Shown: positions 1 through 64,000 of the stretch, in pieces
Numbering within the stretch: position 1 is the first letter of the stretch
Layout: every line of letters begins with the position of its first letter
Origin: Auricularia sp. M13
Taxonomy: Eukaryota; Basidiomycota; Agaricomycetes; Auriculariales; Auriculariaceae
Assembly (NCBI GenBank): GCA_037042915.1
Contig: CM073203.1
Location: forward strand, 2,914,001 to 2,978,000
Direction: 5' to 3'
DNA length: 64,000 nt
Notes under the pieces: model-generated
The model's input: only the letters and a program-made list of their open reading frames with translations
What the model was told of the DNA's origin: nothing
The model's database searches: none
Program-made: the position numbers and the translations under genes

Positions 1-100
1 TGACTCGATATTGTATTACACCTGGAATCGGGGAGAAGACACAGGTGAGATTTAATGTACTGCATTAACTGCATGTGTACCGCCGCGAGCAAGGACGTCT

Positions 101-1267
101 CTACCGCAGCCTCTCCACCTCCAAGCTCGCCAGCACGAAAGCCGCCTCGCCCAGCAAGCTATTCGGCACCAACGGCCGCGTCGTGTAATACTCATACGTA
201 GCAGTCGAGTTCAAGCTGCACACGCTGACGGTCTTGTCGTACCCGAGCGTGCCATTGTCGAAGCGCAGCACAAAGTCGCCCGAGTCGCGCGTGTAGTTAT
301 ACGCCTTCAGCGCCGCGTGCACGACCGAGGGGGCCGCGATGCCGAGCCGCACCGCCTTGAGTAAAGCAAAGACGTACAGCGCCGTCGCCGAGCTCTCGAG
401 GAAGTTGCCCGCGCGCCCCGCGAGCGTCGGCAGCTGCCACCACGCGCCCGTCGCGCCGTCCGCGTGCGCCACCAGCGCCGTCGACAGCGCGGCCGTCTGG
501 CGCGCAATCGTCGTGCGCAGCGCCGTTTCAGCCAGTTCCTCGTCGACCTTCATGGCCCGGCCGCTGAGCGCCTCGTACGCGTTCACCAGCCCGGCGAGGT
601 ACCACCCCAGCGAGCGGCCCCAGACGTACGGGCTCGCGCCCGTCACGGGGTCCGCCCACACCGCCGTCCTGCTCGCGTCGTACCCGTGGCGTAGGAGACC
701 GGAGCCGGCGTCACCGCAGTGCGCGCTAAGGAGCGCGAGCTGGCGCAGCATGTCCGCGCGCGGCCAGCCCGCGGCGGCCATGAATGGCAGAAAGGACACG
801 GCGCCGTCGAGGTAGGACCAGTTCGGGTAGACGTAGTACCACAGGCCGCCGGCGCTGTTGCGCGGCTGCAGCGCGAGCGACGCGTTGAGCGTTGCCAGCG
901 CCGTGGATTCAGCGGTCGAGAGAGACGCGGAGTCCGATTTTTGCTGCAGCGCCTGGCCGACGCTCAGGCGGTCGAGCGGTAGGAGCGAGGCTGCAGTCGC
1001 GTTGCTAAAGGAGGGGATGGTCGACTGGAGGACCTGCTCGAGGTACGACGATACGTTTGCGCGCAGGCCGTGCATGGGATATTGCTGGAGCCAGGCTTCG
1101 AGGGACAGCGCGAGAATGCCGGCCTCGAGGGTGCTTGTCGCCGCGCCCGAGGAGACCACGCCTTGGTTGCGGCTCATGATGCTCTCGATCATCCATGTCG
1201 AGTAGAGCTTGCTGGCGAATGCACCCCTGGAGAGGAGAAGCGAGAAAAAGAGGTATGTCAGCTGCAT
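101..1267 (-). CDS. GH105-type unsaturated rhamnogalacturonyl hydrolase, secreted
   Basis: One uninterrupted exon encodes 388 residues. I start at the ATG at 1267 rather than the more upstream in-frame ATG, because it opens a clear signal peptide (MQLTYLFFSLLLSRGAFA). The body resembles six-hairpin glycosidases of family GH105: the motif YVWGRSLGWYLAGLVNAYE near residue 220 and the closing block LGEAAFVLASLEVERL are typical. Such enzymes remove the unsaturated sugar that pectate or rhamnogalacturonan lyases leave on pectin fragments. Several N-x-S/T sites fit a secreted glycoprotein. A TATATA at 1301-1306 lies 34-39 bases upstream of the ATG. The relation to GH88/GH105 rests on motif memory, so the exact substrate is inferred. 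Confidence 0.8.
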   Translation of the reverse strand: MQLTYLFFSLLLSRGAFASKLYSTWMIESIMSRNQGVVSSGAATSTLEAGILALSLEAWLQQYPMHGLRANVSSYLEQVLQSTIPSFSNATAASLLPLDRLSVGQALQQKSDSASLSTAESTALATLNASLALQPRNSAGGLWYYVYPNWSYLDGAVSFLPFMAAAGWPRADMLRQLALLSAHCGDAGSGLLRHGYDASRTAVWADPVTGASPYVWGRSLGWYLAGLVNAYEALSGRAMKVDEELAETALRTTIARQTAALSTALVAHADGATGAWWQLPTLAGRAGNFLESSATALYVFALLKAVRLGIAAPSVVHAALKAYNYTRDSGDFVLRFDNGTLGYDKTVSVCSLNSTATYEYYTTRPLVPNSLLGEAAFVLASLEVERLR

Positions 1268-1300
1268 AGTAATAGGCGTTTGGTATGCGCGGCAACTTAC

Positions 1301-1306
1301 TATATA
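1301..1306 (-). promoter_or_regulatory. TATA box of the GH105 gene
   Basis: TATATA about 35 bases before the preferred start codon; this supports the shorter N-terminus that begins with the signal peptide. Confidence 0.4.
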
Positions 1307-1589
1307 TGTGGGTGTTTGCAACTCACACAGCACTCCGGGCGGGCAAGGAACGCCCGTCTTTCGGCGATTCGGAAGCATCGAATCTTGATGAACCGTTGAA
1401 TATAATCATCCTATAGTATGAACTGTGTTGCGTGAGGCGAGAGAGAGTCTTGGCACCATTTCGTTCAATCAGTTGCGCGTTGCAAGGCAAGGAAGGATGG
1501 ACGGAGTTTCAATTTGCGGAGAAACTTGGTTCCGAGTCTTCTCTCATACCCGCGAGGTCCAAGAGTGCAGCTGCGACATTTCGAGAGGC

Positions 1590-2150
1590 GGCAACCATGC
1601 CATTCAACCAGGTTCAGGCGCTGTACGCCGCTGCTCTTCATCAGATGATGAGCAACGCGGCCGACTTGACAAGGTGCGGCCAGTCGAATGCGTAACCCCT
1701 GGCGGTGTTGAGTTACCCTCGTGCTCAGCACAGCTCACTTTGGGAGTCATAAACTCTCTGCTTAACCTGATCTGGGCCGCCTCCGCGGACTTTGACGATG
1801 AATCGCATCGCACCGCGCAATCCGTGCTCTTCGTCCTTCCGTCCAAGCTCCTGCCAGTGGTTGCATGTTTCGAACAGCTGTCATTCTTTGTCCTCTCCCC
1901 GTCGCGGTCGATGCTTTGCTCACGCTTTGCGGAGCTTCGTTCGACTTTGTACCATCGCTGTTCCTCGACAAACACATGCTGAGACCCGTCCTGCGCGCAG
2001 CGCGCGGAGCTGGTCTTTCCGACACTGCACTCGCTCACACTCCGCGGTAGACCGTATATCAAGGGCCCAACGGCGCGCCCGACCTGCGCGAGATCACGTT
2101 TGACTTCTCCGCCGCCAACCGCCCAGCAATGACCGGACGGCGGCACGCCT
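1590..2150 (+). pseudogene. Degraded LRR-like gene fragment, copy 1
   Basis: No open frame crosses this stretch, but short pieces in shifting frames read like a leucine-rich protein: around 2008-2050 AELVFPTLHSLTLRG, and around 2078-2120 DLREITFDFSAANR. The next 1 kb carries the same pair of motifs in the same order, so the two look like tandem relics of one gene. F-box/LRR descent is possible, given how common that family is here, but no F-box is visible. Boundaries are approximate. Confidence 0.3.
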
Positions 2151-2529
2151 GGCAGAATTCATGACGGCTTCAGTAATGTGCCACAACGAACAGGAATTGC
2201 CCGCATGGGGAGATATTTTGCGTACTCTGGATCCAGCGGAGATTCCAGTTTCCAGGAGCTGGTCGGGCCAAGGCAGGAACCTGCGTACTCTGTCTTTTGA
2301 GAGGATTTGGATGATAATGCGGCATGATGCCTGTTCGGTGGATCAACACCTGCGCGCCGCGCCTGCGCATCTTGAAAATGAACGCATTCACATTCCCCGC
2401 CTTGAACTCAGAATCAGACTCAGATTCGGGACGACCGCTGGTCCCTCTGCGTCGAATAGAGGTGTTTAGCGGACGGCTTTGCACTCCAGACTCCAAGGCG
2501 CGAACCTCTTCGCGTGGTGTCTGTGTCTC

Positions 2530-3180
2530 GCCGCGCTCACCCTGACCAACATAATGAACACCGCGGACCTGCCACAACATCTCTGCCGGAGACGCTGCAT
2601 AAAATAGTGCTCACCAGTGCGAGCGGCGATGCGGACTTTTTGTCCGTCTTGAGCGGCTGGACGGTGCTGCCAGTGCCTGCCGATACACTCTGCGGGAGCC
2701 TGCATCTGGGGGTGATTCGCTTGCTGGCACTATATGCGAACAGCTTTCTTACCCTACTGCGCGCGGAGCTAGTCTTCCGTGGGGTGCACTCCCTCACAAT
2801 CGACGACAAGGCCACTCTCAGGCCCGATGGCGCCATCAAAGGCACTTTCAACTCCAAGGCGCCGGCGCTTCAGGCCCTCCCTCTTCAATCACCCTCGCTA
2901 CGCGAGCTCACATTCAACCTTTCCGCCGCCCATCCCATCTTTAGGTCTAGGCAGGCAGGAGCGACGGCGTCGAGGCTGGCAGAGTTTATCGGGTCGCATG
3001 TACAGTCTGCGCGTGAAGGCAACCTCAGGCTCGACAAAGTCACTATCGCGCAGCAGGAATAACCAGCTTGGCAGGACATATCTGGCCTCCTCGCCTATGC
3101 AGGGAAGATCTACTATCGGGATATCGCCCACGCCTCTCAGGCTCCCCAGGAGTTGCTCGGTCTAACAGAAGCCGTGGATA
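2530..3180 (+). pseudogene. Degraded LRR-like gene fragment, copy 2
   Basis: A frame open from 2514 to 3062 contains ELVFRGVHSLTIDD, then an asparagine/serine-rich link and SLRELTFNLSAAHPI. These match the two motifs of the fragment just upstream and are better preserved here. There is no credible start and no homologous continuation after 3062. I read it as the second member of a tandem pair of decayed genes; an expressed short protein cannot be excluded. Confidence 0.35.
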
Positions 3181-3691
3181 TTTAGGGGAAATCTGATAAT
3201 AGTTGTAGTCCTGGCAGATCGTTGCCATCGAATTGTTCTGGAGACGTGTAGCTCAGATGATATGGTTTTTCTCATATACTACGTTTGTTCTCGTCTTCAA
3301 AACCAATCTTTCATCTGCACAGTAAACTAGGGTATCGATGCATATCTTCTCCAAAGCTCATCAAACCTTTTCCAAGCTCATTTTTCTTAGTGATGAACGG
3401 CAGAAAAATTAGCGAACCGGCAAACGCCGACGAATCACCTGATCTTCTCCGAATCTTCACCGCGAGTAGCGCATCGAGCTACGCCGACTGGGACCAGCCT
3501 GGGATGAAGCATGCTATGGTATTGATCAGTTGACCGCTCATCAGGGCGGCTGCTCTTACCGAAATTCGATGGAAACACCACGTGAACGTCGTCGGCAGCT
3601 CTAATACTCGGCCCGCCGAGCTTGTTATCTTAGAGGCGAGATATGGACCTCGTGGCTCTTCTATCGGCCGCGCATACTCTTGTCTCTGGCT

Positions 3692-5817
3692 ATGGCTGCA
3701 GACTTGAGCATTGCACTCGCAGACGGCCTTCCTCAGTCCGTCTTCGGCCTTCATCCGCTGCCTGATCTGTACGAGGCCTCTGTCGCCGAGCTCAAGAGCG
3801 GTCTTGCTCGAAAGAATTTCACCAGCTTTGACTTGGTTCTGGTATGTTTCATCTCTAATGCACATCGACGCCAAGTCAGTCATGACTTTTTTAGGCATAT
3901 TTTGCACGGATCGACGAGGTCAATCTGCATGGTCCTACACTCCGCGCCGTCCTCGAGAAAAATCCCAATGCACTGAAAGAGGCACTCATTATTGATGCCG
4001 AGCGTTTGCTGGGAATCAGCAGGGGCCCACTTCATGGCATCCCAGTTTTGCTGAAAGATAATATGGCGACTATTGCGTGTGAAGGTCAGAATTCAATGCT
4101 TCAGATATCTCATATAAGGAGTTGAAACCTCTCATTTTGAAAGGAATGAACACCACCGCAGGCTCATTTGCACTGGAAGGCTCTATTCCCCCACGTGACG
4201 CAACCGTGGTCTCAAAGCTGCGCAAAGCTGGCGCGATAATTCTGGGGAAAGCAAATCTCGTGCGTGCCCTATCTAATTCATTTAAGTAGAATCACGCTTT
4301 ATTGAACCTGTGCCACTGGCAGTCAGAGTGGTCGCACTTCCGCTGCAACCTCGCGGGCGGCTGGTCGGCCCCGTGGATTGCAATGCACGTCTGCATACTT
4401 CCCCAACGCCGATCCCAGCGGCTCTTCCTCCGGCTCCGCAGTCGCAGCGTCCATAGGCCTTGCCGCGGTCACGCTCGGCTCTGAGTCGGATGGTAGCATC
4501 ATTTCGCCGTCGTCAAAGAACAATGTTGTGGGCCTCAAGCCGACTGTCGGGCTGACGTCGCGTGCGGGAGGTATGTGGGGCTGTTTTTATTGTCAGATAA
4601 TTAACACGCTGGTCGTACGGTTGCACAGTGATCCCAATATCGAGCAACCAGGACACTGTCGGACCAATCGTACGTTCCGTGTCAGACGCAGCCACCGTGC
4701 TGTCCGTCATCGCCGGCCGTGACCCGCTCGACGACTTCACCCTCACGCAGCCAGAGCACGTACCCGATTACACGCTAGCGTTAAGGCTGGGTGCCCTGCG
4801 TGGCGCACGCATTGGCGTGCCGCGTACGAGCATCACTGGCCGGGTCAGCGCACCCATCGCCGCTGCTTTCGAAAACGCCTTGACGACATTGAGAAGTCTT
4901 GGCGCCGTAATTGTAGACCCTGCCGATTTGCCCAGTGCGGAAGAGATGAGGACGTCAGGCAACCAACGCACCGTCTTTGCTACCGACTTCAAGGTGGGCA
5001 TCTTCCAGTAATATCCGTCATGAATTACTCTGGGTACTGAGATGGTAAAGCTGGAGATTGCGCAGTACCTAGCTGGTCTAAAGCACGTCCCTACAGGGGT
5101 TCGCACCCTCGCGGACTTAATTGCGTTCAACAACGCGAACCCCGATCTGGAGCTTCCACCACCGTTCTTCGATACTCAGTCCAGGTAAATCCTATATTAC
5201 CTCATGCTCCCCTACTAAATCAACCTGTAGGTTTATTGAGGCAGAGGCTACAACGGGGAAATCGAGTCCAAAGTACCTCGCCGCGCTCGCTGCGAACCAC
5301 GATCTTGGCCGCACGCGGGGGATAGACGCCGCACTGAAGATGTTCAACCTGAGCGCACTAGTGCTTCCGAGTTCTGGTCCGTCGTGCAACCGCCGAGTGC
5401 GAACTGCTTCCTCACTGACTCTGCTATTTCTGTAGTCGCCCCAGGTCCGGCAGCAATCGCCGGGTATCCGCTCGTCTCTGGTACGTATATCGTTCGCAAG
5501 CAGATAAGCTGGGCCTAAACGCGTATGCAGTGCCTCTGGGGTTCCTGCCCGACGATACGCCGGTATCCCAAGCGAATCCAACCATCGCCACTGCGCCGGG
5601 CATTCCATTTGGCCTGGCCTTCATGGGCACGGCGTTCAGCGAGTTCAGCCTCATTGGCTTTGCGTTTGACTTTGAGCAGGCCACACATGTCCGGCTGCAG
5701 AGGAAGGCGTTCGAAGCTGCTATTCCGAAGAAACAGTTAGCTGATGTGATGCGGGGAGGACGAGGTAGAGATCTCATCCTCAATCAACCCGAGCTGAGTC
5801 CCATGCACGAGACTTAA
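3692..5817 (+). pseudogene. Amidase-signature family gene, copy 1 (apparently broken)
   Basis: Nine exons match the intact neighbour at 6361-8471 one for one: about 3692-3841, 3895-4084, 4144-4259, 4323-4570, 4629-4993, 5051-5184, 5231-5376, 5436-5480 and 5531-5817. The amidase signature is present (GSSSGSAVA, then ESDGSIISPSSKN) with the LLKDN lysine motif. Two defects stand out. Exon 4 has one extra base at roughly 4357-4372 relative to copy 2, which shifts the frame just before the signature. The signal-peptide start codon of copy 2 has no counterpart, so the first in-frame ATG (3692) leaves only a stub of a leader. Either this is a young pseudogene or the extra base is an assembly error; everything downstream is still open. 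Confidence 0.75.
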
Positions 5818-6360
5818 TGACTACTAGCTGATGGTCAGAGAATATTGAATGCGCAGGGTAATGTACTATAATGAGGAATAGCCTGCCGCCTTGGATAAAT
5901 GCATATCTACGAACACGTCTCGCATTAACATCTTGTTCATCCTGTCAGATTCAGAGGGCCTTCGAATCTGTACGAGATACGATTGGGCCACATATCAACA
6001 GGGTTACCGCGGATAATCAGACGCAGATAATTTAGCTCGTAAAACTCATTTTTTATGATGAGAAGCAGAAAAACTCAGGCTGGTAAGACGGCAAACGCCG
6101 CATGACTGTTCTCAGGTTCTTACGGTTCCCCGGCCTACACACATCTATTCTCCTGCGCAATTATGTCTAGAAGTCCACTTCAACAGCTCGGATAGAGCAT
6201 GCCAAGGTGCGCAGCTGGTCTGCGATAAGCGGCTGCTATTACCGTATTCAATGGAAGATTTGCACCGCGTGGACATCGGTCGGCAGCTCTAACCCTGACG
6301 GCGAGCCTGCCTTATTATCGAAGGTAGATATGGAATTCCATTCTCCGCTAGCGTTCTGCA

Positions 6361-8471
6361 ATGCGCTGGCTCTTGTTCATCGTTGCTCAATTGAGCTTTG
6401 CGCTCGCGCTCCGTCTACCTCAGACTGGCTTCGGCCCTCATCCTTTGCCAGATCTTTACGAGGCCTCGCTTGCAGAGCTCAAGAGTGGTCTTCTTAGAAA
6501 GGATTACACCAGCTTTGACTTGGTTCAGGTATGTTTCACCTCTATTGCCCCGATGAGTCAGTCGTTCAGCCTCGAACGCATTTCAGGCGTATTTTGCACG
6601 AATAGACGAGGTCAATCTGAAGGGTGTCACACTCCGGGCCGTCCTCGAGAAAAATCCCAGCGCGCTGAAGGAAGCACTCGTTCTCGATGCGGAGCGCTTG
6701 CTGGGTATCAGCAGGGGACCGCTTCATGGCATCCCAGTTTTGCTGAAAGATAACATAGCAACAATTGCTTCTGAAGGTCAGACAACGCAAACTTCACGGG
6801 ATATTCTACACAACTAATCGCTCACGCCGATAGGAATGAACACCACCGCGGGTTCATTCGCCTTGCAAGGTTCCGTCCCGCCACGCGATGCGACTGTCGC
6901 AGCCAAGTTACGCAAAGCTGGCGCAATCATTTTGGGGAAAGCCAACCTCGTACGTACCATATTGGGATGTTCGAAGCAGAATTTGCACCCTGTTGAATCT
7001 GCTTCACAGTCAGAGTGGGCGCACTTCCGCGGCAACCTCGCGAGCGGCTGGTCCGGCCGTGGTTTGCAATGCACGTCTGCATATTTCCCCAACGCCGATC
7101 CCAGCGGGTCTTCCTCAGGTTCCGCAGTCGCAGCGTCCATAGGACTTGCCGCGGTCACGCTCGGCTCTGAGACGGATGGGAGTATCATCTCGCCATCGTC
7201 GAAGAACAATCTCGTGGGCATCAAGCCGACTGTCGGGCTGACGTCCCGCGCGGGAGGTATCTCGGGTAGTTTTCTTGTAAAGCAGTCAACACGCTGATCG
7301 TGCGGCTGCAGTCATCCCGATATCGAGCAACCAAGATACTGTTGGACCAATCGTGCGATCAGTATCTGACGCAGCCGCCGTGCTGTCTGTCATCGCCGGC
7401 CGCGACCCGCTCGACAATTTCACTCTCGCACAACCGGCTCGTATACCCGATTACACGCTAGCATTGAGGTTCGGCGCGCTGCGTGGTGCGCGCATTGGCG
7501 TCCCGCGTACAAGCATCACCGGTCGGGTCAGCGCACCCATCGCTGCTGCCTTCGAGAACGCCTTGACAACGTTAAGGGGCCTTGGTGCCGTCATTGTAGA
7601 CCCTGCAGATCTACCCAGTGCTGCAGAGATGAGGGCGTCTGGGAACGAGAGCATCGTGCTTGACACTGACTTCAAGGTGGGTGAATCCCCGTCCGTTATT
7701 ACAGCATTTACTTTGTGGACTGAAATTGCAAAGGTCGAGGTTGCGCAGTACATGGCCGGCCTGAAGCGTGTGCCTATGGGTGTGCGCACGCTCGCGGACT
7801 TGATCGCGTTCAATAGCGCGAATCCTGATCTGGAGCTTCCGCCGCCGTTCTTCAACTCTCAGTCCACGTGAATATCTCATCGTTCCTCCGGTATTCTTAC
7901 TGAATCAACCATGCAGGTTTATTGAGGCAGAGGCTACAACGGGGAAATCGAGTCCAGCATACCTCGCCGCGCTCGCTGCGAACCACGATCTCGGCCGCAC
8001 ACGGGGGATAGACGCCGCATTGCAGACGTTCAACCTGAGCGCACTAGTGCTCCCTAGTTCTGGTCTGTCGTGCATCCGCCGAGTTCAAACTGCTTCCTCA
8101 CTGACTGCTATTCCCGAAGTCGCCCCAGGTCCGGCAGCAATCGCCGGGTATCCGCTCGTCTCTGGTACGTATATCGTTCGCAAGCAGATAAGCAGGGCCT
8201 AAACGCGTATGCAGTGCCTCTGGGGTTCCTGCCCGACGACACGCCGGTATCCCAAGCGAATCCAACCATCGCCACTGCGCCAGGCATCCCGTTCGGCCTA
8301 GCCTTCATGGGCACGGCGTTTAGCGAGTTCAGCCTCATTGGCTTTGCGTTTGACTTTGAGCAGGCCACACATGTCCGGTTGCAGAGGAAAGCGTTTGAAG
8401 CTGCTATTCCAAAGACGCAGTTAGCTGACGTCATTCGGAGGGGACGCGGCAGAGATCTTCTCCTGAATTAA
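6361..8471 (+). CDS. Secreted amidase-signature family protein, copy 2
   Basis: Nine exons (6361-6528, 6587-6776, 6834-6949, 7010-7256, 7312-7676, 7734-7867, 7917-8062, 8120-8164, 8215-8471) give 555 residues, normal for the family. The start is the ATG at 6361, which opens a signal peptide (MRWLLFIVAQLSFALA). The Ser-cisSer-Lys triad is recognisable: Lys about 110 in LLKDN, cis-Ser about 193 in GSSSGSAVA and Ser about 216 in ETDGSIISPSSKN. The C-terminal IAGYPLVSVPLGFLPDD block is also typical. Family members hydrolyse amide bonds; a secreted fungal form could act on amides or peptides outside the cell, but the substrate is unknown. It is the downstream member of a tandem duplication, and the last three exons and two introns are almost identical to copy 1. 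Confidence 0.88.
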
Positions 8472-9017
8472 CCATTGCTCTGCTGCCTTCGGCTGCACGC
8501 CTATCGAGTGAATATAGTCAAGGAATATCGGATGTGTAGTGCTGGGTATTAACAAATAGTCAGCGAGAGTGTCAAGTTTATATTTTGTTATGATTGTTAT
8601 GAATACCGGTTCCGTGTCACCTATCAAAGTCTGAGTTGAATCTGTACCGAAGCCGTGCAGCCAGCCACGAAAGATTTTACTGAGGAAGGAACGGAATACA
8701 AATGTTGAACTCGACTTCGTAAATGGCTCAAGCAAATCGATACACAGTGAAAGCATGATATGGACGGCTTAGGAACGGCGAACTCATAGCGCGACCGGTT
8801 TGTAACCTCTATGTATGCGAGTGAAAGCGTCACGAAAAGCATAGGGAACATGAGATATAAAGATAGACTCCGAGGCGTATGAGGCGAGATCGTTTCGTCT
8901 GAATTCGGGCTTGCAGTGGAGCAGGTTCTCGTTATCCTCGCTGAAGAGGCGCCCGATTAATAGATAGGCGCTGATAGATATGCTGCTGATATACCAAAAC
9001 GGGCGTTGCTGGTGATG
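8472..9017. other. Intergenic, tail-to-tail
   Basis: Lies between the amidase and F-box stop codons. Only short chance frames; no repeat or conserved element seen. Confidence 0.5.
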
Positions 9018-10501
9018 TTACGCCTGAACTTGCTCCATTGCGGCCCAACGCTCCCGCGCGGCATCCGTCAGCGATTGCGCAACTAGCAGAAAGTATCAGC
9101 AAATCGTTATCGAGACATGCCACATTGACGCATACCTCGAAGATCTATTTGCAACACCACTCCTGCGACCGCACTGAGCTTATGCAGCAGGAACGCCAGT
9201 ATGTCCCAATCCCGAAGATCGTGCCAATTAGTGAGCCATGTGCAGATCTCCACGCGTTCGAGTTTTGGAGGCCGCGAGCGCAGCAGGGTCAAGATGTAGC
9301 GGGCGAGCGCCCATGCCCACGTATCCGAGACTGCGCGACGGCCGTCCACTATGCGAAAGCACTCTAGAGCACGGGGAAGAGTGCGTGGATGGGGTAGCAC
9401 AGTTGGAAATGCCACATGTAAACTCAGCGTATGTAGATGGGGTAGGATATGCAGCGCGCCTGGTGGGCGAAGCACTGTGCCGACTTCTAGATTTTCCAGC
9501 GCGGCCGCAACGGGAAGTAGGTCGTCCGGTAGCAGAAGGTCGCGACCATCACCTTGCTCCAGCGCGAGCATGAATAAATGTACAATAAGATGCTTCAGTG
9601 ACTTTCGCACCGCGGCGAGGAGCGCGTTCCATTGCGCTACAGGCATCACTAAGTTGGCTAGGTGAAGCGCAGAGAGAGACGACAGGCGAGGAGGCGTAAT
9701 GTACTCCAGGCCTGTCAGATAATAGGGCTGAGTTGTTCCTCCCATGGTGCCATCGTTGTGCGCAATTTCGAGGCATGCGACATGCTGCAAGTGCGGAATG
9801 ACCGGAACTCCAGTGCGACCAGTATATGTGAAACCCACGCGAGCACGCCGCAAAGTGGATAGGGCCCCCAAGTCCAGAATGGCCTGGGTCGTATGATCTG
9901 CAGGAAAGTGGATCTCGGCAAGAGGCGCGCAGAGTGCAATGATGTCGGAATGAACACGGTCAATGTCTATCGGGGCATTGCGAGCAGACAAGAATTTCGC
10001 TCGCAGAGAGAGTGTGCCGTTTGATGCGCGTGCAGAACATAGATCGGGGTATCGCGGAAGAGCTACTCCGTGAACGAGCGCGGTCAACGACTGGTTCCTT
10101 TCGAGCGTCTTGATAAGCCTCGCACATGCGCGCGGGGAGGAGAAAGAGGCGTCAATGAAGCGATAAAGAGCCTCGGTACCAGGCTCGCGCCATTTGCTAC
10201 ATACGAGTGGCATTGCCGCGACGCTGGCAACGAAACGGCGGGAGGCAAGCGCATCATGGGCAATATCAGGGGCGTCGGGTTGCAGGTATGCGAAGATAGC
10301 GAGAAGGAGCTCAGGTGGCACGCGAGCAGCTATGGCGCTACCTTGCGACGTCTTGGGCTGCCTGCGCCTGCGCATCTCACCGGGATGCTGTGTGCGTCTG
10401 TTGAAGGATGAAGCGGCTTCAAGCTCCGATATCATGTCGCCTGCCTTCAAATGATCATGATCAAACTGACCACGCTGACTTATGGCCCAAATAACGGCCA
10501 C
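9018..10501 (-). CDS. F-box protein 1
   Basis: Two exons: 9136-10501 and 9018-9082, with a 53-base intron (9083-9135). Without splicing the frame ends in a poor tail; splicing gives DLRVAQSLTDAARERWAAME, a helical end ending in TAA at 9018. The protein has about 476 residues. The F-box is near residues 60-105 (ARVPPELLLAIFAYLQ ... SKWREPGTEALYRF). The remainder is irregular leucine-rich sequence as in fungal F-box proteins that present substrates to an SCF ubiquitin ligase. The start could instead be a later in-frame ATG (MISELE or MRRRRQ). The next F-box gene is divergently arranged. Confidence 0.8.
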
Positions 10502-11081
10502 TTGGTAACGATTCCAGTTGTATCCGGTTCAAATTCCAGAATTTCGCCGTTGTTCATGACCCTTGGTGAGATTACGACATAAATCCTTGACGTAACAGCT
10601 GGTCTTATCCCTTCGGAATGCGACTTTCGTGGGAATATAGTCTAATTAAAAATGTTACATAGCCCTCCCAAATTATCGATTGCTTTCGGACCAAGACAAA
10701 GCCTTGAAACTTTCAGACCAGGGCGGGGAGATAGGAATGCCACGTGGCAAGACACCGGGCCGGCATTTCCGTTCTGATCCGTATCGCAGCCTGAGCAAAT
10801 GTGCTCCCTCTTTCTTTCACCCAGTACCAACATTGCAATGTCGGCCTGCGTTCAACGTGCTCGCAACTCCGAGGACCAGCCGAACATCAAATCTTGATGG
10901 TCTATTAGGAGCGTAGAGACGTTGCTTGCCGGGATTTCTGAAAGCGAGTTGTTGTTTTTTTCGAGGCGTTGTTTCCAGTCACCATGACGGCCAAGGGTTG
11001 TTCTCTCTCCGATATTTCACGCGCATCCCGATGTGACCGTAGCACTATAGCTTCGCCCTCAGTATCCCGATTCTACCAACC
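10502..11081. other. Divergent promoter region between two F-box genes
   Basis: 580 bases between head-to-head F-box genes, so it must hold both promoters. No clear TATA box at the expected distance and no other gene recognised. Confidence 0.4.
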
Positions 11082-12476
11082 ATGCTTCACCTCACTCCGC
11101 ATGCGGTTCACCAGACGCCGGTCGAACTCTGGTCGCACATCCTGGACTTCCTACCTCTCCGCGACATCCTTTCTGCGAGCCAGGTATCCCATCGCTGGAG
11201 GGATGTTGCTTACGATAATCCCAACTTCTGGCGCACTATTCGCATCGACTCCCTTGCTCCAATGGCCAGGATGTGGGCCACGCGCCGGGTGCAGGCCGCC
11301 CGCCAGCGTCCATTCCAACTCATCATCGATATCAAAACTCCCACCACTGTTACTCCGGAGCTCATTCCTATGCTCGCATTCATTGCTGCCACCATTCCTC
11401 GCGTCACTGCCCTTGCGATCACGCTGCCCGTCGAATATGCGAGATTTCTTTGGGCTATGCTCAGATCCCCGGCACCTCGCCTAGAAAACCTCCAGCTTTC
11501 CCTGCGTAGCCCGGTCGATGGTCGTGCGCGCAGTCTACCACTCGTTCCTGTCGATATTTTCGCTGGGTCGGCTCTGGCGCTGCGGTGTTTGACGCTAAAG
11601 GAGATCGCACTGCCCGCAGACGGGGATATCCCGGCCTTCTCTTCGGCCACATTCCTCAGCCTTACCATGCGCCATGACGACTGGCTGAAGGGCTACAGCG
11701 AACGCTCCCCTTGGGAAACATGGCAGGACTTCCCCGACCAAGTTTTCTCTCTGCTCCCTCGCCTCGAGCGCCTGTCACTCTGGATTGGAGGTTGCCGCTA
11801 CGCGCGGTCGTTGCCTGAGCGTGCGCTTCACGGACTCGTGCGGCTCAAGATGCTGCAGGTCAACATGGGCCATGGTATGGAGACTATGCAGTTTCTCCGG
11901 AACATCCCTACGTCCCACATCCCCGAACTCCACATAACCTGTCCTGCCGATCACACCGTGCGGGATACAGCGGCTCATTTAGCCTCTGGACCGCCCTACT
12001 GCTTGTCCGTGCTTCCAACTCCAGGAAAAGGTTGTCTTCTGCTCGTGCTGTCGGCGCGCAATGAGCCATCGAAGCGCCGTTGCTATATTGAAAGCCTGTC
12101 CGACAAACCGCGGAATCTTCTCTTCCGACCCGCTGGCGACGACGATTCCTTCGGCACGAAGCTCTGGGGTCTTACGATTGCTTCGTCGCTCTGGCCTACA
12201 CTCGCTCAGCAGTTGCCCGCATACCCCGAGCTTGCCACGCTCGTCATCACCTTCGACGAAGCTAGGCTACCTCATGGCGGTCACTTGAAATCGACGCTGC
12301 GCCTATCTAGAATTGTCCTTCAGTCGGACAACTTCCTTCGCCTGGACGCCGGAGAGACGCTTGCGTTTTTGTCAGGTATCACAGCCGCGCGTGTTACGGT
12401 GGTCCTTAAGAACGTCATGGTCGAGGGTCAGAGGGAGATATTAACTAATCGCTTCACAATCGTGACGGCACTGTAG
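11082..12476 (+). CDS. F-box protein 2
   Basis: Single exon of 464 residues. The F-box is right at the N-terminus, residues about 9-50: TPVELWSHILDFLPLRDILS, SQVSHRWRDVAYDNPNFWR. About ten leucine-rich segments follow (RLENLQLSLR, RLERLSLWIG, RLKMLQVNM). Presumed substrate adaptor of an SCF ubiquitin ligase. It starts 580 bases from the divergent F-box protein 1, yet the two differ in sequence, intron content and F-box position, so they are not a recent duplicate pair. Confidence 0.85.
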   Translation: MLHLTPHAVHQTPVELWSHILDFLPLRDILSASQVSHRWRDVAYDNPNFWRTIRIDSLAPMARMWATRRVQAARQRPFQLIIDIKTPTTVTPELIPMLAFIAATIPRVTALAITLPVEYARFLWAMLRSPAPRLENLQLSLRSPVDGRARSLPLVPVDIFAGSALALRCLTLKEIALPADGDIPAFSSATFLSLTMRHDDWLKGYSERSPWETWQDFPDQVFSLLPRLERLSLWIGGCRYARSLPERALHGLVRLKMLQVNMGHGMETMQFLRNIPTSHIPELHITCPADHTVRDTAAHLASGPPYCLSVLPTPGKGCLLLVLSARNEPSKRRCYIESLSDKPRNLLFRPAGDDDSFGTKLWGLTIASSLWPTLAQQLPAYPELATLVITFDEARLPHGGHLKSTLRLSRIVLQSDNFLRLDAGETLAFLSGITAARVTVVLKNVMVEGQREILTNRFTIVTAL

Positions 12477-13350
12477 AGTGAGTAGGCCCACCGTTAACCC
12501 TGGGCGAAGTTAATGACTTAAAGTTTTAGATACAGTATATTTCATATTTTCGACGTACAGCTTGAGTTCGGCAATGCCAAAGTTGATCGTTAATCGTATG
12601 ATGGACTGCTACATAATCCTTTCAATTGCACTCTTTTTCTTTTTTCGTTTTTTCCCTTCATCGAGTCCGTCCGCTTGAACGGTTCAGCCAGTCTCACCGC
12701 TAGCCGCGTATTGCGTTAAAGTGGCGCGACTGGTGTGTACCGCCCTACTGTACATTGGACGCTGTGCTTACGTGAGGCGTCGCATATGACCTTCGGGAGT
12801 ACAGTGGATAGACCCTCAAGCATAACCAAGCTCGCGCGCACCAATAAGCAAGCACCGGCCTCGTCATTCGTGAAGCTACCGCGACGACCCTTGTGGGACC
12901 TAGCCTGTGCGGGCGCAGTGGCCCAAAGAGACGGGAATATGCTATTCTAGACGTGGCTGTGGCGGGACATGACGCATAACTGAATGTACGACCGCTGCCA
13001 CTACGTCGATGAACGTGAGAAGGCCCTTGTTATGTATGTGCTGTCAAAGCTTATGTCAAAAGTCTAACTGCTGCATGGCGTCAGATATTCGTGGGGTGTC
13101 ACCACTCAGGTGCAAACACCGAGAGCTAGAGGTGCTCTTCGGCGGTGGGTACCCCCGTGCAGAGATTGCTCGGCAGCAGTGCCAGTTGTGCGATTTGCAG
13201 TTGCGCATCCAATGCGCTGCTCTCGTGATCGTACCGTAATGTCCACTACTCCAGTTTCCTTGCGTCGCCTGACTCTCACGAGATCTTCCGATGGTGCCTC
13301 TGCAGGAGGATAAAGAGGGCGCAGCTGCGTCAGAGCCCAGTCGTGCAACA
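12477..13350. other. Intergenic upstream of the xylanase
   Basis: Includes a T/C-rich run near 12626-12655 (ctctttttcttttttcgttt). No gene recognised. Confidence 0.45.
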
Positions 13351-14721
13351 ATGAAGCTCTCACGTGCTACCTCTCTCGTCGTTTTCCCGGCGTCTGTCTT
13401 CGGTCTGCTTGACCAGAAGATCAAGGCGAAGGGCAGGGTCTACTTCGGCAGCGCGCTTGACCCCAACACCTTCAACGATCCGGCCGTGAGGCCTGTTGCA
13501 ATTTCGGGCGACTTCGGCGCCTTTAGTACGTCGAGTGTCGTTTACCAACCTTGCGCTGGTGCTGATGTGAGCCTGGAGCACCTGAGAACAGCGGAAAATG
13601 GGATGCAACGGAGCGTAAGCGGAAGGACAGATTTACAGCTACTACGCTCTGCAATTAACGCGCACGTTAGCTGCTCGCGGACAGTTTAACTTCACCAACC
13701 TGGACGCGCTGGTCAACTTCGCGACGAGTAACGGGAAAATAGTCCGTGGCCACACCCTTGGTGAGCGGAATGAGCATATCTTGGCGATAACCGCGCTGAC
13801 AAGTGTTGGAGTCTGGCACTCTCAGTTGCCAGCGTGGGTGCAAGCCATCGGCGATGCGAATACACTCACCTCGGTGATTCAAAATCATGTGACCACAGAG
13901 GTCAGCCGGTACAGGGGCAGGATATTCGCCTGGGTGTGTGGATACTACGATTATGCCCAGAATGATCGCTCACCAAGAGTTTTCAGGACGTCGTCAACGA
14001 AGTATTCAACGACAACGGTACCTTCCGCAACTCTGTCTTCTTCAATGTGAGCATCGTTGCGCTGCAGAGAGAGACACGTACTGACGGAGTGAGTATACAG
14101 CTACTCGGAGAGAGCTTCATCGATATCGCGTTCCGTGCTGCACGCGCGGCCGATCCTGGAGCCAAGCTGTATATCAACGACTTCAACCTCGACGGTCCTG
14201 GTCCGAAGATCGATGCGCTCATCGCCCTCGTCGGACGCCTCAAGTCCCGAGGCGTCCCTATCGATGGAATTGGCAGCCAGTCGCATCTGATTCTCGGGCA
14301 AGTCGGAGGCGTTGCGGGACAGTTGCCGCGTCTTGCGGCGACCGGGCTGCAGGTTGCTCTGACTGAACTGGATATTCGGTGCGCATGAGCTTGGGACGGT
14401 CTAGGTATAGCGATTGCTGACGCGAAATACCCGTAGCATTCAGTCGCCCGTGACCACGCAGAAGTTGCAGCAGCAGCAGAACGACTTCAACACGGTCGCA
14501 AGGGCCTGCATTGCGGTCCCGAACTGTGTGGGTATCACTGTATGGGGTATCAGCGACAAGGTCAGAGCATAGGATCACGACCGTACCGCGTCCATAAGCT
14601 GACAATCCTGCAGAATTCTTTCGTCGACAGCACATTCCCTGGGTTCACGCAGCCGTTACTCTTCGACCGAAACCTGCAAAAGAAGCCAGCATACAGCGGA
14701 GTTGACGCAGCCCTGTCTTGA
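13351..14721 (+). CDS. GH10 endo-1,4-beta-xylanase
   Basis: Eight exons (13351-13525, 13579-13614, 13671-13760, 13812-13933, 13987-14046, 14101-14378, 14437-14560, 14614-14721) encode about 330 residues. Seven introns of 51-58 bases were placed by matching the family pattern. Splicing restores [47 protein letters not shown] (acid/base Glu about 146) and VALTELDIR (nucleophile Glu about 250), then ITVWGISDK and a C-terminal helix. It hydrolyses internal bonds of xylan outside the cell. The N-terminus is leader-like but short, with no cellulose-binding domain. The second exon is only 36 bases. Confidence 0.93.
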
Positions 14722-15940
14722 TGTAGCGTACTGTAGCATATCGTTTGAACACGCATGATTATCCGCGGGTACCTGGATTCTGGGCACTCCAGCCAATGTC
14801 AACCAGGCATAACTGAATAGTCGAGCAAGGGAAATGGAGTTTATACGTGCGGATGGCGTGAGTCTGCAGTCCATATGCATGAAAGCTGAGAAACAGGGAT
14901 ATAAATGGCTGCAAGAGCGCGAAGAACGAAAGTAGTCTGCATCCGGCCGCGGACTTTGAATGGATCGTTGTTCTCGTCACAGAAACAAACACAATATTTC
15001 AGCCGACGGGTCTCCCCAGTGACGTATACTAACGCGTATGTGTAGATGTGAGTTTTATTTCTGGTTGTCATTGCTGGGATTCTGTCGACGCCGGGCTCAG
15101 ACGGGTGGGTGGCATGATCCAGGCTGTCTAAAAATCAATCTATGCGGTAGGTTGTGAATGTTGGTGCTGTTGGAGTCTAGTACCCGCACACCATGTATAC
15201 TGTACTAGCAATTAACACGTCGTCCGGATTTGAGGGCCCTGATTTCGCAGGTCATTGCTGCAAGTCGACCTCCTGTGTCGGCTATGCATTCACGTAGCCG
15301 CAATCGTTACCCAGAAGCGCCAGAGAGCGTTATGTGGCGGCGTACGGGCGTTACAGCAAGTAGCAAGGCAGTAAAGCAGAGCAAGAGCGAGAGTCGAGCG
15401 AAGGTGACTCGGAGATACGTGTACGGGACATATCCATACAGCAGTGGCGACACGGGGTAATCTTCTGGAGTAAAGCGCTGTCCTAGCACGCGACACGAGA
15501 AGCGCGGAGCGCTCGACGCCTTGACGGGCCTCTGAAACGAAAAGCCACTCGATTTGCCGACAAATTGCCAGTTCTAGCGCGAGGTCGCAGCAGATTCAAG
15601 GCCATAATTGCATTATTCGCATGAAGGAAGATGATTCGGCGAATCTTCGGGCAGGGCAGTCGGCAAGTGGGCGGAGTTTCTGTATGGGCGCTTAAAAACT
15701 TCCGTCCCAACCCAACTCGATGCGACATCCTTCACGGCTCAGTCGTGTCACGGTTACAATGTACATGGTGGTTGCTTTCATTTAGCTGGGGAAGAGAGCA
15801 ATGTCGCTGCTGAGTCAGCAACTTTACTTTACGTACACCGTCCTCGCTCTAGGCAACGGATCTTGGTGCCCGTTACGGATCTTATCCAGATACCTTGCTC
15901 CCTATTTCTTGCTACTGGGTGCCGCCCCGCTGTATTCAGG
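14722..15940. other. Intergenic between xylanase and F-box protein 3
   Basis: No supported gene. Scattered short frames on both strands only; the last 80 bases are in frame with F-box protein 3 and could extend its N-terminus. Confidence 0.45.
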
Positions 15941-17302
15941 ATGGCGACGGGGCCTGTATGCGACCTGGTGCCCGACGAGCTTCTGCTCTGTGCTCTGGAT
16001 TATTTGGAGCTTCCTGAACTGCTTGGCCTCATGCTTGTCTCGAAACGCTGGCGCTTGCTCGCCATTGAACACCCGAAATACTGGCAGGACCTCTCGCTAC
16101 CGCTCAGCAACAGCAAAACGCGCTACTGCCGCGACATTGCGCTCTTCCGCGTACGACTATCCAGGTCGAAGTCGCGCCGTGTCACGGTCAGCTTCCACGT
16201 CATCCCATCCGTGCCTTCTGCGCACGCGCTCCTCGGCGACCTTCCAAGGCACCTCCCTCACATCGAGAGTCTGGACATTACCGCTAGTGCCGACTTTGCT
16301 GAACCACTCTTCGATGCCCTGCACCACCCCGCGCCCATCTTGCGGTACTTCAAGGTCTTTCTCCGACCGTCCACTACAGGATTCGCGTATCCCGTTGAAA
16401 CGCTGCGCCACGACATCTTCGACTCTTCAGCACCTGCTTTGGAAAGGGCCTCGTTCTTTAACCTGTGCCTGCCCAACAAGTTCGCGCCGGGTCTCGCAGC
16501 GGTCAAGGATTTGGAACTGGGATGTAGCTGGCTCTGGACGAGCATGATGACGCCGACCTTCTTTGAATGCCTCCCTCGTCTGCGCAACTTCACGTTAACG
16601 GGAGACATCATCATCGCTACACCGCCGGAGGGATGGGAAACCAACACCTGGGAGAGCTTGGACTCGCTGGTGTTCAATGACACACCGATCTCGCACATTT
16701 GGTACGGCTTTAATCTGCCCATTACGAACTTGCGCGAGCTCTCAGTGCTCCATGGCGACGCGGTCAGCATCGTCACGGTCGCGGACCAGCTGCACGGCCC
16801 GCTGCAGGTCTCACTTGCGTTCCTTCCGGAGGGCGAAGAAGTCGACCTGACCATGCGCGCCGGCGATGGCGCCGTGCGCAGGGTATCCGCCTCGTTGACT
16901 CACGACGTCGACGACCACGTCCAGAGCGAGATAGCGAACCTTGCAGGCCGCATCACGTCGCTCAGCATCGCGCTGCAGGCGTGGCTACTTCTCGACGGGG
17001 CGCTATCCTCGATGCCTCATCTGACTGACATGCAGCTCAGTCTCGCCTCCGACGTGGAGAACGAGCTGTCACACACTGGTCCGAAACCGCAGGCCATCGT
17101 CTCCTGTCCGTCGTTGCGTCGCCTCACACTCGCTGCGCCATCCGGATCTTTGGCTACGGCAGAGTTGAAGGTTATCGCTGCGTTTGTGTCCGCCCATCTC
17201 GTGGATTCACCGTTGCCACTCTCTCTTTGCCTCATCAACATCGCACCCAAAGGACAAGCGCAGGACTTCTCGGACACTTTCGAACTCGCTTCTACATGTT
17301 GA
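15941..17302 (+). CDS. F-box protein 3
   Basis: Single exon; from the ATG at 15941 the product is 453 residues, and an in-frame ATG at 15863 would add 26. I prefer 15941 because the F-box then starts at about residue 9, as in the other genes here: LVPDELLLCALDYLELPELL, SKRWRLLAIEHPKYWQDL. Leucine-rich segments follow to the end. The closest relative in the window is the gene at 24029, which shares the layout VPDEL..DYL.L..LL at the same place and a matching C-terminal end (AFVSAHLVDSPLPLSLCLINIA against EFVAARFRGAPLPVLLCLAHIA). The two are probably duplicates 8 kb apart. Confidence 0.85.
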   Translation: MATGPVCDLVPDELLLCALDYLELPELLGLMLVSKRWRLLAIEHPKYWQDLSLPLSNSKTRYCRDIALFRVRLSRSKSRRVTVSFHVIPSVPSAHALLGDLPRHLPHIESLDITASADFAEPLFDALHHPAPILRYFKVFLRPSTTGFAYPVETLRHDIFDSSAPALERASFFNLCLPNKFAPGLAAVKDLELGCSWLWTSMMTPTFFECLPRLRNFTLTGDIIIATPPEGWETNTWESLDSLVFNDTPISHIWYGFNLPITNLRELSVLHGDAVSIVTVADQLHGPLQVSLAFLPEGEEVDLTMRAGDGAVRRVSASLTHDVDDHVQSEIANLAGRITSLSIALQAWLLLDGALSSMPHLTDMQLSLASDVENELSHTGPKPQAIVSCPSLRRLTLAAPSGSLATAELKVIAAFVSAHLVDSPLPLSLCLINIAPKGQAQDFSDTFELASTC

Positions 17303-18678
17303 CGCTGGACGACGCTTACATAAATATTATAATAATAAACGGGAACTGGCGTTATAGGCGTATATTGGTTGCTGAAGATTCGCGCGCAGTAGACGTCCTG
17401 GCTCTCGTGGTACCTTCGTCATACCCGTTTTGGCGGATATAATATGCGCGACGACGGATGGCTTCTAGCTGCGCCAGAAGCATCGGGCGGCGTTCGCAAT
17501 CTGCGCACGGTTTGGGATAGCTGTGGCCGTGTCGGACGGTCTCGCGCGTCTTGGGCTGTAATAGCATGTCGATTGAGCGGTATGAGGAAATGTGGCTCGC
17601 AGCTGCGTACTTTGATGCATTCGATCTTCGAACAGGATATGTCGTGGAGTATGCTCGTCGCACAATTGGTTTTGCCGCAGTCGAAGGAGGCTGGTTTGTC
17701 GTGTAACACATGCTGTGGTGGTGCGATGAGCTTCGAGTGTGGCACTGCCGACGAGGTAGGACTGACTCCGCAGGAGCCCGTTGTCATATCCCTGCACATC
17801 GTGAGTACATTTGGCTCTCAGATTGAGTGCAGTAGCTGACCATACGAGGCTGCACATGATAGTATAAGGCGGATGAGAGGGAAGGAGGGTAGCACTGGAG
17901 TGTTCTTCGTCGCTGAATGATACAGGTTCACAGTTCACCCCCGCCAGTGCCGCGAGTGCGTTACGTTTACAGTGGTGAGCTCAGGTGGGCTCTTCTGGCT
18001 GGGATGTGGTAGGTAGGGAGGAAAGTGGTAACTAATAAAGTTACGCGCTTTGCTGAGGCTGACGTCGTGATCCGAACACTCACATTGTGGTACGTACTCC
18101 AACTCGCCGCACCTGTCCGACTTGCCGCCCCCGCAAGTTTGAGTTTGGGAGAAAGGATGTGCGTTGGAGACCTCGTTCAGGCTGTACGACCCGGGGAACC
18201 CGGGACACGCACAGGTTTCAACGGTCAAGTGACTCATTCACTGCTCCCTGGCACTGGCGGCTCGCTTCTTCCTAATGGGGTATCGAATCTGGCATGACAT
18301 GTTTTGACTTCCCCATCTAGGCGCGGCCTGTATGCAACCGAGCCGACGACGTTCATATCAACGACGACGGTCTTCACGTGAAGGCCCAAGTTGACGCGGG
18401 CTTCCGACTCGGAGTCAGTATGCTTGCACAAGCGTCTCAAAAGCACTGTTTCCCTTGAGGGGTTTTAACTCTACAGTACGATAGGATTGTTTGCTCCGCG
18501 TCTACGCCGCTTAATCAAGGTTCGCATGCCTGTCACCTGCGCGCGCGCGCCTGTCACTTTGGGCGCAATGATGCGCATCAGGCGGGAGTTCCACAGCTTC
18601 GCAGGTGCGTATAAACCCACGGAGTAGTCGTCTCAACTGCAGCTCTGAAAGGTCTGTTCCCTTCAGGCTGTAGCGGAA
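17303..18678. other. Intergenic with a possible cysteine-rich fragment
   Basis: No gene I can support. On the minus strand about 18080-18237 reads ETCACPGFPGSYS and then TCGGGKSDRCGELEYVPQCE, five to six closely spaced cysteines suggesting a small secreted protein or its relic, but without start, leader or clear exon ends. Confidence 0.3.
18610..18615 (+). promoter_or_regulatory. TATA box of CFEM-like gene 1
   Basis: TATAAA 64 bases before the start codon at 18679, at a normal distance for a fungal core promoter. Confidence 0.45.
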
Positions 18679-19283
18679 ATGCGTCTGGACCTCGCCCTCA
18701 TCACTCTCACCCTCACGCTCGCCGCATCTGCACAGACGGTGGCAAACCCGCTTGCGGGGCTTCTTTATGCGCGCCAGTCCGACTCAGCGGACACGTCGAC
18801 GGATGCGTGCGTCGGCGCGTGCGAGCAGCAGATCGTGAGCCAGAAGGAGTCCACAGTGCAGAAGTGCGCTGAGAAAGCAAATAGCGATATGTGAGTGCTC
18901 GATCTGCCAGTGTTGCTATAGAGTACCTCCGATCGCAAAGTCTCTACCCAACTGACGGCGTTCTACTTCGTCCCGCAGAAATGCGCTTCAAAAATGCTTC
19001 TGCCAGACGGGCGTGTACGATGCGAGCGCGGGGTGCATTCAGAAGTGCTTCCCGGACGGCAGCGGCGACGAGGCGGAGGCGGCGATCAAGCAGCAATGTG
19101 GTACGCTCTCAACGTTCTACTCTCCACCAGTCCTCAGCGTTTTTTCTTATGATCGTGCGTCTCCGTATAGCTGAGCTCGGAGTGACCACCGGCTCGGGAT
19201 CGGGCAACGGCGCCTCTGAGAGGGTCCGTGCGTCCAGCGCACTGGCGATGATGGTGGGCGCCGTGGCTGTCGCTGTAGTCTGA
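18679..19283 (+). CDS. CFEM-like 8-cysteine, GPI-anchor-type secreted protein 1
   Basis: Three exons (18679-18890, 18979-19100, 19171-19283) encode 148 residues. Parts in order: signal peptide (LALITLTLTLAASAQ), an eight-cysteine domain with spacing C-x3-C-x14-C-x13-C-F-C-x10-C-x3-C-x16-C, a Gly/Ser-rich link and a hydrophobic end (AMMVGAVAVAVV) expected to direct a GPI anchor. The C-x-C and final C-x3-C fit the CFEM pattern of fungal surface proteins, some of which bind haem or act at the host surface; that function is inference only. The central exon is exactly 122 bases, as in three other genes of this window. A second copy follows 460 bases downstream. Confidence 0.78.
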
Positions 19284-19745
19284 AATGCGGGGGCACGAGA
19301 TCATGATGTACGAGTACTACTGGTTTCTTCGGTGTCGGTGATTGATGTGTGTACAGATATGTAGTCTAAGGTTTGACGGGAAATGGAATGTTAGCCTGGG
19401 CGCTTCCTGTGGAATCTGCTACCGATTCGGGCGACGGCGCGAGGTCGACTGAGCTCGGGACTCGTCCAGTCAGTTGGCCCGGTTGATGTTGCTCCACGGG
19501 GCTTGAGCGAAGGAGAGAGAGCGAATGTTGCTGGTCGCCCCCGTGAGATTAGACGCACTGGACATCACCTGGAAGCCGTCTTTGACACAATGGCAATTGG
19601 CAATGGAGACGCCGATCTGCCAGTGGCAAGTGCTACTAGATGGGCGTGCATAGGGAACGACTAGTGCAGGGCCAGCGGGCACTTAAAGACGCTGTATCAG
19701 CAGCTTGTAGGCAGCCGTCCCAGTGTGATCCCAACCACAGCAAAA

Positions 19746-20362
19746 ATGCGTCTCATACCGACAGTGCTCGCTCTCACCCTCATGACCCTTACCTCCTCCG
19801 AATCTGCCTACGCGTCCGACCCGCTGGCAGGGCTTCTCATCCGCCGCCAACTCCCAGGCGCGCCGGGCTCAGACGAATCGTCGTGCGCTGCGACATGCGA
19901 GAAGCAGCTTGCGAGCCAGCAGGACCCTGCGATTGAGAAATGCGGGCAGCAGGCCAGCGACGACCCGTGAGTACCATGGGCAGTTCGTACTGGCTGCTTA
20001 CAGTAATGTTCTGCAGGACGGCGCTGCAGAAGTGTTTCTGCCAGGCGGGGATATACGCTGCGACTGCGGCCTGCATCGATAAGTGCTTCCAGAACGGCAC
20101 CGGGCACGATGCGGAGGAGGCTATTAAGCAGCGGTGTGGTACGTACGCTCTGATCTGAGACAGTCCTACCTACGTATGCTGTCTCTCATGATTTATTTAT
20201 CTAGCGGACCTCGGGGTTGGTACTGGCTCTGGCACTGGAAAAGCGGACGACACGACCGGTTCTAACGCGGGCAACGGAGATAACGGCGCTTCTGGCGGGG
20301 CGAGGCTTGGAGTCTATGCGACGCTGGCCTTGGTGGGCGTCGTCGTAGTTACCTTGATATGA
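19746..20362 (+). CDS. CFEM-like 8-cysteine, GPI-anchor-type secreted protein 2
   Basis: Tandem paralogue of the preceding gene: exons 19746-19966, 20017-20138 (122 bases) and 20205-20362, 166 residues. Signal peptide from MRLIPTVLALTLMTL. Cysteine spacing is identical to copy 1 (3, 14, 13, 1, 10, 3, 16), and both contain LQKCFCQ and AIKQ-x-C. The tail is longer, a Gly/Asn/Asp-rich linker before ATLALVGVVVVTLI, which looks like a GPI signal. I start at 19746 rather than an upstream in-frame ATG because the leader then begins MRL as in copy 1. Confidence 0.78.
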
Positions 20363-20969
20363 GAAAAGAGAACGCCGCTCTTCCCCAATAGAATGAACCG
20401 CGGTTTATTTAAATCAAAGGTCCTCGTAATGGTGCATGTAGGGCGTACTAGAAGGTACCGGGCGTCTGAACCAGAACTGCAAGCGACTGTACCCAGGTGC
20501 CACCGCTGTTCAGGGAGTGTTTGACCTCCCGATTAGAGTACAACGCCGGGCCATCACAGAGATTCGAAGATTTGCATCTGAGGGTGTAGTGCCATGGATG
20601 GCCCGGGGAGCAGTGGAGGAAGCTGTAGATACCGGCGATGCCTCTTGCAGCCTTTTAATGGGCGCCCAGTGCATCGGAGGAGGTGTCCACGTCAACCCTC
20701 TACGAGCGCATCAAGGGACGTATTGGTTCCTGCAGTTGAACCCTCTGAGCGTGAGATGTGGCGTTTCCATGTCCATCCCGCTCAACAACAAATAACACCA
20801 GTGCATCGCGAATGACCCAAAGCAAGAGCGCGTGCTGATATGAATGCATTCATCCTTATATTGTACAGTACTACGCCAAAGAAAGAAAAAAAAGAATAAA
20901 TAACAGTCGCCAACACTAAGGGGCGCACTTGCTCACCAGAGAGACAGAAACACACTGCCCAAGTTTAAG
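20363..20969. other. Intergenic between CFEM-like 2 and lactonase 1
   Basis: Ends of two convergent genes. A frame on the plus strand (20517-20795) looks random. An A-rich run near 20880-20900 may belong to the 3' processing region. Confidence 0.45.
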
Positions 20970-22292
20970 TTAGAGCCAAAGCACGCTCCCGACCTCCTTG
21001 AGATCCAGCGCAAGGCCGGTATCCCGCAACTCGCCCCCGCCGCCGGCAACGCGCTCCCAGATCTTGACGCCGCCGCCCTCGACGCCGGCGAGCGCGACGT
21101 AGCGGTTGTCGGGCGAGAAGGCGATGCCGCGCAGGTGCTTCACGCCTTGTCCGGGAATCAGCAAGTGGACATTGAAACGAGGGAAGGGCAGCAAAGCGTA
21201 CCGGTGTGGATGCGCCGGACGAGCTTGAAGTCTGGATGTGGGGAGAACACGGCGATACTGTCGTCGCAGGTCGATAAGGCGAATGAGGGAAGGAGGGCGA
21301 GTAGAGCGTACCTGTCGCCCTTGCTATCGGGCTCGTTGCGGTTCGTCACGTAGATGAACCCGTCGTTATCGAGCAGAATTTCGGCGGCGAGCTGGGGGTC
21401 CTGCGGAGCCTTCGGCTGTGCGCGCGGTGGGTCTGCGGGTGGGGCGCTGTTCGGGTCGGCGTAGACGATTTCTGTTGGGAGGAGCGGGGCCCGAGCTGTA
21501 TTGGATGTTGAGTCGCCGAGGGTGGATAAAGTGCCGAGATGCTCTTGCGATGGCCAGGTGTGTGCGGCGAGTTGGTTCGAGAGCTCGAGGACGGTGTACA
21601 GCACGCCATCTGGAGAAAATTTGAATATAAATCAGTATAAAAAATCGGGTTCTATGGGATAATTACGCACCATGCACAAGCGCATGCCTTGGCCCACTGC
21701 CCCTAGGAAACTCCAGCGCGCCGACGACCTCCCACACGCCGTCGCTGGCGCTCTTGGCGAGCCGCCACACTTTATCGCTGCCGAGGTCGGGCACGAGCAC
21801 GTCGTTGCCAACGACGAGCACCTGGTGCGGGTGCGCGCACTCCTGGCGGTCGGGCACGATCTTGCCCGGCTCGTGCGGTGCGGGCGGCGTATAAAGGAAT
21901 TCAACCTTCTGCAGCAGCCGGTCCGCCAGGTACGGCGCGTCGGGCAGCACGCGCAGCACGCCGACGCCGCCCGCGCTGTAGTTGGCGACGAACAGCTCGG
22001 CGCCGTCAGGTGCGAGCGCCAGGTGGGTCGGGTGCTGCCCGCCGCTGGGCACTGCGCCGAGGACCTCGGGTTTGTCGGCGCCGAGGCGGAGGACGCGCAC
22101 GACGCCGCCGTCGAGCTCGCCCGTCGCGAAGTAGATGCCTTTGGCGCTGGGGTGCGCGACGAGCCATGTTGCGCGCTCGGCCGCGAGGGAGGCGTCGGCC
22201 GACAGACGCGACGCGGCGGGGTCGAAGGAGGCGATGTGGACGGTGCTGTTCGGGCCGCCGAGCGCGATGCGGTACGTCTTGCTCGCGCTCAT
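20970..22292 (-). CDS. Lactonase of the 7-bladed beta-propeller family, copy 1
   Basis: Four exons read on the minus strand: 21671-22292, 21312-21609, 21202-21257 and 20970-21145; 383 residues. It resembles the lactonase/6-phosphogluconolactonase-like family that includes fungal carboxy-cis,cis-muconate cyclase. Shared motifs are HPTHLALAPDGAELFVANY, HPHQVLVVGNDVLVPDLGSDKVWRL, FPRGSGPRHA and RGIAFSPDNRYVALAGVEGGGVKIW. These soluble propellers open or close small lactones; which one is not readable here. Splicing restores propeller strands at each junction (HALVHDGVLY, KGDSIAVFSP, HTGGVKHLRG), all of which agree with copy 2 at 39180-40548. Confidence 0.85.
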
Positions 22293-24028
22293 CGTGGGTT
22301 GGGGTCAGGAGGGGGACGTGGCTCAGACGTCATCCTGATATAGCGTTCCGTAGGATCTCGTGACCGAGTGGAGATAACGTTCAGACTCAGAGCGGAGTTG
22401 TCACCATCGCGCTTCTTTTCCTCCTCCTCCTCACCTGACCGCGGCCAGGGCTGCCCGAAAGCTGGTGGTATTGCTCTTTCGGCTGGACGTCTGGCCAGTG
22501 CGCATGACTTATAGAGCGCAACTGCTCTACACTGCCAAAAGACATTTCCAACGCATTTGGAGCCTTGGACGGCCTCAGCAGTTACCGAAGCCCGGAAAAA
22601 CGTCGTGACATCTGCCAATCTGGCTGAGCGCCCGTGTCCCATACTTGTCAACGTGATAGGAAAGTCGCCACCACATTCATACATATCTCTGTTCATACTC
22701 GTCCACTATTTTCGTCTTGTCAACGCGACGGCCAACGATCTCGGCGGCACGTCCGAGGCCAACCCACTGGCGGTCCTCTCGCAATGTGGATACAACGAGA
22801 ACGACCTCTGGAATCATTCACGCCTTCGTGACTATTACTGTCTGCCCATGTGCACCCCGTGACTTGGCCAAAGGCGGCGAGCTCGCCACCATTGGAAGCT
22901 CGCTTATTTGACAATCTCACGCTGCCTGTCCTTAATGTGTCGGGAAGACAAATGGAGGACAACAACGCTGGGCGCTGGCAGGCACGCCTTCCCGATCCGA
23001 TATCGATATCTTGCTTTCAGAGTTCCATCGTCCGAGTCCAGTACGGCGGCACTCGCGGCACTGGCAAGCATCGGAGGCGCCTCACTCCGCACTGGTTGTC
23101 TCAGGCCTCCGCGCAGTCTCGTCCTGAAGGCCGAGTTTCCGCATCTCGCGCCGCACCAAGCGCTCGCGCCAGTTTTGCGCGATAAATGCGTGGGGGGTGG
23201 AATTTTAAACATGCCTGTGGTGCGCCTTCGAATTTCTTTCCATTTATTTTCTCTTTTCTTGTGCTGATCTAACTGGTACTCATGTGCGGCGCGGACGACA
23301 GATTGATGGCGTAACGGTACTCCTCTGCACCTTCCAGCTCCCACTCTCCACACTCATCACCCCTTCGTCGATGAAGACGAACTCGTCTAGCGCAAAAGGC
23401 AAACAGGAATGTCTCTTCGTGCGACAGCCTCAGTCCGTCTCTTCGCCGCCGCCCCACATCCCGCATCCCGCCGACACTGCTGTACCAGCACGCCATCCCT
23501 CGTCTCCCGCCGTCTTGCACTCGGTGATGCTCGGACGGTGGCAGGAGGTCGCGGCGAAATCCTCGCAGTGAACGCCGAGAGGGTGGAGAGAGAACCGGAC
23601 AGAGGCGGTTGGGACGCTCGCCCAGGGCGCGGACTGCGGACCGCCCGTGACATCGATATCATTCCAGGTCGTCCGTTTCGCCCAATGATGCGGCTTTCCC
23701 TCACTCTCGCCCACTCGCAGAGCAGTCTGCCCGCCGACCCAACGGATGCGGCGCGGACCAGGACTGTGCGAATTGGCAATGCGGAATGTGGCGTGCAAAG
23801 GTAAGTACCACCAGCCCCTTCGGCGAATCGAAGTGTTCGAAACTTACCCCGTTGTAGATCTCATCAACGGCAATACTTACTTACTTTCTTCAGGCCGTTG
23901 CGATAAGCGCCTTGATGAAATTTCCAAGGCTGTTTGCGACAGAACCGCCGGTGGATTTGTCAGGCTTGACTCTGGATCTGACCTTGAGAGTCAACGTCGC
24001 GACCGGCCCCGCTTACTCCCTCGGCGCT
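22293..24028. other. Intergenic between lactonase 1 and F-box protein 4
   Basis: Over 1.7 kb without a recognised gene. Several 90-130-codon frames overlap each other on both strands in 23.2-23.9 kb, none with family resemblance. It separates two divergent genes and must contain both promoters. Confidence 0.4.
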
Positions 24029-25411
24029 ATGTACGACTGTGTTCCAGACGAGCTGTGGTCTAGCGTTTTTGACTACCTCGATTTATCTGGACTGCTGTGC
24101 GCGATGCTTATCGATAGACGCTCGCGGCAGCTCGCTCTCGCACATCGGACGTACTGGCGCGATATCACTGTGGACGCTTCAGCTGAAGACCCTCTGCTCA
24201 AGAGCGTCTCGCTGTTTAAAACCCGAATGACGCGCTCCGCCGCGCGGCCGATCAGACTATGCATCTCGCTGAAGGATCCGACCGACGTCCTTGACGATGT
24301 GCGCGATCATCTCTTCCACACCGAGTCGTTGGATATAGAGTCAAGTCCGCTGCATGCTGCCCACATCGTGGAAGTCCTCGCGTCCCCCGCGCCCATTCTC
24401 GCAGGACTGAAATTGTCGATGCGTTTTGTCTGGCCCGGGGGTGCCATGGCGGTACCTGATCTCGTCTTTCTGCCGCACACGCTCTTCGAGGGACACGCCC
24501 CGGCGCTGCGACGGCTCACTCTTTACGATATCGGCCTCCCCAATCCTCTCCCGCCCGTCTTCGAACATCTTGAAACACTCAACACCGGCTTCTTGTGGCC
24601 AGGGTTTACCCCGGCCATACCAAGTCCCTTCACCCGCTGCCCGAATCTGCGCGCATTGGAGCTTGGGGGGCCCTTCACTCTCAAAGACGGGGCATTCTGG
24701 GAACCCGAAAACTGGCGCGGGATCGACTGGCTGCTGTTCGAGTCCGAGGGCGCCGCCACGAGTTGGCATGAACTCCGCCTCCCCATCAGCCAGGTCCGAC
24801 ATGTCGGTGTCCGTGGGCCAACGGCCGCCAGTGCCGCCGCGCTTTTTTCGCACCTCGTTTCTTCCTCTGGCCGGGATCCGCTGGTCAGGCTCACGTTCGT
24901 GTACATCTTGGACTCCCACTTCCGTGCGGCACTCGACGACGTGCACACTGCGCGCTGCCGCACGGTGTGGGCCCGCACACCTTCCCCTATCGATCTTGAT
25001 CCCGAAGACGACGTTCTTCTCGAGTTGTCACGCATCTCACACTTTATAGTCGACTTTTCGATCCCTCTCTCGCTCGGCTGGGAGCTCGTCATGACTTACT
25101 TTACGTCCACCTGCATGCTGCACCTCGTTAGCATTCATCTCAGGCTGGACGAATCTTCCTCCTGGGTTATCTCGTCTCCCGAGCCCAAGCTCGCGGGCCG
25201 TCTCTCGACCATCTTTCCGGAGCTGCGCACGGTCAAGTTGTCAGCACCTGGCAGCAAAACATCGCCTGTTACGCTGGATCTCGTGACCATTGCGGAATTT
25301 GTTGCTGCGAGATTCCGAGGCGCGCCGCTTCCGGTCTTGCTTTGCCTCGCTCATATTGCCACCAGAGGGTCGTGGGACGATGTCAAATCGACGATTATTC
25401 CTGCTTCCTGA
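24029..25411 (+). CDS. F-box protein 4
   Basis: Single exon. The frame is open from 23912, but the ATG at 24029 puts the F-box at the N-terminus as in its relatives: MYDCVPDELWSSVFDYLDLS and the following RRSRQLALAHRTYWRDI. The product is 460 residues of mostly leucine-rich segments (LRRLTLYDIGLPN, LRALELGGPF). The C-terminal block around FVAARFRGAPLPVLLCLAHIA resembles that of F-box protein 3, making it the likely sister. Presumed SCF adaptor; the target is unknown. Confidence 0.85.
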   Translation: MYDCVPDELWSSVFDYLDLSGLLCAMLIDRRSRQLALAHRTYWRDITVDASAEDPLLKSVSLFKTRMTRSAARPIRLCISLKDPTDVLDDVRDHLFHTESLDIESSPLHAAHIVEVLASPAPILAGLKLSMRFVWPGGAMAVPDLVFLPHTLFEGHAPALRRLTLYDIGLPNPLPPVFEHLETLNTGFLWPGFTPAIPSPFTRCPNLRALELGGPFTLKDGAFWEPENWRGIDWLLFESEGAATSWHELRLPISQVRHVGVRGPTAASAAALFSHLVSSSGRDPLVRLTFVYILDSHFRAALDDVHTARCRTVWARTPSPIDLDPEDDVLLELSRISHFIVDFSIPLSLGWELVMTYFTSTCMLHLVSIHLRLDESSSWVISSPEPKLAGRLSTIFPELRTVKLSAPGSKTSPVTLDLVTIAEFVAARFRGAPLPVLLCLAHIATRGSWDDVKSTIIPAS

Positions 25412-25739
25412 ATCGAAACCTTTCCAGCCACAGACTTTGGGTCGTAGCAACTGTATAGTGATGGGCGGTTGGACCGTAAGAATGTGAAGGGAATCATGTT
25501 GGTCGTGCTCGACGTTTTTTGGACCGTGCGATAGTAAGATAAGTGATACTTTGATTTTTAGTGGTCGACGACATCAGTTTTTGTGATACAAGGTAACAAG
25601 AAGATACATTCTGGGCGACGAGCAGGGTGAGATAATCATTTGAAACTGTGCGCGAGCGCGCGTGGTAACTCAGACTGCGCCGCCACAAGCAAAGCCGCAA
25701 GTCGGCCGCGAAGATGGCGAATTTTCGAGAGACATGATC

Positions 25740-27086
25740 CTATGCGTCTGCAGGGGAATGACCGTGTTTGCAATCGCCAGCGACGAACGCGGAGAGCGCC
25801 TCCCTTTCCTGGGCGGAGAAGTCTTGCTCTGCGCGCTGATAGACCTTCTTGAATTCCGGCAATGTCCCCGGCGCACAGGTATGCGCGTTCAGCTTGCAAA
25901 ACAGGGCGCAAAGGTCCTTGTGCGGCGGCTCGCCCTTCCAGTCGGCGAGCTGGCATGCGCGCGAGCAGTAACGCGGCACCCTGCAGCGCGCGCACGCGGG
26001 GAACGGTTTGCCGTTTTCCTGATGAAACATGGAGAGCGTGCACGAGGGCCCCGCGCAGACGCGCGTGTCCCGGTACATCATGACCCGCGTGTGCACGGTC
26101 GTCACGGTGACCTCCTTGCAGCGACAGTGGCCTTTCGCCTCGAACCATTGGAGGATGTGTACCGGCACGGGCTCGTTGCAGTGGTCAGCCAGTTCATCGC
26201 AGCAGAAGGCGAGCTGGCTGAGCAGTGGGTCCTCCTTCCCCATGGTCGCGGTTATGGGGCCAAGGAGGCGGAGGAGCGTGGACTCGTGCCCAACAAAGAA
26301 CCGGGAACAAGCATTGGGACGCGCCCCAGGACCATCCCTCAGTACTTCAAGCACATGGGTGACATGGCAGGCGTAGCCGTGCGAACCTTCTTGCCTGGAT
26401 ATCCAAGGCGCGCGCGTGCTGATACCAGACGCGATGGGGTCCATCATCTTGAGGACAACGTCTACCAGGCGAGCGCGGAAGGGGTCCACCGCTAAAACAG
26501 GCATGATCGCTGGTCGAACAACGAGAATTAGGACAGTGAGCATGCTGAGAGGGCCTTTGCTGATGTACAGCTCGCAGTAACCCAGTAGCGCTTCGACAGT
26601 AGCCTGCACGCCGTTGGGGAAGAGCTGTTCGATGCGCGCGGGCCACCGGCCATGCTTGTCGGAAAAAGACTTGTTTGCCCTCTCCGCACGGTCCTCAAAA
26701 GCACCATCACCAAGCCGCACGGCCATTGCGAAGATTTCGGCCGCGGACAAGAGAAGGGAATTCAAGTACTCGTCGGCCTTGAACGGTCGGCAGCACGCTC
26801 GGTGAGTATTGCAACGCCTGCGGTTCGAATATAGCACGAGGGCCAGACGATCCAGTTCGTCTGAAGTGCGGGTACATGTAAGCGTCGCGATGCATGCGTC
26901 GAACAGAGCGTGGCAGTCGACTCGGAGACGGGGCATGTGCTTCGTCAGTTTGTCATCGTGTCTGCCCGCAAAAATTTGGAGGCAATAAGGGCAGACTGTC
27001 GGTTTCTGCAGGTCGGCTAAGCCGCGTCCCAGCCTGTCAGCCATGGATCTAGTTGACGAGTACGCCATTGGCAATCGAGGAACCAA
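25740..27086 (-). CDS. MYND-type zinc finger protein
   Basis: Single exon of 448 residues (434 if the ATG at 27044, MADRLGRG, is used). The MYND finger lies near residues 345-393: CAGPSC, CARCRVPRYCSRACQ, DWKGEPPHKDLC, with the usual Cys-x2-Cys, Cys-x3-Cys and His/Cys ligands. A second cysteine pair near the N-terminus (CPYCLQIF, then H and C) could bind zinc. The middle is helical and has no known domain. MYND fingers bind proline-rich peptides in partner proteins; large numbers of such genes without other domains are common in Agaricomycetes. Function is otherwise unknown. Confidence 0.85.
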   Translation of the reverse strand: MVPRLPMAYSSTRSMADRLGRGLADLQKPTVCPYCLQIFAGRHDDKLTKHMPRLRVDCHALFDACIATLTCTRTSDELDRLALVLYSNRRRCNTHRACCRPFKADEYLNSLLLSAAEIFAMAVRLGDGAFEDRAERANKSFSDKHGRWPARIEQLFPNGVQATVEALLGYCELYISKGPLSMLTVLILVVRPAIMPVLAVDPFRARLVDVVLKMMDPIASGISTRAPWISRQEGSHGYACHVTHVLEVLRDGPGARPNACSRFFVGHESTLLRLLGPITATMGKEDPLLSQLAFCCDELADHCNEPVPVHILQWFEAKGHCRCKEVTVTTVHTRVMMYRDTRVCAGPSCTLSMFHQENGKPFPACARCRVPRYCSRACQLADWKGEPPHKDLCALFCKLNAHTCAPGTLPEFKKVYQRAEQDFSAQEREALSAFVAGDCKHGHSPADA

Positions 27087-27705
27087 AGTGGATCAAGCAC
27101 GGTGTTCGGAAGTTCTGCTTCGGTAAGAAGGAACAGCGTGAGTTATCGAGCAAACTCGGGCCATAATATATGCCTACGTGTTGTTGACCAGGTTACGCGA
27201 GCGTTCGGGCTTTCGATGGGTTCAAGTTCGAGTGCAACGCGCGTCCAGCTGTCCAAACTCCGACCAACACCTCGTTCCACTGCTCTGAGGTGACGTGCAT
27301 TAGTCGGAGTGTAGAATGAAGTTCACCAATAGGATTCAACCGATTGACAGACCGTGTGGCGAGACAATGTCAACTGATTGCGTCCGAGGACGAGATGCGA
27401 TTGCGTTCTGTCGGCCGACAAACGCGCTCAGCCCTTGACGAAGGACTGTTGTGACCGGCACTCGCGAAGGTGATAGCCATGGTTGTTCGAGTAGATCAAG
27501 TGACAAAAGGCGGAGTTTTAATTTTCCTGCCTCTCGTCCTCTCGCACGAACATTGCTGCCTTATGGTCCCCTAGACGGGCTGTGCCAATTAAAAAGTTAG
27601 CGTTCCATTGTTACGGAGTTGCGCCGTTTCCTCGTGCATGATCCGTGACTGAGTTCATAACGAATGTTGAAGTATATAGCAAGTGCTCCAAGCCCAGGGA
27701 CAGTT
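27087..27705. other. Intergenic between MYND gene and CFEM-like 3
   Basis: Promoter side of the MYND gene and 3' side of CFEM-like 3. No gene or repeat recognised. Confidence 0.45.
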
Positions 27706-28350
27706 TCAGTATACAATAAGCAGGGCGCCGGATATCATCACGAAGAGACCTCCTTGAGCCCGAAGCATACCTGCGGCCCCATTGGAGGCGTTGCTGTTCG
27801 AGCCTTTGTCGGGTTTTCCGTTTGTGCTGTTATTTTCTGAGCCTGCCGTTGGGGTGACGCCCCCATTCTGGGTGCTAAGCTGAGCTACAGTATGAAAGGT
27901 TATCAATGACCGAAAGACGCAGGGGTGAGACGCTTGGGGACATACAGCATGCGGCCTCCATATCCTCCGCAGCCTCGTTCGCGTGCTCGTCCTTGAAGCA
28001 CTGGGGAATACACTTCTTGTTCTCGTCGAAGAAATCGGAAGCACACACGCAAGCTTGCTGCGCCTCGCTGTGAGACATACACCGTGGCGATGAGCAGAAC
28101 TCCGCGGAAGTGCTGACACTCTAGAGACATACATGGTCGTCTGCGCGGCGCAGTTCTGGAACTCCGTCTGGTGCGCGGCGGCGACCTGTTGTGCGCAGGT
28201 GGCGAGACATTGCGTCGTTTCGGCGTCGACGCCGTCGGCGGGGATCAGGCTCGGAAGCTCGCGCGCAAGGAGCGAAAGCGTGTTGTCCGGAGCGACAGAC
28301 GCGGCGACCAGAGCAAAAGTCAGGAAGATGAGGAGGACGAATGTGCGCAT
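27706..28350 (-). CDS. CFEM-like 8-cysteine, GPI-anchor-type secreted protein 3
   Basis: Three exons on the minus strand: 28133-28350, 27946-28067 (122 bases) and 27706-27884; 172 residues. Start at MRTFVLLIFLTFALVAAS, a clear signal peptide; a more upstream in-frame ATG would bury it. Cysteine spacing 3, 14, 11, 1, 10, 3, 16 differs from copies 1 and 2 only in the third gap (ACVCASD in place of CFCQTG). An Asn/Gly/Ser-rich linker with NNST leads to a hydrophobic tail (LFVMISGALLIVY), probably a GPI signal. Sequence identity to copies 1 and 2 is low outside the cysteines, so it is an older paralogue. Confidence 0.75.
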   Translation of the reverse strand: MRTFVLLIFLTFALVAASVAPDNTLSLLARELPSLIPADGVDAETTQCLATCAQQVAAAHQTEFQNCAAQTTMYVSRVSALPRSSAHRHGVCLTARRSKLACVLPISSTRTRSVFPSASRTSTRTRLRRIWRPHAVCPQASHPCVFRSLITFHTVAQLSTQNGGVTPTAGSENNSTNGKPDKGSNSNASNGAAGMLRAQGGLFVMISGALLIVY

Positions 28351-28745
28351 GCTGTGGAACGTGGGGGGGAAGGATAGAGGACCCTGGCCCAGCGCCGAAC
28401 AAATGGCACGGCACAACCGTGCTATAGTATGATGAGTCTATTGTGGCTAGTACTGATACGCTGGCAGCTCCCGAGCTCGAGCATAGAAGGTCCCTTTTGC
28501 AACTTTCAGCAGAGAGGCAGACGAGCATTGAGATCTGGTAGACTTGCTTTGAGCGTGGCAGATTGGCCATCTCCGCATTGGGTTGGCTCTGGACTGGCCT
28601 ATCCAAGCGATTTCAGTACGGCACTAAGGTCGGGAACCCTGGGTTTAAGAGGGCAGAAAGACCACGATTCCGCCTTCAATGCAATATGTGAGGAGAATGG
28701 CCAATGATGCATTTGCATCTGCTCTCCTACTAGTATTATTTGGAA

Positions 28746-30659
28746 TTACTTCTCCATGACTGCGCGAATCATGCTCCCGCCAACGCGAGTGGCCTCTTCG
28801 AAGCGCGGCTCGAAAAATCTGGCGGTCTCGGCGAACCTGCGCTCGTACAGCTCGAATGAGCCGTGCGCGACGCACTGCGCCCAGCCGCGCGCGGCGACGA
28901 CGAACTCCAGGTCGTTAGCTCTGCAATCCAGAGTCAATCCCAATATCCGATCGCGATGCGCAAGGAGTTAGCGCGGCGAGTTAAATGGGGGAAACTGGTG
29001 ATGAGATGATGAAGACTGCGGGAAAGCTTACCTGTACGTGACGTCCCGCACCGCAGCGACAATGGCGCGTTCCAGGCGCGGCTCGTTGAGGAAAAGGGTC
29101 TGCGCGATGCCAATCCACAGCCGGAATATCGGCGTCGCGGCTACGGCGAGGTGGGCGAATGGGTTGATGTTGAGCGCCGCCCAACAGTCCACCATCGCAA
29201 GCAGGGATAAATGTGAATTCTCCGGCGCCTGTGGGCGATGAGGACGAGATCGAGGACATCAGAAGCTAGGACGCACCATCTTGATGCTAGTTCGTCGTCC
29301 ATTCGTGTTGGCGGGGCCCAGTTGGAACTGGTCGAGCACCTCTTCCTGGAGGAGCGGCACGGCTGCTACGTCCGGCGTCGCAGATCCCGATCCGAATACC
29401 GCGTTGCGCGCCCGGTGTACGCGCTGTCTCAGTGCATCTTCTGCACCGGAAATCATCAACTGTAGGAGGATCATCAATGTCGGTGTCCGTCACGCGTGAA
29501 GGGCGACGGCGCACTTGGAACAGCTCCGTCGTGCTGCGCGCGAATTGCGCAATTTGGGAACGCGCGACGGGGTTGAGGATGGCGAGGCCGGCGTAGACGT
29601 GCCACTTGTTGCTGTAGATGCGGATCGCTATGTTGACCTTGACGGTCTCTATCCCGCCGACAAACAGACCGGCGCCGCCTTCCCAGGGATACGCTCCCTG
29701 AGATGACCATGCCGTACCCATGCTCAAGAACGCGGCGTGCGTCACAGCCTACCAGATGCGTCAAACTCGGGAATGAACAATGGGTGGGGGACGTTTACCT
29801 GTGTATTCGCAGTGACCAGGTCGTGTTCATCGTACGTCAGTCGAATATGGCGTGAGCGTAATGGCGCAACAATGGCTTCAACGACGTTTGTTGCCCAATC
29901 TGGAGCTCTATGCTGGATGATGACCTGCGGGATATTACTGGGAAGTCGCGAGGCGAGGACAACACCGAACGTACAAGTGGCTGGCCCTCCGGACTGACGG
30001 TCGGCCCATGCAGCGAGTGGACGCTGACGATATGGGTGTCGTCCGGAAGGTACTTCTCGAACGCATCGCGTTCAGGCGCCTTGACGCTTGTCTGGCCGCC
30101 GACGATGGCGCCGACGCGCGTGCTGGGCCCGAACTGCCCGACGACGCGGCCGATGTGCTCCGCCTCGACGTTGTACAGCAGCACATCCGCTATCCGGGCG
30201 ACGCCGTGCCCGTCGACGTGCACTGTCACTCCAGGAACGTCTGTTGTGAAGCTTCAGATCGATTATGCCAGCAGGGTAAGTGACACGGCCTGCCAGATGA
30301 CCCTTTCCGGCCATTTTTGGGGCGCACAAGGCAGTGAAAATGCGATTTTTTCAGCACATATTTTCAATGCCTCTGCGCAACCCAAAAATCCGTCGATAGG
30401 GACTCCATGCAAGCTGCTTCACCGAACGACTGACCTTGCATGTCGCGTCTGAGTTTCTCCGCGTTCTGCGGCAGGTCGCACACATGTATCCTGGTTATCA
30501 TCACGTCAGATATTTGCCTTAACGCGCCCAAAGATACTCTTACCGTCGCCAGCCAGCAGCGCTCAGACGCAGAGCGTACATACGGCCCATTTCGCCCATG
30601 CCGATGAGGCCAATGACGGGATGCTGCTCGGGCGGGTCGTTGGGCGACGGGGCGCGCAT
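28746..30659 (-). CDS. TYR1: Prephenate dehydrogenase (NADP+), tyrosine biosynthesis
   Basis: Eight exons on the minus strand: 30544-30659, 30435-30490, 29975-30240, 29799-29924, 29515-29748, 29277-29459, 29032-29228 and 28746-28920; 450 residues, close to the 452 of yeast Tyr1. The N-terminal dinucleotide-binding loop is IGLIGMGEMGRMYA. Family blocks follow in order: VGAIVGGQTSVK, FEKYLPDDTHIVSVHSLHGP, THAAFLSMGTAW, RIYSNKWHVYAGLAI, NSHLSLLAMVDCW and DLEFVVAARGWAQ. The enzyme oxidises and decarboxylates prephenate to 4-hydroxyphenylpyruvate in the cytosol. All exon phases fit. An in-frame ATG at 30686 would add nine residues; I chose 30659 because the length then matches yeast. Intron 2 is long (194 bases). 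Confidence 0.93.
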
Positions 30660-30686
30660 GGTGTATAGTGCCAGAGTCGCGTTCAT

Positions 30687-32089
30687 CGTGGCTCGATATA
30701 AGACTGCGCCGCGCGCGCTATCACTCGCAGGCGTTTTGGTAGCGGATGACTTGACATGGCAGTTTGAGCGCCCGACGCGTCGGAGATTGCGCCGGTTGCC
30801 CGTTTGAGCCTATCTGATCTCATTCTCATCACGAGAGCACGGATTTTGAGCTCCCAGGTCCATCTCTCCTCCCTACAGCTATGTCCTTAGGTTTAAAATA
30901 TTTTATTGAGATTATATTCTATCGGCACTTCGAAAGGCCGGCTTCCGGCGGTGCCAGACCTCACGCTTCTAGTACAAGGACGTGGCGCTGTGCAACCATA
31001 TCATGGGCTATTATGTCGGCTCCCGAAGGTCGCCTATACCTACGCAGACCTTCCTGAGCATGGGTGTTACGTCGATTGCCGATCTCTCCGCATGTTGCTA
31101 GAATGCAAAGTGGTGTCATTATGATGGAACTCGACAAGCTATTTGTACTTGCCCCAACGGCTCGGGCGCTTACTGTAAGGGAGCACTCCTTCTCGGAACG
31201 GATCTTGGCGTCTTTACTTCAGGACAACTGTTCTGAGTCGATTGCAACTTCGGCTGACATTGGCCCTTCTGCCCCTCCGCCGATAGCTCAGCGGCTTCAC
31301 GACTACGTCTAGCTCACTGCAATCTATCATTATTCGTCGTGAGTCCGTGGGCTCGTTGCTGATGTAATCTGACAACAACGCACATCTACCAGCGGTGAGG
31401 AAGGAGCGTACGCTGGATCCAAGCATGGCGGTAGATATCATTGCATTACATCTACCAACGGTCAGGAATGAGTCTTCTGCTTTGAGATATGCTACGGGTA
31501 AGGTGATCAAGTACCACCTGCGATACAGTATCAGGGGGCACGAGTATAGTGCGTTGGTCGGGGAACTTGATTATTTCCATGATACAGACAGGTCTGGTCA
31601 ATGGAAGTGCATTTCTAAAGCCCTAAGGTCGAGAGAATCGGGGAAGGAATGGGGAGACAGCAGACTTCTCGGACCTTGCGGATCTAATCACCGCGCCTAG
31701 CCAAAGCACATCTGCTCGGTGTTCGGACGACTGGCACAGACCGCGCCAGAGTGTCCTCGAGGCAACTGTACGCAGCAGTTTTACAGGCAGTACTAGCGCG
31801 TCGGAGAACGACGAGCTGTCCACAGTTGAAATGATCCCGAGTCGGAGTTGACACGCTAACCGCCGCCGGTCGGCGCCGAAACCATCTCTTCCTCCTTGCC
31901 ATGTGCAAAATTACCGATTCCAAGAGATCAGACGATCTCGACCCCAGGATAGTCAGCACGCTTGGCCTAAGTAGAGCGACCGTGCTGCTCCGTGCACTGA
32001 TGGATCAGCAACCATAAAGCCGAGCGCGAAGACTGCCCATCTTCAACCAACTTGAACTTCCGAGGGTTCTCTGGCCTACCGTCTTTCAC
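30687..32089. other. Intergenic, no gene supported
   Basis: 1.4 kb of broken frames. Contains a short imperfect direct repeat, catctaccagcggtgagga (31383) and catctaccaacggtcagga (31449). Could be decayed coding DNA, but I recognise nothing. Confidence 0.4.
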
Positions 32090-33770
32090 TCACACGACGT
32101 GGTCTATCATTGCCTCTGCACTTTTCCTGACCGTCGTTGCCGCGTGCGTTTCGCTCAAACTCGCTGGTTTGACAGAGCTGCAAAATTTGCCCTGCCAGTA
32201 GGCAGCGCATGATGCCCGGGGGTTACATTGTCGAGCTCGCCCTGGCAGCACCGAGCGAGCGCTTCCTAGATGTACGCCGCAATTGCACGACACGCTGAAG
32301 CCGATGCCTTTTTTGACGCTTTGCCCTGCAGCCTCATTCCGAATTCCTCGACGAGCTCGACAGGAGCTCGTCCGGAAGATTCCAGACGCGCCAACAGTAC
32401 CGCAGCAAGCTCTTCAACGGCATTGCCGTTAGTTGACTGTACGTAGGATAATCACCCATTCTGCCTCTTCTAATGCAAGTTTTTCAGGCGACCCGCGCGC
32501 AGGATGCGCTCCCGCAGAAGCTCGCGTGGCAAGGCACGGGACTCATCAACGTTATGGCGGCGATGCAGACGAAGACGACCGTCTTACCTGCCATCTTGCT
32601 CTTGAATGATACTATGCATTGGAAGGGAGCGTAGGTGTTGTTCTTCACCGCTATCCTCGCGGATGGCCTTTGTGTTCTTGCTATTCCACCAGACATACCA
32701 TTACCATTACCAACAGCGGCACAGGGAGCCAGACCTATACGCTTGCCCACAGCGCGGTCGGTACCACTGTGACCAAACCTGTTGTAAGTCACTACGCATT
32801 GAGATAATCTTTTGTTTGACCCGACTTCCCAGGACATCCCCGATTTCAATATGCGCCCCGCCCCCCTGGTCGCAGCTCCCGCTGACGTTTTGTTCAATCA
32901 CGAGTCCGTCACAATCGCCGCAGGCCAGACCGCCACCGTCGACGCGAAAATCGCTGCACTGGCTGGCGGCGACGTCAATACTCTGCCCCTCGCCTCGGGC
33001 TGGACAACTGCGGCGCGCGCGTCCGGCGAGGTCGTGGAGGTGTCGTGCCTCGGCTTAGCCGCTCCGTTCGGGCAGGCGCAGACAATCAGTACGACTAATC
33101 GGACGACCAAGCACTGCCCGCTGCCAGCGGCATGTCCTGACGACGCGTTTAGCTGCCAGACTGCTCCCCAGGTTCGTTCGGGCCGTGTATTCGCGTTGGG
33201 ACGCGGCTCATTATGTCTTCCGCAGAATTACTCTCTGACAGGCTTTGTCCGTCCTATCTACGAGTTTGCGTGAGTTCTATGGAATGCGGATCTTTGCTGG
33301 GTCGTTACATGACGCGCTCACACTGGCAGGTTCACTGCGCCGCGCGCCCGTGTCCTTGTCGAGTCCGGCTGATGCAGAGACTGACATTCAGTCCAATGTG
33401 CCGCACGCTGTGGACACGATATCGAGTAAAGCGAAGCGCACGTGGTCCAGCTGGCTTCCGCCCTCGTCGTTGGCATTACAGCGGCTCTCCAAGTCGGCCT
33501 CGTCAGAATACCCCATCATTGCTCCGCTGGCCGTCCACGATTACGTCTCTCGCAATGCCATGCCCAGAGATAGTGTGCGTGTCGCAGAGATGGCCACGCT
33601 GAAGCTGAACTTCTGCCATTTGATTTAGATGCGTGTGTTCCTCGACGCATCTCCCGCTCAGGCAGTACAAGGTGCTGCTGCGCGCTCTGCGGCCTTTCGG
33701 GGACCCCTCGAAGGCGGAGGATTATGATGTGTACGTCTCCATGCAGTTCGGTCGGGTACCTTAGACTTGG
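32090..33770 (+). pseudogene. Subtilase (S8, Vpr/C5a-peptidase-like) relic lacking the catalytic domain
   Basis: Pieces in changing frames match both ends of secreted basidiomycete subtilases. Near 32095-32155 is a signal-peptide-like run (SIIASALFLTVVAA) without a start codon. Near 32210-32435 are propeptide motifs (GGYIVELA, then HSEFLDEL, and YRSKLFNGIAV). The frame then passes within about 60 bases to the post-catalytic region: LAWQGTGLINVMAAMQ, ILLNDTMHW, ITITNSGTGSQTYTL and the Fn3-like VTIAAGQTATVDAKI. The end keeps YKVLLRALRPFGDPSKAEDYDV near 33665-33735. The Asp/His/Ser catalytic part, normally about 400 residues, is absent. Several frame changes follow 33110. Host gene remnant with an internal deletion. 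Confidence 0.7.
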
Positions 33771-34065
33771 ATGGATTTTGATCCAGGGTTGTTGCGGACT
33801 CGCTCACAAGGCTGTGAAGGGACTCCTTTGCTCACTACCCTCTCTTTCATCACTCTTTGCTGTTTAACAGTTGAGTGAGGATGCTTCGAACACGAGAGTT
33901 TGAGCACTTCTCAGCTTGACTGAGGGGTCAGGGTTGGCAGCGTGAGATGGCGTGCGCGATCGCCAGCTACCTTCCGCCTCTTGCTAGTCGCCTTCCGCCA
34001 TAAACTGCCAGCAATTATGACGTCCCACGCGTCGTCGCAACCAGTGCGTCATTGTCGAGCAGGGG

Positions 34066-34070
34066 TATAA
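34066..34070 (+). promoter_or_regulatory. TATA box of the CsbD-like gene
   Basis: Tataa within ggggtataagta, 53 bases before the ATG at 34123 and followed by a C/T-rich stretch, as in strongly expressed fungal genes. Confidence 0.5.
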
Positions 34071-34122
34071 GTATCCAGCCCTGCGCGGTATCGTTGTCTT
34101 CCAAACTCTCTCACGAACCACC

Positions 34123-34551
34123 ATGCCCAACGAACCATCCAAAGTCACTGGCCAGGCCAAGTCCGTCGAGGGCACCGTCACCGAGATGGTTCGTTACTCC
34201 GCTCTCCACCTTGCCTTAGCTGTTCGTCGGCGCTTACCTTGCGTTCGTGTTCGCAGGTTGGCAATGTGCTCGGCTCGAAGAACTGGCAACAGTCGGGGCA
34301 GCGCACGCACGCTGAGGGCGAGACAGAGACCAAGGCGGCTGAGACACAGGGCTACGTCGAGGGCACCATCGACCGCGTGACGGGCAAGATTGATAACGTT
34401 ATTGGCGCCGTCGCTGGAGACACCGCCAAGCAGACAAAGGGTGCGCGTCTTCATCAGTTCCCGAAAATATTGGAATTTTTGATGCCCTTGTTCAGGCGGT
34501 GCTCGCGAAGAGAAGGGAAAGCTCCAGCAAGACCTGAACTCCTCATCGTAG
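34123..34551 (+). CDS. CsbD-like stress protein
   Basis: Three exons (34123-34188, 34257-34440, 34496-34551) encode 101 residues, usual for the family. The hallmark is two GNV/GK-type repeats: KVTGQAKSVEGTVTEMVGNVLGSKNWQQ, then YVEGTIDRVTGKIDNVIGAVAGD, ending EEKGKLQQDLNSSS. Fungal members were described as binding mismatched or cruciform DNA, while bacterial CsbD is a general stress protein; the role here is inferred. The protein is small, hydrophilic and has no leader, so it should be intracellular. A TATA box lies 53 bases upstream. Confidence 0.85.
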
Positions 34552-35753
34552 ACGCGAATGTTTCCATGCAATGATACAAGCTTAACTCTGAGTCTTACGC
34601 CAAATGTGACGACGATATCCGAGAGTCGCGTTGCAGCTGTTGTGAAAGTCTCGGCGCTGCCGCCGTCGGTTCGTGTTTTATATATTACATGACACAAATT
34701 TAGTAGATTGTATACGATTCCGGAGAAAGATATGCAGAGAATTTCGGCTCAATGGCCCGGGACAAACTCCGGGACGTGCCCGGTGGCATTGGCCGGCGCC
34801 GTGTTTGCGCTTTCTTTGCTACGGCCAGCACAGTCGCATGCGATCCTGTACAAACTGCTCCGCACTCTTCATCTTGCCTTAGCGCGATAGACTTGTCTGC
34901 GGTGCATTAGCTACTCTGCGGGTTCTGTTTGTGCTCCAACCTATTGCTCACGAAAAGTTTCCAGTACGTGTCCATGGATTCAGTAACGCTTGGGCGCGCG
35001 CATGCTATCCACATCTAATGATTTTGGGGCGGCATATTGACTGCGATACCCGGCGGGTATAGCGGGTCGCGGCCGCATTCCTTTCCTGGCTTCGGGGCAT
35101 TCTGCAGCGTCTTCGAGGCGACAAAGTCACTTTTGTCTAAAATATGACTCTAATCCAGGCCGTTCCGGGCTATATCCGTGGTATTCCACTTTCTACACTG
35201 CGTTTCGGAGACAAATTGTCGGTTCCCACGCCCGCCGCTTTGCCCCGGAAACTGGTCTTATGCTGCTCCTGCAGCCGGTTCTGACGCCGCCCGCGTTATG
35301 TCTCACCTTCATATCGACACATCTGCCGAAAATAATCCTCTGCGATGCTCTAACGAGACTTCCTCCGCGTCGCTTCAAGCAGCTATGGCGCTGTTCAAAA
35401 CTACTACGTACGAAAACGCACAGAGGCACCTCAAGACGACCGGCCGCGCGCGGCCAATGCTATTACAGGCACTCGTGGTCCAATTTTTCTACGCTTCACG
35501 TCGGCCACGCAATTTTCATGCATGGTCCGGTGTTGCTATGCTCGCAGCCATGCCGGGTCGTCCAAGCGCCGGCGGTCCTAGCGAGCGTGGACACCAGTGG
35601 ACCACGGCGTCACCACCGTCGTCTCTTAAAAGGCCTCTGCTTCACTCTGAGACTTCCACTCGTCCCCCCGCGCCATATCTCAGCCTCAGCCGCCTCGCCG
35701 ATTGCTCAGCCTCTTCGAACTCTGTTACTCTCAACCTCGCGCCCTCAACAGCT
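34552..35753. other. Intergenic upstream of F-box protein 5
   Basis: A frame of 204 codons (35178-35792) covers the second half, but its composition looks random, it matches nothing I know and it overlaps the start of the F-box gene. No gene supported. Confidence 0.4.
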
Positions 35754-37207
35754 ATGAACTCGTGCGTGCACCCCACTCCCACTCCCGTTTGATTGGCTAA
35801 AGTCTGCCTCGCAGCCCTCGTCATATTCTTGGTCTTCCGATCGAGATGCAGCTCAGGATACTCTCCAACCTCGATTTCGGCGACATTGTGCAGGTCTCGC
35901 GCGTTTGCCGGCATCTCCGCGCCTTGTGTCTCGCAGAGCGCAGGTTCTGGCAAGAGCTCCCGCATGTTACCATGTCGACGCTGCACACGGTGACGCCTTA
36001 CTTTGAGCGCGCTCATCCGCTTGGGCGGGATCTGTGCATCGACGGCATCAAGCAGGCCGACCTGGGGCAGTTGACCCATGTGCTCACTCACATCCTTCCG
36101 TTAATGCGCAGCCTGCGCCTGGAGTTCGTCGCGTCTCCCGAGTGGGACGTTGTCGACGGCCCGGCGATGCAGGCGATGTGGCTCGCGCTCAGCCAGCCGG
36201 CGCCCTTGCTGGAGAAATTGGCACTGGTCACCAACGACCTGCACGACCCGATCCATAGCGTCCCATTCGACGCCCTTGGCGGTGCCCCGCTTCCGAATCT
36301 CAAGTTCCTCGCCATTAACGCATTCAAATTGGAAGAGCCGGTGGCGGCGTTCGCGCATGTCGAGTGCGTAGAGACCTGTCTCATAGCACTGGCCCCATTC
36401 AGCCAAGTACACCTGCCCTCTTCCGCGGACGCAGAATGGGAGAACAGGCGCCTGCATGAGCATTTCCCCGCCATCCGTTCGCTGGTCCTTTTTGCCATCG
36501 AACCGGCTGACGACAATGACCTTACGCATTCGGTCTTGCGGCTGCCGTACATCGACAAGCCGCTGGAAATTCTGCATCTCCAGTGGGACGGCGAAGAGGA
36601 TTTTGCCCAGGATCCGCTTACCGTTCGCTGGATTGAGCAGGGCACCAGCATGGTGACGCGGGTGACGATCGAGTATCCGGAGTCCCTCCCTGTCTGCAAC
36701 GCCGTCCTTGCGTCGCTCGCAACTGCGGGGGAGATCGATCTGTGCCTCCTCGCGACGGCCGAGGGTATGTATCACCTCATCGCGTCGGCCGGAGGACGGC
36801 AGCGCAACGCTGTTATGCAGGCAAAAGATGTGGCTGGAGCACTCGAGAGGATTCTCCGCCATCCATTAGCGGTGATCACGAGCGTGTGGATCCCGGAGCA
36901 CGATGGACTGATGAAAATCCTTGCGCAACACTGGCACTGCTCCCGGCAAACGTCGCTCGGTATCATGGTTGGTCGTCTTGGCCAGGATATCGAGTGTCCG
37001 GAAGGCGACGGCTCTACGGCAATTGGTAGCGTCAGGACGCTTTCCTTGATGGCGCCGACGGGCCGGGTCGTCCCCGCAGAAGGACTCCTGGAGTTCTCGA
37101 AGAGGCGCACACCAAATGCCAACCTCATTCGCTTCATTGGGAAGGCCACGCTCACGAATGCCGAGATTCTACGCGCGAGCATCTCGCTCGAGCTGTACGA
37201 TGAATAG
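35754..37207 (+). CDS. F-box protein 5
   Basis: Main exon 35815-37207. Starting at the internal ATG 35846 would cut the F-box in half. Splicing an eight-base first exon (35754-35761, intron 35762-35814 with gtgcgt...cag) gives MNSPRHILGLPIEMQLRIL, which restores the full motif LPIEMQLRILSNLDFGDIVQ, SRVCRHLRAL, RRFWQELP; total 466 residues. The tiny exon is an inference from this fit and from the related gene at 56419-57804, which starts MPRSLLSLPVEVL. Leucine-rich segments fill the rest. The last part (from about 37035) is duplicated in inverted orientation near 56.3 kb. Confidence 0.82.
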
Positions 37208-38370
37208 GATGTTGATTCACTGCATTGTCATACCTTACGCTCGTTTCATTCCTTTGTCTTCCCCTACGATACCATTAGCTGCTGGTACAGCCGGATATAA
37301 TGATGAGAATTGACATATTATCTGTGTGTATAGACAGTCTTCATAATAATAGTGATATTTAATGCGTATATGTAGTGTTTTCGCTCTGATAACTTATTTT
37401 ACCATCTGCTACACGAAGAACAACATCGGGGTTTCAACCTGTGCCATGTTTCTTCCATCACCGCCCACAGGCACTCACTACGCTTCGCCGTACATGCAGT
37501 CATTCGCCACCCATGTGCATCCCGTTTAGCTGAAAGGCTGAGCTAGCCCGTGACTATGCTGCCTAATCGATGCTTGACGACGGTTGAACACGCTCAGCGC
37601 GCTCCCATAACTTGCTACAGTTCTACTATGTACAAGCAGCCTGATTTCTTGACATCTTTCTCCTGCTCCGCCCTGCCCTTCGATGTCGGCATCTAGCCTT
37701 CCGGCAGAGATCATCTTCGAGATATTTTCGCATGTCGTTCAGAGACCTGCTCATCTGCTCGGCGTGCCACCGCTGCGCTGGACACATCGAAACCGCGCCC
37801 TACTGCATTGGCGCGCATCTGCCGGCTTTGAGCATGCCTGGCCCAACGTTTTCTCTTTTCCCATATCGAACTGGGCTTTTTCGGGGGCGACGTCGACCCG
37901 ATCGTTGACGTGATAACCTATCAGACCGCACCGTCGCTCCGTCTGCTGCTGGGTCTCCTGCTGAGAAGGACAGAGCTATCCCGGGTCGTACAGACACTAT
38001 GCGTAGGGAGCGGTCACGATTCGTTCACTGCAGCTCAGCCACGCCCCGGACTGTGCACATTCTACACCCGTCACTGTAGGACATCGCACAGCTCGCTAGC
38101 CCATTGCCCAAATCTGAAGACACTGGACCTGAATATCTACCACCCGGCGGGCATCGCGCCCGTCATGTTTACTCTGGAGGAGCAGTTGATGCTGGAGCAA
38201 GCTGCGCCGGACGCTACGCGTCGCTCCGACCTGCCGATGGTGACACGACGCATGCTCTCCGCCCGCTCTCTTACAGTTCATCAACTGATTCCCCGCTTTG
38301 CGTTCCCTCTTCCTCGACGTGCCGTGGTACGGGAACCGTTGTTCTTCAATCCTCCCACCCGTCGCTCGGA
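37035..38370 (+). repeat. Inverted segmental duplication, arm 1
   Basis: Covers the end of F-box protein 5, the intergenic region and most of the following F-box pseudogene. Its inverted partner is about 55065-56395. The intergenic stretch beginning acgaagaacaacatcggggt (about 37414-37520) differs from the reverse complement of about 55935-56040 at only a few positions. Confidence 0.85.
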
Positions 38371-38400
38371 GTCGAGTACAAGATCGTCTTCACTCTGGCT
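37683..38400 (+). pseudogene. F-box pseudogene (copy of F-box protein 6)
   Basis: The first 40 codons read LPAEIIFEIFSHVVQRPAHL and VPPLRWTHRNRALL, nearly the same as F-box protein 6 at 54696-55751. Several small insertions and deletions then shift the frame (for example after RALL, before the VLGSGHD-like part and after MLEQA), and in-frame stops follow. DNA similarity continues to about 38370, equal to about two thirds of the parent gene, then stops, so the 3' third is missing. It sits in arm 1 of the inverted duplication. Confidence 0.85.
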
Positions 38401-38767
38401 TGAAGGTTGTTGCTGGGCTACATTTAGAGTGCATGGGAACATTTTGATACACTTTCGTGGCTGTCGTGGGCTTTGATATATCTTGCGCATACTTTATGAG
38501 TTTATCACACACGACAGTGCTTGAGGATTTCGACCGTGAAGACTTCCACAGCGAAATTCCAACACCTGGGCTGACCGGAGCGTTCGAGGCGAATTGAAGC
38601 TACTATATTCGTCTCGCTTAGGATCCTACTGTAGTTCCTCATCCCTAAATCCTATGTCTCGGGTCGCACGGGTTTATCGATTACAACAGCCGATCGCCCA
38701 TGACGTCATACTCTTCAGACTGTAAAAGCAGATCTCCAATTCACTCTTCCAGTCATCTCAAACCACC

Positions 38768-39098
38768 ATGAGCTCTGAACTGAACGCCGAAAACGAAGTC
38801 AAGTCTTGGGGCTTTGATCACGTGTTCACGTGGACAGACCGTCCGTATGTGCCCGAGCCTCCAACCTCGTAAAACTGCACCGCTGATTACGAGTAGCAAT
38901 GCGTATTACTCCCCGCACCGTCACGCCGGGCTCACGACGCACCTCATTCTGCGCGGAGAGCTCACAATTAAGTTCCCCGAGGACGCGGAGCCGAAGAAAC
39001 AGACGTTTGGCAAGGGCGCGCGGGTCGATGTAGAAGCTAATCGCATGCATGAAGTGTGGGTTGGGAAGGAGGGCTGCACGATGGTCATTGGCGAGTAA
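38768..39098 (+). CDS. Small single-domain cupin protein
   Basis: Two exons (38768-38844, 38897-39098) encode 92 residues. The second exon carries a cupin fold signature: SPHRHAGLTTHLILRGELTIKF with the H-x-H metal ligands, then GKGARVDVEANRMHEVWVG with a further His in the second cupin motif. Stand-alone cupins of this size often bind a metal and serve as isomerases or dioxygenase-like enzymes, or only bind sugars; the reaction is unknown. No leader, so probably cytosolic. Its 3' end lies 81 bases from that of the convergent lactonase 2. Confidence 0.8.
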
Positions 39099-39179
39099 CG
39101 CAGCCACCCCAATAGTAAGGAAGTATGCATGCTCTGTCCTTTCTTTAAAATACATTCAGTCAACTATCAAACAGAACTT

Positions 39180-40548
39180 CTACAACCAGGTCACACTCGT
39201 AGTCTTCACGACGCCGCCCTCGCCGTCCGCGATGCTCGCGTTAGGCACTTCGACGAGGTTGCCGCCGGGCCTGCGTTCGAAAATCTTAACGCCGCCGCCG
39301 TTCTGGCCGGCGAGCGCTAGGTAGCGCCCGTCGTCGGGCGAAAAATTCAGCCCGCGCAGATGCTGCACGCCCGTGGGGATGCGGCGGATGAGCTTGAAGT
39401 CCGGGAGAGGGGTGTAGACCGCGATGCTAACGTGCGTTATACTTCTCAGCCAGAAGGTCACAAGGAAGAGAAAGAGAATAGATGCACCTGTCGCCGTCAC
39501 TGGAAGTCTCATTGCGGTTAGAGACGTAGATGAAGCGGGCACCATTGTCCTCGGGGAGCGCAGGTGGCGCGAGGATCTCGGCCGCAAGCTTGGGCGGCGG
39601 AGGCTCGGAGACGTCCTGCGGCTCGACGGGCTGCACGAGGTCCGTCGACGCGTCTTCGGGCGCGGGGGTCGGCGGCAGCGACGATGTGTAGGCGAGCTCG
39701 CTGGGGAGGAGCACCGTCTTCTTCCGCACGCCGCCGGCAGGCTCTGGCAAAGTGGGAATGGAGCCTTCAAAAGATGCCGGTGCCGGGAGAGGCGGCAGCG
39801 CGTGCGCGACGAGCTTGCAGCTTAGCTCGCACACGGTGTACAGCACGCCGTCGAGGAGCAGCGCGTGCCGCGGGCCGCTGCCGCGCGGGAAGGCGATGAA
39901 CTCGGCGATGGCCCAGCGGCCCTCGCTGTCCTTTGCGAGGCGCCAGATTTTGTCGGAGCCGAGGTCGGGCACGAGCACTTCGTTGTAGGGCGCGGGGAGC
40001 GGGAGGACCTGGTGCGGATGCGAGGATTCCTGCCGGCCGGGGTTGAACTCCGTTTGCGGTTCGTCTGGCGCGGGAGATGCGTAGGGGAAGGCGATCAGAC
40101 CTGCTGCTGATGCCTGAGAGGCGAGGTATGGTGCGTGAGGGAGCACGGGGAGCACTGAGACGTCCCCCGATGAATACTGAAGATGTATTAAATTCAACTG
40201 GAGATTTCTGTGTGCAAAATTAGAGCTTACATTCGCGACAAAGAGTTCAGACCCATCGGGCGTGATTGCGATGTGGGTGGGATGAATGCCGCCTGTCGCG
40301 AACTCGCCAATTACGCCGCCCTCGAGGCCGTTGAACTCGAGCACACGCACGAATCCAGGGTCGACTTCGCTAGTCGTAAACCATACATTGGGCGCAGTCG
40401 GATGCGGCACGAGCCACGACGCATTCGCGCTGGCAAGCGAAGACGCTGGCAAGAGTTTTTTCTCATCAGCGTGGAACGCGAGCACGGTCAGCACGTCCGT
40501 GTAGCCTCCCACTGCAATGCGGTATTGAGTCGTGGCCATCGATGGCAC
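39180..40548 (-). CDS. Lactonase of the 7-bladed beta-propeller family, copy 2
   Basis: Three exons on the minus strand: 40231-40548, 39488-40176 and 39180-39426; 417 residues (three fewer if MATTQY at 40539 is used). The first intron (54 bases) keeps the frame open, but removing it restores ELFVANYSSGDVSVLPVLPHAPYLA, the same as in copy 1. Family blocks: HPTHIAITPDGSELFVANY, HPHQVLPLPAPYNEVLVPDLGSDKIWRL, FPRGSGPRHALLLDGVLYTV and HLRGLNFSPDDGRYLALAG. A long acidic, proline-rich insert (around PPTPAPEDAS) sits where copy 1 has a shorter one. Introns are only partly shared with copy 1: one is at the same site (GD|SIAV), the others are unique. Confidence 0.86.
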
Positions 40549-40846
40549 CTGCAGCGAAGATGCGCCGCCGCTGGATGTGGGACGCGCTTATGTAGTGGCA
40601 CGGCGGATCTTCGGTTTGCCGCTCCGAACTTGCCCCTTGATCCCGAACTGGTCAGCACGGAGGTATAGACCAACACCCATCTGAGCAGGTGCGCCAGTGT
40701 GCTGCTGGCCTTACAGTGACAGCGCGCTCTCCGTATATTCATCATCCGTTGACTCCGGATTCAGGTCTGGCGCACGTGGTTGAATGTCTTGTGAAAAATT
40801 TGACAAGTGAACACGTTCGCCGTTACGGTTTCCCTTTTCAGTCTAC

Positions 40847-42804
40847 ATGGCAGGACTTGCTACTCGTCTCGATGGAATATTAAACCAATCCGTCGCGGAC
40901 CCGAATGGCCTTCCCGGGCTTGTCTTTGGCGCAATTGATCGGAATGGTCGCGTTCTCGCGTTGCAAGCTGTTGGAAAACGTTCATTGAAGTTGTCAGACC
41001 CAGTGCGTGCACTCATTCAACTTCTGAAAGCGGCTAAATATTATTCTATTGCTCTGGTAGATGACACCAGACACCGTCTTCCCGCTTTTCTCCATCACGA
41101 AGCTCCTGGTCGCGATCGCGCAAGTATTTCTAATGGACGCACAGCGAATTTTTCTCATGCAGCGCAGAGCTATGCAGCTCTCAGAGTCCGGAAGGCTGCC
41201 TCTCGATACACCTCTGGAAGAAATTTTGTGAGCAAGTTTAACGGAGTGTCTGATATTGAACGTTGAGCACACCGACTCTGCAGCCCGCCAATCAAAGAGG
41301 TCAAGCTGCTCGAGTCGGATGGGAAATTGCGCCCTCCGAAGAATAAGATAACGATGCGGATGCTTCTAACCCATACTGCTGGCTTCGGGTGCGTCCTGGC
41401 GCCATCTATTTGTCGCACTGTACAGTTACTAATTAATTTGCGTTTTTCGTTATGAAGATACACGCACTACAGTAAAGAGCTGTACGACTTCTGGAAGAAG
41501 CGCGGCGGGCCTGAGGAGGCAGCTGGCACGCGAGAGGGGATTCTCGATCTTCCGTTAACGTTCGAGGTGCGTTTTTCTCCTTGATGAGTTGTCGCTGTAA
41601 ACGATATTATATCTTATCTGTCACAGCCGGGTACAAACTTCCAGTATGGAGTCGGTGCGTGCGGGACACCGACCGCGCAGAGATGATCAAACTTAATGAC
41701 AGGGTTTCTAGGAATGGATTGGGCCGGCGAGGTCGTGGCGCACGTCGCCGGGGTCAGTCTTGCGGACTACTGCGAGAAGCAGATCCTGCAACCACTTGGC
41801 GTGAGTTTCTTTATATTATCCCCCGGCCGCTTAGTGTCATTGATAATTTGCGACTCGCCTAGATCTCAGACATAACTTTCGCTCCAAACGAGGCGCAGCG
41901 CAGCCGTCTGGTGGGGGCGCACCGACGCGGACGCAAAGGACCCGTCGAACCTTCACGTATGCTCACTATCCACTGCACGTCGTTTTCTACTGAGTCACCA
42001 TGCGAACCTTGGACAGAACATCCTCCGTTCATCCAGAACGCACTGAAGACCCCCGCATCGGGTTTACCGTTCATCTCCGGCGGCAGCGGCGCGTTTGCTA
42101 CGGCGCCGGCGCTGCTGGACCTCCTCGCCGTTCTCTTGCGCGGCGGTGTCGGCGTGAACGGCGCGCGGGTGCTGCGCGATGAGACCGTGCGAGAGATGTT
42201 TCAGGACCAGCTCGCGCAGAGTCTGCCTGGCGTGCTGGACCAGCCGCGCAAGAGTGTCCGACCGGCCATTACGAACGACGTTCCTGCTGATCCTAAGTAC
42301 GTACCAGTGTCTTCGCATGGAAGTGGGATTTGGCTAATTCTTGACTTTTATTTTGAAGTGGGAGTGGATGGGTTCGTTGAAATTGATTCTTCCGAGTATA
42401 TTTGCTTGTCCGAGTCGCTCACGTGTCTTGCAGGGGCTGTCCTTCCAGCTCAACCTGGTTCGTGTTTACTTTTCTATAGAGATATCGACTCATAAAATAC
42501 CTCAGAAACAACTCGCTACTGGTCGCAGTGCGGGTTCCGCAATGTGGGGCGGGTAAGTGTATGATTTATTCACAGAAGCGGATGCTTACATCCACACAAG
42601 TCTAGCGAACCTTTATTACTCGTAGGCATCACTTCTCCAAGCATTACATCATCTCACACAACGCGCAGGGTCGACCCCATCAAGGGCATCGCGACAGTCA
42701 TGATGAGCCAATGTCTCCCGTTCTTTGACCCGCACGTCGTACAGCCATGGTTGAAGGCAGAAGCGGCCGTCTACGATTCGCTGAACCGCTCTTCGAAGCT
42801 GTGA
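40847..42804 (+). CDS. Beta-lactamase-like serine hydrolase A
   Basis: Thirteen exons: 40847-41002, 41061-41119, 41168-41227, 41284-41388, 41458-41566, 41627-41654, 41712-41800, 41863-41956, 42017-42300, 42434-42457, 42506-42552, 42601-42621 and 42669-42804; 403 residues. It belongs to the class C beta-lactamase/esterase family: catalytic S-x-x-K in FPLFSITKLL, then MLLTHTAGFG, GMDWAGEVVA, and SGGSGAFATA in the late part. Such enzymes cleave esters or lactams. Intron 2 has a GC donor (gcaagt) in place of GT. Exon 12 has only 21 bases (LANLYYS). Exon 10 is the least certain. No leader peptide. Confidence 0.8.
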
Positions 42805-43089
42805 CTGAGTCCACATCCGTTTAACATTCCTCTAGTTCTCCGCGTCCTCTGAACCTCCTCATGTAGCGTTCAGGGGCAAACGCTGTTTGCATGCAGCAAT
42901 CGAACAACAAATGATTGGCAGTGCATGATACTGATACACACGCGCTCACGGATTTGCGGCAGTGTAAATCCGGCGAGCGAACCTGAGTTCGGGCGATGCA
43001 CATGGACGACGCATGATGGCGCCTGTTTTTCCCATTTCTTTCTTCTCCTCTCTTCGCTTAAAGGTCTTCAGTGGCCTGTCCGTCGAGCG

Positions 43090-44704
43090 ATGCGCTCCGG
43101 GCCTTCACCTGTCAGCGCCGCGGACTTGTCAATGACTCATATGGGTCCTCCGCGTCGGCGAGATCGTCCAGTCGGGCCTCACAGCCTGGACCAGGACGGT
43201 GCATTTTACGAGCGCAAAACGCCGCCTATAGGTGGACCGAGGCCAGCGCCGCCGCCGTTCTGGCGAACCGCGTGGGCGCCGCCGCCGCATGCTGTGCACT
43301 CGCGCGGCATCTCCGGTCGCGACGCGGACTCGTGCTCGCCGTCGTTTAGCGGGCTCGCGTTTGCCGTGGGTCTGCTCGCGGGCCTGCTCATCGCGTCCGC
43401 TGCGTTCACGGGCGGCCTGTGGTGGCGCCATGTCCACCGCAAGCGACGACGCAATCGCAAGCGGTTGACCATCAACCCATACACGGGCCCGCACCACATC
43501 ATCACCGAGCCCGCGATCTCGCCGCCTGCGACGGTCGCCAACATGATGAGCTCGACGACTCAGCTCGTCACTGCGGGACAGTCGCAGCCGAACTCCCCGG
43601 GATCTCAACTTCCGCGGTCGTCTTCGACACGCTCGACTGCGGCTCACTCGGCGGCTCAGTCGGCGGCTCAGTCAAAGCTCCGTGCTAGTCGTGAGTGCTT
43701 CGTGCGGGAGCGTGCCTCAGATGCTTATTTGCACTATCAGGCTCGGAATCGTCGCTGCCGCTACCAATTGTGCACCGCGATGCGCAGGGGAAGTTCTCGA
43801 CTGTGCACCAGGCAGAGTCCGTGCGGGGCCGCCAAAGCGGCGTGGGCAGTCTCTTCTCTGCTTCTGTTGCAGGTACAGTATCGCCCCGTCTATCAGGCAT
43901 ATTTGAAATTCCTCTGATCAATCACGTGTTCAGATGGATTCCGCACGGGCGCGCACACCTCGGTGGCGTACACGGCGGAGCCTTCGACTGCGACCGCAGA
44001 ACACTTCCCGCGATCACCCATAGCCATGCCTACGCAGTCACACCCGTCTTCCCCGCATACGCCTACCGCAGCTTCGGGTTTGCCGTTCGCGGCACCGAGC
44101 CTCAGAAGTCGTGCTCTGTCACTGGAATCGCTAGCGCGCACAGCCGTGGCGCGGGATAGCGTTTCTTCTGTTGGTGCGCACTGCTTGTTGTCCCCATCCC
44201 CGATCTGGACTGCACGCTGACGACGGGTCCACCTCAGGATCTACATGGTCGTCTCGCACCCGCGTAGTGAATGCGCCGCCTCCTCTGCCACCACCTACGC
44301 AACCGCTCCCATCCATTCCTCCCGTAGAGGCGCACGCCACAGGGTCATCCTGGCGCTCTGCCTCGGACGAGAAGCGGCTTCTGCAGCTCCAAGACGCGCT
44401 TTACGCGTCGCAGACGCGTTCAAACTCAACCCCATCCAGCCCGACAGTGCATTCGCCCACTCATCATTCTACGCATTCAGCTGGCCGCACAAGCTCGCTG
44501 CGACCACTGCCAGAAGCACCCGAGGACGCACCGCCTGTACCTCAGAGCGCCCGCGACGCCAAATCGTTCCTGGCCGACGCACCACCATCGTCATTCCATC
44601 GCGCCCCGGTCAGCCCGACGCATTTCACCGCCGAGTCGTCTCATGGCCACCGCGACACGGCACCGCCGCCCGCGTACTCGCGGCCCCCGAGCAGCAGTGG
44701 CTAA
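43090..44704 (+). CDS. Single-pass membrane protein with Ser/Pro-rich cytoplasmic tail
   Basis: Four exons (43090-43690, 43741-43872, 43934-44173, 44238-44704) encode 479 residues. A proline-rich N-terminus (RDADSCSPSFS) leads to one membrane segment (GLAFAVGLLAGLLIASAAFTGG), followed at once by a strongly basic stop (HVHRKRRRNRKR). The long tail is Ser/Thr/Pro-rich, with PPPLPPPTQPLP and a closing PPPAYSRP, a possible PY-type WW-binding motif. A short repeat AAHSAAQSAAQS is coded at 43635-43676. I do not recognise the family. The architecture suggests a surface or vacuolar protein with signalling contacts, which is inference. The start at 43090 is the first ATG that leaves no odd hydrophobic leader. 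Confidence 0.7.
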
Positions 44705-45131
44705 GCTCGCCATCACCATCCCGTTGCATTCCTCTTGGACTTTTTTGATTTCGCTTTTCCACTGGCAATCCACTCTTTTGTCATTGACACGACCCTCGAC
44801 CTCCCTGACGATCACGAGCACGACTCTCACATACCTTGCCTGTAGAGGTCCCTACTACCACCACACCCGGTTTACCCTAGTTTATTACATTTGCGTCACG
44901 CTTCTGGGCCTGTATCGCTTAATTTCCCATTTTCTGCATTGCTGTCGGTACCTGTGCTTATACCAAAATAGCATGAACTCTGCGTCAGAATCACACTCGC
45001 CGAATGCGGATACTCTTTGATGCATGATTCACACCGGGATCCAAGCAATGCAACACCATCTCAGGCACAGGTTTAGAAGGAACTAGCCTAATAGCATTCG
45101 AGGGCGCTGGAATGAATACACGCAACAACGC

Positions 45132-46521
45132 CTATGCATTTACAATTTCGAGGTCATCTCTTCCAAGGTCCCGCACACTGGTCTTCCCAATCAAACCCAG
45201 CGTCAGGTCCAAATCCGCGAGAGTGCTCTTCAGCACATGCTCAACGCCACGCTGCCCAGCGATGGCGAGGCCGTACATGTACGGCCGGCCGATAAGCACC
45301 GCGCGCGCGCCCAGGGCGAGCGCCTTCAACACGTCGCTGCCCGTGCGCACGCCGGAGTCAAAGAGAACAGTCAGGCCGGAAGCCTTGACGCGCGCGTCAG
45401 CGGTGATGGCAGCTAGCGCGTCGAGGCTGGCGACGGCGCCGTCGACCTGGCGGCCGCCGTGGTTGGACACCACGATGCCCTCAATACCGTAGTCGATAGC
45501 GAGGTACGCGTCCTCGACAGTCTGAATGCCCTTGAGCACGATGGGTCCGTCCCAGTGAGCGCGTAGCACCTTAAGGTCGTCCCAGGTGCGGAACGTCGCG
45601 GAGTTAACGACGTCGAGCCAGGCGCGGCTCTTGTTGATCGTCTTGATGTTCCACAGGATACGCAGTGCGCCAAAGAGACTCCGCGGGCGCAGCAGGACGT
45701 CGATCAGCTGACGGAGACGCGTCCAGAGCGGGCGTTGATTGGCCGCGAGTTGCGCCGCGTCGTATTTCCGGTTGAACACGGGGTCGGAAAACCCGACCTG
45801 GCAGCCCTGGCCGTACAGGAACGGCAGATACGCGTTGTCCAAGTCGTTGGGACGCCACGCGAGTGCGAATGTGTCCAAGGTGACCACCAATACAGAGTAC
45901 CCCGATGCCTTGGCACGACGGAGTAGGCTGGCTGTGATGTCGTCGTGCTCGGGCTTGGGCCAGTAAATCTTGAGACAAAGGGCACGTTCAGAGGATTGAA
46001 TGTACACGGAGATGACGGCGAACCTGGTACCATCGCCTGCCATTGCCGTTTGCTGCTGCGGCCTCCTCAATCGAACGCGTCGCGGCGGTACTGAGAATCA
46101 TGGGAATGTCGAGCCTTTCGCAAGCACGAGCAGTAGCCTCCTCTCCGTCCTTATGGCAGATGCCCTGGACACCGATGGGGGCGACAAGCAACGGGCTAGC
46201 CAGTCTTTGGCCGAAGATCTCGACGCTAGTGTCGCGAACAGTAGCATCCACAAGCATACGTGGCCGAAGACGATAGCGGGAAAAAGCACCGACATTAGCC
46301 GCACAAGTGAGCCCTTGGTTGGCGCTGCCAGCGACGTAGAAGAAGTTGGCATGGGGTACCTTGCGCTTCGCCAGAGCCTCCCATTTCATGGGATCGGTTG
46401 AGAAAATCGGCGGCCGGAATTGAGCATAAATTTCGCGCAGGTATGACGAGAAAGATGTTGCAGGAGTGCTGTGGGGCTGGTGTAGCAGGGCTACATGCTC
46501 AGCGGGGCGCGTCGAAGACAT
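45132..46521 (-). CDS. FMN-dependent 2-hydroxyacid oxidase (lactate 2-monooxygenase-like)
   Basis: Two exons on the minus strand: 46024-46521 and 45132-45968 with a 55-base intron; 444 residues. Motifs in order: VPHANFFYVAGSA, LASPLLVAPIGVQGICH, ILSTAATRSIEE, RRWYQIYWPKPEHDD, ILKGIQ-type lysine block (PIVLKGIQTVEDA), the catalytic histidine motif IVVSNHGGRQVDG, FDSGVRTGSDVLKALALGA and IGRPYMYGLAI. FMN enzymes of this family oxidise L-lactate or related acids; the long N-terminal part resembles lactate 2-monooxygenase and fungal homologues. No cytochrome b2 domain and no peroxisomal SKL end, so probably cytosolic. Substrate is inferred. Confidence 0.9.
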
Positions 46522-48007
46522 TGGGTGACGGTTGGAAGAGAAGCCGGAAAACGGTCCGTTGCCGAAACCTTGACTTTAACATGAGACTGGATGACTAAGC
46601 AACCCTTCAGCAGCCGGATCTGACGTTCTGAAGGGGTACCGGCCAATGTGAATATCTAGTAGAGGCCGGGGCAGGCACAAATATATTATGTATATCCCTC
46701 ACGACGCGCTGGATGGTCCTGAAGCAATTCGCACTGCGGATTGGTTCAGTCCCGTCCAACCGCGACGGGAGAGAATTATAGTCCACAGCGCAAGGCAGTA
46801 ATGCGATGGAATGATGAAAGGCCCACGACACCACTATCCTTTATACTCGAGAACCTGCATTCAAGCCGATTTTCTGCTGGCAGGGCCTTCGCATACATGA
46901 CGCGAAAGCTGACGCGAAAGCTGACGCAATATCCGCATTGCTTCAGAGTCCAGACGTGGACCGAAGCTTGTCCATGCAGCCACATTCAGAGCCGGCGAGT
47001 GTCTCAGCGCGGGAAGCGCTGGGCCGATGGCCTGGCGCGTGTGCTTCCGCCGCACCTCGGTGTTCTCCTCACACGAGGAAGCCTTACACCGACAGCACAC
47101 GACCAATAGGACAACAGAGCCATAGTTAGAAAATCTCCCGCGCGGCTGAGCACTGCCGAAATTCCCCAACGCAGACTGCAGGAACATTCCAGGCATGGAC
47201 CGGAAAGGATACAGGTGTGGATGGTCGACTCAAGAGCGGTGGATGGTTTGAACTGAAGTGCACAAACGTGGATGGTCGGGCGTTTGCTGCAGACATCTGA
47301 CCGAGATCGTTGGTGGGTGCGAAGACCGGTGACCCTCAAATTCATACTAGCGACCGCGTCGCCCCATACTTCCCATACGCCCACTACGCGGCGGAGCGAT
47401 GGACTGAATGTGAGACTTTTGTGCCCCAAAGCCATTGTGTGCCGATCCTGTCAGTAATGAAAGTCTGAACAGGAGCTGATGCGAGTTAACCCAACCTGAA
47501 GAAGCTGACGCGGCAGGTGACGTTGAGCGTGTACAACTGCAGTGGTATACACCGCTCTGCGACCGCTAATCGATACTGATAGAGATCATGAAGAACGAGG
47601 AATCCTCGTTGTATCAGTGCGAAAATGAACTCTGAATGGTGGGAATTGGCGTTGCACCGACTCCGCGTTGAACAGAAGCCGTGTTCGTTCCGGGTATTCA
47701 TCAATACGCAGAGTGCCACATAAACTCTCCCGAGCCCCAAAATTACATCGACGTGCATACTATCTCTCCCGGGTTCTTCTGAAATCAACTATCTCTAATG
47801 CGGTCATGGGAATGCCAATAGAAAGCAGTGCTCTTATCAATTTTTGAACGATTGCAAGACAGCAAAACGAAAACATATACATGCGAAGAGTGAGATACAG
47901 TACTTTCACGATTCTGGAAGAGCGGCCGACATCTCCCTGTGGTTCTGAGAAGCAGTCGCACATGAATAAAACGGGACAGGCCATCGGACTGTTGTGCTTG
48001 TTTCAGA
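46522..48007. other. Intergenic, no gene supported
   Basis: About 1.5 kb with short overlapping frames only. Contains a perfect short tandem repeat, gacgcgaaagct twice and part of a third, at 46899-46927. Confidence 0.45.
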
Positions 48008-48517
48008 TCAAGACGGACCAGCGCCAGGGAATTCAACCGTTCCGATACGGGGAGGTGCGAGCGAGGCGACGGGAATGTCGGCCAAGCCTACAGTGGATAG
48101 ATGCGCCGTCGTAGTATGCGCCCTAGGCGCCGAAGTCGGTGCGGGTTGGACGGCGCTGACGAAGACCGAGTCCGGCGCGCCAGACTGTGCTGTTGGGTGC
48201 GCCTTTGACCCCTGCAACGCATTCACGTCACTGGGGGCAATGCCAGCCGCGCCGACAGCGTGTGCAGCGTAGTCAAAGCTGGCGGAAGCAACGGGGATAG
48301 CGCGACCGGTTGTAGTAGTGGTTTGGGGCACATGAATTGTTCCATTGATGTCTGAATCGGTCGGCGAAGGCCTAGCAAGACTAGACGTGGACATAAAGTC
48401 GCCAACAAGCAACCCGATAGGGCTAATCGCCTGCGGTTTCAAGCCCGTTGGACGAAGCACTGGCGCGGCCACGGCTTCTGTAGCAGCTACGACAAGAAGG
48501 GCGATGACGATGAACAT
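48008..48517 (-). CDS. Possible small secreted protein
   Basis: From the ATG at 48517 a classic signal peptide appears (MFIVIALLVVAATEAVAAP), followed by about 150 residues rich in Ala, Thr, Ser and Pro (PTDSDINGTIHVPQTTTTTG, ASASFDYAAHAVG). The frame is open further upstream, but that sequence holds unrelated cysteines and would bury the leader. No cysteines are present in the mature part and no GPI-type end. Low-complexity secreted or wall proteins look like this, but I recognise no family, and an intron may change the C-terminus. Confidence 0.45.
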   Translation of the reverse strand: MFIVIALLVVAATEAVAAPVLRPTGLKPQAISPIGLLVGDFMSTSSLARPSPTDSDINGTIHVPQTTTTTGRAIPVASASFDYAAHAVGAAGIAPSDVNALQGSKAHPTAQSGAPDSVFVSAVQPAPTSAPRAHTTTAHLSTVGLADIPVASLAPPRIGTVEFPGAGPS

Positions 48518-49694
48518 GGTTGGGAGCGCGGGACTCGTCAAGAGTAGTCGATGCGTCGATGATGCGCTGGCTCCTGGCCACGTGCAGACTCCGATGCAGT
48601 ATTTGTACCCTGGTCTAAGGACGGCCATGTCAGTTCCGATTGTAATTTCGGACCAGAACGACACTTTCACGGCTGGAAGTTCGATCATCATATCCGAGTC
48701 AATAGGCCGAGACCTGTCCGTCAGAGGGTTCATGGCATAACAATCCTGAAATACGAACTGGCAAGGAAGTGCGAGGACAAGGGCGAGCATGATAGGAGAG
48801 CCTGTGAGGTGTTGAGGAACCATGCCAAGTCCAGGGCGAATATAACGGAACGATTTGCGCAGAAGCAGTGGTTAGCTAGCAGGACGGAGTCCAGTAAACT
48901 GCTCTGCAGTGCGTTGATGTCGGGCAAACAGTAAAGCAGGAAATACGGAACAAGGCAGTCCCGCGCCAAGATAGCCAACAAAAACCACGCGCCCCTGAAG
49001 CAGTGCTCCGACACATTTCTAATCTCGCCCTGATGAAAATTGTCGCAAAGCTCGGAAGCGCAAGATAGCGGTTTAAGACACAATATCCAAGCAGTAGTGC
49101 TCGCGGTCTACTGGGTTCGAAGCCCGCGATTAGAGGCGTCCGTTGATGGCCATGGTGAGGAGAATGTCTTCAAGCTCCGATCAGACTCCGCCCAACCTCG
49201 TCGTTCTGCTCCTCAGCGCTGTTCGTTGCATCGCGTATCAGTGCAGTGCCTACGCATTTTCTCTGAACTTATTCTCTACTACTGGCGCGTCACGTCGAAA
49301 GGCTGGCGTAAACTGCTCGCCTAGGCTCGCAGAGAATCATTACCTATCTGGGACGAGCGCTGCACAGCCTGGATAGAATCAAGCTTGCTGCGATCATCGG
49401 CACGCCGCTCTTTCGCGTATGGAAAGCGCACAATTGCTCATCTGGGACGAGCGCTGGACGGCTGGATGGAACTCCCACCGCAGCCATCGACGGCCTTTTA
49501 CAGTTCATCATGAACCGTAAAAGGCCGTTGATGGCATCTCTGTACCAGTAAATCAAATCCGTCTCGCACATGCACTTGCACTCTGCGAGCTGATCCATAC
49601 CCACCGGTAAGCCGCTCGGCTAGGTATATATTCATCGACAGCGCCGTAGCGAGCGTTTTTTTGGCTATCTCACCGTCCCTAGTCATCATGCATC
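48518..49694. other. Intergenic with a hairpin and direct repeats
   Basis: No gene supported. Holds the direct repeat tctgggacgagcgctg (about 49349 and 49441) and the near-perfect palindrome listed next. Confidence 0.5.
49485..49534. repeat. Near-perfect inverted repeat (hairpin)
   Basis: About 24-base arms, ccatcgacggccttttacag and its partner gtaaaaggccgttgatgg, are separated by a three-base loop, with about two mismatches. Preceded by two copies of a 16-base direct repeat. It could be a terminal-repeat remnant of a small DNA element or an RNA hairpin. Confidence 0.7.
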
Positions 49695-50398
49695 ATGCGT
49701 CCCTCCGTGCTTTCTCTGTTTGTGTTCGCGCTCTCCGTCACGGCGGGGACATTTCCAGGCTATTCCATGCTGGCCGCACGCCAGTTACCCCTTCCAAGCA
49801 CTGGCAACGCTACTAGCCCGGACATCGACACCGACTGCCAGTGCTTTCAGTCATGCTTATACACTGCGGTCAAGAAACACAAGTATGAGCAAGAGGAAAG
49901 CAATAAGGATTCCGTGCAGCACGTTGCTCCGATGTTACATCAAGTCGCCCCGTTCCCTGCCCGTTATTCCCCGTTACAAATTCTCTGCCACTCCCTGCAT
50001 ATTCTTGCTCCATGCCCATTCATTTTCTCGGCCAGAGAGAACCAACAACGGTGCGCGTGTCGATCCCCATACCCGCCGGACATCAAGAAGTGCCTCAAAA
50101 AGTGTGCCACATCGTCTGCGGTGGTCGACGACCCCGCTGAGGTCAATCAGCGTTGTGGTGGGCACTTCTCCCCTTCAGTCTCAAGGGCCATTCTCGCATT
50201 CGTTCGGAATCCGAGCAGCTGAACTCAAAGCGAACGCCGCCCCATCGGTCCGTGTGCCCTGCCAACGATTCCATTCGCGCTTGCGGGGATGTTCGCGACC
50301 GGCGTGTTGCAACACTTTCATCGAAGCGCCTTGTTTCCTTTCTCCCGCATTTCCTCGTTTCTTTCGCTCCGGGGATAACTGGCTGTCGCTAAGGTTAC
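49695..50398 (+). CDS. CFEM-like secreted protein 4 (3' end uncertain)
   Basis: Exon 1 is 49695-49882 with a signal peptide (MRPSVLSLFVFALSVTAGTF). Intron 49883-50035 runs from gtatgagc to ggccag. Exon 2 is 50036-50157, again 122 bases, coding QQRCACRSPYPPDIKKC, CLKKC and VNQRC with the family gaps C-x-C-x10-C-x3-C-x16-C. The third cysteine of the other members is missing, but an extra one (DCQC) precedes the first pair. A third exon probably starts at 50219 (AELKANAAPSV matches AELG in copy 1). After that a hydrophobic GPI-like run (FALAGMFATGVLQ) is in another frame, so an extra intron, an error or decay is possible. The end given is an upper limit. Confidence 0.6.
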
Positions 50399-50441
50399 TA
50401 GATTACACAATACATCTGGCGCTGCCACGTGGACAGACCGC

Positions 50442-52357
50442 TCATTTCAAGTATGCATACACCGCCGCCTCGGCCTCCGCGAAGGGTCCAGTGACTGCTG
50501 GGTCGAAAAAAGGGAAGCTCTGGCTCATAATCAATGTCGCGACGCCTTTCGTCGGATCCACACTGCGCCCGACGTTCAGTACTTAGGTCTTGATTACCGA
50601 TCCTGTAAGGCTTACGAATAGTACAGATTAGCGAGCCTAGGAATACGTGAGTGAGATTATTTTTCCATTTGGATCAAGGACCAACCCGGCCCAAGCTCCC
50701 GAGTTTGCACTGCGGCCTGTCGGGAGAGGGTCCTCCGATAGCCAGAAGCGTGTGAGCACAACCGTAGGGGGAGTCTAAGAACCTCACGAGATTAAGCTCG
50801 AAGGAGAGGCCCTAAAGCGAGAAGCCTTTAGCCATTCGCTACGAGTTCGTATCTCTCGAGAAACTTTGCACTAACCCAGCCTTTCTTCATGCTTTATATT
50901 GTCAGTATAGCCCAAGTCGCGAGAACATGCAACAACCCACCCAACGGGTGTCGTAATGGGGTAAGATAATTCATTCCGCGCGTTAGGGATGGTATCGTGT
51001 AGCCCAGGGATGTCATCGGGCAATTGATTGACGAACATTGAGCGGACTGTTTCCTCCTTGAGAATGCGAGCGCCATTAGGACCGACTCCGTCGTTGAGTA
51101 GCGTCGCGAGGACTGTGAGGTAGGCACGCAGTGTGCCCAGAGCGCCTCCACCGCCACTTTCGAACGGCGCGTTGTAAACGAGCGGTATACGGTCTGATCG
51201 TCACCAGAGATAAGCTACCAGATGAGTAAGATAGGGAGAGCACACCTGTGACGTGCAGTGTGCCGTCCTCGTAGCGCTGGTGCTGCGCGACAAGTTTGGA
51301 CTCCAGCGCGGGCGTGAGATGGAATCCAATTTCATCCGCGATCTGCAAGAGGGGCAAATGCATGAGAAGTGCATACCACCCGATCCTGGATGGCGCTGTT
51401 GGATGAATGCTTACACCAAGAGGCTTAAAGAGGTGCTCCGCGAGGTAAGCGCCGAGACTCAGCTCACTGATTTTAGCCACAGCTTCTCCCGCCCAGTCAA
51501 TGCCTACATTGGGATACTCATAAATCCCCCAAGCACATTAAAGATGCATTTCACGCAACTGGACCCGTACTCCCAGCGCGTCCCGGGCTGGTCTCATCTG
51601 TCAGTGCCAGGGAATAGAACGCCTGTGCTCCGAGTCGCACTGACCTCGTAAATGAGCGGCAATCCAAGAGTACATTTGCGGATGCCGCTTAGCTCGTCTG
51701 GATCGCCGCTCGCGCGCCAGAATTCTGTCAGACAAGGGTTGAAGATGGTGTATCTGAACGGTGTGGGTTGGTATTGGTCATCTGCACGAGCCAGTCTACT
51801 AACCCAAAGCCTGCAGTATGAGTAAGAAGCATGCGAAGTGTGATCTTATCCGTGTGCGGGCTGGGGATGACCAGGGAGCCGTTCGGCACGAGATGATTGA
51901 CGGAATTGATTTCAGGCCTGTCAGTGGTGCTTCGTGAGATTCTACAGAGGGAGAACCTTCAAAGCTCACAAAATGTGATGGATCGGGTCGTCCAATGAGA
52001 GCTTTCCATGCTCTACGAGCTGCAACGCACTGGGGAAGTATATGGAATATTAGCTCCACATTGAAAACGGGCGGGGATGACGCACGCAATGGCGGTGAGC
52101 AGCTTCGTCAGTGAGCACAGCGCGAACGTTGAATCTGGTGTCATCTACCAGCTGACAGTCAGCACTTGCGGGAATCACGCCGCTGCCACTCTAACCGGCT
52201 CTTCTCCTCTCAGAGTGCGATAGCCTGCGGCTTCGCAGACAAGAAGCTCGCCATTCTTGTCGATCGCACCGTAGACGACGCCTGCGGGCCCATCGGGCAT
52301 CCCAATGGCTCTGTTGAGGATGTTTTTGATCTTACTGGAGAGAGAGTCGGAGGTCAT
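50442..52357 (-). CDS. Beta-lactamase-like serine hydrolase B
   Basis: Multi-exon paralogue of gene A, minus strand, start at MTSDSLSSKIKNILNRA. Exon blocks read in order: GPAGVVYGAIDKNGELLV, then DSTFALCSLTKLLTAIA with the catalytic S-x-x-K, LQLVEHGKLSLDDPIHHIL, ITLRMLLTHTAGF, FWRASGDPDELSGI, PGTRWEYGS, IDWAGEAVA, and the end VDPTKGVATLIMSQSFPFFDPAV. The 21-base micro-exon LANLYYS is at 50616-50636. All junctions I checked keep phase with A and C, so the gene looks functional. It lies tandem and head-to-tail with C and in inverted orientation to A. Role: hydrolysis of an unknown ester or lactam; no leader peptide. Confidence 0.78.
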
Positions 52358-52392
52358 GGCGATAAGGGATGGCATTCCGCATACCTCGCCGA

Positions 52393-52398
52393 TATATA
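52393..52398 (-). promoter_or_regulatory. TATA box of serine hydrolase B
   Basis: TATATA 36-41 bases upstream of the start at 52357. Confidence 0.4.
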
Positions 52399-52555
52399 GT
52401 AGCTGTCATGGCGCCTACTGTTCGGTATCAAAGAACGTGAGGACAGTAGCCATTTCGGCGTATCTTGCGAGAGACGCTGAGTGTCATGATTCGCATGTAG
52501 TACAATAAATGTCCCATACTGTCAAACATAGTGCCCGTGCCTTGTTGGCTGCGTA

Positions 52556-54449
52556 TCACTTCAATGATGCATATACGGCAGCCTCAGCCTCCACGAAGGG
52601 CCCTGTGACCGCAGGATCGAAAAACGGGAAGCTTTGACTCATGATCATCGTCGCAACCCCTTTGGTCGGGTCCACGCTGCACAATAACCTCAACGCGACT
52701 CATCGGTACCGCGTTGTAAATACGCACGTGTAATATAGATTGGCAAGGCTAAGAAAGGAATTAGCTCAACGTCATTACTTGTAGTCGTTGGGCGCCCTGA
52801 ACTCACCCTGCCCAACTACCAGAATTGGCGCTACGGCCAGTCGGAAGAGGATCCTTAGGGGGACGAAATGTGAGCAAACATTGCGTTGCTAGGAAGCGAC
52901 GATCCTCACGAGATTGAGCTCGAACGATAGACCCTGCGTGCACCATACATATCAGCCGCGCATAACAGTCAGACGACAGCGCGCACCCAACCCTTCCTCA
53001 TTCTAAGTCGCTCGTTGTAAGCCAAAAAGAGAAACAACAATGATAGAAAGGCATACCCAGGAATCGTTGGCACAGGATATGTGAGCTCCTTCCGTGCGGC
53101 CTGAATGGTCTCGTGTAGCCCGGGCACGCCGGCGACCTGGTTTACAAACATCGACTGGACTGTCTCGTTTGTGAGAATGCGCGCGCCATTGGTCCCAGTC
53201 CCGCCGTTAAGCAGGGCGGCGAGTACGGTGAGATAAGCACGCTGCGTGCCTAGCGCGCCGGCGCCGCCCGATTCGAACTTGGCATTGTGCACGAATGGCT
53301 GATGATCTAGGCGAAAAATATACTTATGGACTTGACGTAGGAATGGTGAGAAGCGCACCCCTGACTCGTAGCTTGCCGTCTTCGCCTCTCTGGTGCAAAG
53401 AGACGAGCTTCGATTTCAGTGCGGGAGTCAGATGAAATCCGATCTCGTCCGCAATCTACACACGAAGATAGTCAAATTGTGAATTGTTGTCAGCTTCAAG
53501 GATTGCATTCGGACTCACACCAAGCGGCTCGAAGAGGTTCTTCTTGAGATATTCGCCGAGGCTGAGCCCACTGGCGCGAGCCACAGCTTCACCTGCCCAG
53601 TCGATACCTGCATGATGTGGTATCAACGCTGGGACAACGACGCAACTGGAAAACTCAACCAATGCTATATTCCCAGCGCGTTCCAGGCTTGGATGAATGT
53701 CAGCCGCCGTCAAGCCAATATCAACTATTCCACTCACCTCATTGACGAGCGGAAGGTCGAGTATACCCTCGCGCGTGCCATTGAACTCGTCCGGACCGCC
53801 ACCAGCGCGCCAAAAGTCCGCCAGTATGGGGTTGAAGAAAGCGTACCTGCGAATACAAATCGGTCAGTTACGACTCGAAGATACGGGCAGCAGGTGGCCG
53901 ACGCACCCGAAGCCAGCGGTATGCGTGAGCAGCATGCGCAGGGTGATATCACGCGTGTTCTCGACGATGGAGCCGTTCGGCATGAGACGCTTGACGGCTT
54001 TAATTTCAGGTCTAGCGAATCCAGACGTCAGTAGCACATATAACACGCTTCGATCAGCAAGACGCACAGTAGGGTGTGGATCGGATCGTCGAGGGATAGC
54101 TTGCCTTGCTCGACGAGTTGCAGCGCGCTAGTCGCCAATTATTTCAGCACTAATTCGACGGGATTTCACGCACGCGATAGTGACGAGGAGCTTGGTCGTC
54201 GAGTACAATGGGAAGCACGAGTCCGTTGTCATCTGGTAAGGCACGTGAGCATGAGCAATGACACACACTAGCATCCTATCAACGGACCGGTTCACTTCCG
54301 CCCAGCGCACGCTTTCCGGCGGCCTCAGATACAAGGATGTTTCCATGCTTGTCGATTGCGCCGTAGACGATGCCTGCCGGCCCATCTGGCGCGCTGACGG
54401 CATTGTCGAGAATGGCCTTGACTTTGGCGGAGAGAGGCTGGGTTGCCAT
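52556..54449 (-). CDS. Beta-lactamase-like serine hydrolase C
   Basis: Third member, minus strand, start MATQPLSAKVKAILDNA at 54449. Blocks in order: GPAGIVYGAIDKHGNILVSE, SCFPLYSTTKLLVTIA (catalytic S-x-x-K), ALQLVEQGKLSLDDPIH, ITLRMLLTHTAGFG, ADFWRAGGGPDEFNGTREGI, PGTRWEYSIGIDWAGEAVAR, GGAGALGTQRAYLTVLAALL and a C-terminal VDPTKGVATMIMSQSFPFFDPAV. The micro-exon LANLYYT is at 52728-52748, again 21 bases. It is closer to B than to A, so B and C arose by a later tandem duplication. No leader peptide. Confidence 0.8.
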
Positions 54450-54510
54450 CAGTCACGGGGAGAGCGAATGAACGTGACTGCGCGGGGCTGGCGCGGGGTA
54501 GCGGACAGGT

Positions 54511-54516
54511 TATATA
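54511..54516 (-). promoter_or_regulatory. TATA box of serine hydrolase C
   Basis: TATATA 62 bases upstream of the start at 54449, inside a GC-rich stretch. Confidence 0.45.
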
Positions 54517-54695
54517 CCGGGCCGGCATCTATTCCGGGAGCCGAACTGAATAACTAACCTATTCGAGCAAGCGACAAAAAAATCAGATCACGGGACGCGC
54601 TCAAGACCATGAAAATATCGCACAGAAGACAACGATAGCCGGAAACACGTGCAAGAAGCCGGAAAGAGTGCATTGACCTTGCGATATTAGAAAGG

Positions 54696-55751
54696 TCAGG
54701 TCGCCGCTACCTCGTTGTACCACTCGGCCACAATTGGGACGCCGCGAACAGACACCTGGAGTTGAGGTGCCTTCCGTGCACTGGCAATTGTCTGCTGCAC
54801 AGCGCTTGCAGACGTCATGGTAGCTTCCGGCTGTGCCTGTCGTCGGCCACGAGGTGCCGCATCCGGTGGGTCAATGCTGAGCGTGTGCAACGACGATAGG
54901 TTCGAGAGGTCAAGAGGCGTTTGCAGCTCGTGAATGATGAGGTTGGCAACGGAGTCCGGGATGCGCATGTTCGCAGGAGGATGAACAAGCGTTAGTGTCC
55001 CTACGTGCATCACCAGAGACAGCTGAGTTGGCGGAATGCCAACAATACGCATGTCGGCGAGCGTGAGGGGTGCGAGGATCGACAAATAATCGTTCCCGCA
55101 ACAAGGCGCGTCGAGGGAGAGGGAGCGCAGAGCGGGGAAGGAGCTGATGAGCTGGAAGAGAGCGGCTGGAGAGCAGGCGTCGTGCCGCCATCGGCAGGTG
55201 TGAGCGAAGCGCAGCGTCCGTAAGCCCTGTGCTTGCTCCAGCATCAACTGCTCCGCCAGAGTAAACATGACGGGCGCGATCCCCGCCGGGTGGTAGATAT
55301 GCAGGTCCAGGGTCTGCAGATTTGGACAATGCGCTACGAGCTGTGCGATGTCCTGCAGCGACGGGTGTAGAATGTGCACGGTCGGGGCGTGGCTGAGCTG
55401 CAGAGGGTCCATACTGAACGAATCGTGACCGCTCCCTACGCATAGTGTCTGTACGACCTGGGATAGCTCTGGCCTTTGGAGCAGGACACCCAGAAGCAGA
55501 CGGAGCGACGGTGCGGTCTGATACGTTATCGCGTCGATGGTCGGGTCAGCGTCGTCCCCCAACAAGCCCAGCTCGACATGTGAAAGCAGCAAACTTTGGG
55601 CCAAGCATGCCCAGAGCCGGCAGACGCGCGCCAATTGCAGCAGGGCGCGATTGCGATGTGGCCAGCGGAGCGGTGGCACGCTCAGCAGATGAGCAGGCCT
55701 CTGAATAACATACGAAAAGATGTCGAGGATGAGCTCTGCCGGAAGCGACAT
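54696..55751 (-). CDS. F-box protein 6
   Basis: Single exon of 351 residues. The F-box begins at residue 3: LPAELILDIFSYVIQRPAHL, then RNRALLQLARVCRLWACLAQ. Between the two halves sits an insertion (SVPPLRWPH) not seen in the other F-box genes here. Leucine-rich segments such as LQTLDLHIYHPAG, LRTLRFAHTC and LRSLSLDAPC follow. This is the intact partner of the pseudogene at 37683-38400; the two lie in opposite arms of an inverted duplication. The upstream 450 bases are shared with that copy almost without change, so the promoter was copied too. Confidence 0.85.
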   Translation of the reverse strand: MSLPAELILDIFSYVIQRPAHLLSVPPLRWPHRNRALLQLARVCRLWACLAQSLLLSHVELGLLGDDADPTIDAITYQTAPSLRLLLGVLLQRPELSQVVQTLCVGSGHDSFSMDPLQLSHAPTVHILHPSLQDIAQLVAHCPNLQTLDLHIYHPAGIAPVMFTLAEQLMLEQAQGLRTLRFAHTCRWRHDACSPAALFQLISSFPALRSLSLDAPCCGNDYLSILAPLTLADMRIVGIPPTQLSLVMHVGTLTLVHPPANMRIPDSVANLIIHELQTPLDLSNLSSLHTLSIDPPDAAPRGRRQAQPEATMTSASAVQQTIASARKAPQLQVSVRGVPIVAEWYNEVAAT

Positions 55752-56395
55752 CGTGGCGGAAGGCAGGCCAAGAGTAACATGTCAAATCAGACTGCCTGTA
55801 TAGCAGCTTACTGTAGCAGGTGATGGAATAGCGCTAAGCCAGAGTAAGCCAGTTCATCCGTCGTCTAGCACCGATTGGGCAGGATACTTACTCACGAGCT
55901 AACTTGGGCTTGCAAATGAACGATGGCCTGATACACATGGGTGGCGAATGACTGCATGTACGGCGAAGTGTAGTGAGTGCCGGTGGGCGGTGATGGAAGA
56001 AACATGGCACAGGTTGAAACCCCGATGTTGTTCTTCGTGCAGCGGATTATAAAATGAGTTACCAGAGCGAAAACACTACATATGGGCGTACGATATCACT
56101 ATTACCACCAGAAATATCCACAAATATGATATGCCAATTCTCATCATTATATCCGGCTGTACCAGCAGCTAATCGTATCGTAGGGGCAATGGAATGAAAC
56201 GAGCGTAAGGGATGGCAATGTAGTGAACGAACGTCTTAATCATCATCCAGCTCGAGCGAGATGTTCGCGCGTAGGATCTCGGCATTCGTGAGGGTAGCCT
56301 TCCCAAGAAAGAGGGGGGGCACTTCTTTGAGACCTCGAGGAGTAGGCATCACCAGGCCTGTCGGCGCCCAAGGACATCCATTGAACGCCAAAACC
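55065..56395 (-). repeat. Inverted segmental duplication, arm 2
   Basis: Reverse-complement partner of about 37035-38370. Contains the first two thirds of F-box protein 6, its promoter region and a truncated 3' end of an F-box protein 5 copy. The arms are separated by about 17 kb. Confidence 0.85.
56236..56395 (-). pseudogene. 3' fragment of an F-box protein 5 copy
   Basis: The minus strand reads LGKATLTNAEILRANISLEL and a stop at 56236, against GKATLTNAEILRASISLEL at the end of F-box protein 5. Similarity at DNA level extends to about 56395 (gggcgccgacaggcctggtg against gggcgccgacgggccgg-like sequence near 37055), with a deletion in between. No start or F-box is present. It marks the breakpoint of the duplication, next to the end of F-box protein 7. 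Confidence 0.8.
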
Positions 56396-56418
56396 TACTT
56401 CAGTCTAACAAAATTGCG

Positions 56419-57804
56419 TCATGTTCTATATACAAGTTGAACAGACGGCGGCAGCGCCGAAGCGTTTATAACAGATGCAGCTTGGCTTACGGATATCGTC
56501 GTCACATTCGGTACAACCCTCTCCGCAAACATCGTAACTTCAAGCATATCCAAAAAGGTACCAGGGCCTGCTTCAATGCATAGCGTCGACACGCCGGCTA
56601 TGATCGGGTATCCGTCGGCTTCTACGAATGCCCCGGATATAATGACACCAAGTGTTGCGTTACAGAGGCTTTGCCACAGAGGATCAAGGCTTTGCAAGTC
56701 CTTCAGATCTGAGGAAATCCACACTCCAGAGATCGTGACGTGCGGGAGTGTGAGCAGTTTGTCGATGTGCGAGCAGAGATCCTCTTCCGGGAATATCGCC
56801 GCCCTCGCGATATCGAGGTCTTCGGACGCCACAATCATCCGAACAGAGGAGCCCATATGGGAATGGCGCTTTATGCGGAGCGAAAGACGGCCGCCGCAAG
56901 CCAAAGATGCGAAGACGGCGTCTCTAATCTGTCTCCACTGCAGGTGAACAACGATCGTGATGTGCACGTATTTCAAGGACTCCTCCAACCATTGGAAGGT
57001 GGAGTCGTTGGGTGATGCGGGAGAAACGCTCTGAGGTTTCCACTCAAGCAGCAGCTGGTCGAGTGGTTTGTCAATGAACGGAATAGATGTCAGAACATCG
57101 GCAAAGTCATCATCGTCCTGGAGCTCGATCCCAGAGAGCTGCAGCGAGCGGATGGAGGGGAAATGGTCGTGGATATGGAAGTTTGCCCACTCCAGCTCCG
57201 TGTTTGTAAGGAGCGTTGGCTGGCTGCGGGGCGCCACGGCGGCGATGGTCGCTGTCACATCCGTCACGTATCTGAACGCCGAGCACACTGCGTCGAGGCT
57301 AAACGCGGTGATTTCGAGGCGTCTGAGCTTTGGGAAGATGTCTCCGGCGAAGGCGAAGGATGGAACGTCCTGCATGAACTCGCCGCGGGTGTTTGAGGTC
57401 AGCTCGAGCGTCTCGAGCAGCGGCGCTGTCTGGCTGAGGACAAGCCAAAGCTCCACTAGCTCATCGCAATCCTCCATATCTGTCTGAGAAAACACAAGTC
57501 GTAGAAGGCGAAGCTGCGGAAAAAGAGGCCTGAGCGTAGAGCCTAGATAAGCGAGCTCAACTGCCTCGATATTGACGATTGAAAGGTCGGCGCCAAGCTT
57601 GCCAGCACGGCCCACGAAGGGCGCGACAGCGCCTAATTGTGAGACAAAGACCGCGGGAATGTTCTGCCAGAGTTGGCATTCTGAGAGAGTAAGTCTGCGC
57701 CAGTCGCTGCAAACACCAGAGATGGACACTATGTCGTTGAACTCGAGCAGAGAAAGCATCAAGCAGAGGACCTCCACAGGGAGCGAAAGAAGGCTGCGAG
57801 GCAT
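56419..57804 (-). CDS. F-box protein 7
   Basis: Single exon of 461 residues. The F-box is at residues 5-50: LLSLPVEVLCLMLSLLEFND, SGVCSDWRRLTLSECQLWQN. Layout and several blocks match F-box protein 5 (for example WLVLSQTAPLLETLEL against WLALSQPAPLLEKLAL, and IPFIDKPLDQLLLEW against LPYIDKPLEILHLQW), so these are clear but older paralogues. Start MPRS matches the spliced start proposed for F-box protein 5. It lies beside the fragment of an F-box protein 5 copy, suggesting a former tandem pair that was partly lost. Confidence 0.86.
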   Translation of the reverse strand: MPRSLLSLPVEVLCLMLSLLEFNDIVSISGVCSDWRRLTLSECQLWQNIPAVFVSQLGAVAPFVGRAGKLGADLSIVNIEAVELAYLGSTLRPLFPQLRLLRLVFSQTDMEDCDELVELWLVLSQTAPLLETLELTSNTRGEFMQDVPSFAFAGDIFPKLRRLEITAFSLDAVCSAFRYVTDVTATIAAVAPRSQPTLLTNTELEWANFHIHDHFPSIRSLQLSGIELQDDDDFADVLTSIPFIDKPLDQLLLEWKPQSVSPASPNDSTFQWLEESLKYVHITIVVHLQWRQIRDAVFASLACGGRLSLRIKRHSHMGSSVRMIVASEDLDIARAAIFPEEDLCSHIDKLLTLPHVTISGVWISSDLKDLQSLDPLWQSLCNATLGVIISGAFVEADGYPIIAGVSTLCIEAGPGTFLDMLEVTMFAERVVPNVTTISVSQAASVINASALPPSVQLVYRT

Positions 57805-58653
57805 TGTACGAGCAATTAAGGCATATCAGCAAGCGAGGGGCGCCTTATATATGATTGGTGCATTGTCTCCACCACGGCTGAAACCCAGTACCGAAACGTG
57901 GTGCGCGTGCCACTCCGTGGTGCAACATGTATGATCCTTTTTTGGAGACAGAGAAACTCGGACAATTCGAAGAATAGGGGTCGCCGTTGTATAAAGCCTC
58001 GAGGCCCATACTCGGAACAAATGAACTGATATGAGTCCTGCGCACCGGAATTATGGGAAGCAGTTGTTGAAAGACGACGAACTCAACGCGATTACGGCCC
58101 TTCTTCCCCGCGCTGCACGCTCATGGGAAGCTCAAAATTGTGCTGAAGGATGTCGCGGCGTGTGAGCCGAACCTCACTTGGGGCGGCTCACTCATATCAA
58201 TGATTGAGACCATCATAATAGTTTCGCTCCTTGGCCTATGTACAGTTTGAAGTGCGGCACTGATGAATGAGAAAAGCGTTACGTACCCGGACCCTTTGCA
58301 CCAAACCCTTCGCGCCCATGATAAACAGCCTTAAAACTCGAGCGTGAACTGACCGCCTTCCGTGTCCGAGCGCTGCAACACGTCAAAGCAGCTTGCGAGG
58401 ACACTCTTAGACGCCGAGCTCAAACTATACGATAATCAAGTATATTCCCGGAGCACTGCACAAGTCAAGACGATGCACACTACACGAGTCAAATATGTCA
58501 CATGAGTACACAGGGGGTGAGGGGAGCGGTGGGAGATGTAGACGATTTGGTGGATGACCTAAAAGACAGATGCATAGTGGACAGGGAAGAAAGAGCGTGA
58601 TTAAAATACTAGACTTTACCTCGGTCCTGCGCGGCACGAGCGCGAGCAGGGCT
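57805..58653. other. Intergenic between F-box protein 7 and the Ser/Pro-rich gene
   Basis: Promoter side of F-box protein 7 and 3' side of the next gene. No gene recognised. Confidence 0.5.
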
Positions 58654-60224
58654 TCATTTGACCTGGACAACTTCCAACGCAACGGTGCCCACGCCCTCGA
58701 CATACACCTCGCCCTTCCCGCGCACGCACCAGCGCCCGCACACGCCCGGCTCGCGGAACACGACGCGCACGCCGCGCCGCCCGACGGCCTCCATGCGCCC
58801 GATCTCGCCCTCGCGCGCGGCCCACTGCCGCACGGCCTCGAAGCTGATCTCTCCCGCGCGCGGCGGGGCGCGGATCAGCAGCGCGTCCTGCTTGCGCGAC
58901 TTGGCCCTCGGTTTCGGCGAGGGCGAGCCGTTCGAGGCGGAGGAATGCGATTGGGAATAGGCGAAGTACCCGCGCGGCGCGGTGACGAGCTCGAAGTCGG
59001 AGTCCGAGTCCCAGTCACAGTCAGCTGGATCTTTGGCGGGCGGGGAGGGCGGTAGCGGAGCAGAAACGGGTGCCGGGGAGATGGGCTCGGGCGACGTCGT
59101 GCGCGGGCGGCTGAACGACAGCACGCGCCTCAAGCCGCGTGTCGCCTCGCCCAAGTTGAGACTACTCTGACTTGCACGCGCACTAGCCAACGCGCCCAGT
59201 GGGTTTGAGAAGGCCGACGGCGGCGCAGCGCCCTTGGTCCTTCGCGCGGGCGGCGACGTCGGACGCAAGTTCGAATTCGAATTGGAGCGGGAGAGCGTGC
59301 GCACGAGGCCAGCGGGCACGTCGCTGAGCCGACGGCCGTGCTTGACTTCGAGCGCGTACGGGTTCGCGCTCTGCGGGAGCGGCTCAGCGTCGTCGTGCGG
59401 GTACATGTAGTCCATGGGCGATGGCGCCGCGCGCGGCGGCGTCGCCAGTATCTGCTCGGCCACCGCGACGTCGACTGACATCGGGAGCGAGATCTGGCGC
59501 TTGTTGAGCGGCGGACGTTTCGGGCGCTGAACGGGCGGCGGGGAGGGCTTGGATTGTGCAGGGGAATAGGGCGTGGTGTTCATTGGGCGCGGGGGCGGCA
59601 GCTGCGAGGCGGGCCGGCGCTTGGCGCTGGCGTCCAGCGGCGGGAGGGGCGGCAGCGCGCGGTCGAGGTTGAACTTGGCCGGGCGGCCGTGTAGCTGCGG
59701 CGGGACGGCGCGGATGTTGGTGTAGGACGTGTTGGGCGTGAGCACGCCGACGCTGTCGCTGTCGCAGCTGGACTCGGAGACGGACGAGCCCGACGGCGAG
59801 CGCACATGGTGCTGCTGCTGCTGCTTGGGCGGGGTGGCAGGCGCTGTCAGCGGCGCGGAGATCTTGAGCAGCGATGCTCGCGACTCGACAGTGACGGACG
59901 CGCGGGAGCGGAGCAGCGCGCTGATCGAGTCCATGTGCGGCAGCAGCGGGAAGTGGGCGCGCGCCGAGTGCGTGCTGCTCGAGGTCGTGGTCGTGCTGGA
60001 CTCTGAGGACGCGGGGCCGCGAAGCAGCACGGGCTATATACCAACGTTGGAGCACGGTGAGAAATATGTGGAGCATTGTTGCGACGAGCGGAGCGTACCC
60101 GTTTGCTGTTGCTAAATGCCGCACGCAGGTCCATATCGCTCGAGCGGGAGCGCAGCTTGGAGGAGGCAGATGGAGGAGAGTAGGACGAGGGCGCTATTGT
60201 ATCATTGTACTTTCGGTTGGCCAT
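58654..60224 (-). CDS. Ser/Pro-rich protein of unknown function
   Basis: Two exons on the minus strand: 60099-60224 and 58654-60033; 501 residues. The first exon (MANRKYNDTIAPSSYSPPSA) joins at NSKRPVLLRGP. The middle is low-complexity: polyserine, a QQQQ run, PPLPPLDASAKRRP and many S/T-P and S-R-S sites, as in regulators controlled by phosphorylation. The only well-ordered part is the C-terminal 70 residues: EISFEAVRQWAAREGEIGRM, GVRVVFREPGVCGRWC and GEVYVEGVGTVALEVVQV, which may form a small beta-rich domain. I know no family name for it. No membrane segment or leader. Confidence 0.72.
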
Positions 60225-60630
60225 CGTGATCGGGTGCGGTTCCGCGGGCGGGCCGGCAAAGAACAATGGAGGCGCTGACGTTTGCGCTAGCGTCGATGGG
60301 ATGATGGTCGGCAAGGACAGTGCGCGGCGAGCAACGAAGGGCTGGAACGACTGGCGGTCTGGAAGGGCGGCCGAGCGCGGCTCGGGGTCGTATGCGGGAC
60401 AGTCGCGTTCGTGCCCGTGGACCAGCAGAGGCTCGACAAGCTACACAGCAGCGTGAGCGCGAGCGATACGACGAGACGGGGGTGGGAGAGCAGAGGCAAA
60501 AGGAGCGCGGGGCGAGGCAGCCGCGTGGGACGTGCGGAAGAGCAAAAGGCAAAAGCCAATGGAAGCAGTCGCGCGCGCGTGTGTGCACGCGCCAGCTGGC
60601 GGACAGATGCGAGAACGCACCATCATGCCA

Positions 60631-61095
60631 TCATGTTCTCCGCGATTCCCACGAGCGCCCCATCGCATGCGCGCTGACGGCAGCGCGCGTGGCCATTGCG
60701 TGGCCTCGTTGCCGGCGCGTTCCTGCAGGGATGCGCTCAGCGACGATGGCAGGGACCAGACCAAAAGAGAAACGTACCAAGAGCTCGATGCCCGTGCTCA
60801 CCGCACGCTGTTGCAGCGCGTCGGCCGCCTGCCAGTCTTCGATTTCGCGGACGAGGTCATCGAGGCCGAATTCGACGGAAGCAGGCGCAAGCGCCGGCTC
60901 CCCGCCGGTCTCATCCTCTTCCTCCTCCGAAACGACCGACGACGCAACGCTAAAGTGCGACCGCAGCCGCTGCGTCTCGTCCGAGTCGTCCGACATCCAT
61001 TCCTCCCCGAGTCTCTGCCCGTCGTCTCCGCTGAACGACTGTTGCTCGAGTACCCATTGCCAAACGCGGTCCTCCATCAGGGTCGCGGCGGCCAT
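60631..61095 (-). CDS. Acidic protein of unknown function (3' end uncertain)
   Basis: From the ATG at 61095: MAAATLMEDRVWQWVLEQQS, an acidic stretch (WMSDDSDETQRL, SEEEEDE), then a likely helix ASVEFGLDDLVREIEDWQAA. A possible intron starts at gtacgttt after GIELL, with acceptor ccctgcag, and would continue ERAGNEATQWP and so on; without splicing the frame ends at 60631. A hydrophobic run in 60400-60500 (HPRLVVSLALTLLCSLSSLCW) could be a terminal membrane anchor of the same gene if further splicing occurs. The N-terminal 110 residues are the part I trust. Family unknown. Confidence 0.5.
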   Translation of the reverse strand: MAAATLMEDRVWQWVLEQQSFSGDDGQRLGEEWMSDDSDETQRLRSHFSVASSVVSEEEEDETGGEPALAPASVEFGLDDLVREIEDWQAADALQQRAVSTGIELLVRFSFGLVPAIVAERIPAGTRRQRGHAMATRAAVSAHAMGRSWESRRT

Positions 61096-62884
61096 AAGAG
61101 ACTGATTTAGAGAGAGAATAGGGTAACGTTTACGAATACGATTAGAGTAAAGCGAGCGGCGTGGGCGAGCGGGACAGGGAACGAAAGCACGAGAGCAGCA
61201 GCGGCGACAGCAGCACCGAAAAACGCTGGTGCGCAGCGCGTCGCGCCTTTATAAGACGCGCGCGCGGCGATCAACACGACGTGCGTAATTGCACCGCACA
61301 CGGCGCGGCCGGTGCCTGGAGGCGCCTGTCCCGCGACAACAAGCTCATATGACACACCGGCGTCACCCTAGTAATGCGCTGACGGCGACAATATATCCCC
61401 GCGTCGCAGCGTGTCGCAATATCGGTGCCCAAGCAGTTCGCGCCCGCACAAAGAGCGGGATTGCATGAAACAAGCCCATTACGCCCAGACCCTCAGCACC
61501 ACAGACCATACCGCGATGGGAAAGTCGCCAATTCGCGGCAACAAATAAATGCAGCGCGCGCTCGCCGAACTCGGAGAGATTTTGGCTCGCAAATGCAGAT
61601 CGTGCGTGATGTCGATGAGGTAGATATGATGAATGGACAAGCCTCCGGATTACGACGGATCCCATCGCTCCTGTTTCGCCGACGGCCGCGGAGGTTGCGT
61701 TAGGTCAGACTCGATGACGGTGACAGCTCCGGGCGCAAGCAGACTCCCAGACCGGTTCAGAGCATCGAGACGTCAATGTTCAGACCAGGGAAACGAGGAA
61801 GCCATGGTGATGCAGGCACAGACAGAATTGCGCCGTCGCAATCGATTCTCAGTGATCAAATTGAGTTTAGACGTGTCGTGCAAGAGCTTGCAAGAGGCAC
61901 GGGCAGATAGATGGCAGCAATCGCGACCAGTTCCAAGATCCGCAAGGGGGCAGCTGAAGGCGTGCTGTCCTCGCTGTCCTCGCTCTTTCAGCAGAGCGCG
62001 GACAGTGAGTCGGTGCATGCTGGCGTGCGCTAGTCTAGCACAGCATAAAAACAGCAGCGCAGCCTAGCGTTATAAGGTCAGCCGCGGCCTGAGATAGTCC
62101 TGCGTAGATCGCCACAGAATCCGGAGGCACGAGACTGCCGTTCGACTGTGAAAGTCTGGATAACGCTGCAGAAAAAAGCTAGGCACTGCTGGAATTTAGC
62201 ACGAGCAAGATGACCATAACAAGGCCACAGGAGTGATAGATAGCTAAATTTGTGCCTGAAAAAGCTTTCTCTGCGTACGGGAGATAAAATCATGTTTGCT
62301 GGTAGTATCAGGAGGCGCGCGCTTGAAGCCTTGAATGCTCCGTGGCGGTATATGGATGGTGAATCGTTGAGCGCCGGCACCGGCTGCAGGATCAGCATAA
62401 GCGGATGGCCGGAAGATGCGCCTTGATTTCTGAGGTTGGAATGTGAAGAAGTCGGTGGCGACGATCCTGAATTGGGACTCCGAGTGCAATCCGAGTGAGT
62501 TCGTCCCAAAATCAACGAAGACGCCAAAAAAATGATAATATTTCATCTCCCATAGTCCCAGGTATGCTATATTATGATCTGAGGCGTCGGAAATAGCGAG
62601 ACTCGGTGATCAGCAAAAGTTCCGGTGTGGCAGACGATGATGGCGTCAGTTTCGAACACCGCACCAGCCTCTTTTTCTTTGCTCCGCACAGTCTGTATCG
62701 CCGCATTATGCTTCAGCTCTATTCGCGTCTCCCGCTCGACTGTATATTGCGCTTCAAAAGCTACGCTCCGGACTGCTGCTCTGAGCGCCCGAACAGCCAA
62801 CGAAAATCAAACAATGTCTCTGTGTCTGCTCCAGCCAGCCCCGACAAAGGTGCACGATCTTGATACAATATAAAGGTACTCGTA
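61096..62884. other. Intergenic, no gene supported
   Basis: 1.8 kb. On the minus strand 62567-62800 and 62244-62546 give two frames with plausible but unrecognised protein sequence (RALRAAVRSVAFEAQYTVER; FRIVATDFFTFQPQKSRR); they could be exons of a small gene but I could not join them convincingly. Confidence 0.35.
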
Positions 62885-63957
62885 CTAGATGCTATGTTCT
62901 GGTGGCGGCTCGTCCCACGCTGTCGCACGCGTTGTACTCCTATGGACGACTGCTGGAACCACATCGACATGGCTCGCACTAGGCGCGGTTGACTGTGTGC
63001 TCGGTCCCGGCGCCGCTCGTTCTTCTTGCTGCTGCTCCATTTTCTCGCTCTTGGAAAGCAACGGACTCCTGGTTCCGTCTGACAAGCCCATCGCGTCGTA
63101 GAGCGCCATCGACCGTGCTGCGATGGACGCATCAAAGAGGACGGCATCGCGCCCGTCTACGTCCGGGTCTTGGGTTGGCACCGCCATGAACACCGAACTG
63201 CGCGCTGGGTTTACTGTCGGTGTTGCGCTTCTGGCTTGCATTGCGTACTCCGTCCAGTCCAACGATGCTGGCATGTCCGCCTCGGAGCGTCGCGCCCGTC
63301 TATTCCGTCTGCTACGCAGCCGGGCAAGCACCACCAGGAATCCGGCTATCGCTATAAATCCTCCCACTGCGCATGCGATAATAAGCGGCGTCTGACTCCG
63401 ACCACGGTGGCTGCCCGCTCCGGGCTGGTTATCAGTTGATACCGACGATGTGCTGGGTGATTCCACCTACAGAGAGTTAGTATGCCGGACTCACAGGGCA
63501 CACGCTCGAGAGCTCACACTCGACGCTGCTGATGAAGCGGAGGACGGTTTTTCCGAGCTTATGAACGTCGCCGTTGTTGTCTGAGAAGACGGCACAACGC
63601 CCGGGTCGTCGATATCGACGCTGGTTCTTTCGGTGCGCTTGTCAATAACACGTTGCTGTATGTGACTAAAGAAACACTGACAGGTATTCTATATTGGTGA
63701 ACGTGAATGCGTGCGCTGAAGGACTCAGCCCGGTCGCTCCCGTTCGAAAGCGGCCTATGATATCCAACGCCATGTCGATCTGCGGGCTTAGGCCATCGGC
63801 GAGGAGGACCTTGCGCACGCATCCGGCGTACGGCGAACTTGGCAGCGTGGACAGAAATGTGTGACGGATAGTTTGGTCAAGGACAGATAGGAAGAGCTCC
63901 GCATCGCCCTGACTACTGTCCACGAAGTAGATCCAGAGCTGCGTCGCTACAGGCACC
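62885..63957 (-). CDS. Single-pass membrane protein, 5' part incomplete at window edge
   Basis: Last exon 62885-63469 codes a serine-rich stalk (VESPSTSSVSTDNQPGAGS), one membrane segment (TPLIIACAVGGFIAIAGFLVVLA), a basic stop (RLRSRRNRRARR) and a 120-residue cytoplasmic tail ending DEPPPEHSI. An intron of about 50 bases (to about 63520) joins it to TTTATFISSEKPSSASSAASS. Upstream exons carry an extracellular part: QLWIYFVDSSQGDAELFLSV and FLSTLPSSPYAGCVRKVLLADGL. One junction near 63670-63710 is not resolved. The start lies beyond the window. The layout resembles the gene at 43090-44704, a common type of unstudied basidiomycete surface protein. Confidence 0.6.
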
Positions 63958-64000
63958 GATAATCTTCAGATCGGCCATTGACCAGATGAGCCCCGGTGCG

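Follow-up and report, generated by a model that had tools for sequence, protein, structure and literature searches.

CFEM proteins are small, secreted proteins of the fungal surface whose domain is marked by eight cysteines. The published spacing of the domain is PxC[A/G]x2Cx8-12Cx1-3[x/T]Dx2-5CxCx9-14Cx3-4Cx15-16C (PMC4530338). CFEM proteins have been shown to bind heme and, in a report on Candida Rbt5 and Pga7, the change of the conserved Asp to Ala essentially abolished hemin binding in both (PMC4183699). These GPI-anchored CFEM hemophores resemble the predicted products of the genes studied here in their small size, in a GPI-type surface location (putative for our copies) and in a CFEM-like order of cysteines, but they need the conserved Asp for hemin binding, and our copies have no Asp in the consensus range. 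In Coprinopsis cinerea, CFEM proteins specific to the vegetative mycelium are classed among the defence proteins (PMC4082614); they, too, come from a mushroom-forming fungus and are secreted, as is predicted for the four copies, a likeness of description. CFEM genes of the same genome (C10:84-174 kb; C11:2.81-2.87 Mb, given as sequence label and position) resemble the copies in cysteine order, in C-x3-C and C-x-C, in a leader and a GPI-like tail (by inspection), and in the places of a phase-2 and a phase-1 intron. They differ in the spacing of the second half, usually x11/x4/x6-15 in these relatives versus x10/x3/x16 in the four copies.

The window, that is, the whole stretch of 64,000 nucleotides that was analysed, contains four genes, at 18679 (+), 19746 (+), 28350 (-) and 49695 (+), for which splice-consistent three-exon models with predicted junctions were obtained, in line with the structure proposed by a sequence-only reading. 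In copy 1, exon A (18679..18890, +) encodes the leader and C1-x3-C2-x14-C3 and ends in phase 2, exon B (18979..19100, +, 122 bases) encodes C4-x-C5-x10-C6-x3-C7-x16-C8 and is left in phase 1, and exon C (19171..19283, +) encodes a Gly/Ser linker and a hydrophobic GPI-like tail; the predicted protein has 148 aa. Copy 2 (166 aa predicted) consists of exon A at 19746..19966, exon B at 20017..20138 (122 bases) and exon C at 20205..20362, all on the + strand, the last encoding a linker and a GPI-like tail. Copy 3 (172 aa predicted) lies on the - strand, with exon A at 28133..28350, exon B at 27946..28067 (122 bases) and exon C at 27706..27884, which encodes an Asn/Ser-rich linker and a GPI-like tail. 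In copy 4, exon A (49695..49882, +) has lost C3 and gained a Cys two residues ahead of C1, as had been described earlier, and is followed by exon B (50036..50157, +, 122 bases). Its exon C (50219..50586, +) is uncertain: entered where A-E-L is kept after C8, the frame does not end near 50398, as previously read, but extends to 50586, giving 225 aa and five further Cys, and no hydrophobic tail was seen in it by inspection. The claim of a leader and a GPI-like tail, which we judged by inspection only, fits copies 1-3 and is not supported for the tail of copy 4; a putative leader is seen in all four.

The middle exon measures 122 bases (1 + 40 codons + 1) in every copy, with entry in phase 2, exit in phase 1 and GT-AG borders, and the spacing C-x-C-x10-C-x3-C-x16-C is the same in all four exon B peptides, with 9-26 of 40 residues identical between copies. 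This bears out both the exon of 122 bases entered after two codon bases and the unchanged cysteine spacing despite divergence that had been read from the letters. Among these copies, the constant cysteine spacing accounts for the constant length. In 10 sequences of 264 kb generated by a first-order Markov model and searched on one strand, the exon B pattern with AG/GT borders had 0 matches; a search for whole gene models on both strands of 10 Markov sequences likewise had 0. Between copies 1 and 2, exon B differs at 5, 8 and 16 sites at codon positions 1, 2 and 3, respectively (dN 0.19, dS 0.92).

Elsewhere in the genome, Pfam at E<=1 ranked CFEM first for each of the 20 domains scanned outside the window (E 4.4e-9 to 0.46), with 4 of the 20 above the cut-off; the set comprised 10 of the 11 finder models outside the window (2846416 omitted) and 10 further domains (C10:129k and C10:84057 domain 2 omitted). 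The usual anatomy of these relatives is an exon A with C1-C3, a phase-2 intron, an exon B with C4-C8 and a phase-1 donor after C8. With junctions picked by eye, the phase-2 intron between C3 and C4 was present in 14 of 15 hand-modelled non-window domains, or in 11 of 12 when the three that came from a finder requiring such an intron are set aside. It is not universal: in 5 of 30 Pfam places (C11:2209464, 213781, 2339929 and 115411; C5:1557495) a single open frame matches the profile straight through C3-C4. The donor lies one base after C8 in all eight real cores of C11, in a scan that permitted 0-3 bases and was blind to cores lacking a GT close by; the core at C11:2814287 was judged spurious. 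In three CFEM genes with two domains the intron phases run 2,1,2,1, which corresponds to a symmetrical 1-1 module.

Exon B of 17 CFEM-type domains ranges from 101 to 128 bases and has exactly 122 in four of them. The proposal that the fixed-length exon is a lineage-specific module is not supported, as an exon of the same entry and exit phases encodes C4-C8 of the C10/C11 CFEM genes, and the notion of the 122-base exon as a special module was dropped on account of this range. In the CFEM gene at C11:2815141, exon B of domain 2 is likewise 122 bases long and carries TALQQCLC, versus PTALQKCFC in copy 2, and the C1-x3-C2-x14-C3 of copies 1-3 recurs in 10 of 11 domains from C10 and in none of 11 from C11 and C2. 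Exon B alone gave a Pfam CFEM match in 10 of 10 relatives (E 1.3e-5 to 0.0035); the score fell in 9 of 10 once exon A and the leader were added, and the exon A-B joins of the relatives are therefore unconfirmed by Pfam. The 23 modelled domains leave out the Pfam hits L001, L002, L003 (open frame across C3-C4) and L004/L005 (boundaries unclear), as well as C11:2339929, C11:115411, C2:4187590 and C1:7624391; in the gene at C11:2838.4-2839.3 kb the first two domains were omitted because of a frame break in one. The domain at C11:2846612 was counted for exon length and omitted from the 26-row domain set used for the consensus, shuffle and tree analyses.

The spliced proteins were searched with Pfam CFEM (PF05730), the check suggested together with the name "CFEM-like"; none of the four matched at E<=1, and neither the four trimmed domains nor the four exon B peptides did so at E<=10. 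The name is supported instead by profile similarity in copies 1-3 and by common intron positions. Profile-profile comparison (hhalign) of the four copies with 10 CFEM domains gave a probability of 82.5% and E 9.7e-6 over query columns 2-51 of 72. Against a 22-domain CFEM profile, 0, 3, 0 and 8 of 1000 cysteine-preserving shuffles scored as well as copies 1-4, respectively. With the 10-domain profile, 41 of 500 shuffles scored as high as copy 4, and with the C11/C2 profile 11 of 1000 did; with the C10 profile, 19 of 1000 equalled copy 2. Similarity beyond the cysteines ties copies 1-3 to CFEM, copy 4 being marginal. Eight cysteines stand in CFEM order in three of the copies, and all four have the phase-2 intron at C3/C4 and the phase-1 donor directly after C8, as in the CFEM genes of the genome. 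In the tree, 1 of 23 inner branches was well supported and the four copies grouped in 18% of bootstrap trees, too weak for placement. PDB sequence searches with copy 3 alone and with the 10-domain alignment gave no match; a search with the four-copy alignment gave a single one, a large coat-protein subunit (E 0.17), which was dismissed.

The entire published pattern fits none of the 4 copies and none of 22 relatives, and its second half fits 4 of 4 copies and 5 of 22 relatives; the consensus decides little, because all 22 relatives fail it too. An Asp 2-5 residues ahead of C4 occurs in none of the copies and in 7 of the 22 relatives, so that the other 15 resemble the copies in this respect. 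Copies 1 and 2 have an Asp 6 residues ahead of C4, and copies 3 and 4 have none.

We conclude, with a probability of roughly 0.8, that the four genes descend from the CFEM family as paralogues that have diverged strongly and that exon B represents the second half of the domain (C4-C8), kept by inheritance, since the genes of the genome with CFEM as best match mostly have the same anatomy. What the analysis shows is the predicted gene anatomy, the cysteine spacing, the common intron positions and the profile similarity. Ordinary inheritance of an old CFEM gene layout, not a new module, is the most likely explanation of the common exon, which would be bounded by the phase-2 intron at C3/C4 and the phase-1 intron directly after C8. 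The leader would direct the product to the secretory pathway, disulfides would lock a compact domain and, in copies 1-3, the Gly/Ser/Asn-rich linker and a GPI anchor would keep the product exposed on the membrane or wall of the hypha; here we infer disulfides, fold, anchoring and function alike. As the heme-ligand Asp does not occur where it is usually found, the proteins probably serve in the wall, in ligand binding or in mycelial defence rather than carry heme.

Within CFEM descent, copy 4 would be a decayed or re-purposed copy. That it alone is a pseudogene, its 122-base exon a relic, is compatible with CFEM descent of copies 1-3 and is possible, if doubtful: the lost C3, the extra Cys, the exon C without a GPI-like tail and the marginal profile scores point to decay, but exon B is open with exact spacing, its dN is below dS versus copies 1 and 3 (dS was saturated and not computable versus copy 2), and its C10 profile score exceeds those of 1000 of 1000 shuffles. 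The stronger form of the sequence-only reading, in which the four make up a lineage-specific surface family of their own with eight cysteines, no kinship to CFEM and a 122-base exon under structural constraint, is unlikely. Such a family would accommodate the absent Pfam match, whole or trimmed, and the fixed x10/x3/x16, which departs from what is usual in the relatives. Genome protein searches with copies 2, 3 and 4, in which only the best candidates are scored, also turned up copies from the window plus two weak places on C10 (E 0.04, 0.8); both places, however, fall inside CFEM-type genes, the CFEM genes of the genome share the two intron positions and phases, and copies 1-3 resemble CFEM beyond the cysteines. 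That the four are heme- or iron-binding hemophores like Candida Rbt5/Pga7, passing heme through the wall, would suit the CFEM similarity, the GPI-like tails and the heme binding demonstrated for CFEM, but a heme-carrier role looks improbable from the sequences because the Asp needed by Rbt5/Pga7 (PMC4183699) is absent from the consensus range in all four, and the 10 window ORFs scanned, of 57 listed, included no iron-related family (2 of the 10 matched nothing).

More tentatively, the CFEM paralogues may represent a derived subfamily in which heme binding was lost and C6-C7 shifted, a GPI-anchored wall or defence class unseen by current CFEM models, and CFEM may have spread in this lineage of fungi in the form of a symmetrical 1-1 module of two exons, tandem addition keeping the frame. 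Such a module would offer a simple route for CFEM domains to multiply inside genes. Pfam-based CFEM counts probably overlook diverged members, given matches for none of the 4 copies and passing scores for 4 of 20 scanned relatives, and the intron layout provides an independent homology marker for locating them. Among the relatives, the first domain of gene 2845955 has a weak acceptor (CAAG), and the finder exon A at C11:2846416 is seemingly wrong; by eye, this model is domain 2 of the same gene, with a GC donor.

Splice-consistent predicted models were obtained for all four window genes, which start at 18679 (+), 19746 (+), 28350 (-) and 49695 (+) and are referred to as copies 1-4. As the sequence-only reading had described, exon 2 is 122 bases long in 4/4 predicted models, with entry in phase 2, exit in phase 1 and an unchanged spacing of C-x-C-x10-C-x3-C-x16-C, among sequences that are otherwise strongly different (9 to 26 of 40 exon-2 residues identical between copies). 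Exon 1 of copies 1-3 encodes a leader (by inspection) and C-x3-C-x14-C; the cysteine change described for copy 4 was also found, the third cysteine being absent and an additional one lying just before the first. The GPI-like tail proposed for the third exon was recognized by inspection in copies 1-3, but exon 3 of copy 4, with its entry placed where A-E-L is kept, has no tail. Random first-order Markov sequences gave 0 chance matches to the exon-2 pattern or gene models. Substitution between copies 1 and 2 is of the coding type, with 5/8/16 substitutions by codon position in exon 2 (dN 0.19, dS 0.92; whole gene, dN 0.39, dS 1.38), and alignment gave 26/45 and 35/65 identical bases in the introns and 95/225 and 111/266 in the 300-base flanks.

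Searching the four spliced proteins against CFEM (PF05730), the check suggested with the original description, yielded 0/4 matches, whether as whole proteins (E<=1) or as trimmed domains and exon 2 peptides (E<=10). CFEM was the best Pfam match for 20/20 non-window domains scanned in the same genome, of which 4 passed the cut-off; E-values ranged from 2.1e-5 to 0.46 in ten proteins and from 4.4e-9 to 0.043 in ten further domains. In the first ten, exon 2 alone, which carries cysteines four to eight, gave a CFEM match in 10/10, and the longer spliced protein scored lower in 9/10, so that Pfam is no test of the joins between exons 1 and 2. The strict published CFEM consensus was found neither in copies 1-4 nor in any of 22 relatives, and the consensus-range Asp is missing in 4/4 copies and 15/22 relatives (present in 7/22). 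Since Pfam match, consensus and Asp were all looked for and not found, we call copies 1-4 CFEM-derived and do not file them under PF05730; the strongest point against plain membership is the missing Pfam match, which 20/20 relatives have at E<=1.

The label "CFEM-like" is nevertheless supported in two respects, shared intron positions and profile similarity beyond the cysteines, the latter marginal for copy 4. Profile-profile comparison of the four with CFEM domains gave a probability of 82.5% (E 9.7e-6, 50 columns). Among shuffled copies with every cysteine held in place, those matching equally well for copies 1-4 numbered 1, 2, 0 and 41 of 500 with a 10-domain profile, and, of 1000, 0, 19, 0 and 0 with 11 domains from contig C10, 2, 1, 3 and 11 with 11 from contigs C11 and C2, and 0, 3, 0 and 8 with all 22. 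Because copies 1-3 share their x14 loop with 10/11 C10 domains (and with 0/11 C11/C2 domains), C10-type CFEM appears the likeliest source of the window copies; a tree of the domains was too weak to confirm this origin.

The proposal that the 122-base exon marks a lineage-specific module is not supported by comparison with the relatives. Both borders were available for 17 non-window domains, 8 of them from a gene-model finder only (phases fixed, length free); in these 17, the exon corresponding to exon 2 measured 101 (two), 110, 116 (three), 119 (three), 122 (four), 125 and 128 (three) bases. A length of 122 bases is thus frequent for this old exon, and it does not vary among the window copies because the spacing of their cysteines does not vary. 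The intron between cysteines three and four is in phase 2 in 14/15 hand-modelled non-window domains, 3 of which first came from the phase-demanding finder, with junctions chosen by eye; the exception (C11:2873.6 kb) is in phase 0. The exit donor lies one base past the eighth cysteine in 8/8 real C11 cores (scan allowing 0-3 bases) and three codons past it in C10:163k, one of the 122-base cases. Models at C11:2870.5k, C11:1754016 and C2:1958735 have no second intron, and the exit border is undefined for C10:140764 and C10:129k. Five Pfam places seem to lack the first intron, because the profile spans cysteines three and four in one open frame (the fetched stretches L001 and L003 were read in sequence). 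The phase-2/phase-1 layout is therefore common, not universal.

Three two-domain CFEM genes, at C11:2852966, C11:2815141 and C10:84057 (stretches L022, L025 and L042), have intron phases 2,1,2,1; the phase-demanding finder had initially picked up all three, but through the first domain only. Each unit has phase-1 introns as borders and a phase-2 intron inside, and can therefore be regarded as a symmetrical 1-1 module, whole units being duplicable in frame. As a route of CFEM expansion, Zhang et al. 2015 (PMC4530338) name unequal crossing-over, and the text examined does not use the word "intron"; in Sclerotinia, exon-intron organization reportedly tracks CFEM clades (PMC13030711). Our search of one open library found no publication joining CFEM with intron phase, and exon shuffling only in Zhang et al. 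2015, through a reference title.

In Candida Rbt5 and Pga7 an Asp is reported as required for hemin binding (PMC4183699), whereas copies 1-4 lack it in the consensus range. In Verticillium, CFEM proteins of the Asn type have been reported to play other roles (PMC8867779). We favour a putative non-heme role for copies 1-4, as surface proteins of the hyphal wall that are rich in disulfides. They may possibly act in defence, under which vegetative-mycelium-specific CFEM proteins of Coprinopsis cinerea are listed (PMC4082614).

The window corresponds to C11:2914001-2978000, and gene style and CFEM content point to a probable basidiomycete. Across the genome (52.1 Mb, 14 contigs), scanning with Pfam CFEM gave 30 places at E<=10, of which 14 exceed the cut-off. 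Ten places at E<=10 lie in C10:84-174 kb, a dense cluster of small CFEM-type genes close to one contig end, and nine in C11:2.81-2.87 Mb, which ends ~40 kb before the window. A CFEM-type gene with multiple domains and a frame break in the first was seen at C11:2838.3-2839.7 kb (stretch L024:4300-5700). C11:29932-32731 (+) and C11:2417047-2419837 (-) are inverted copies, 98% identical and ~2.4 Mb apart, and CFEM places on C11 are paired likewise (31k/2418k, 115k/2340k, 214k/2209k). These pairs reflect either a large-scale duplication in inverse orientation or the merging of two haplotypes into one contig.

Within the window, a Pfam scan of 10 of 57 listed long ORFs identified F-box-like, lactonase and GH88 neighbours, and 2/10 had no Pfam match. 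Five F-box-like ORFs exceed the cut-off (9110-10528 (-), 11043-12473, 15635-17299, 35801-37204 and 56422-57825 (-)), and a sixth, at 23858-25408, is a weak match.
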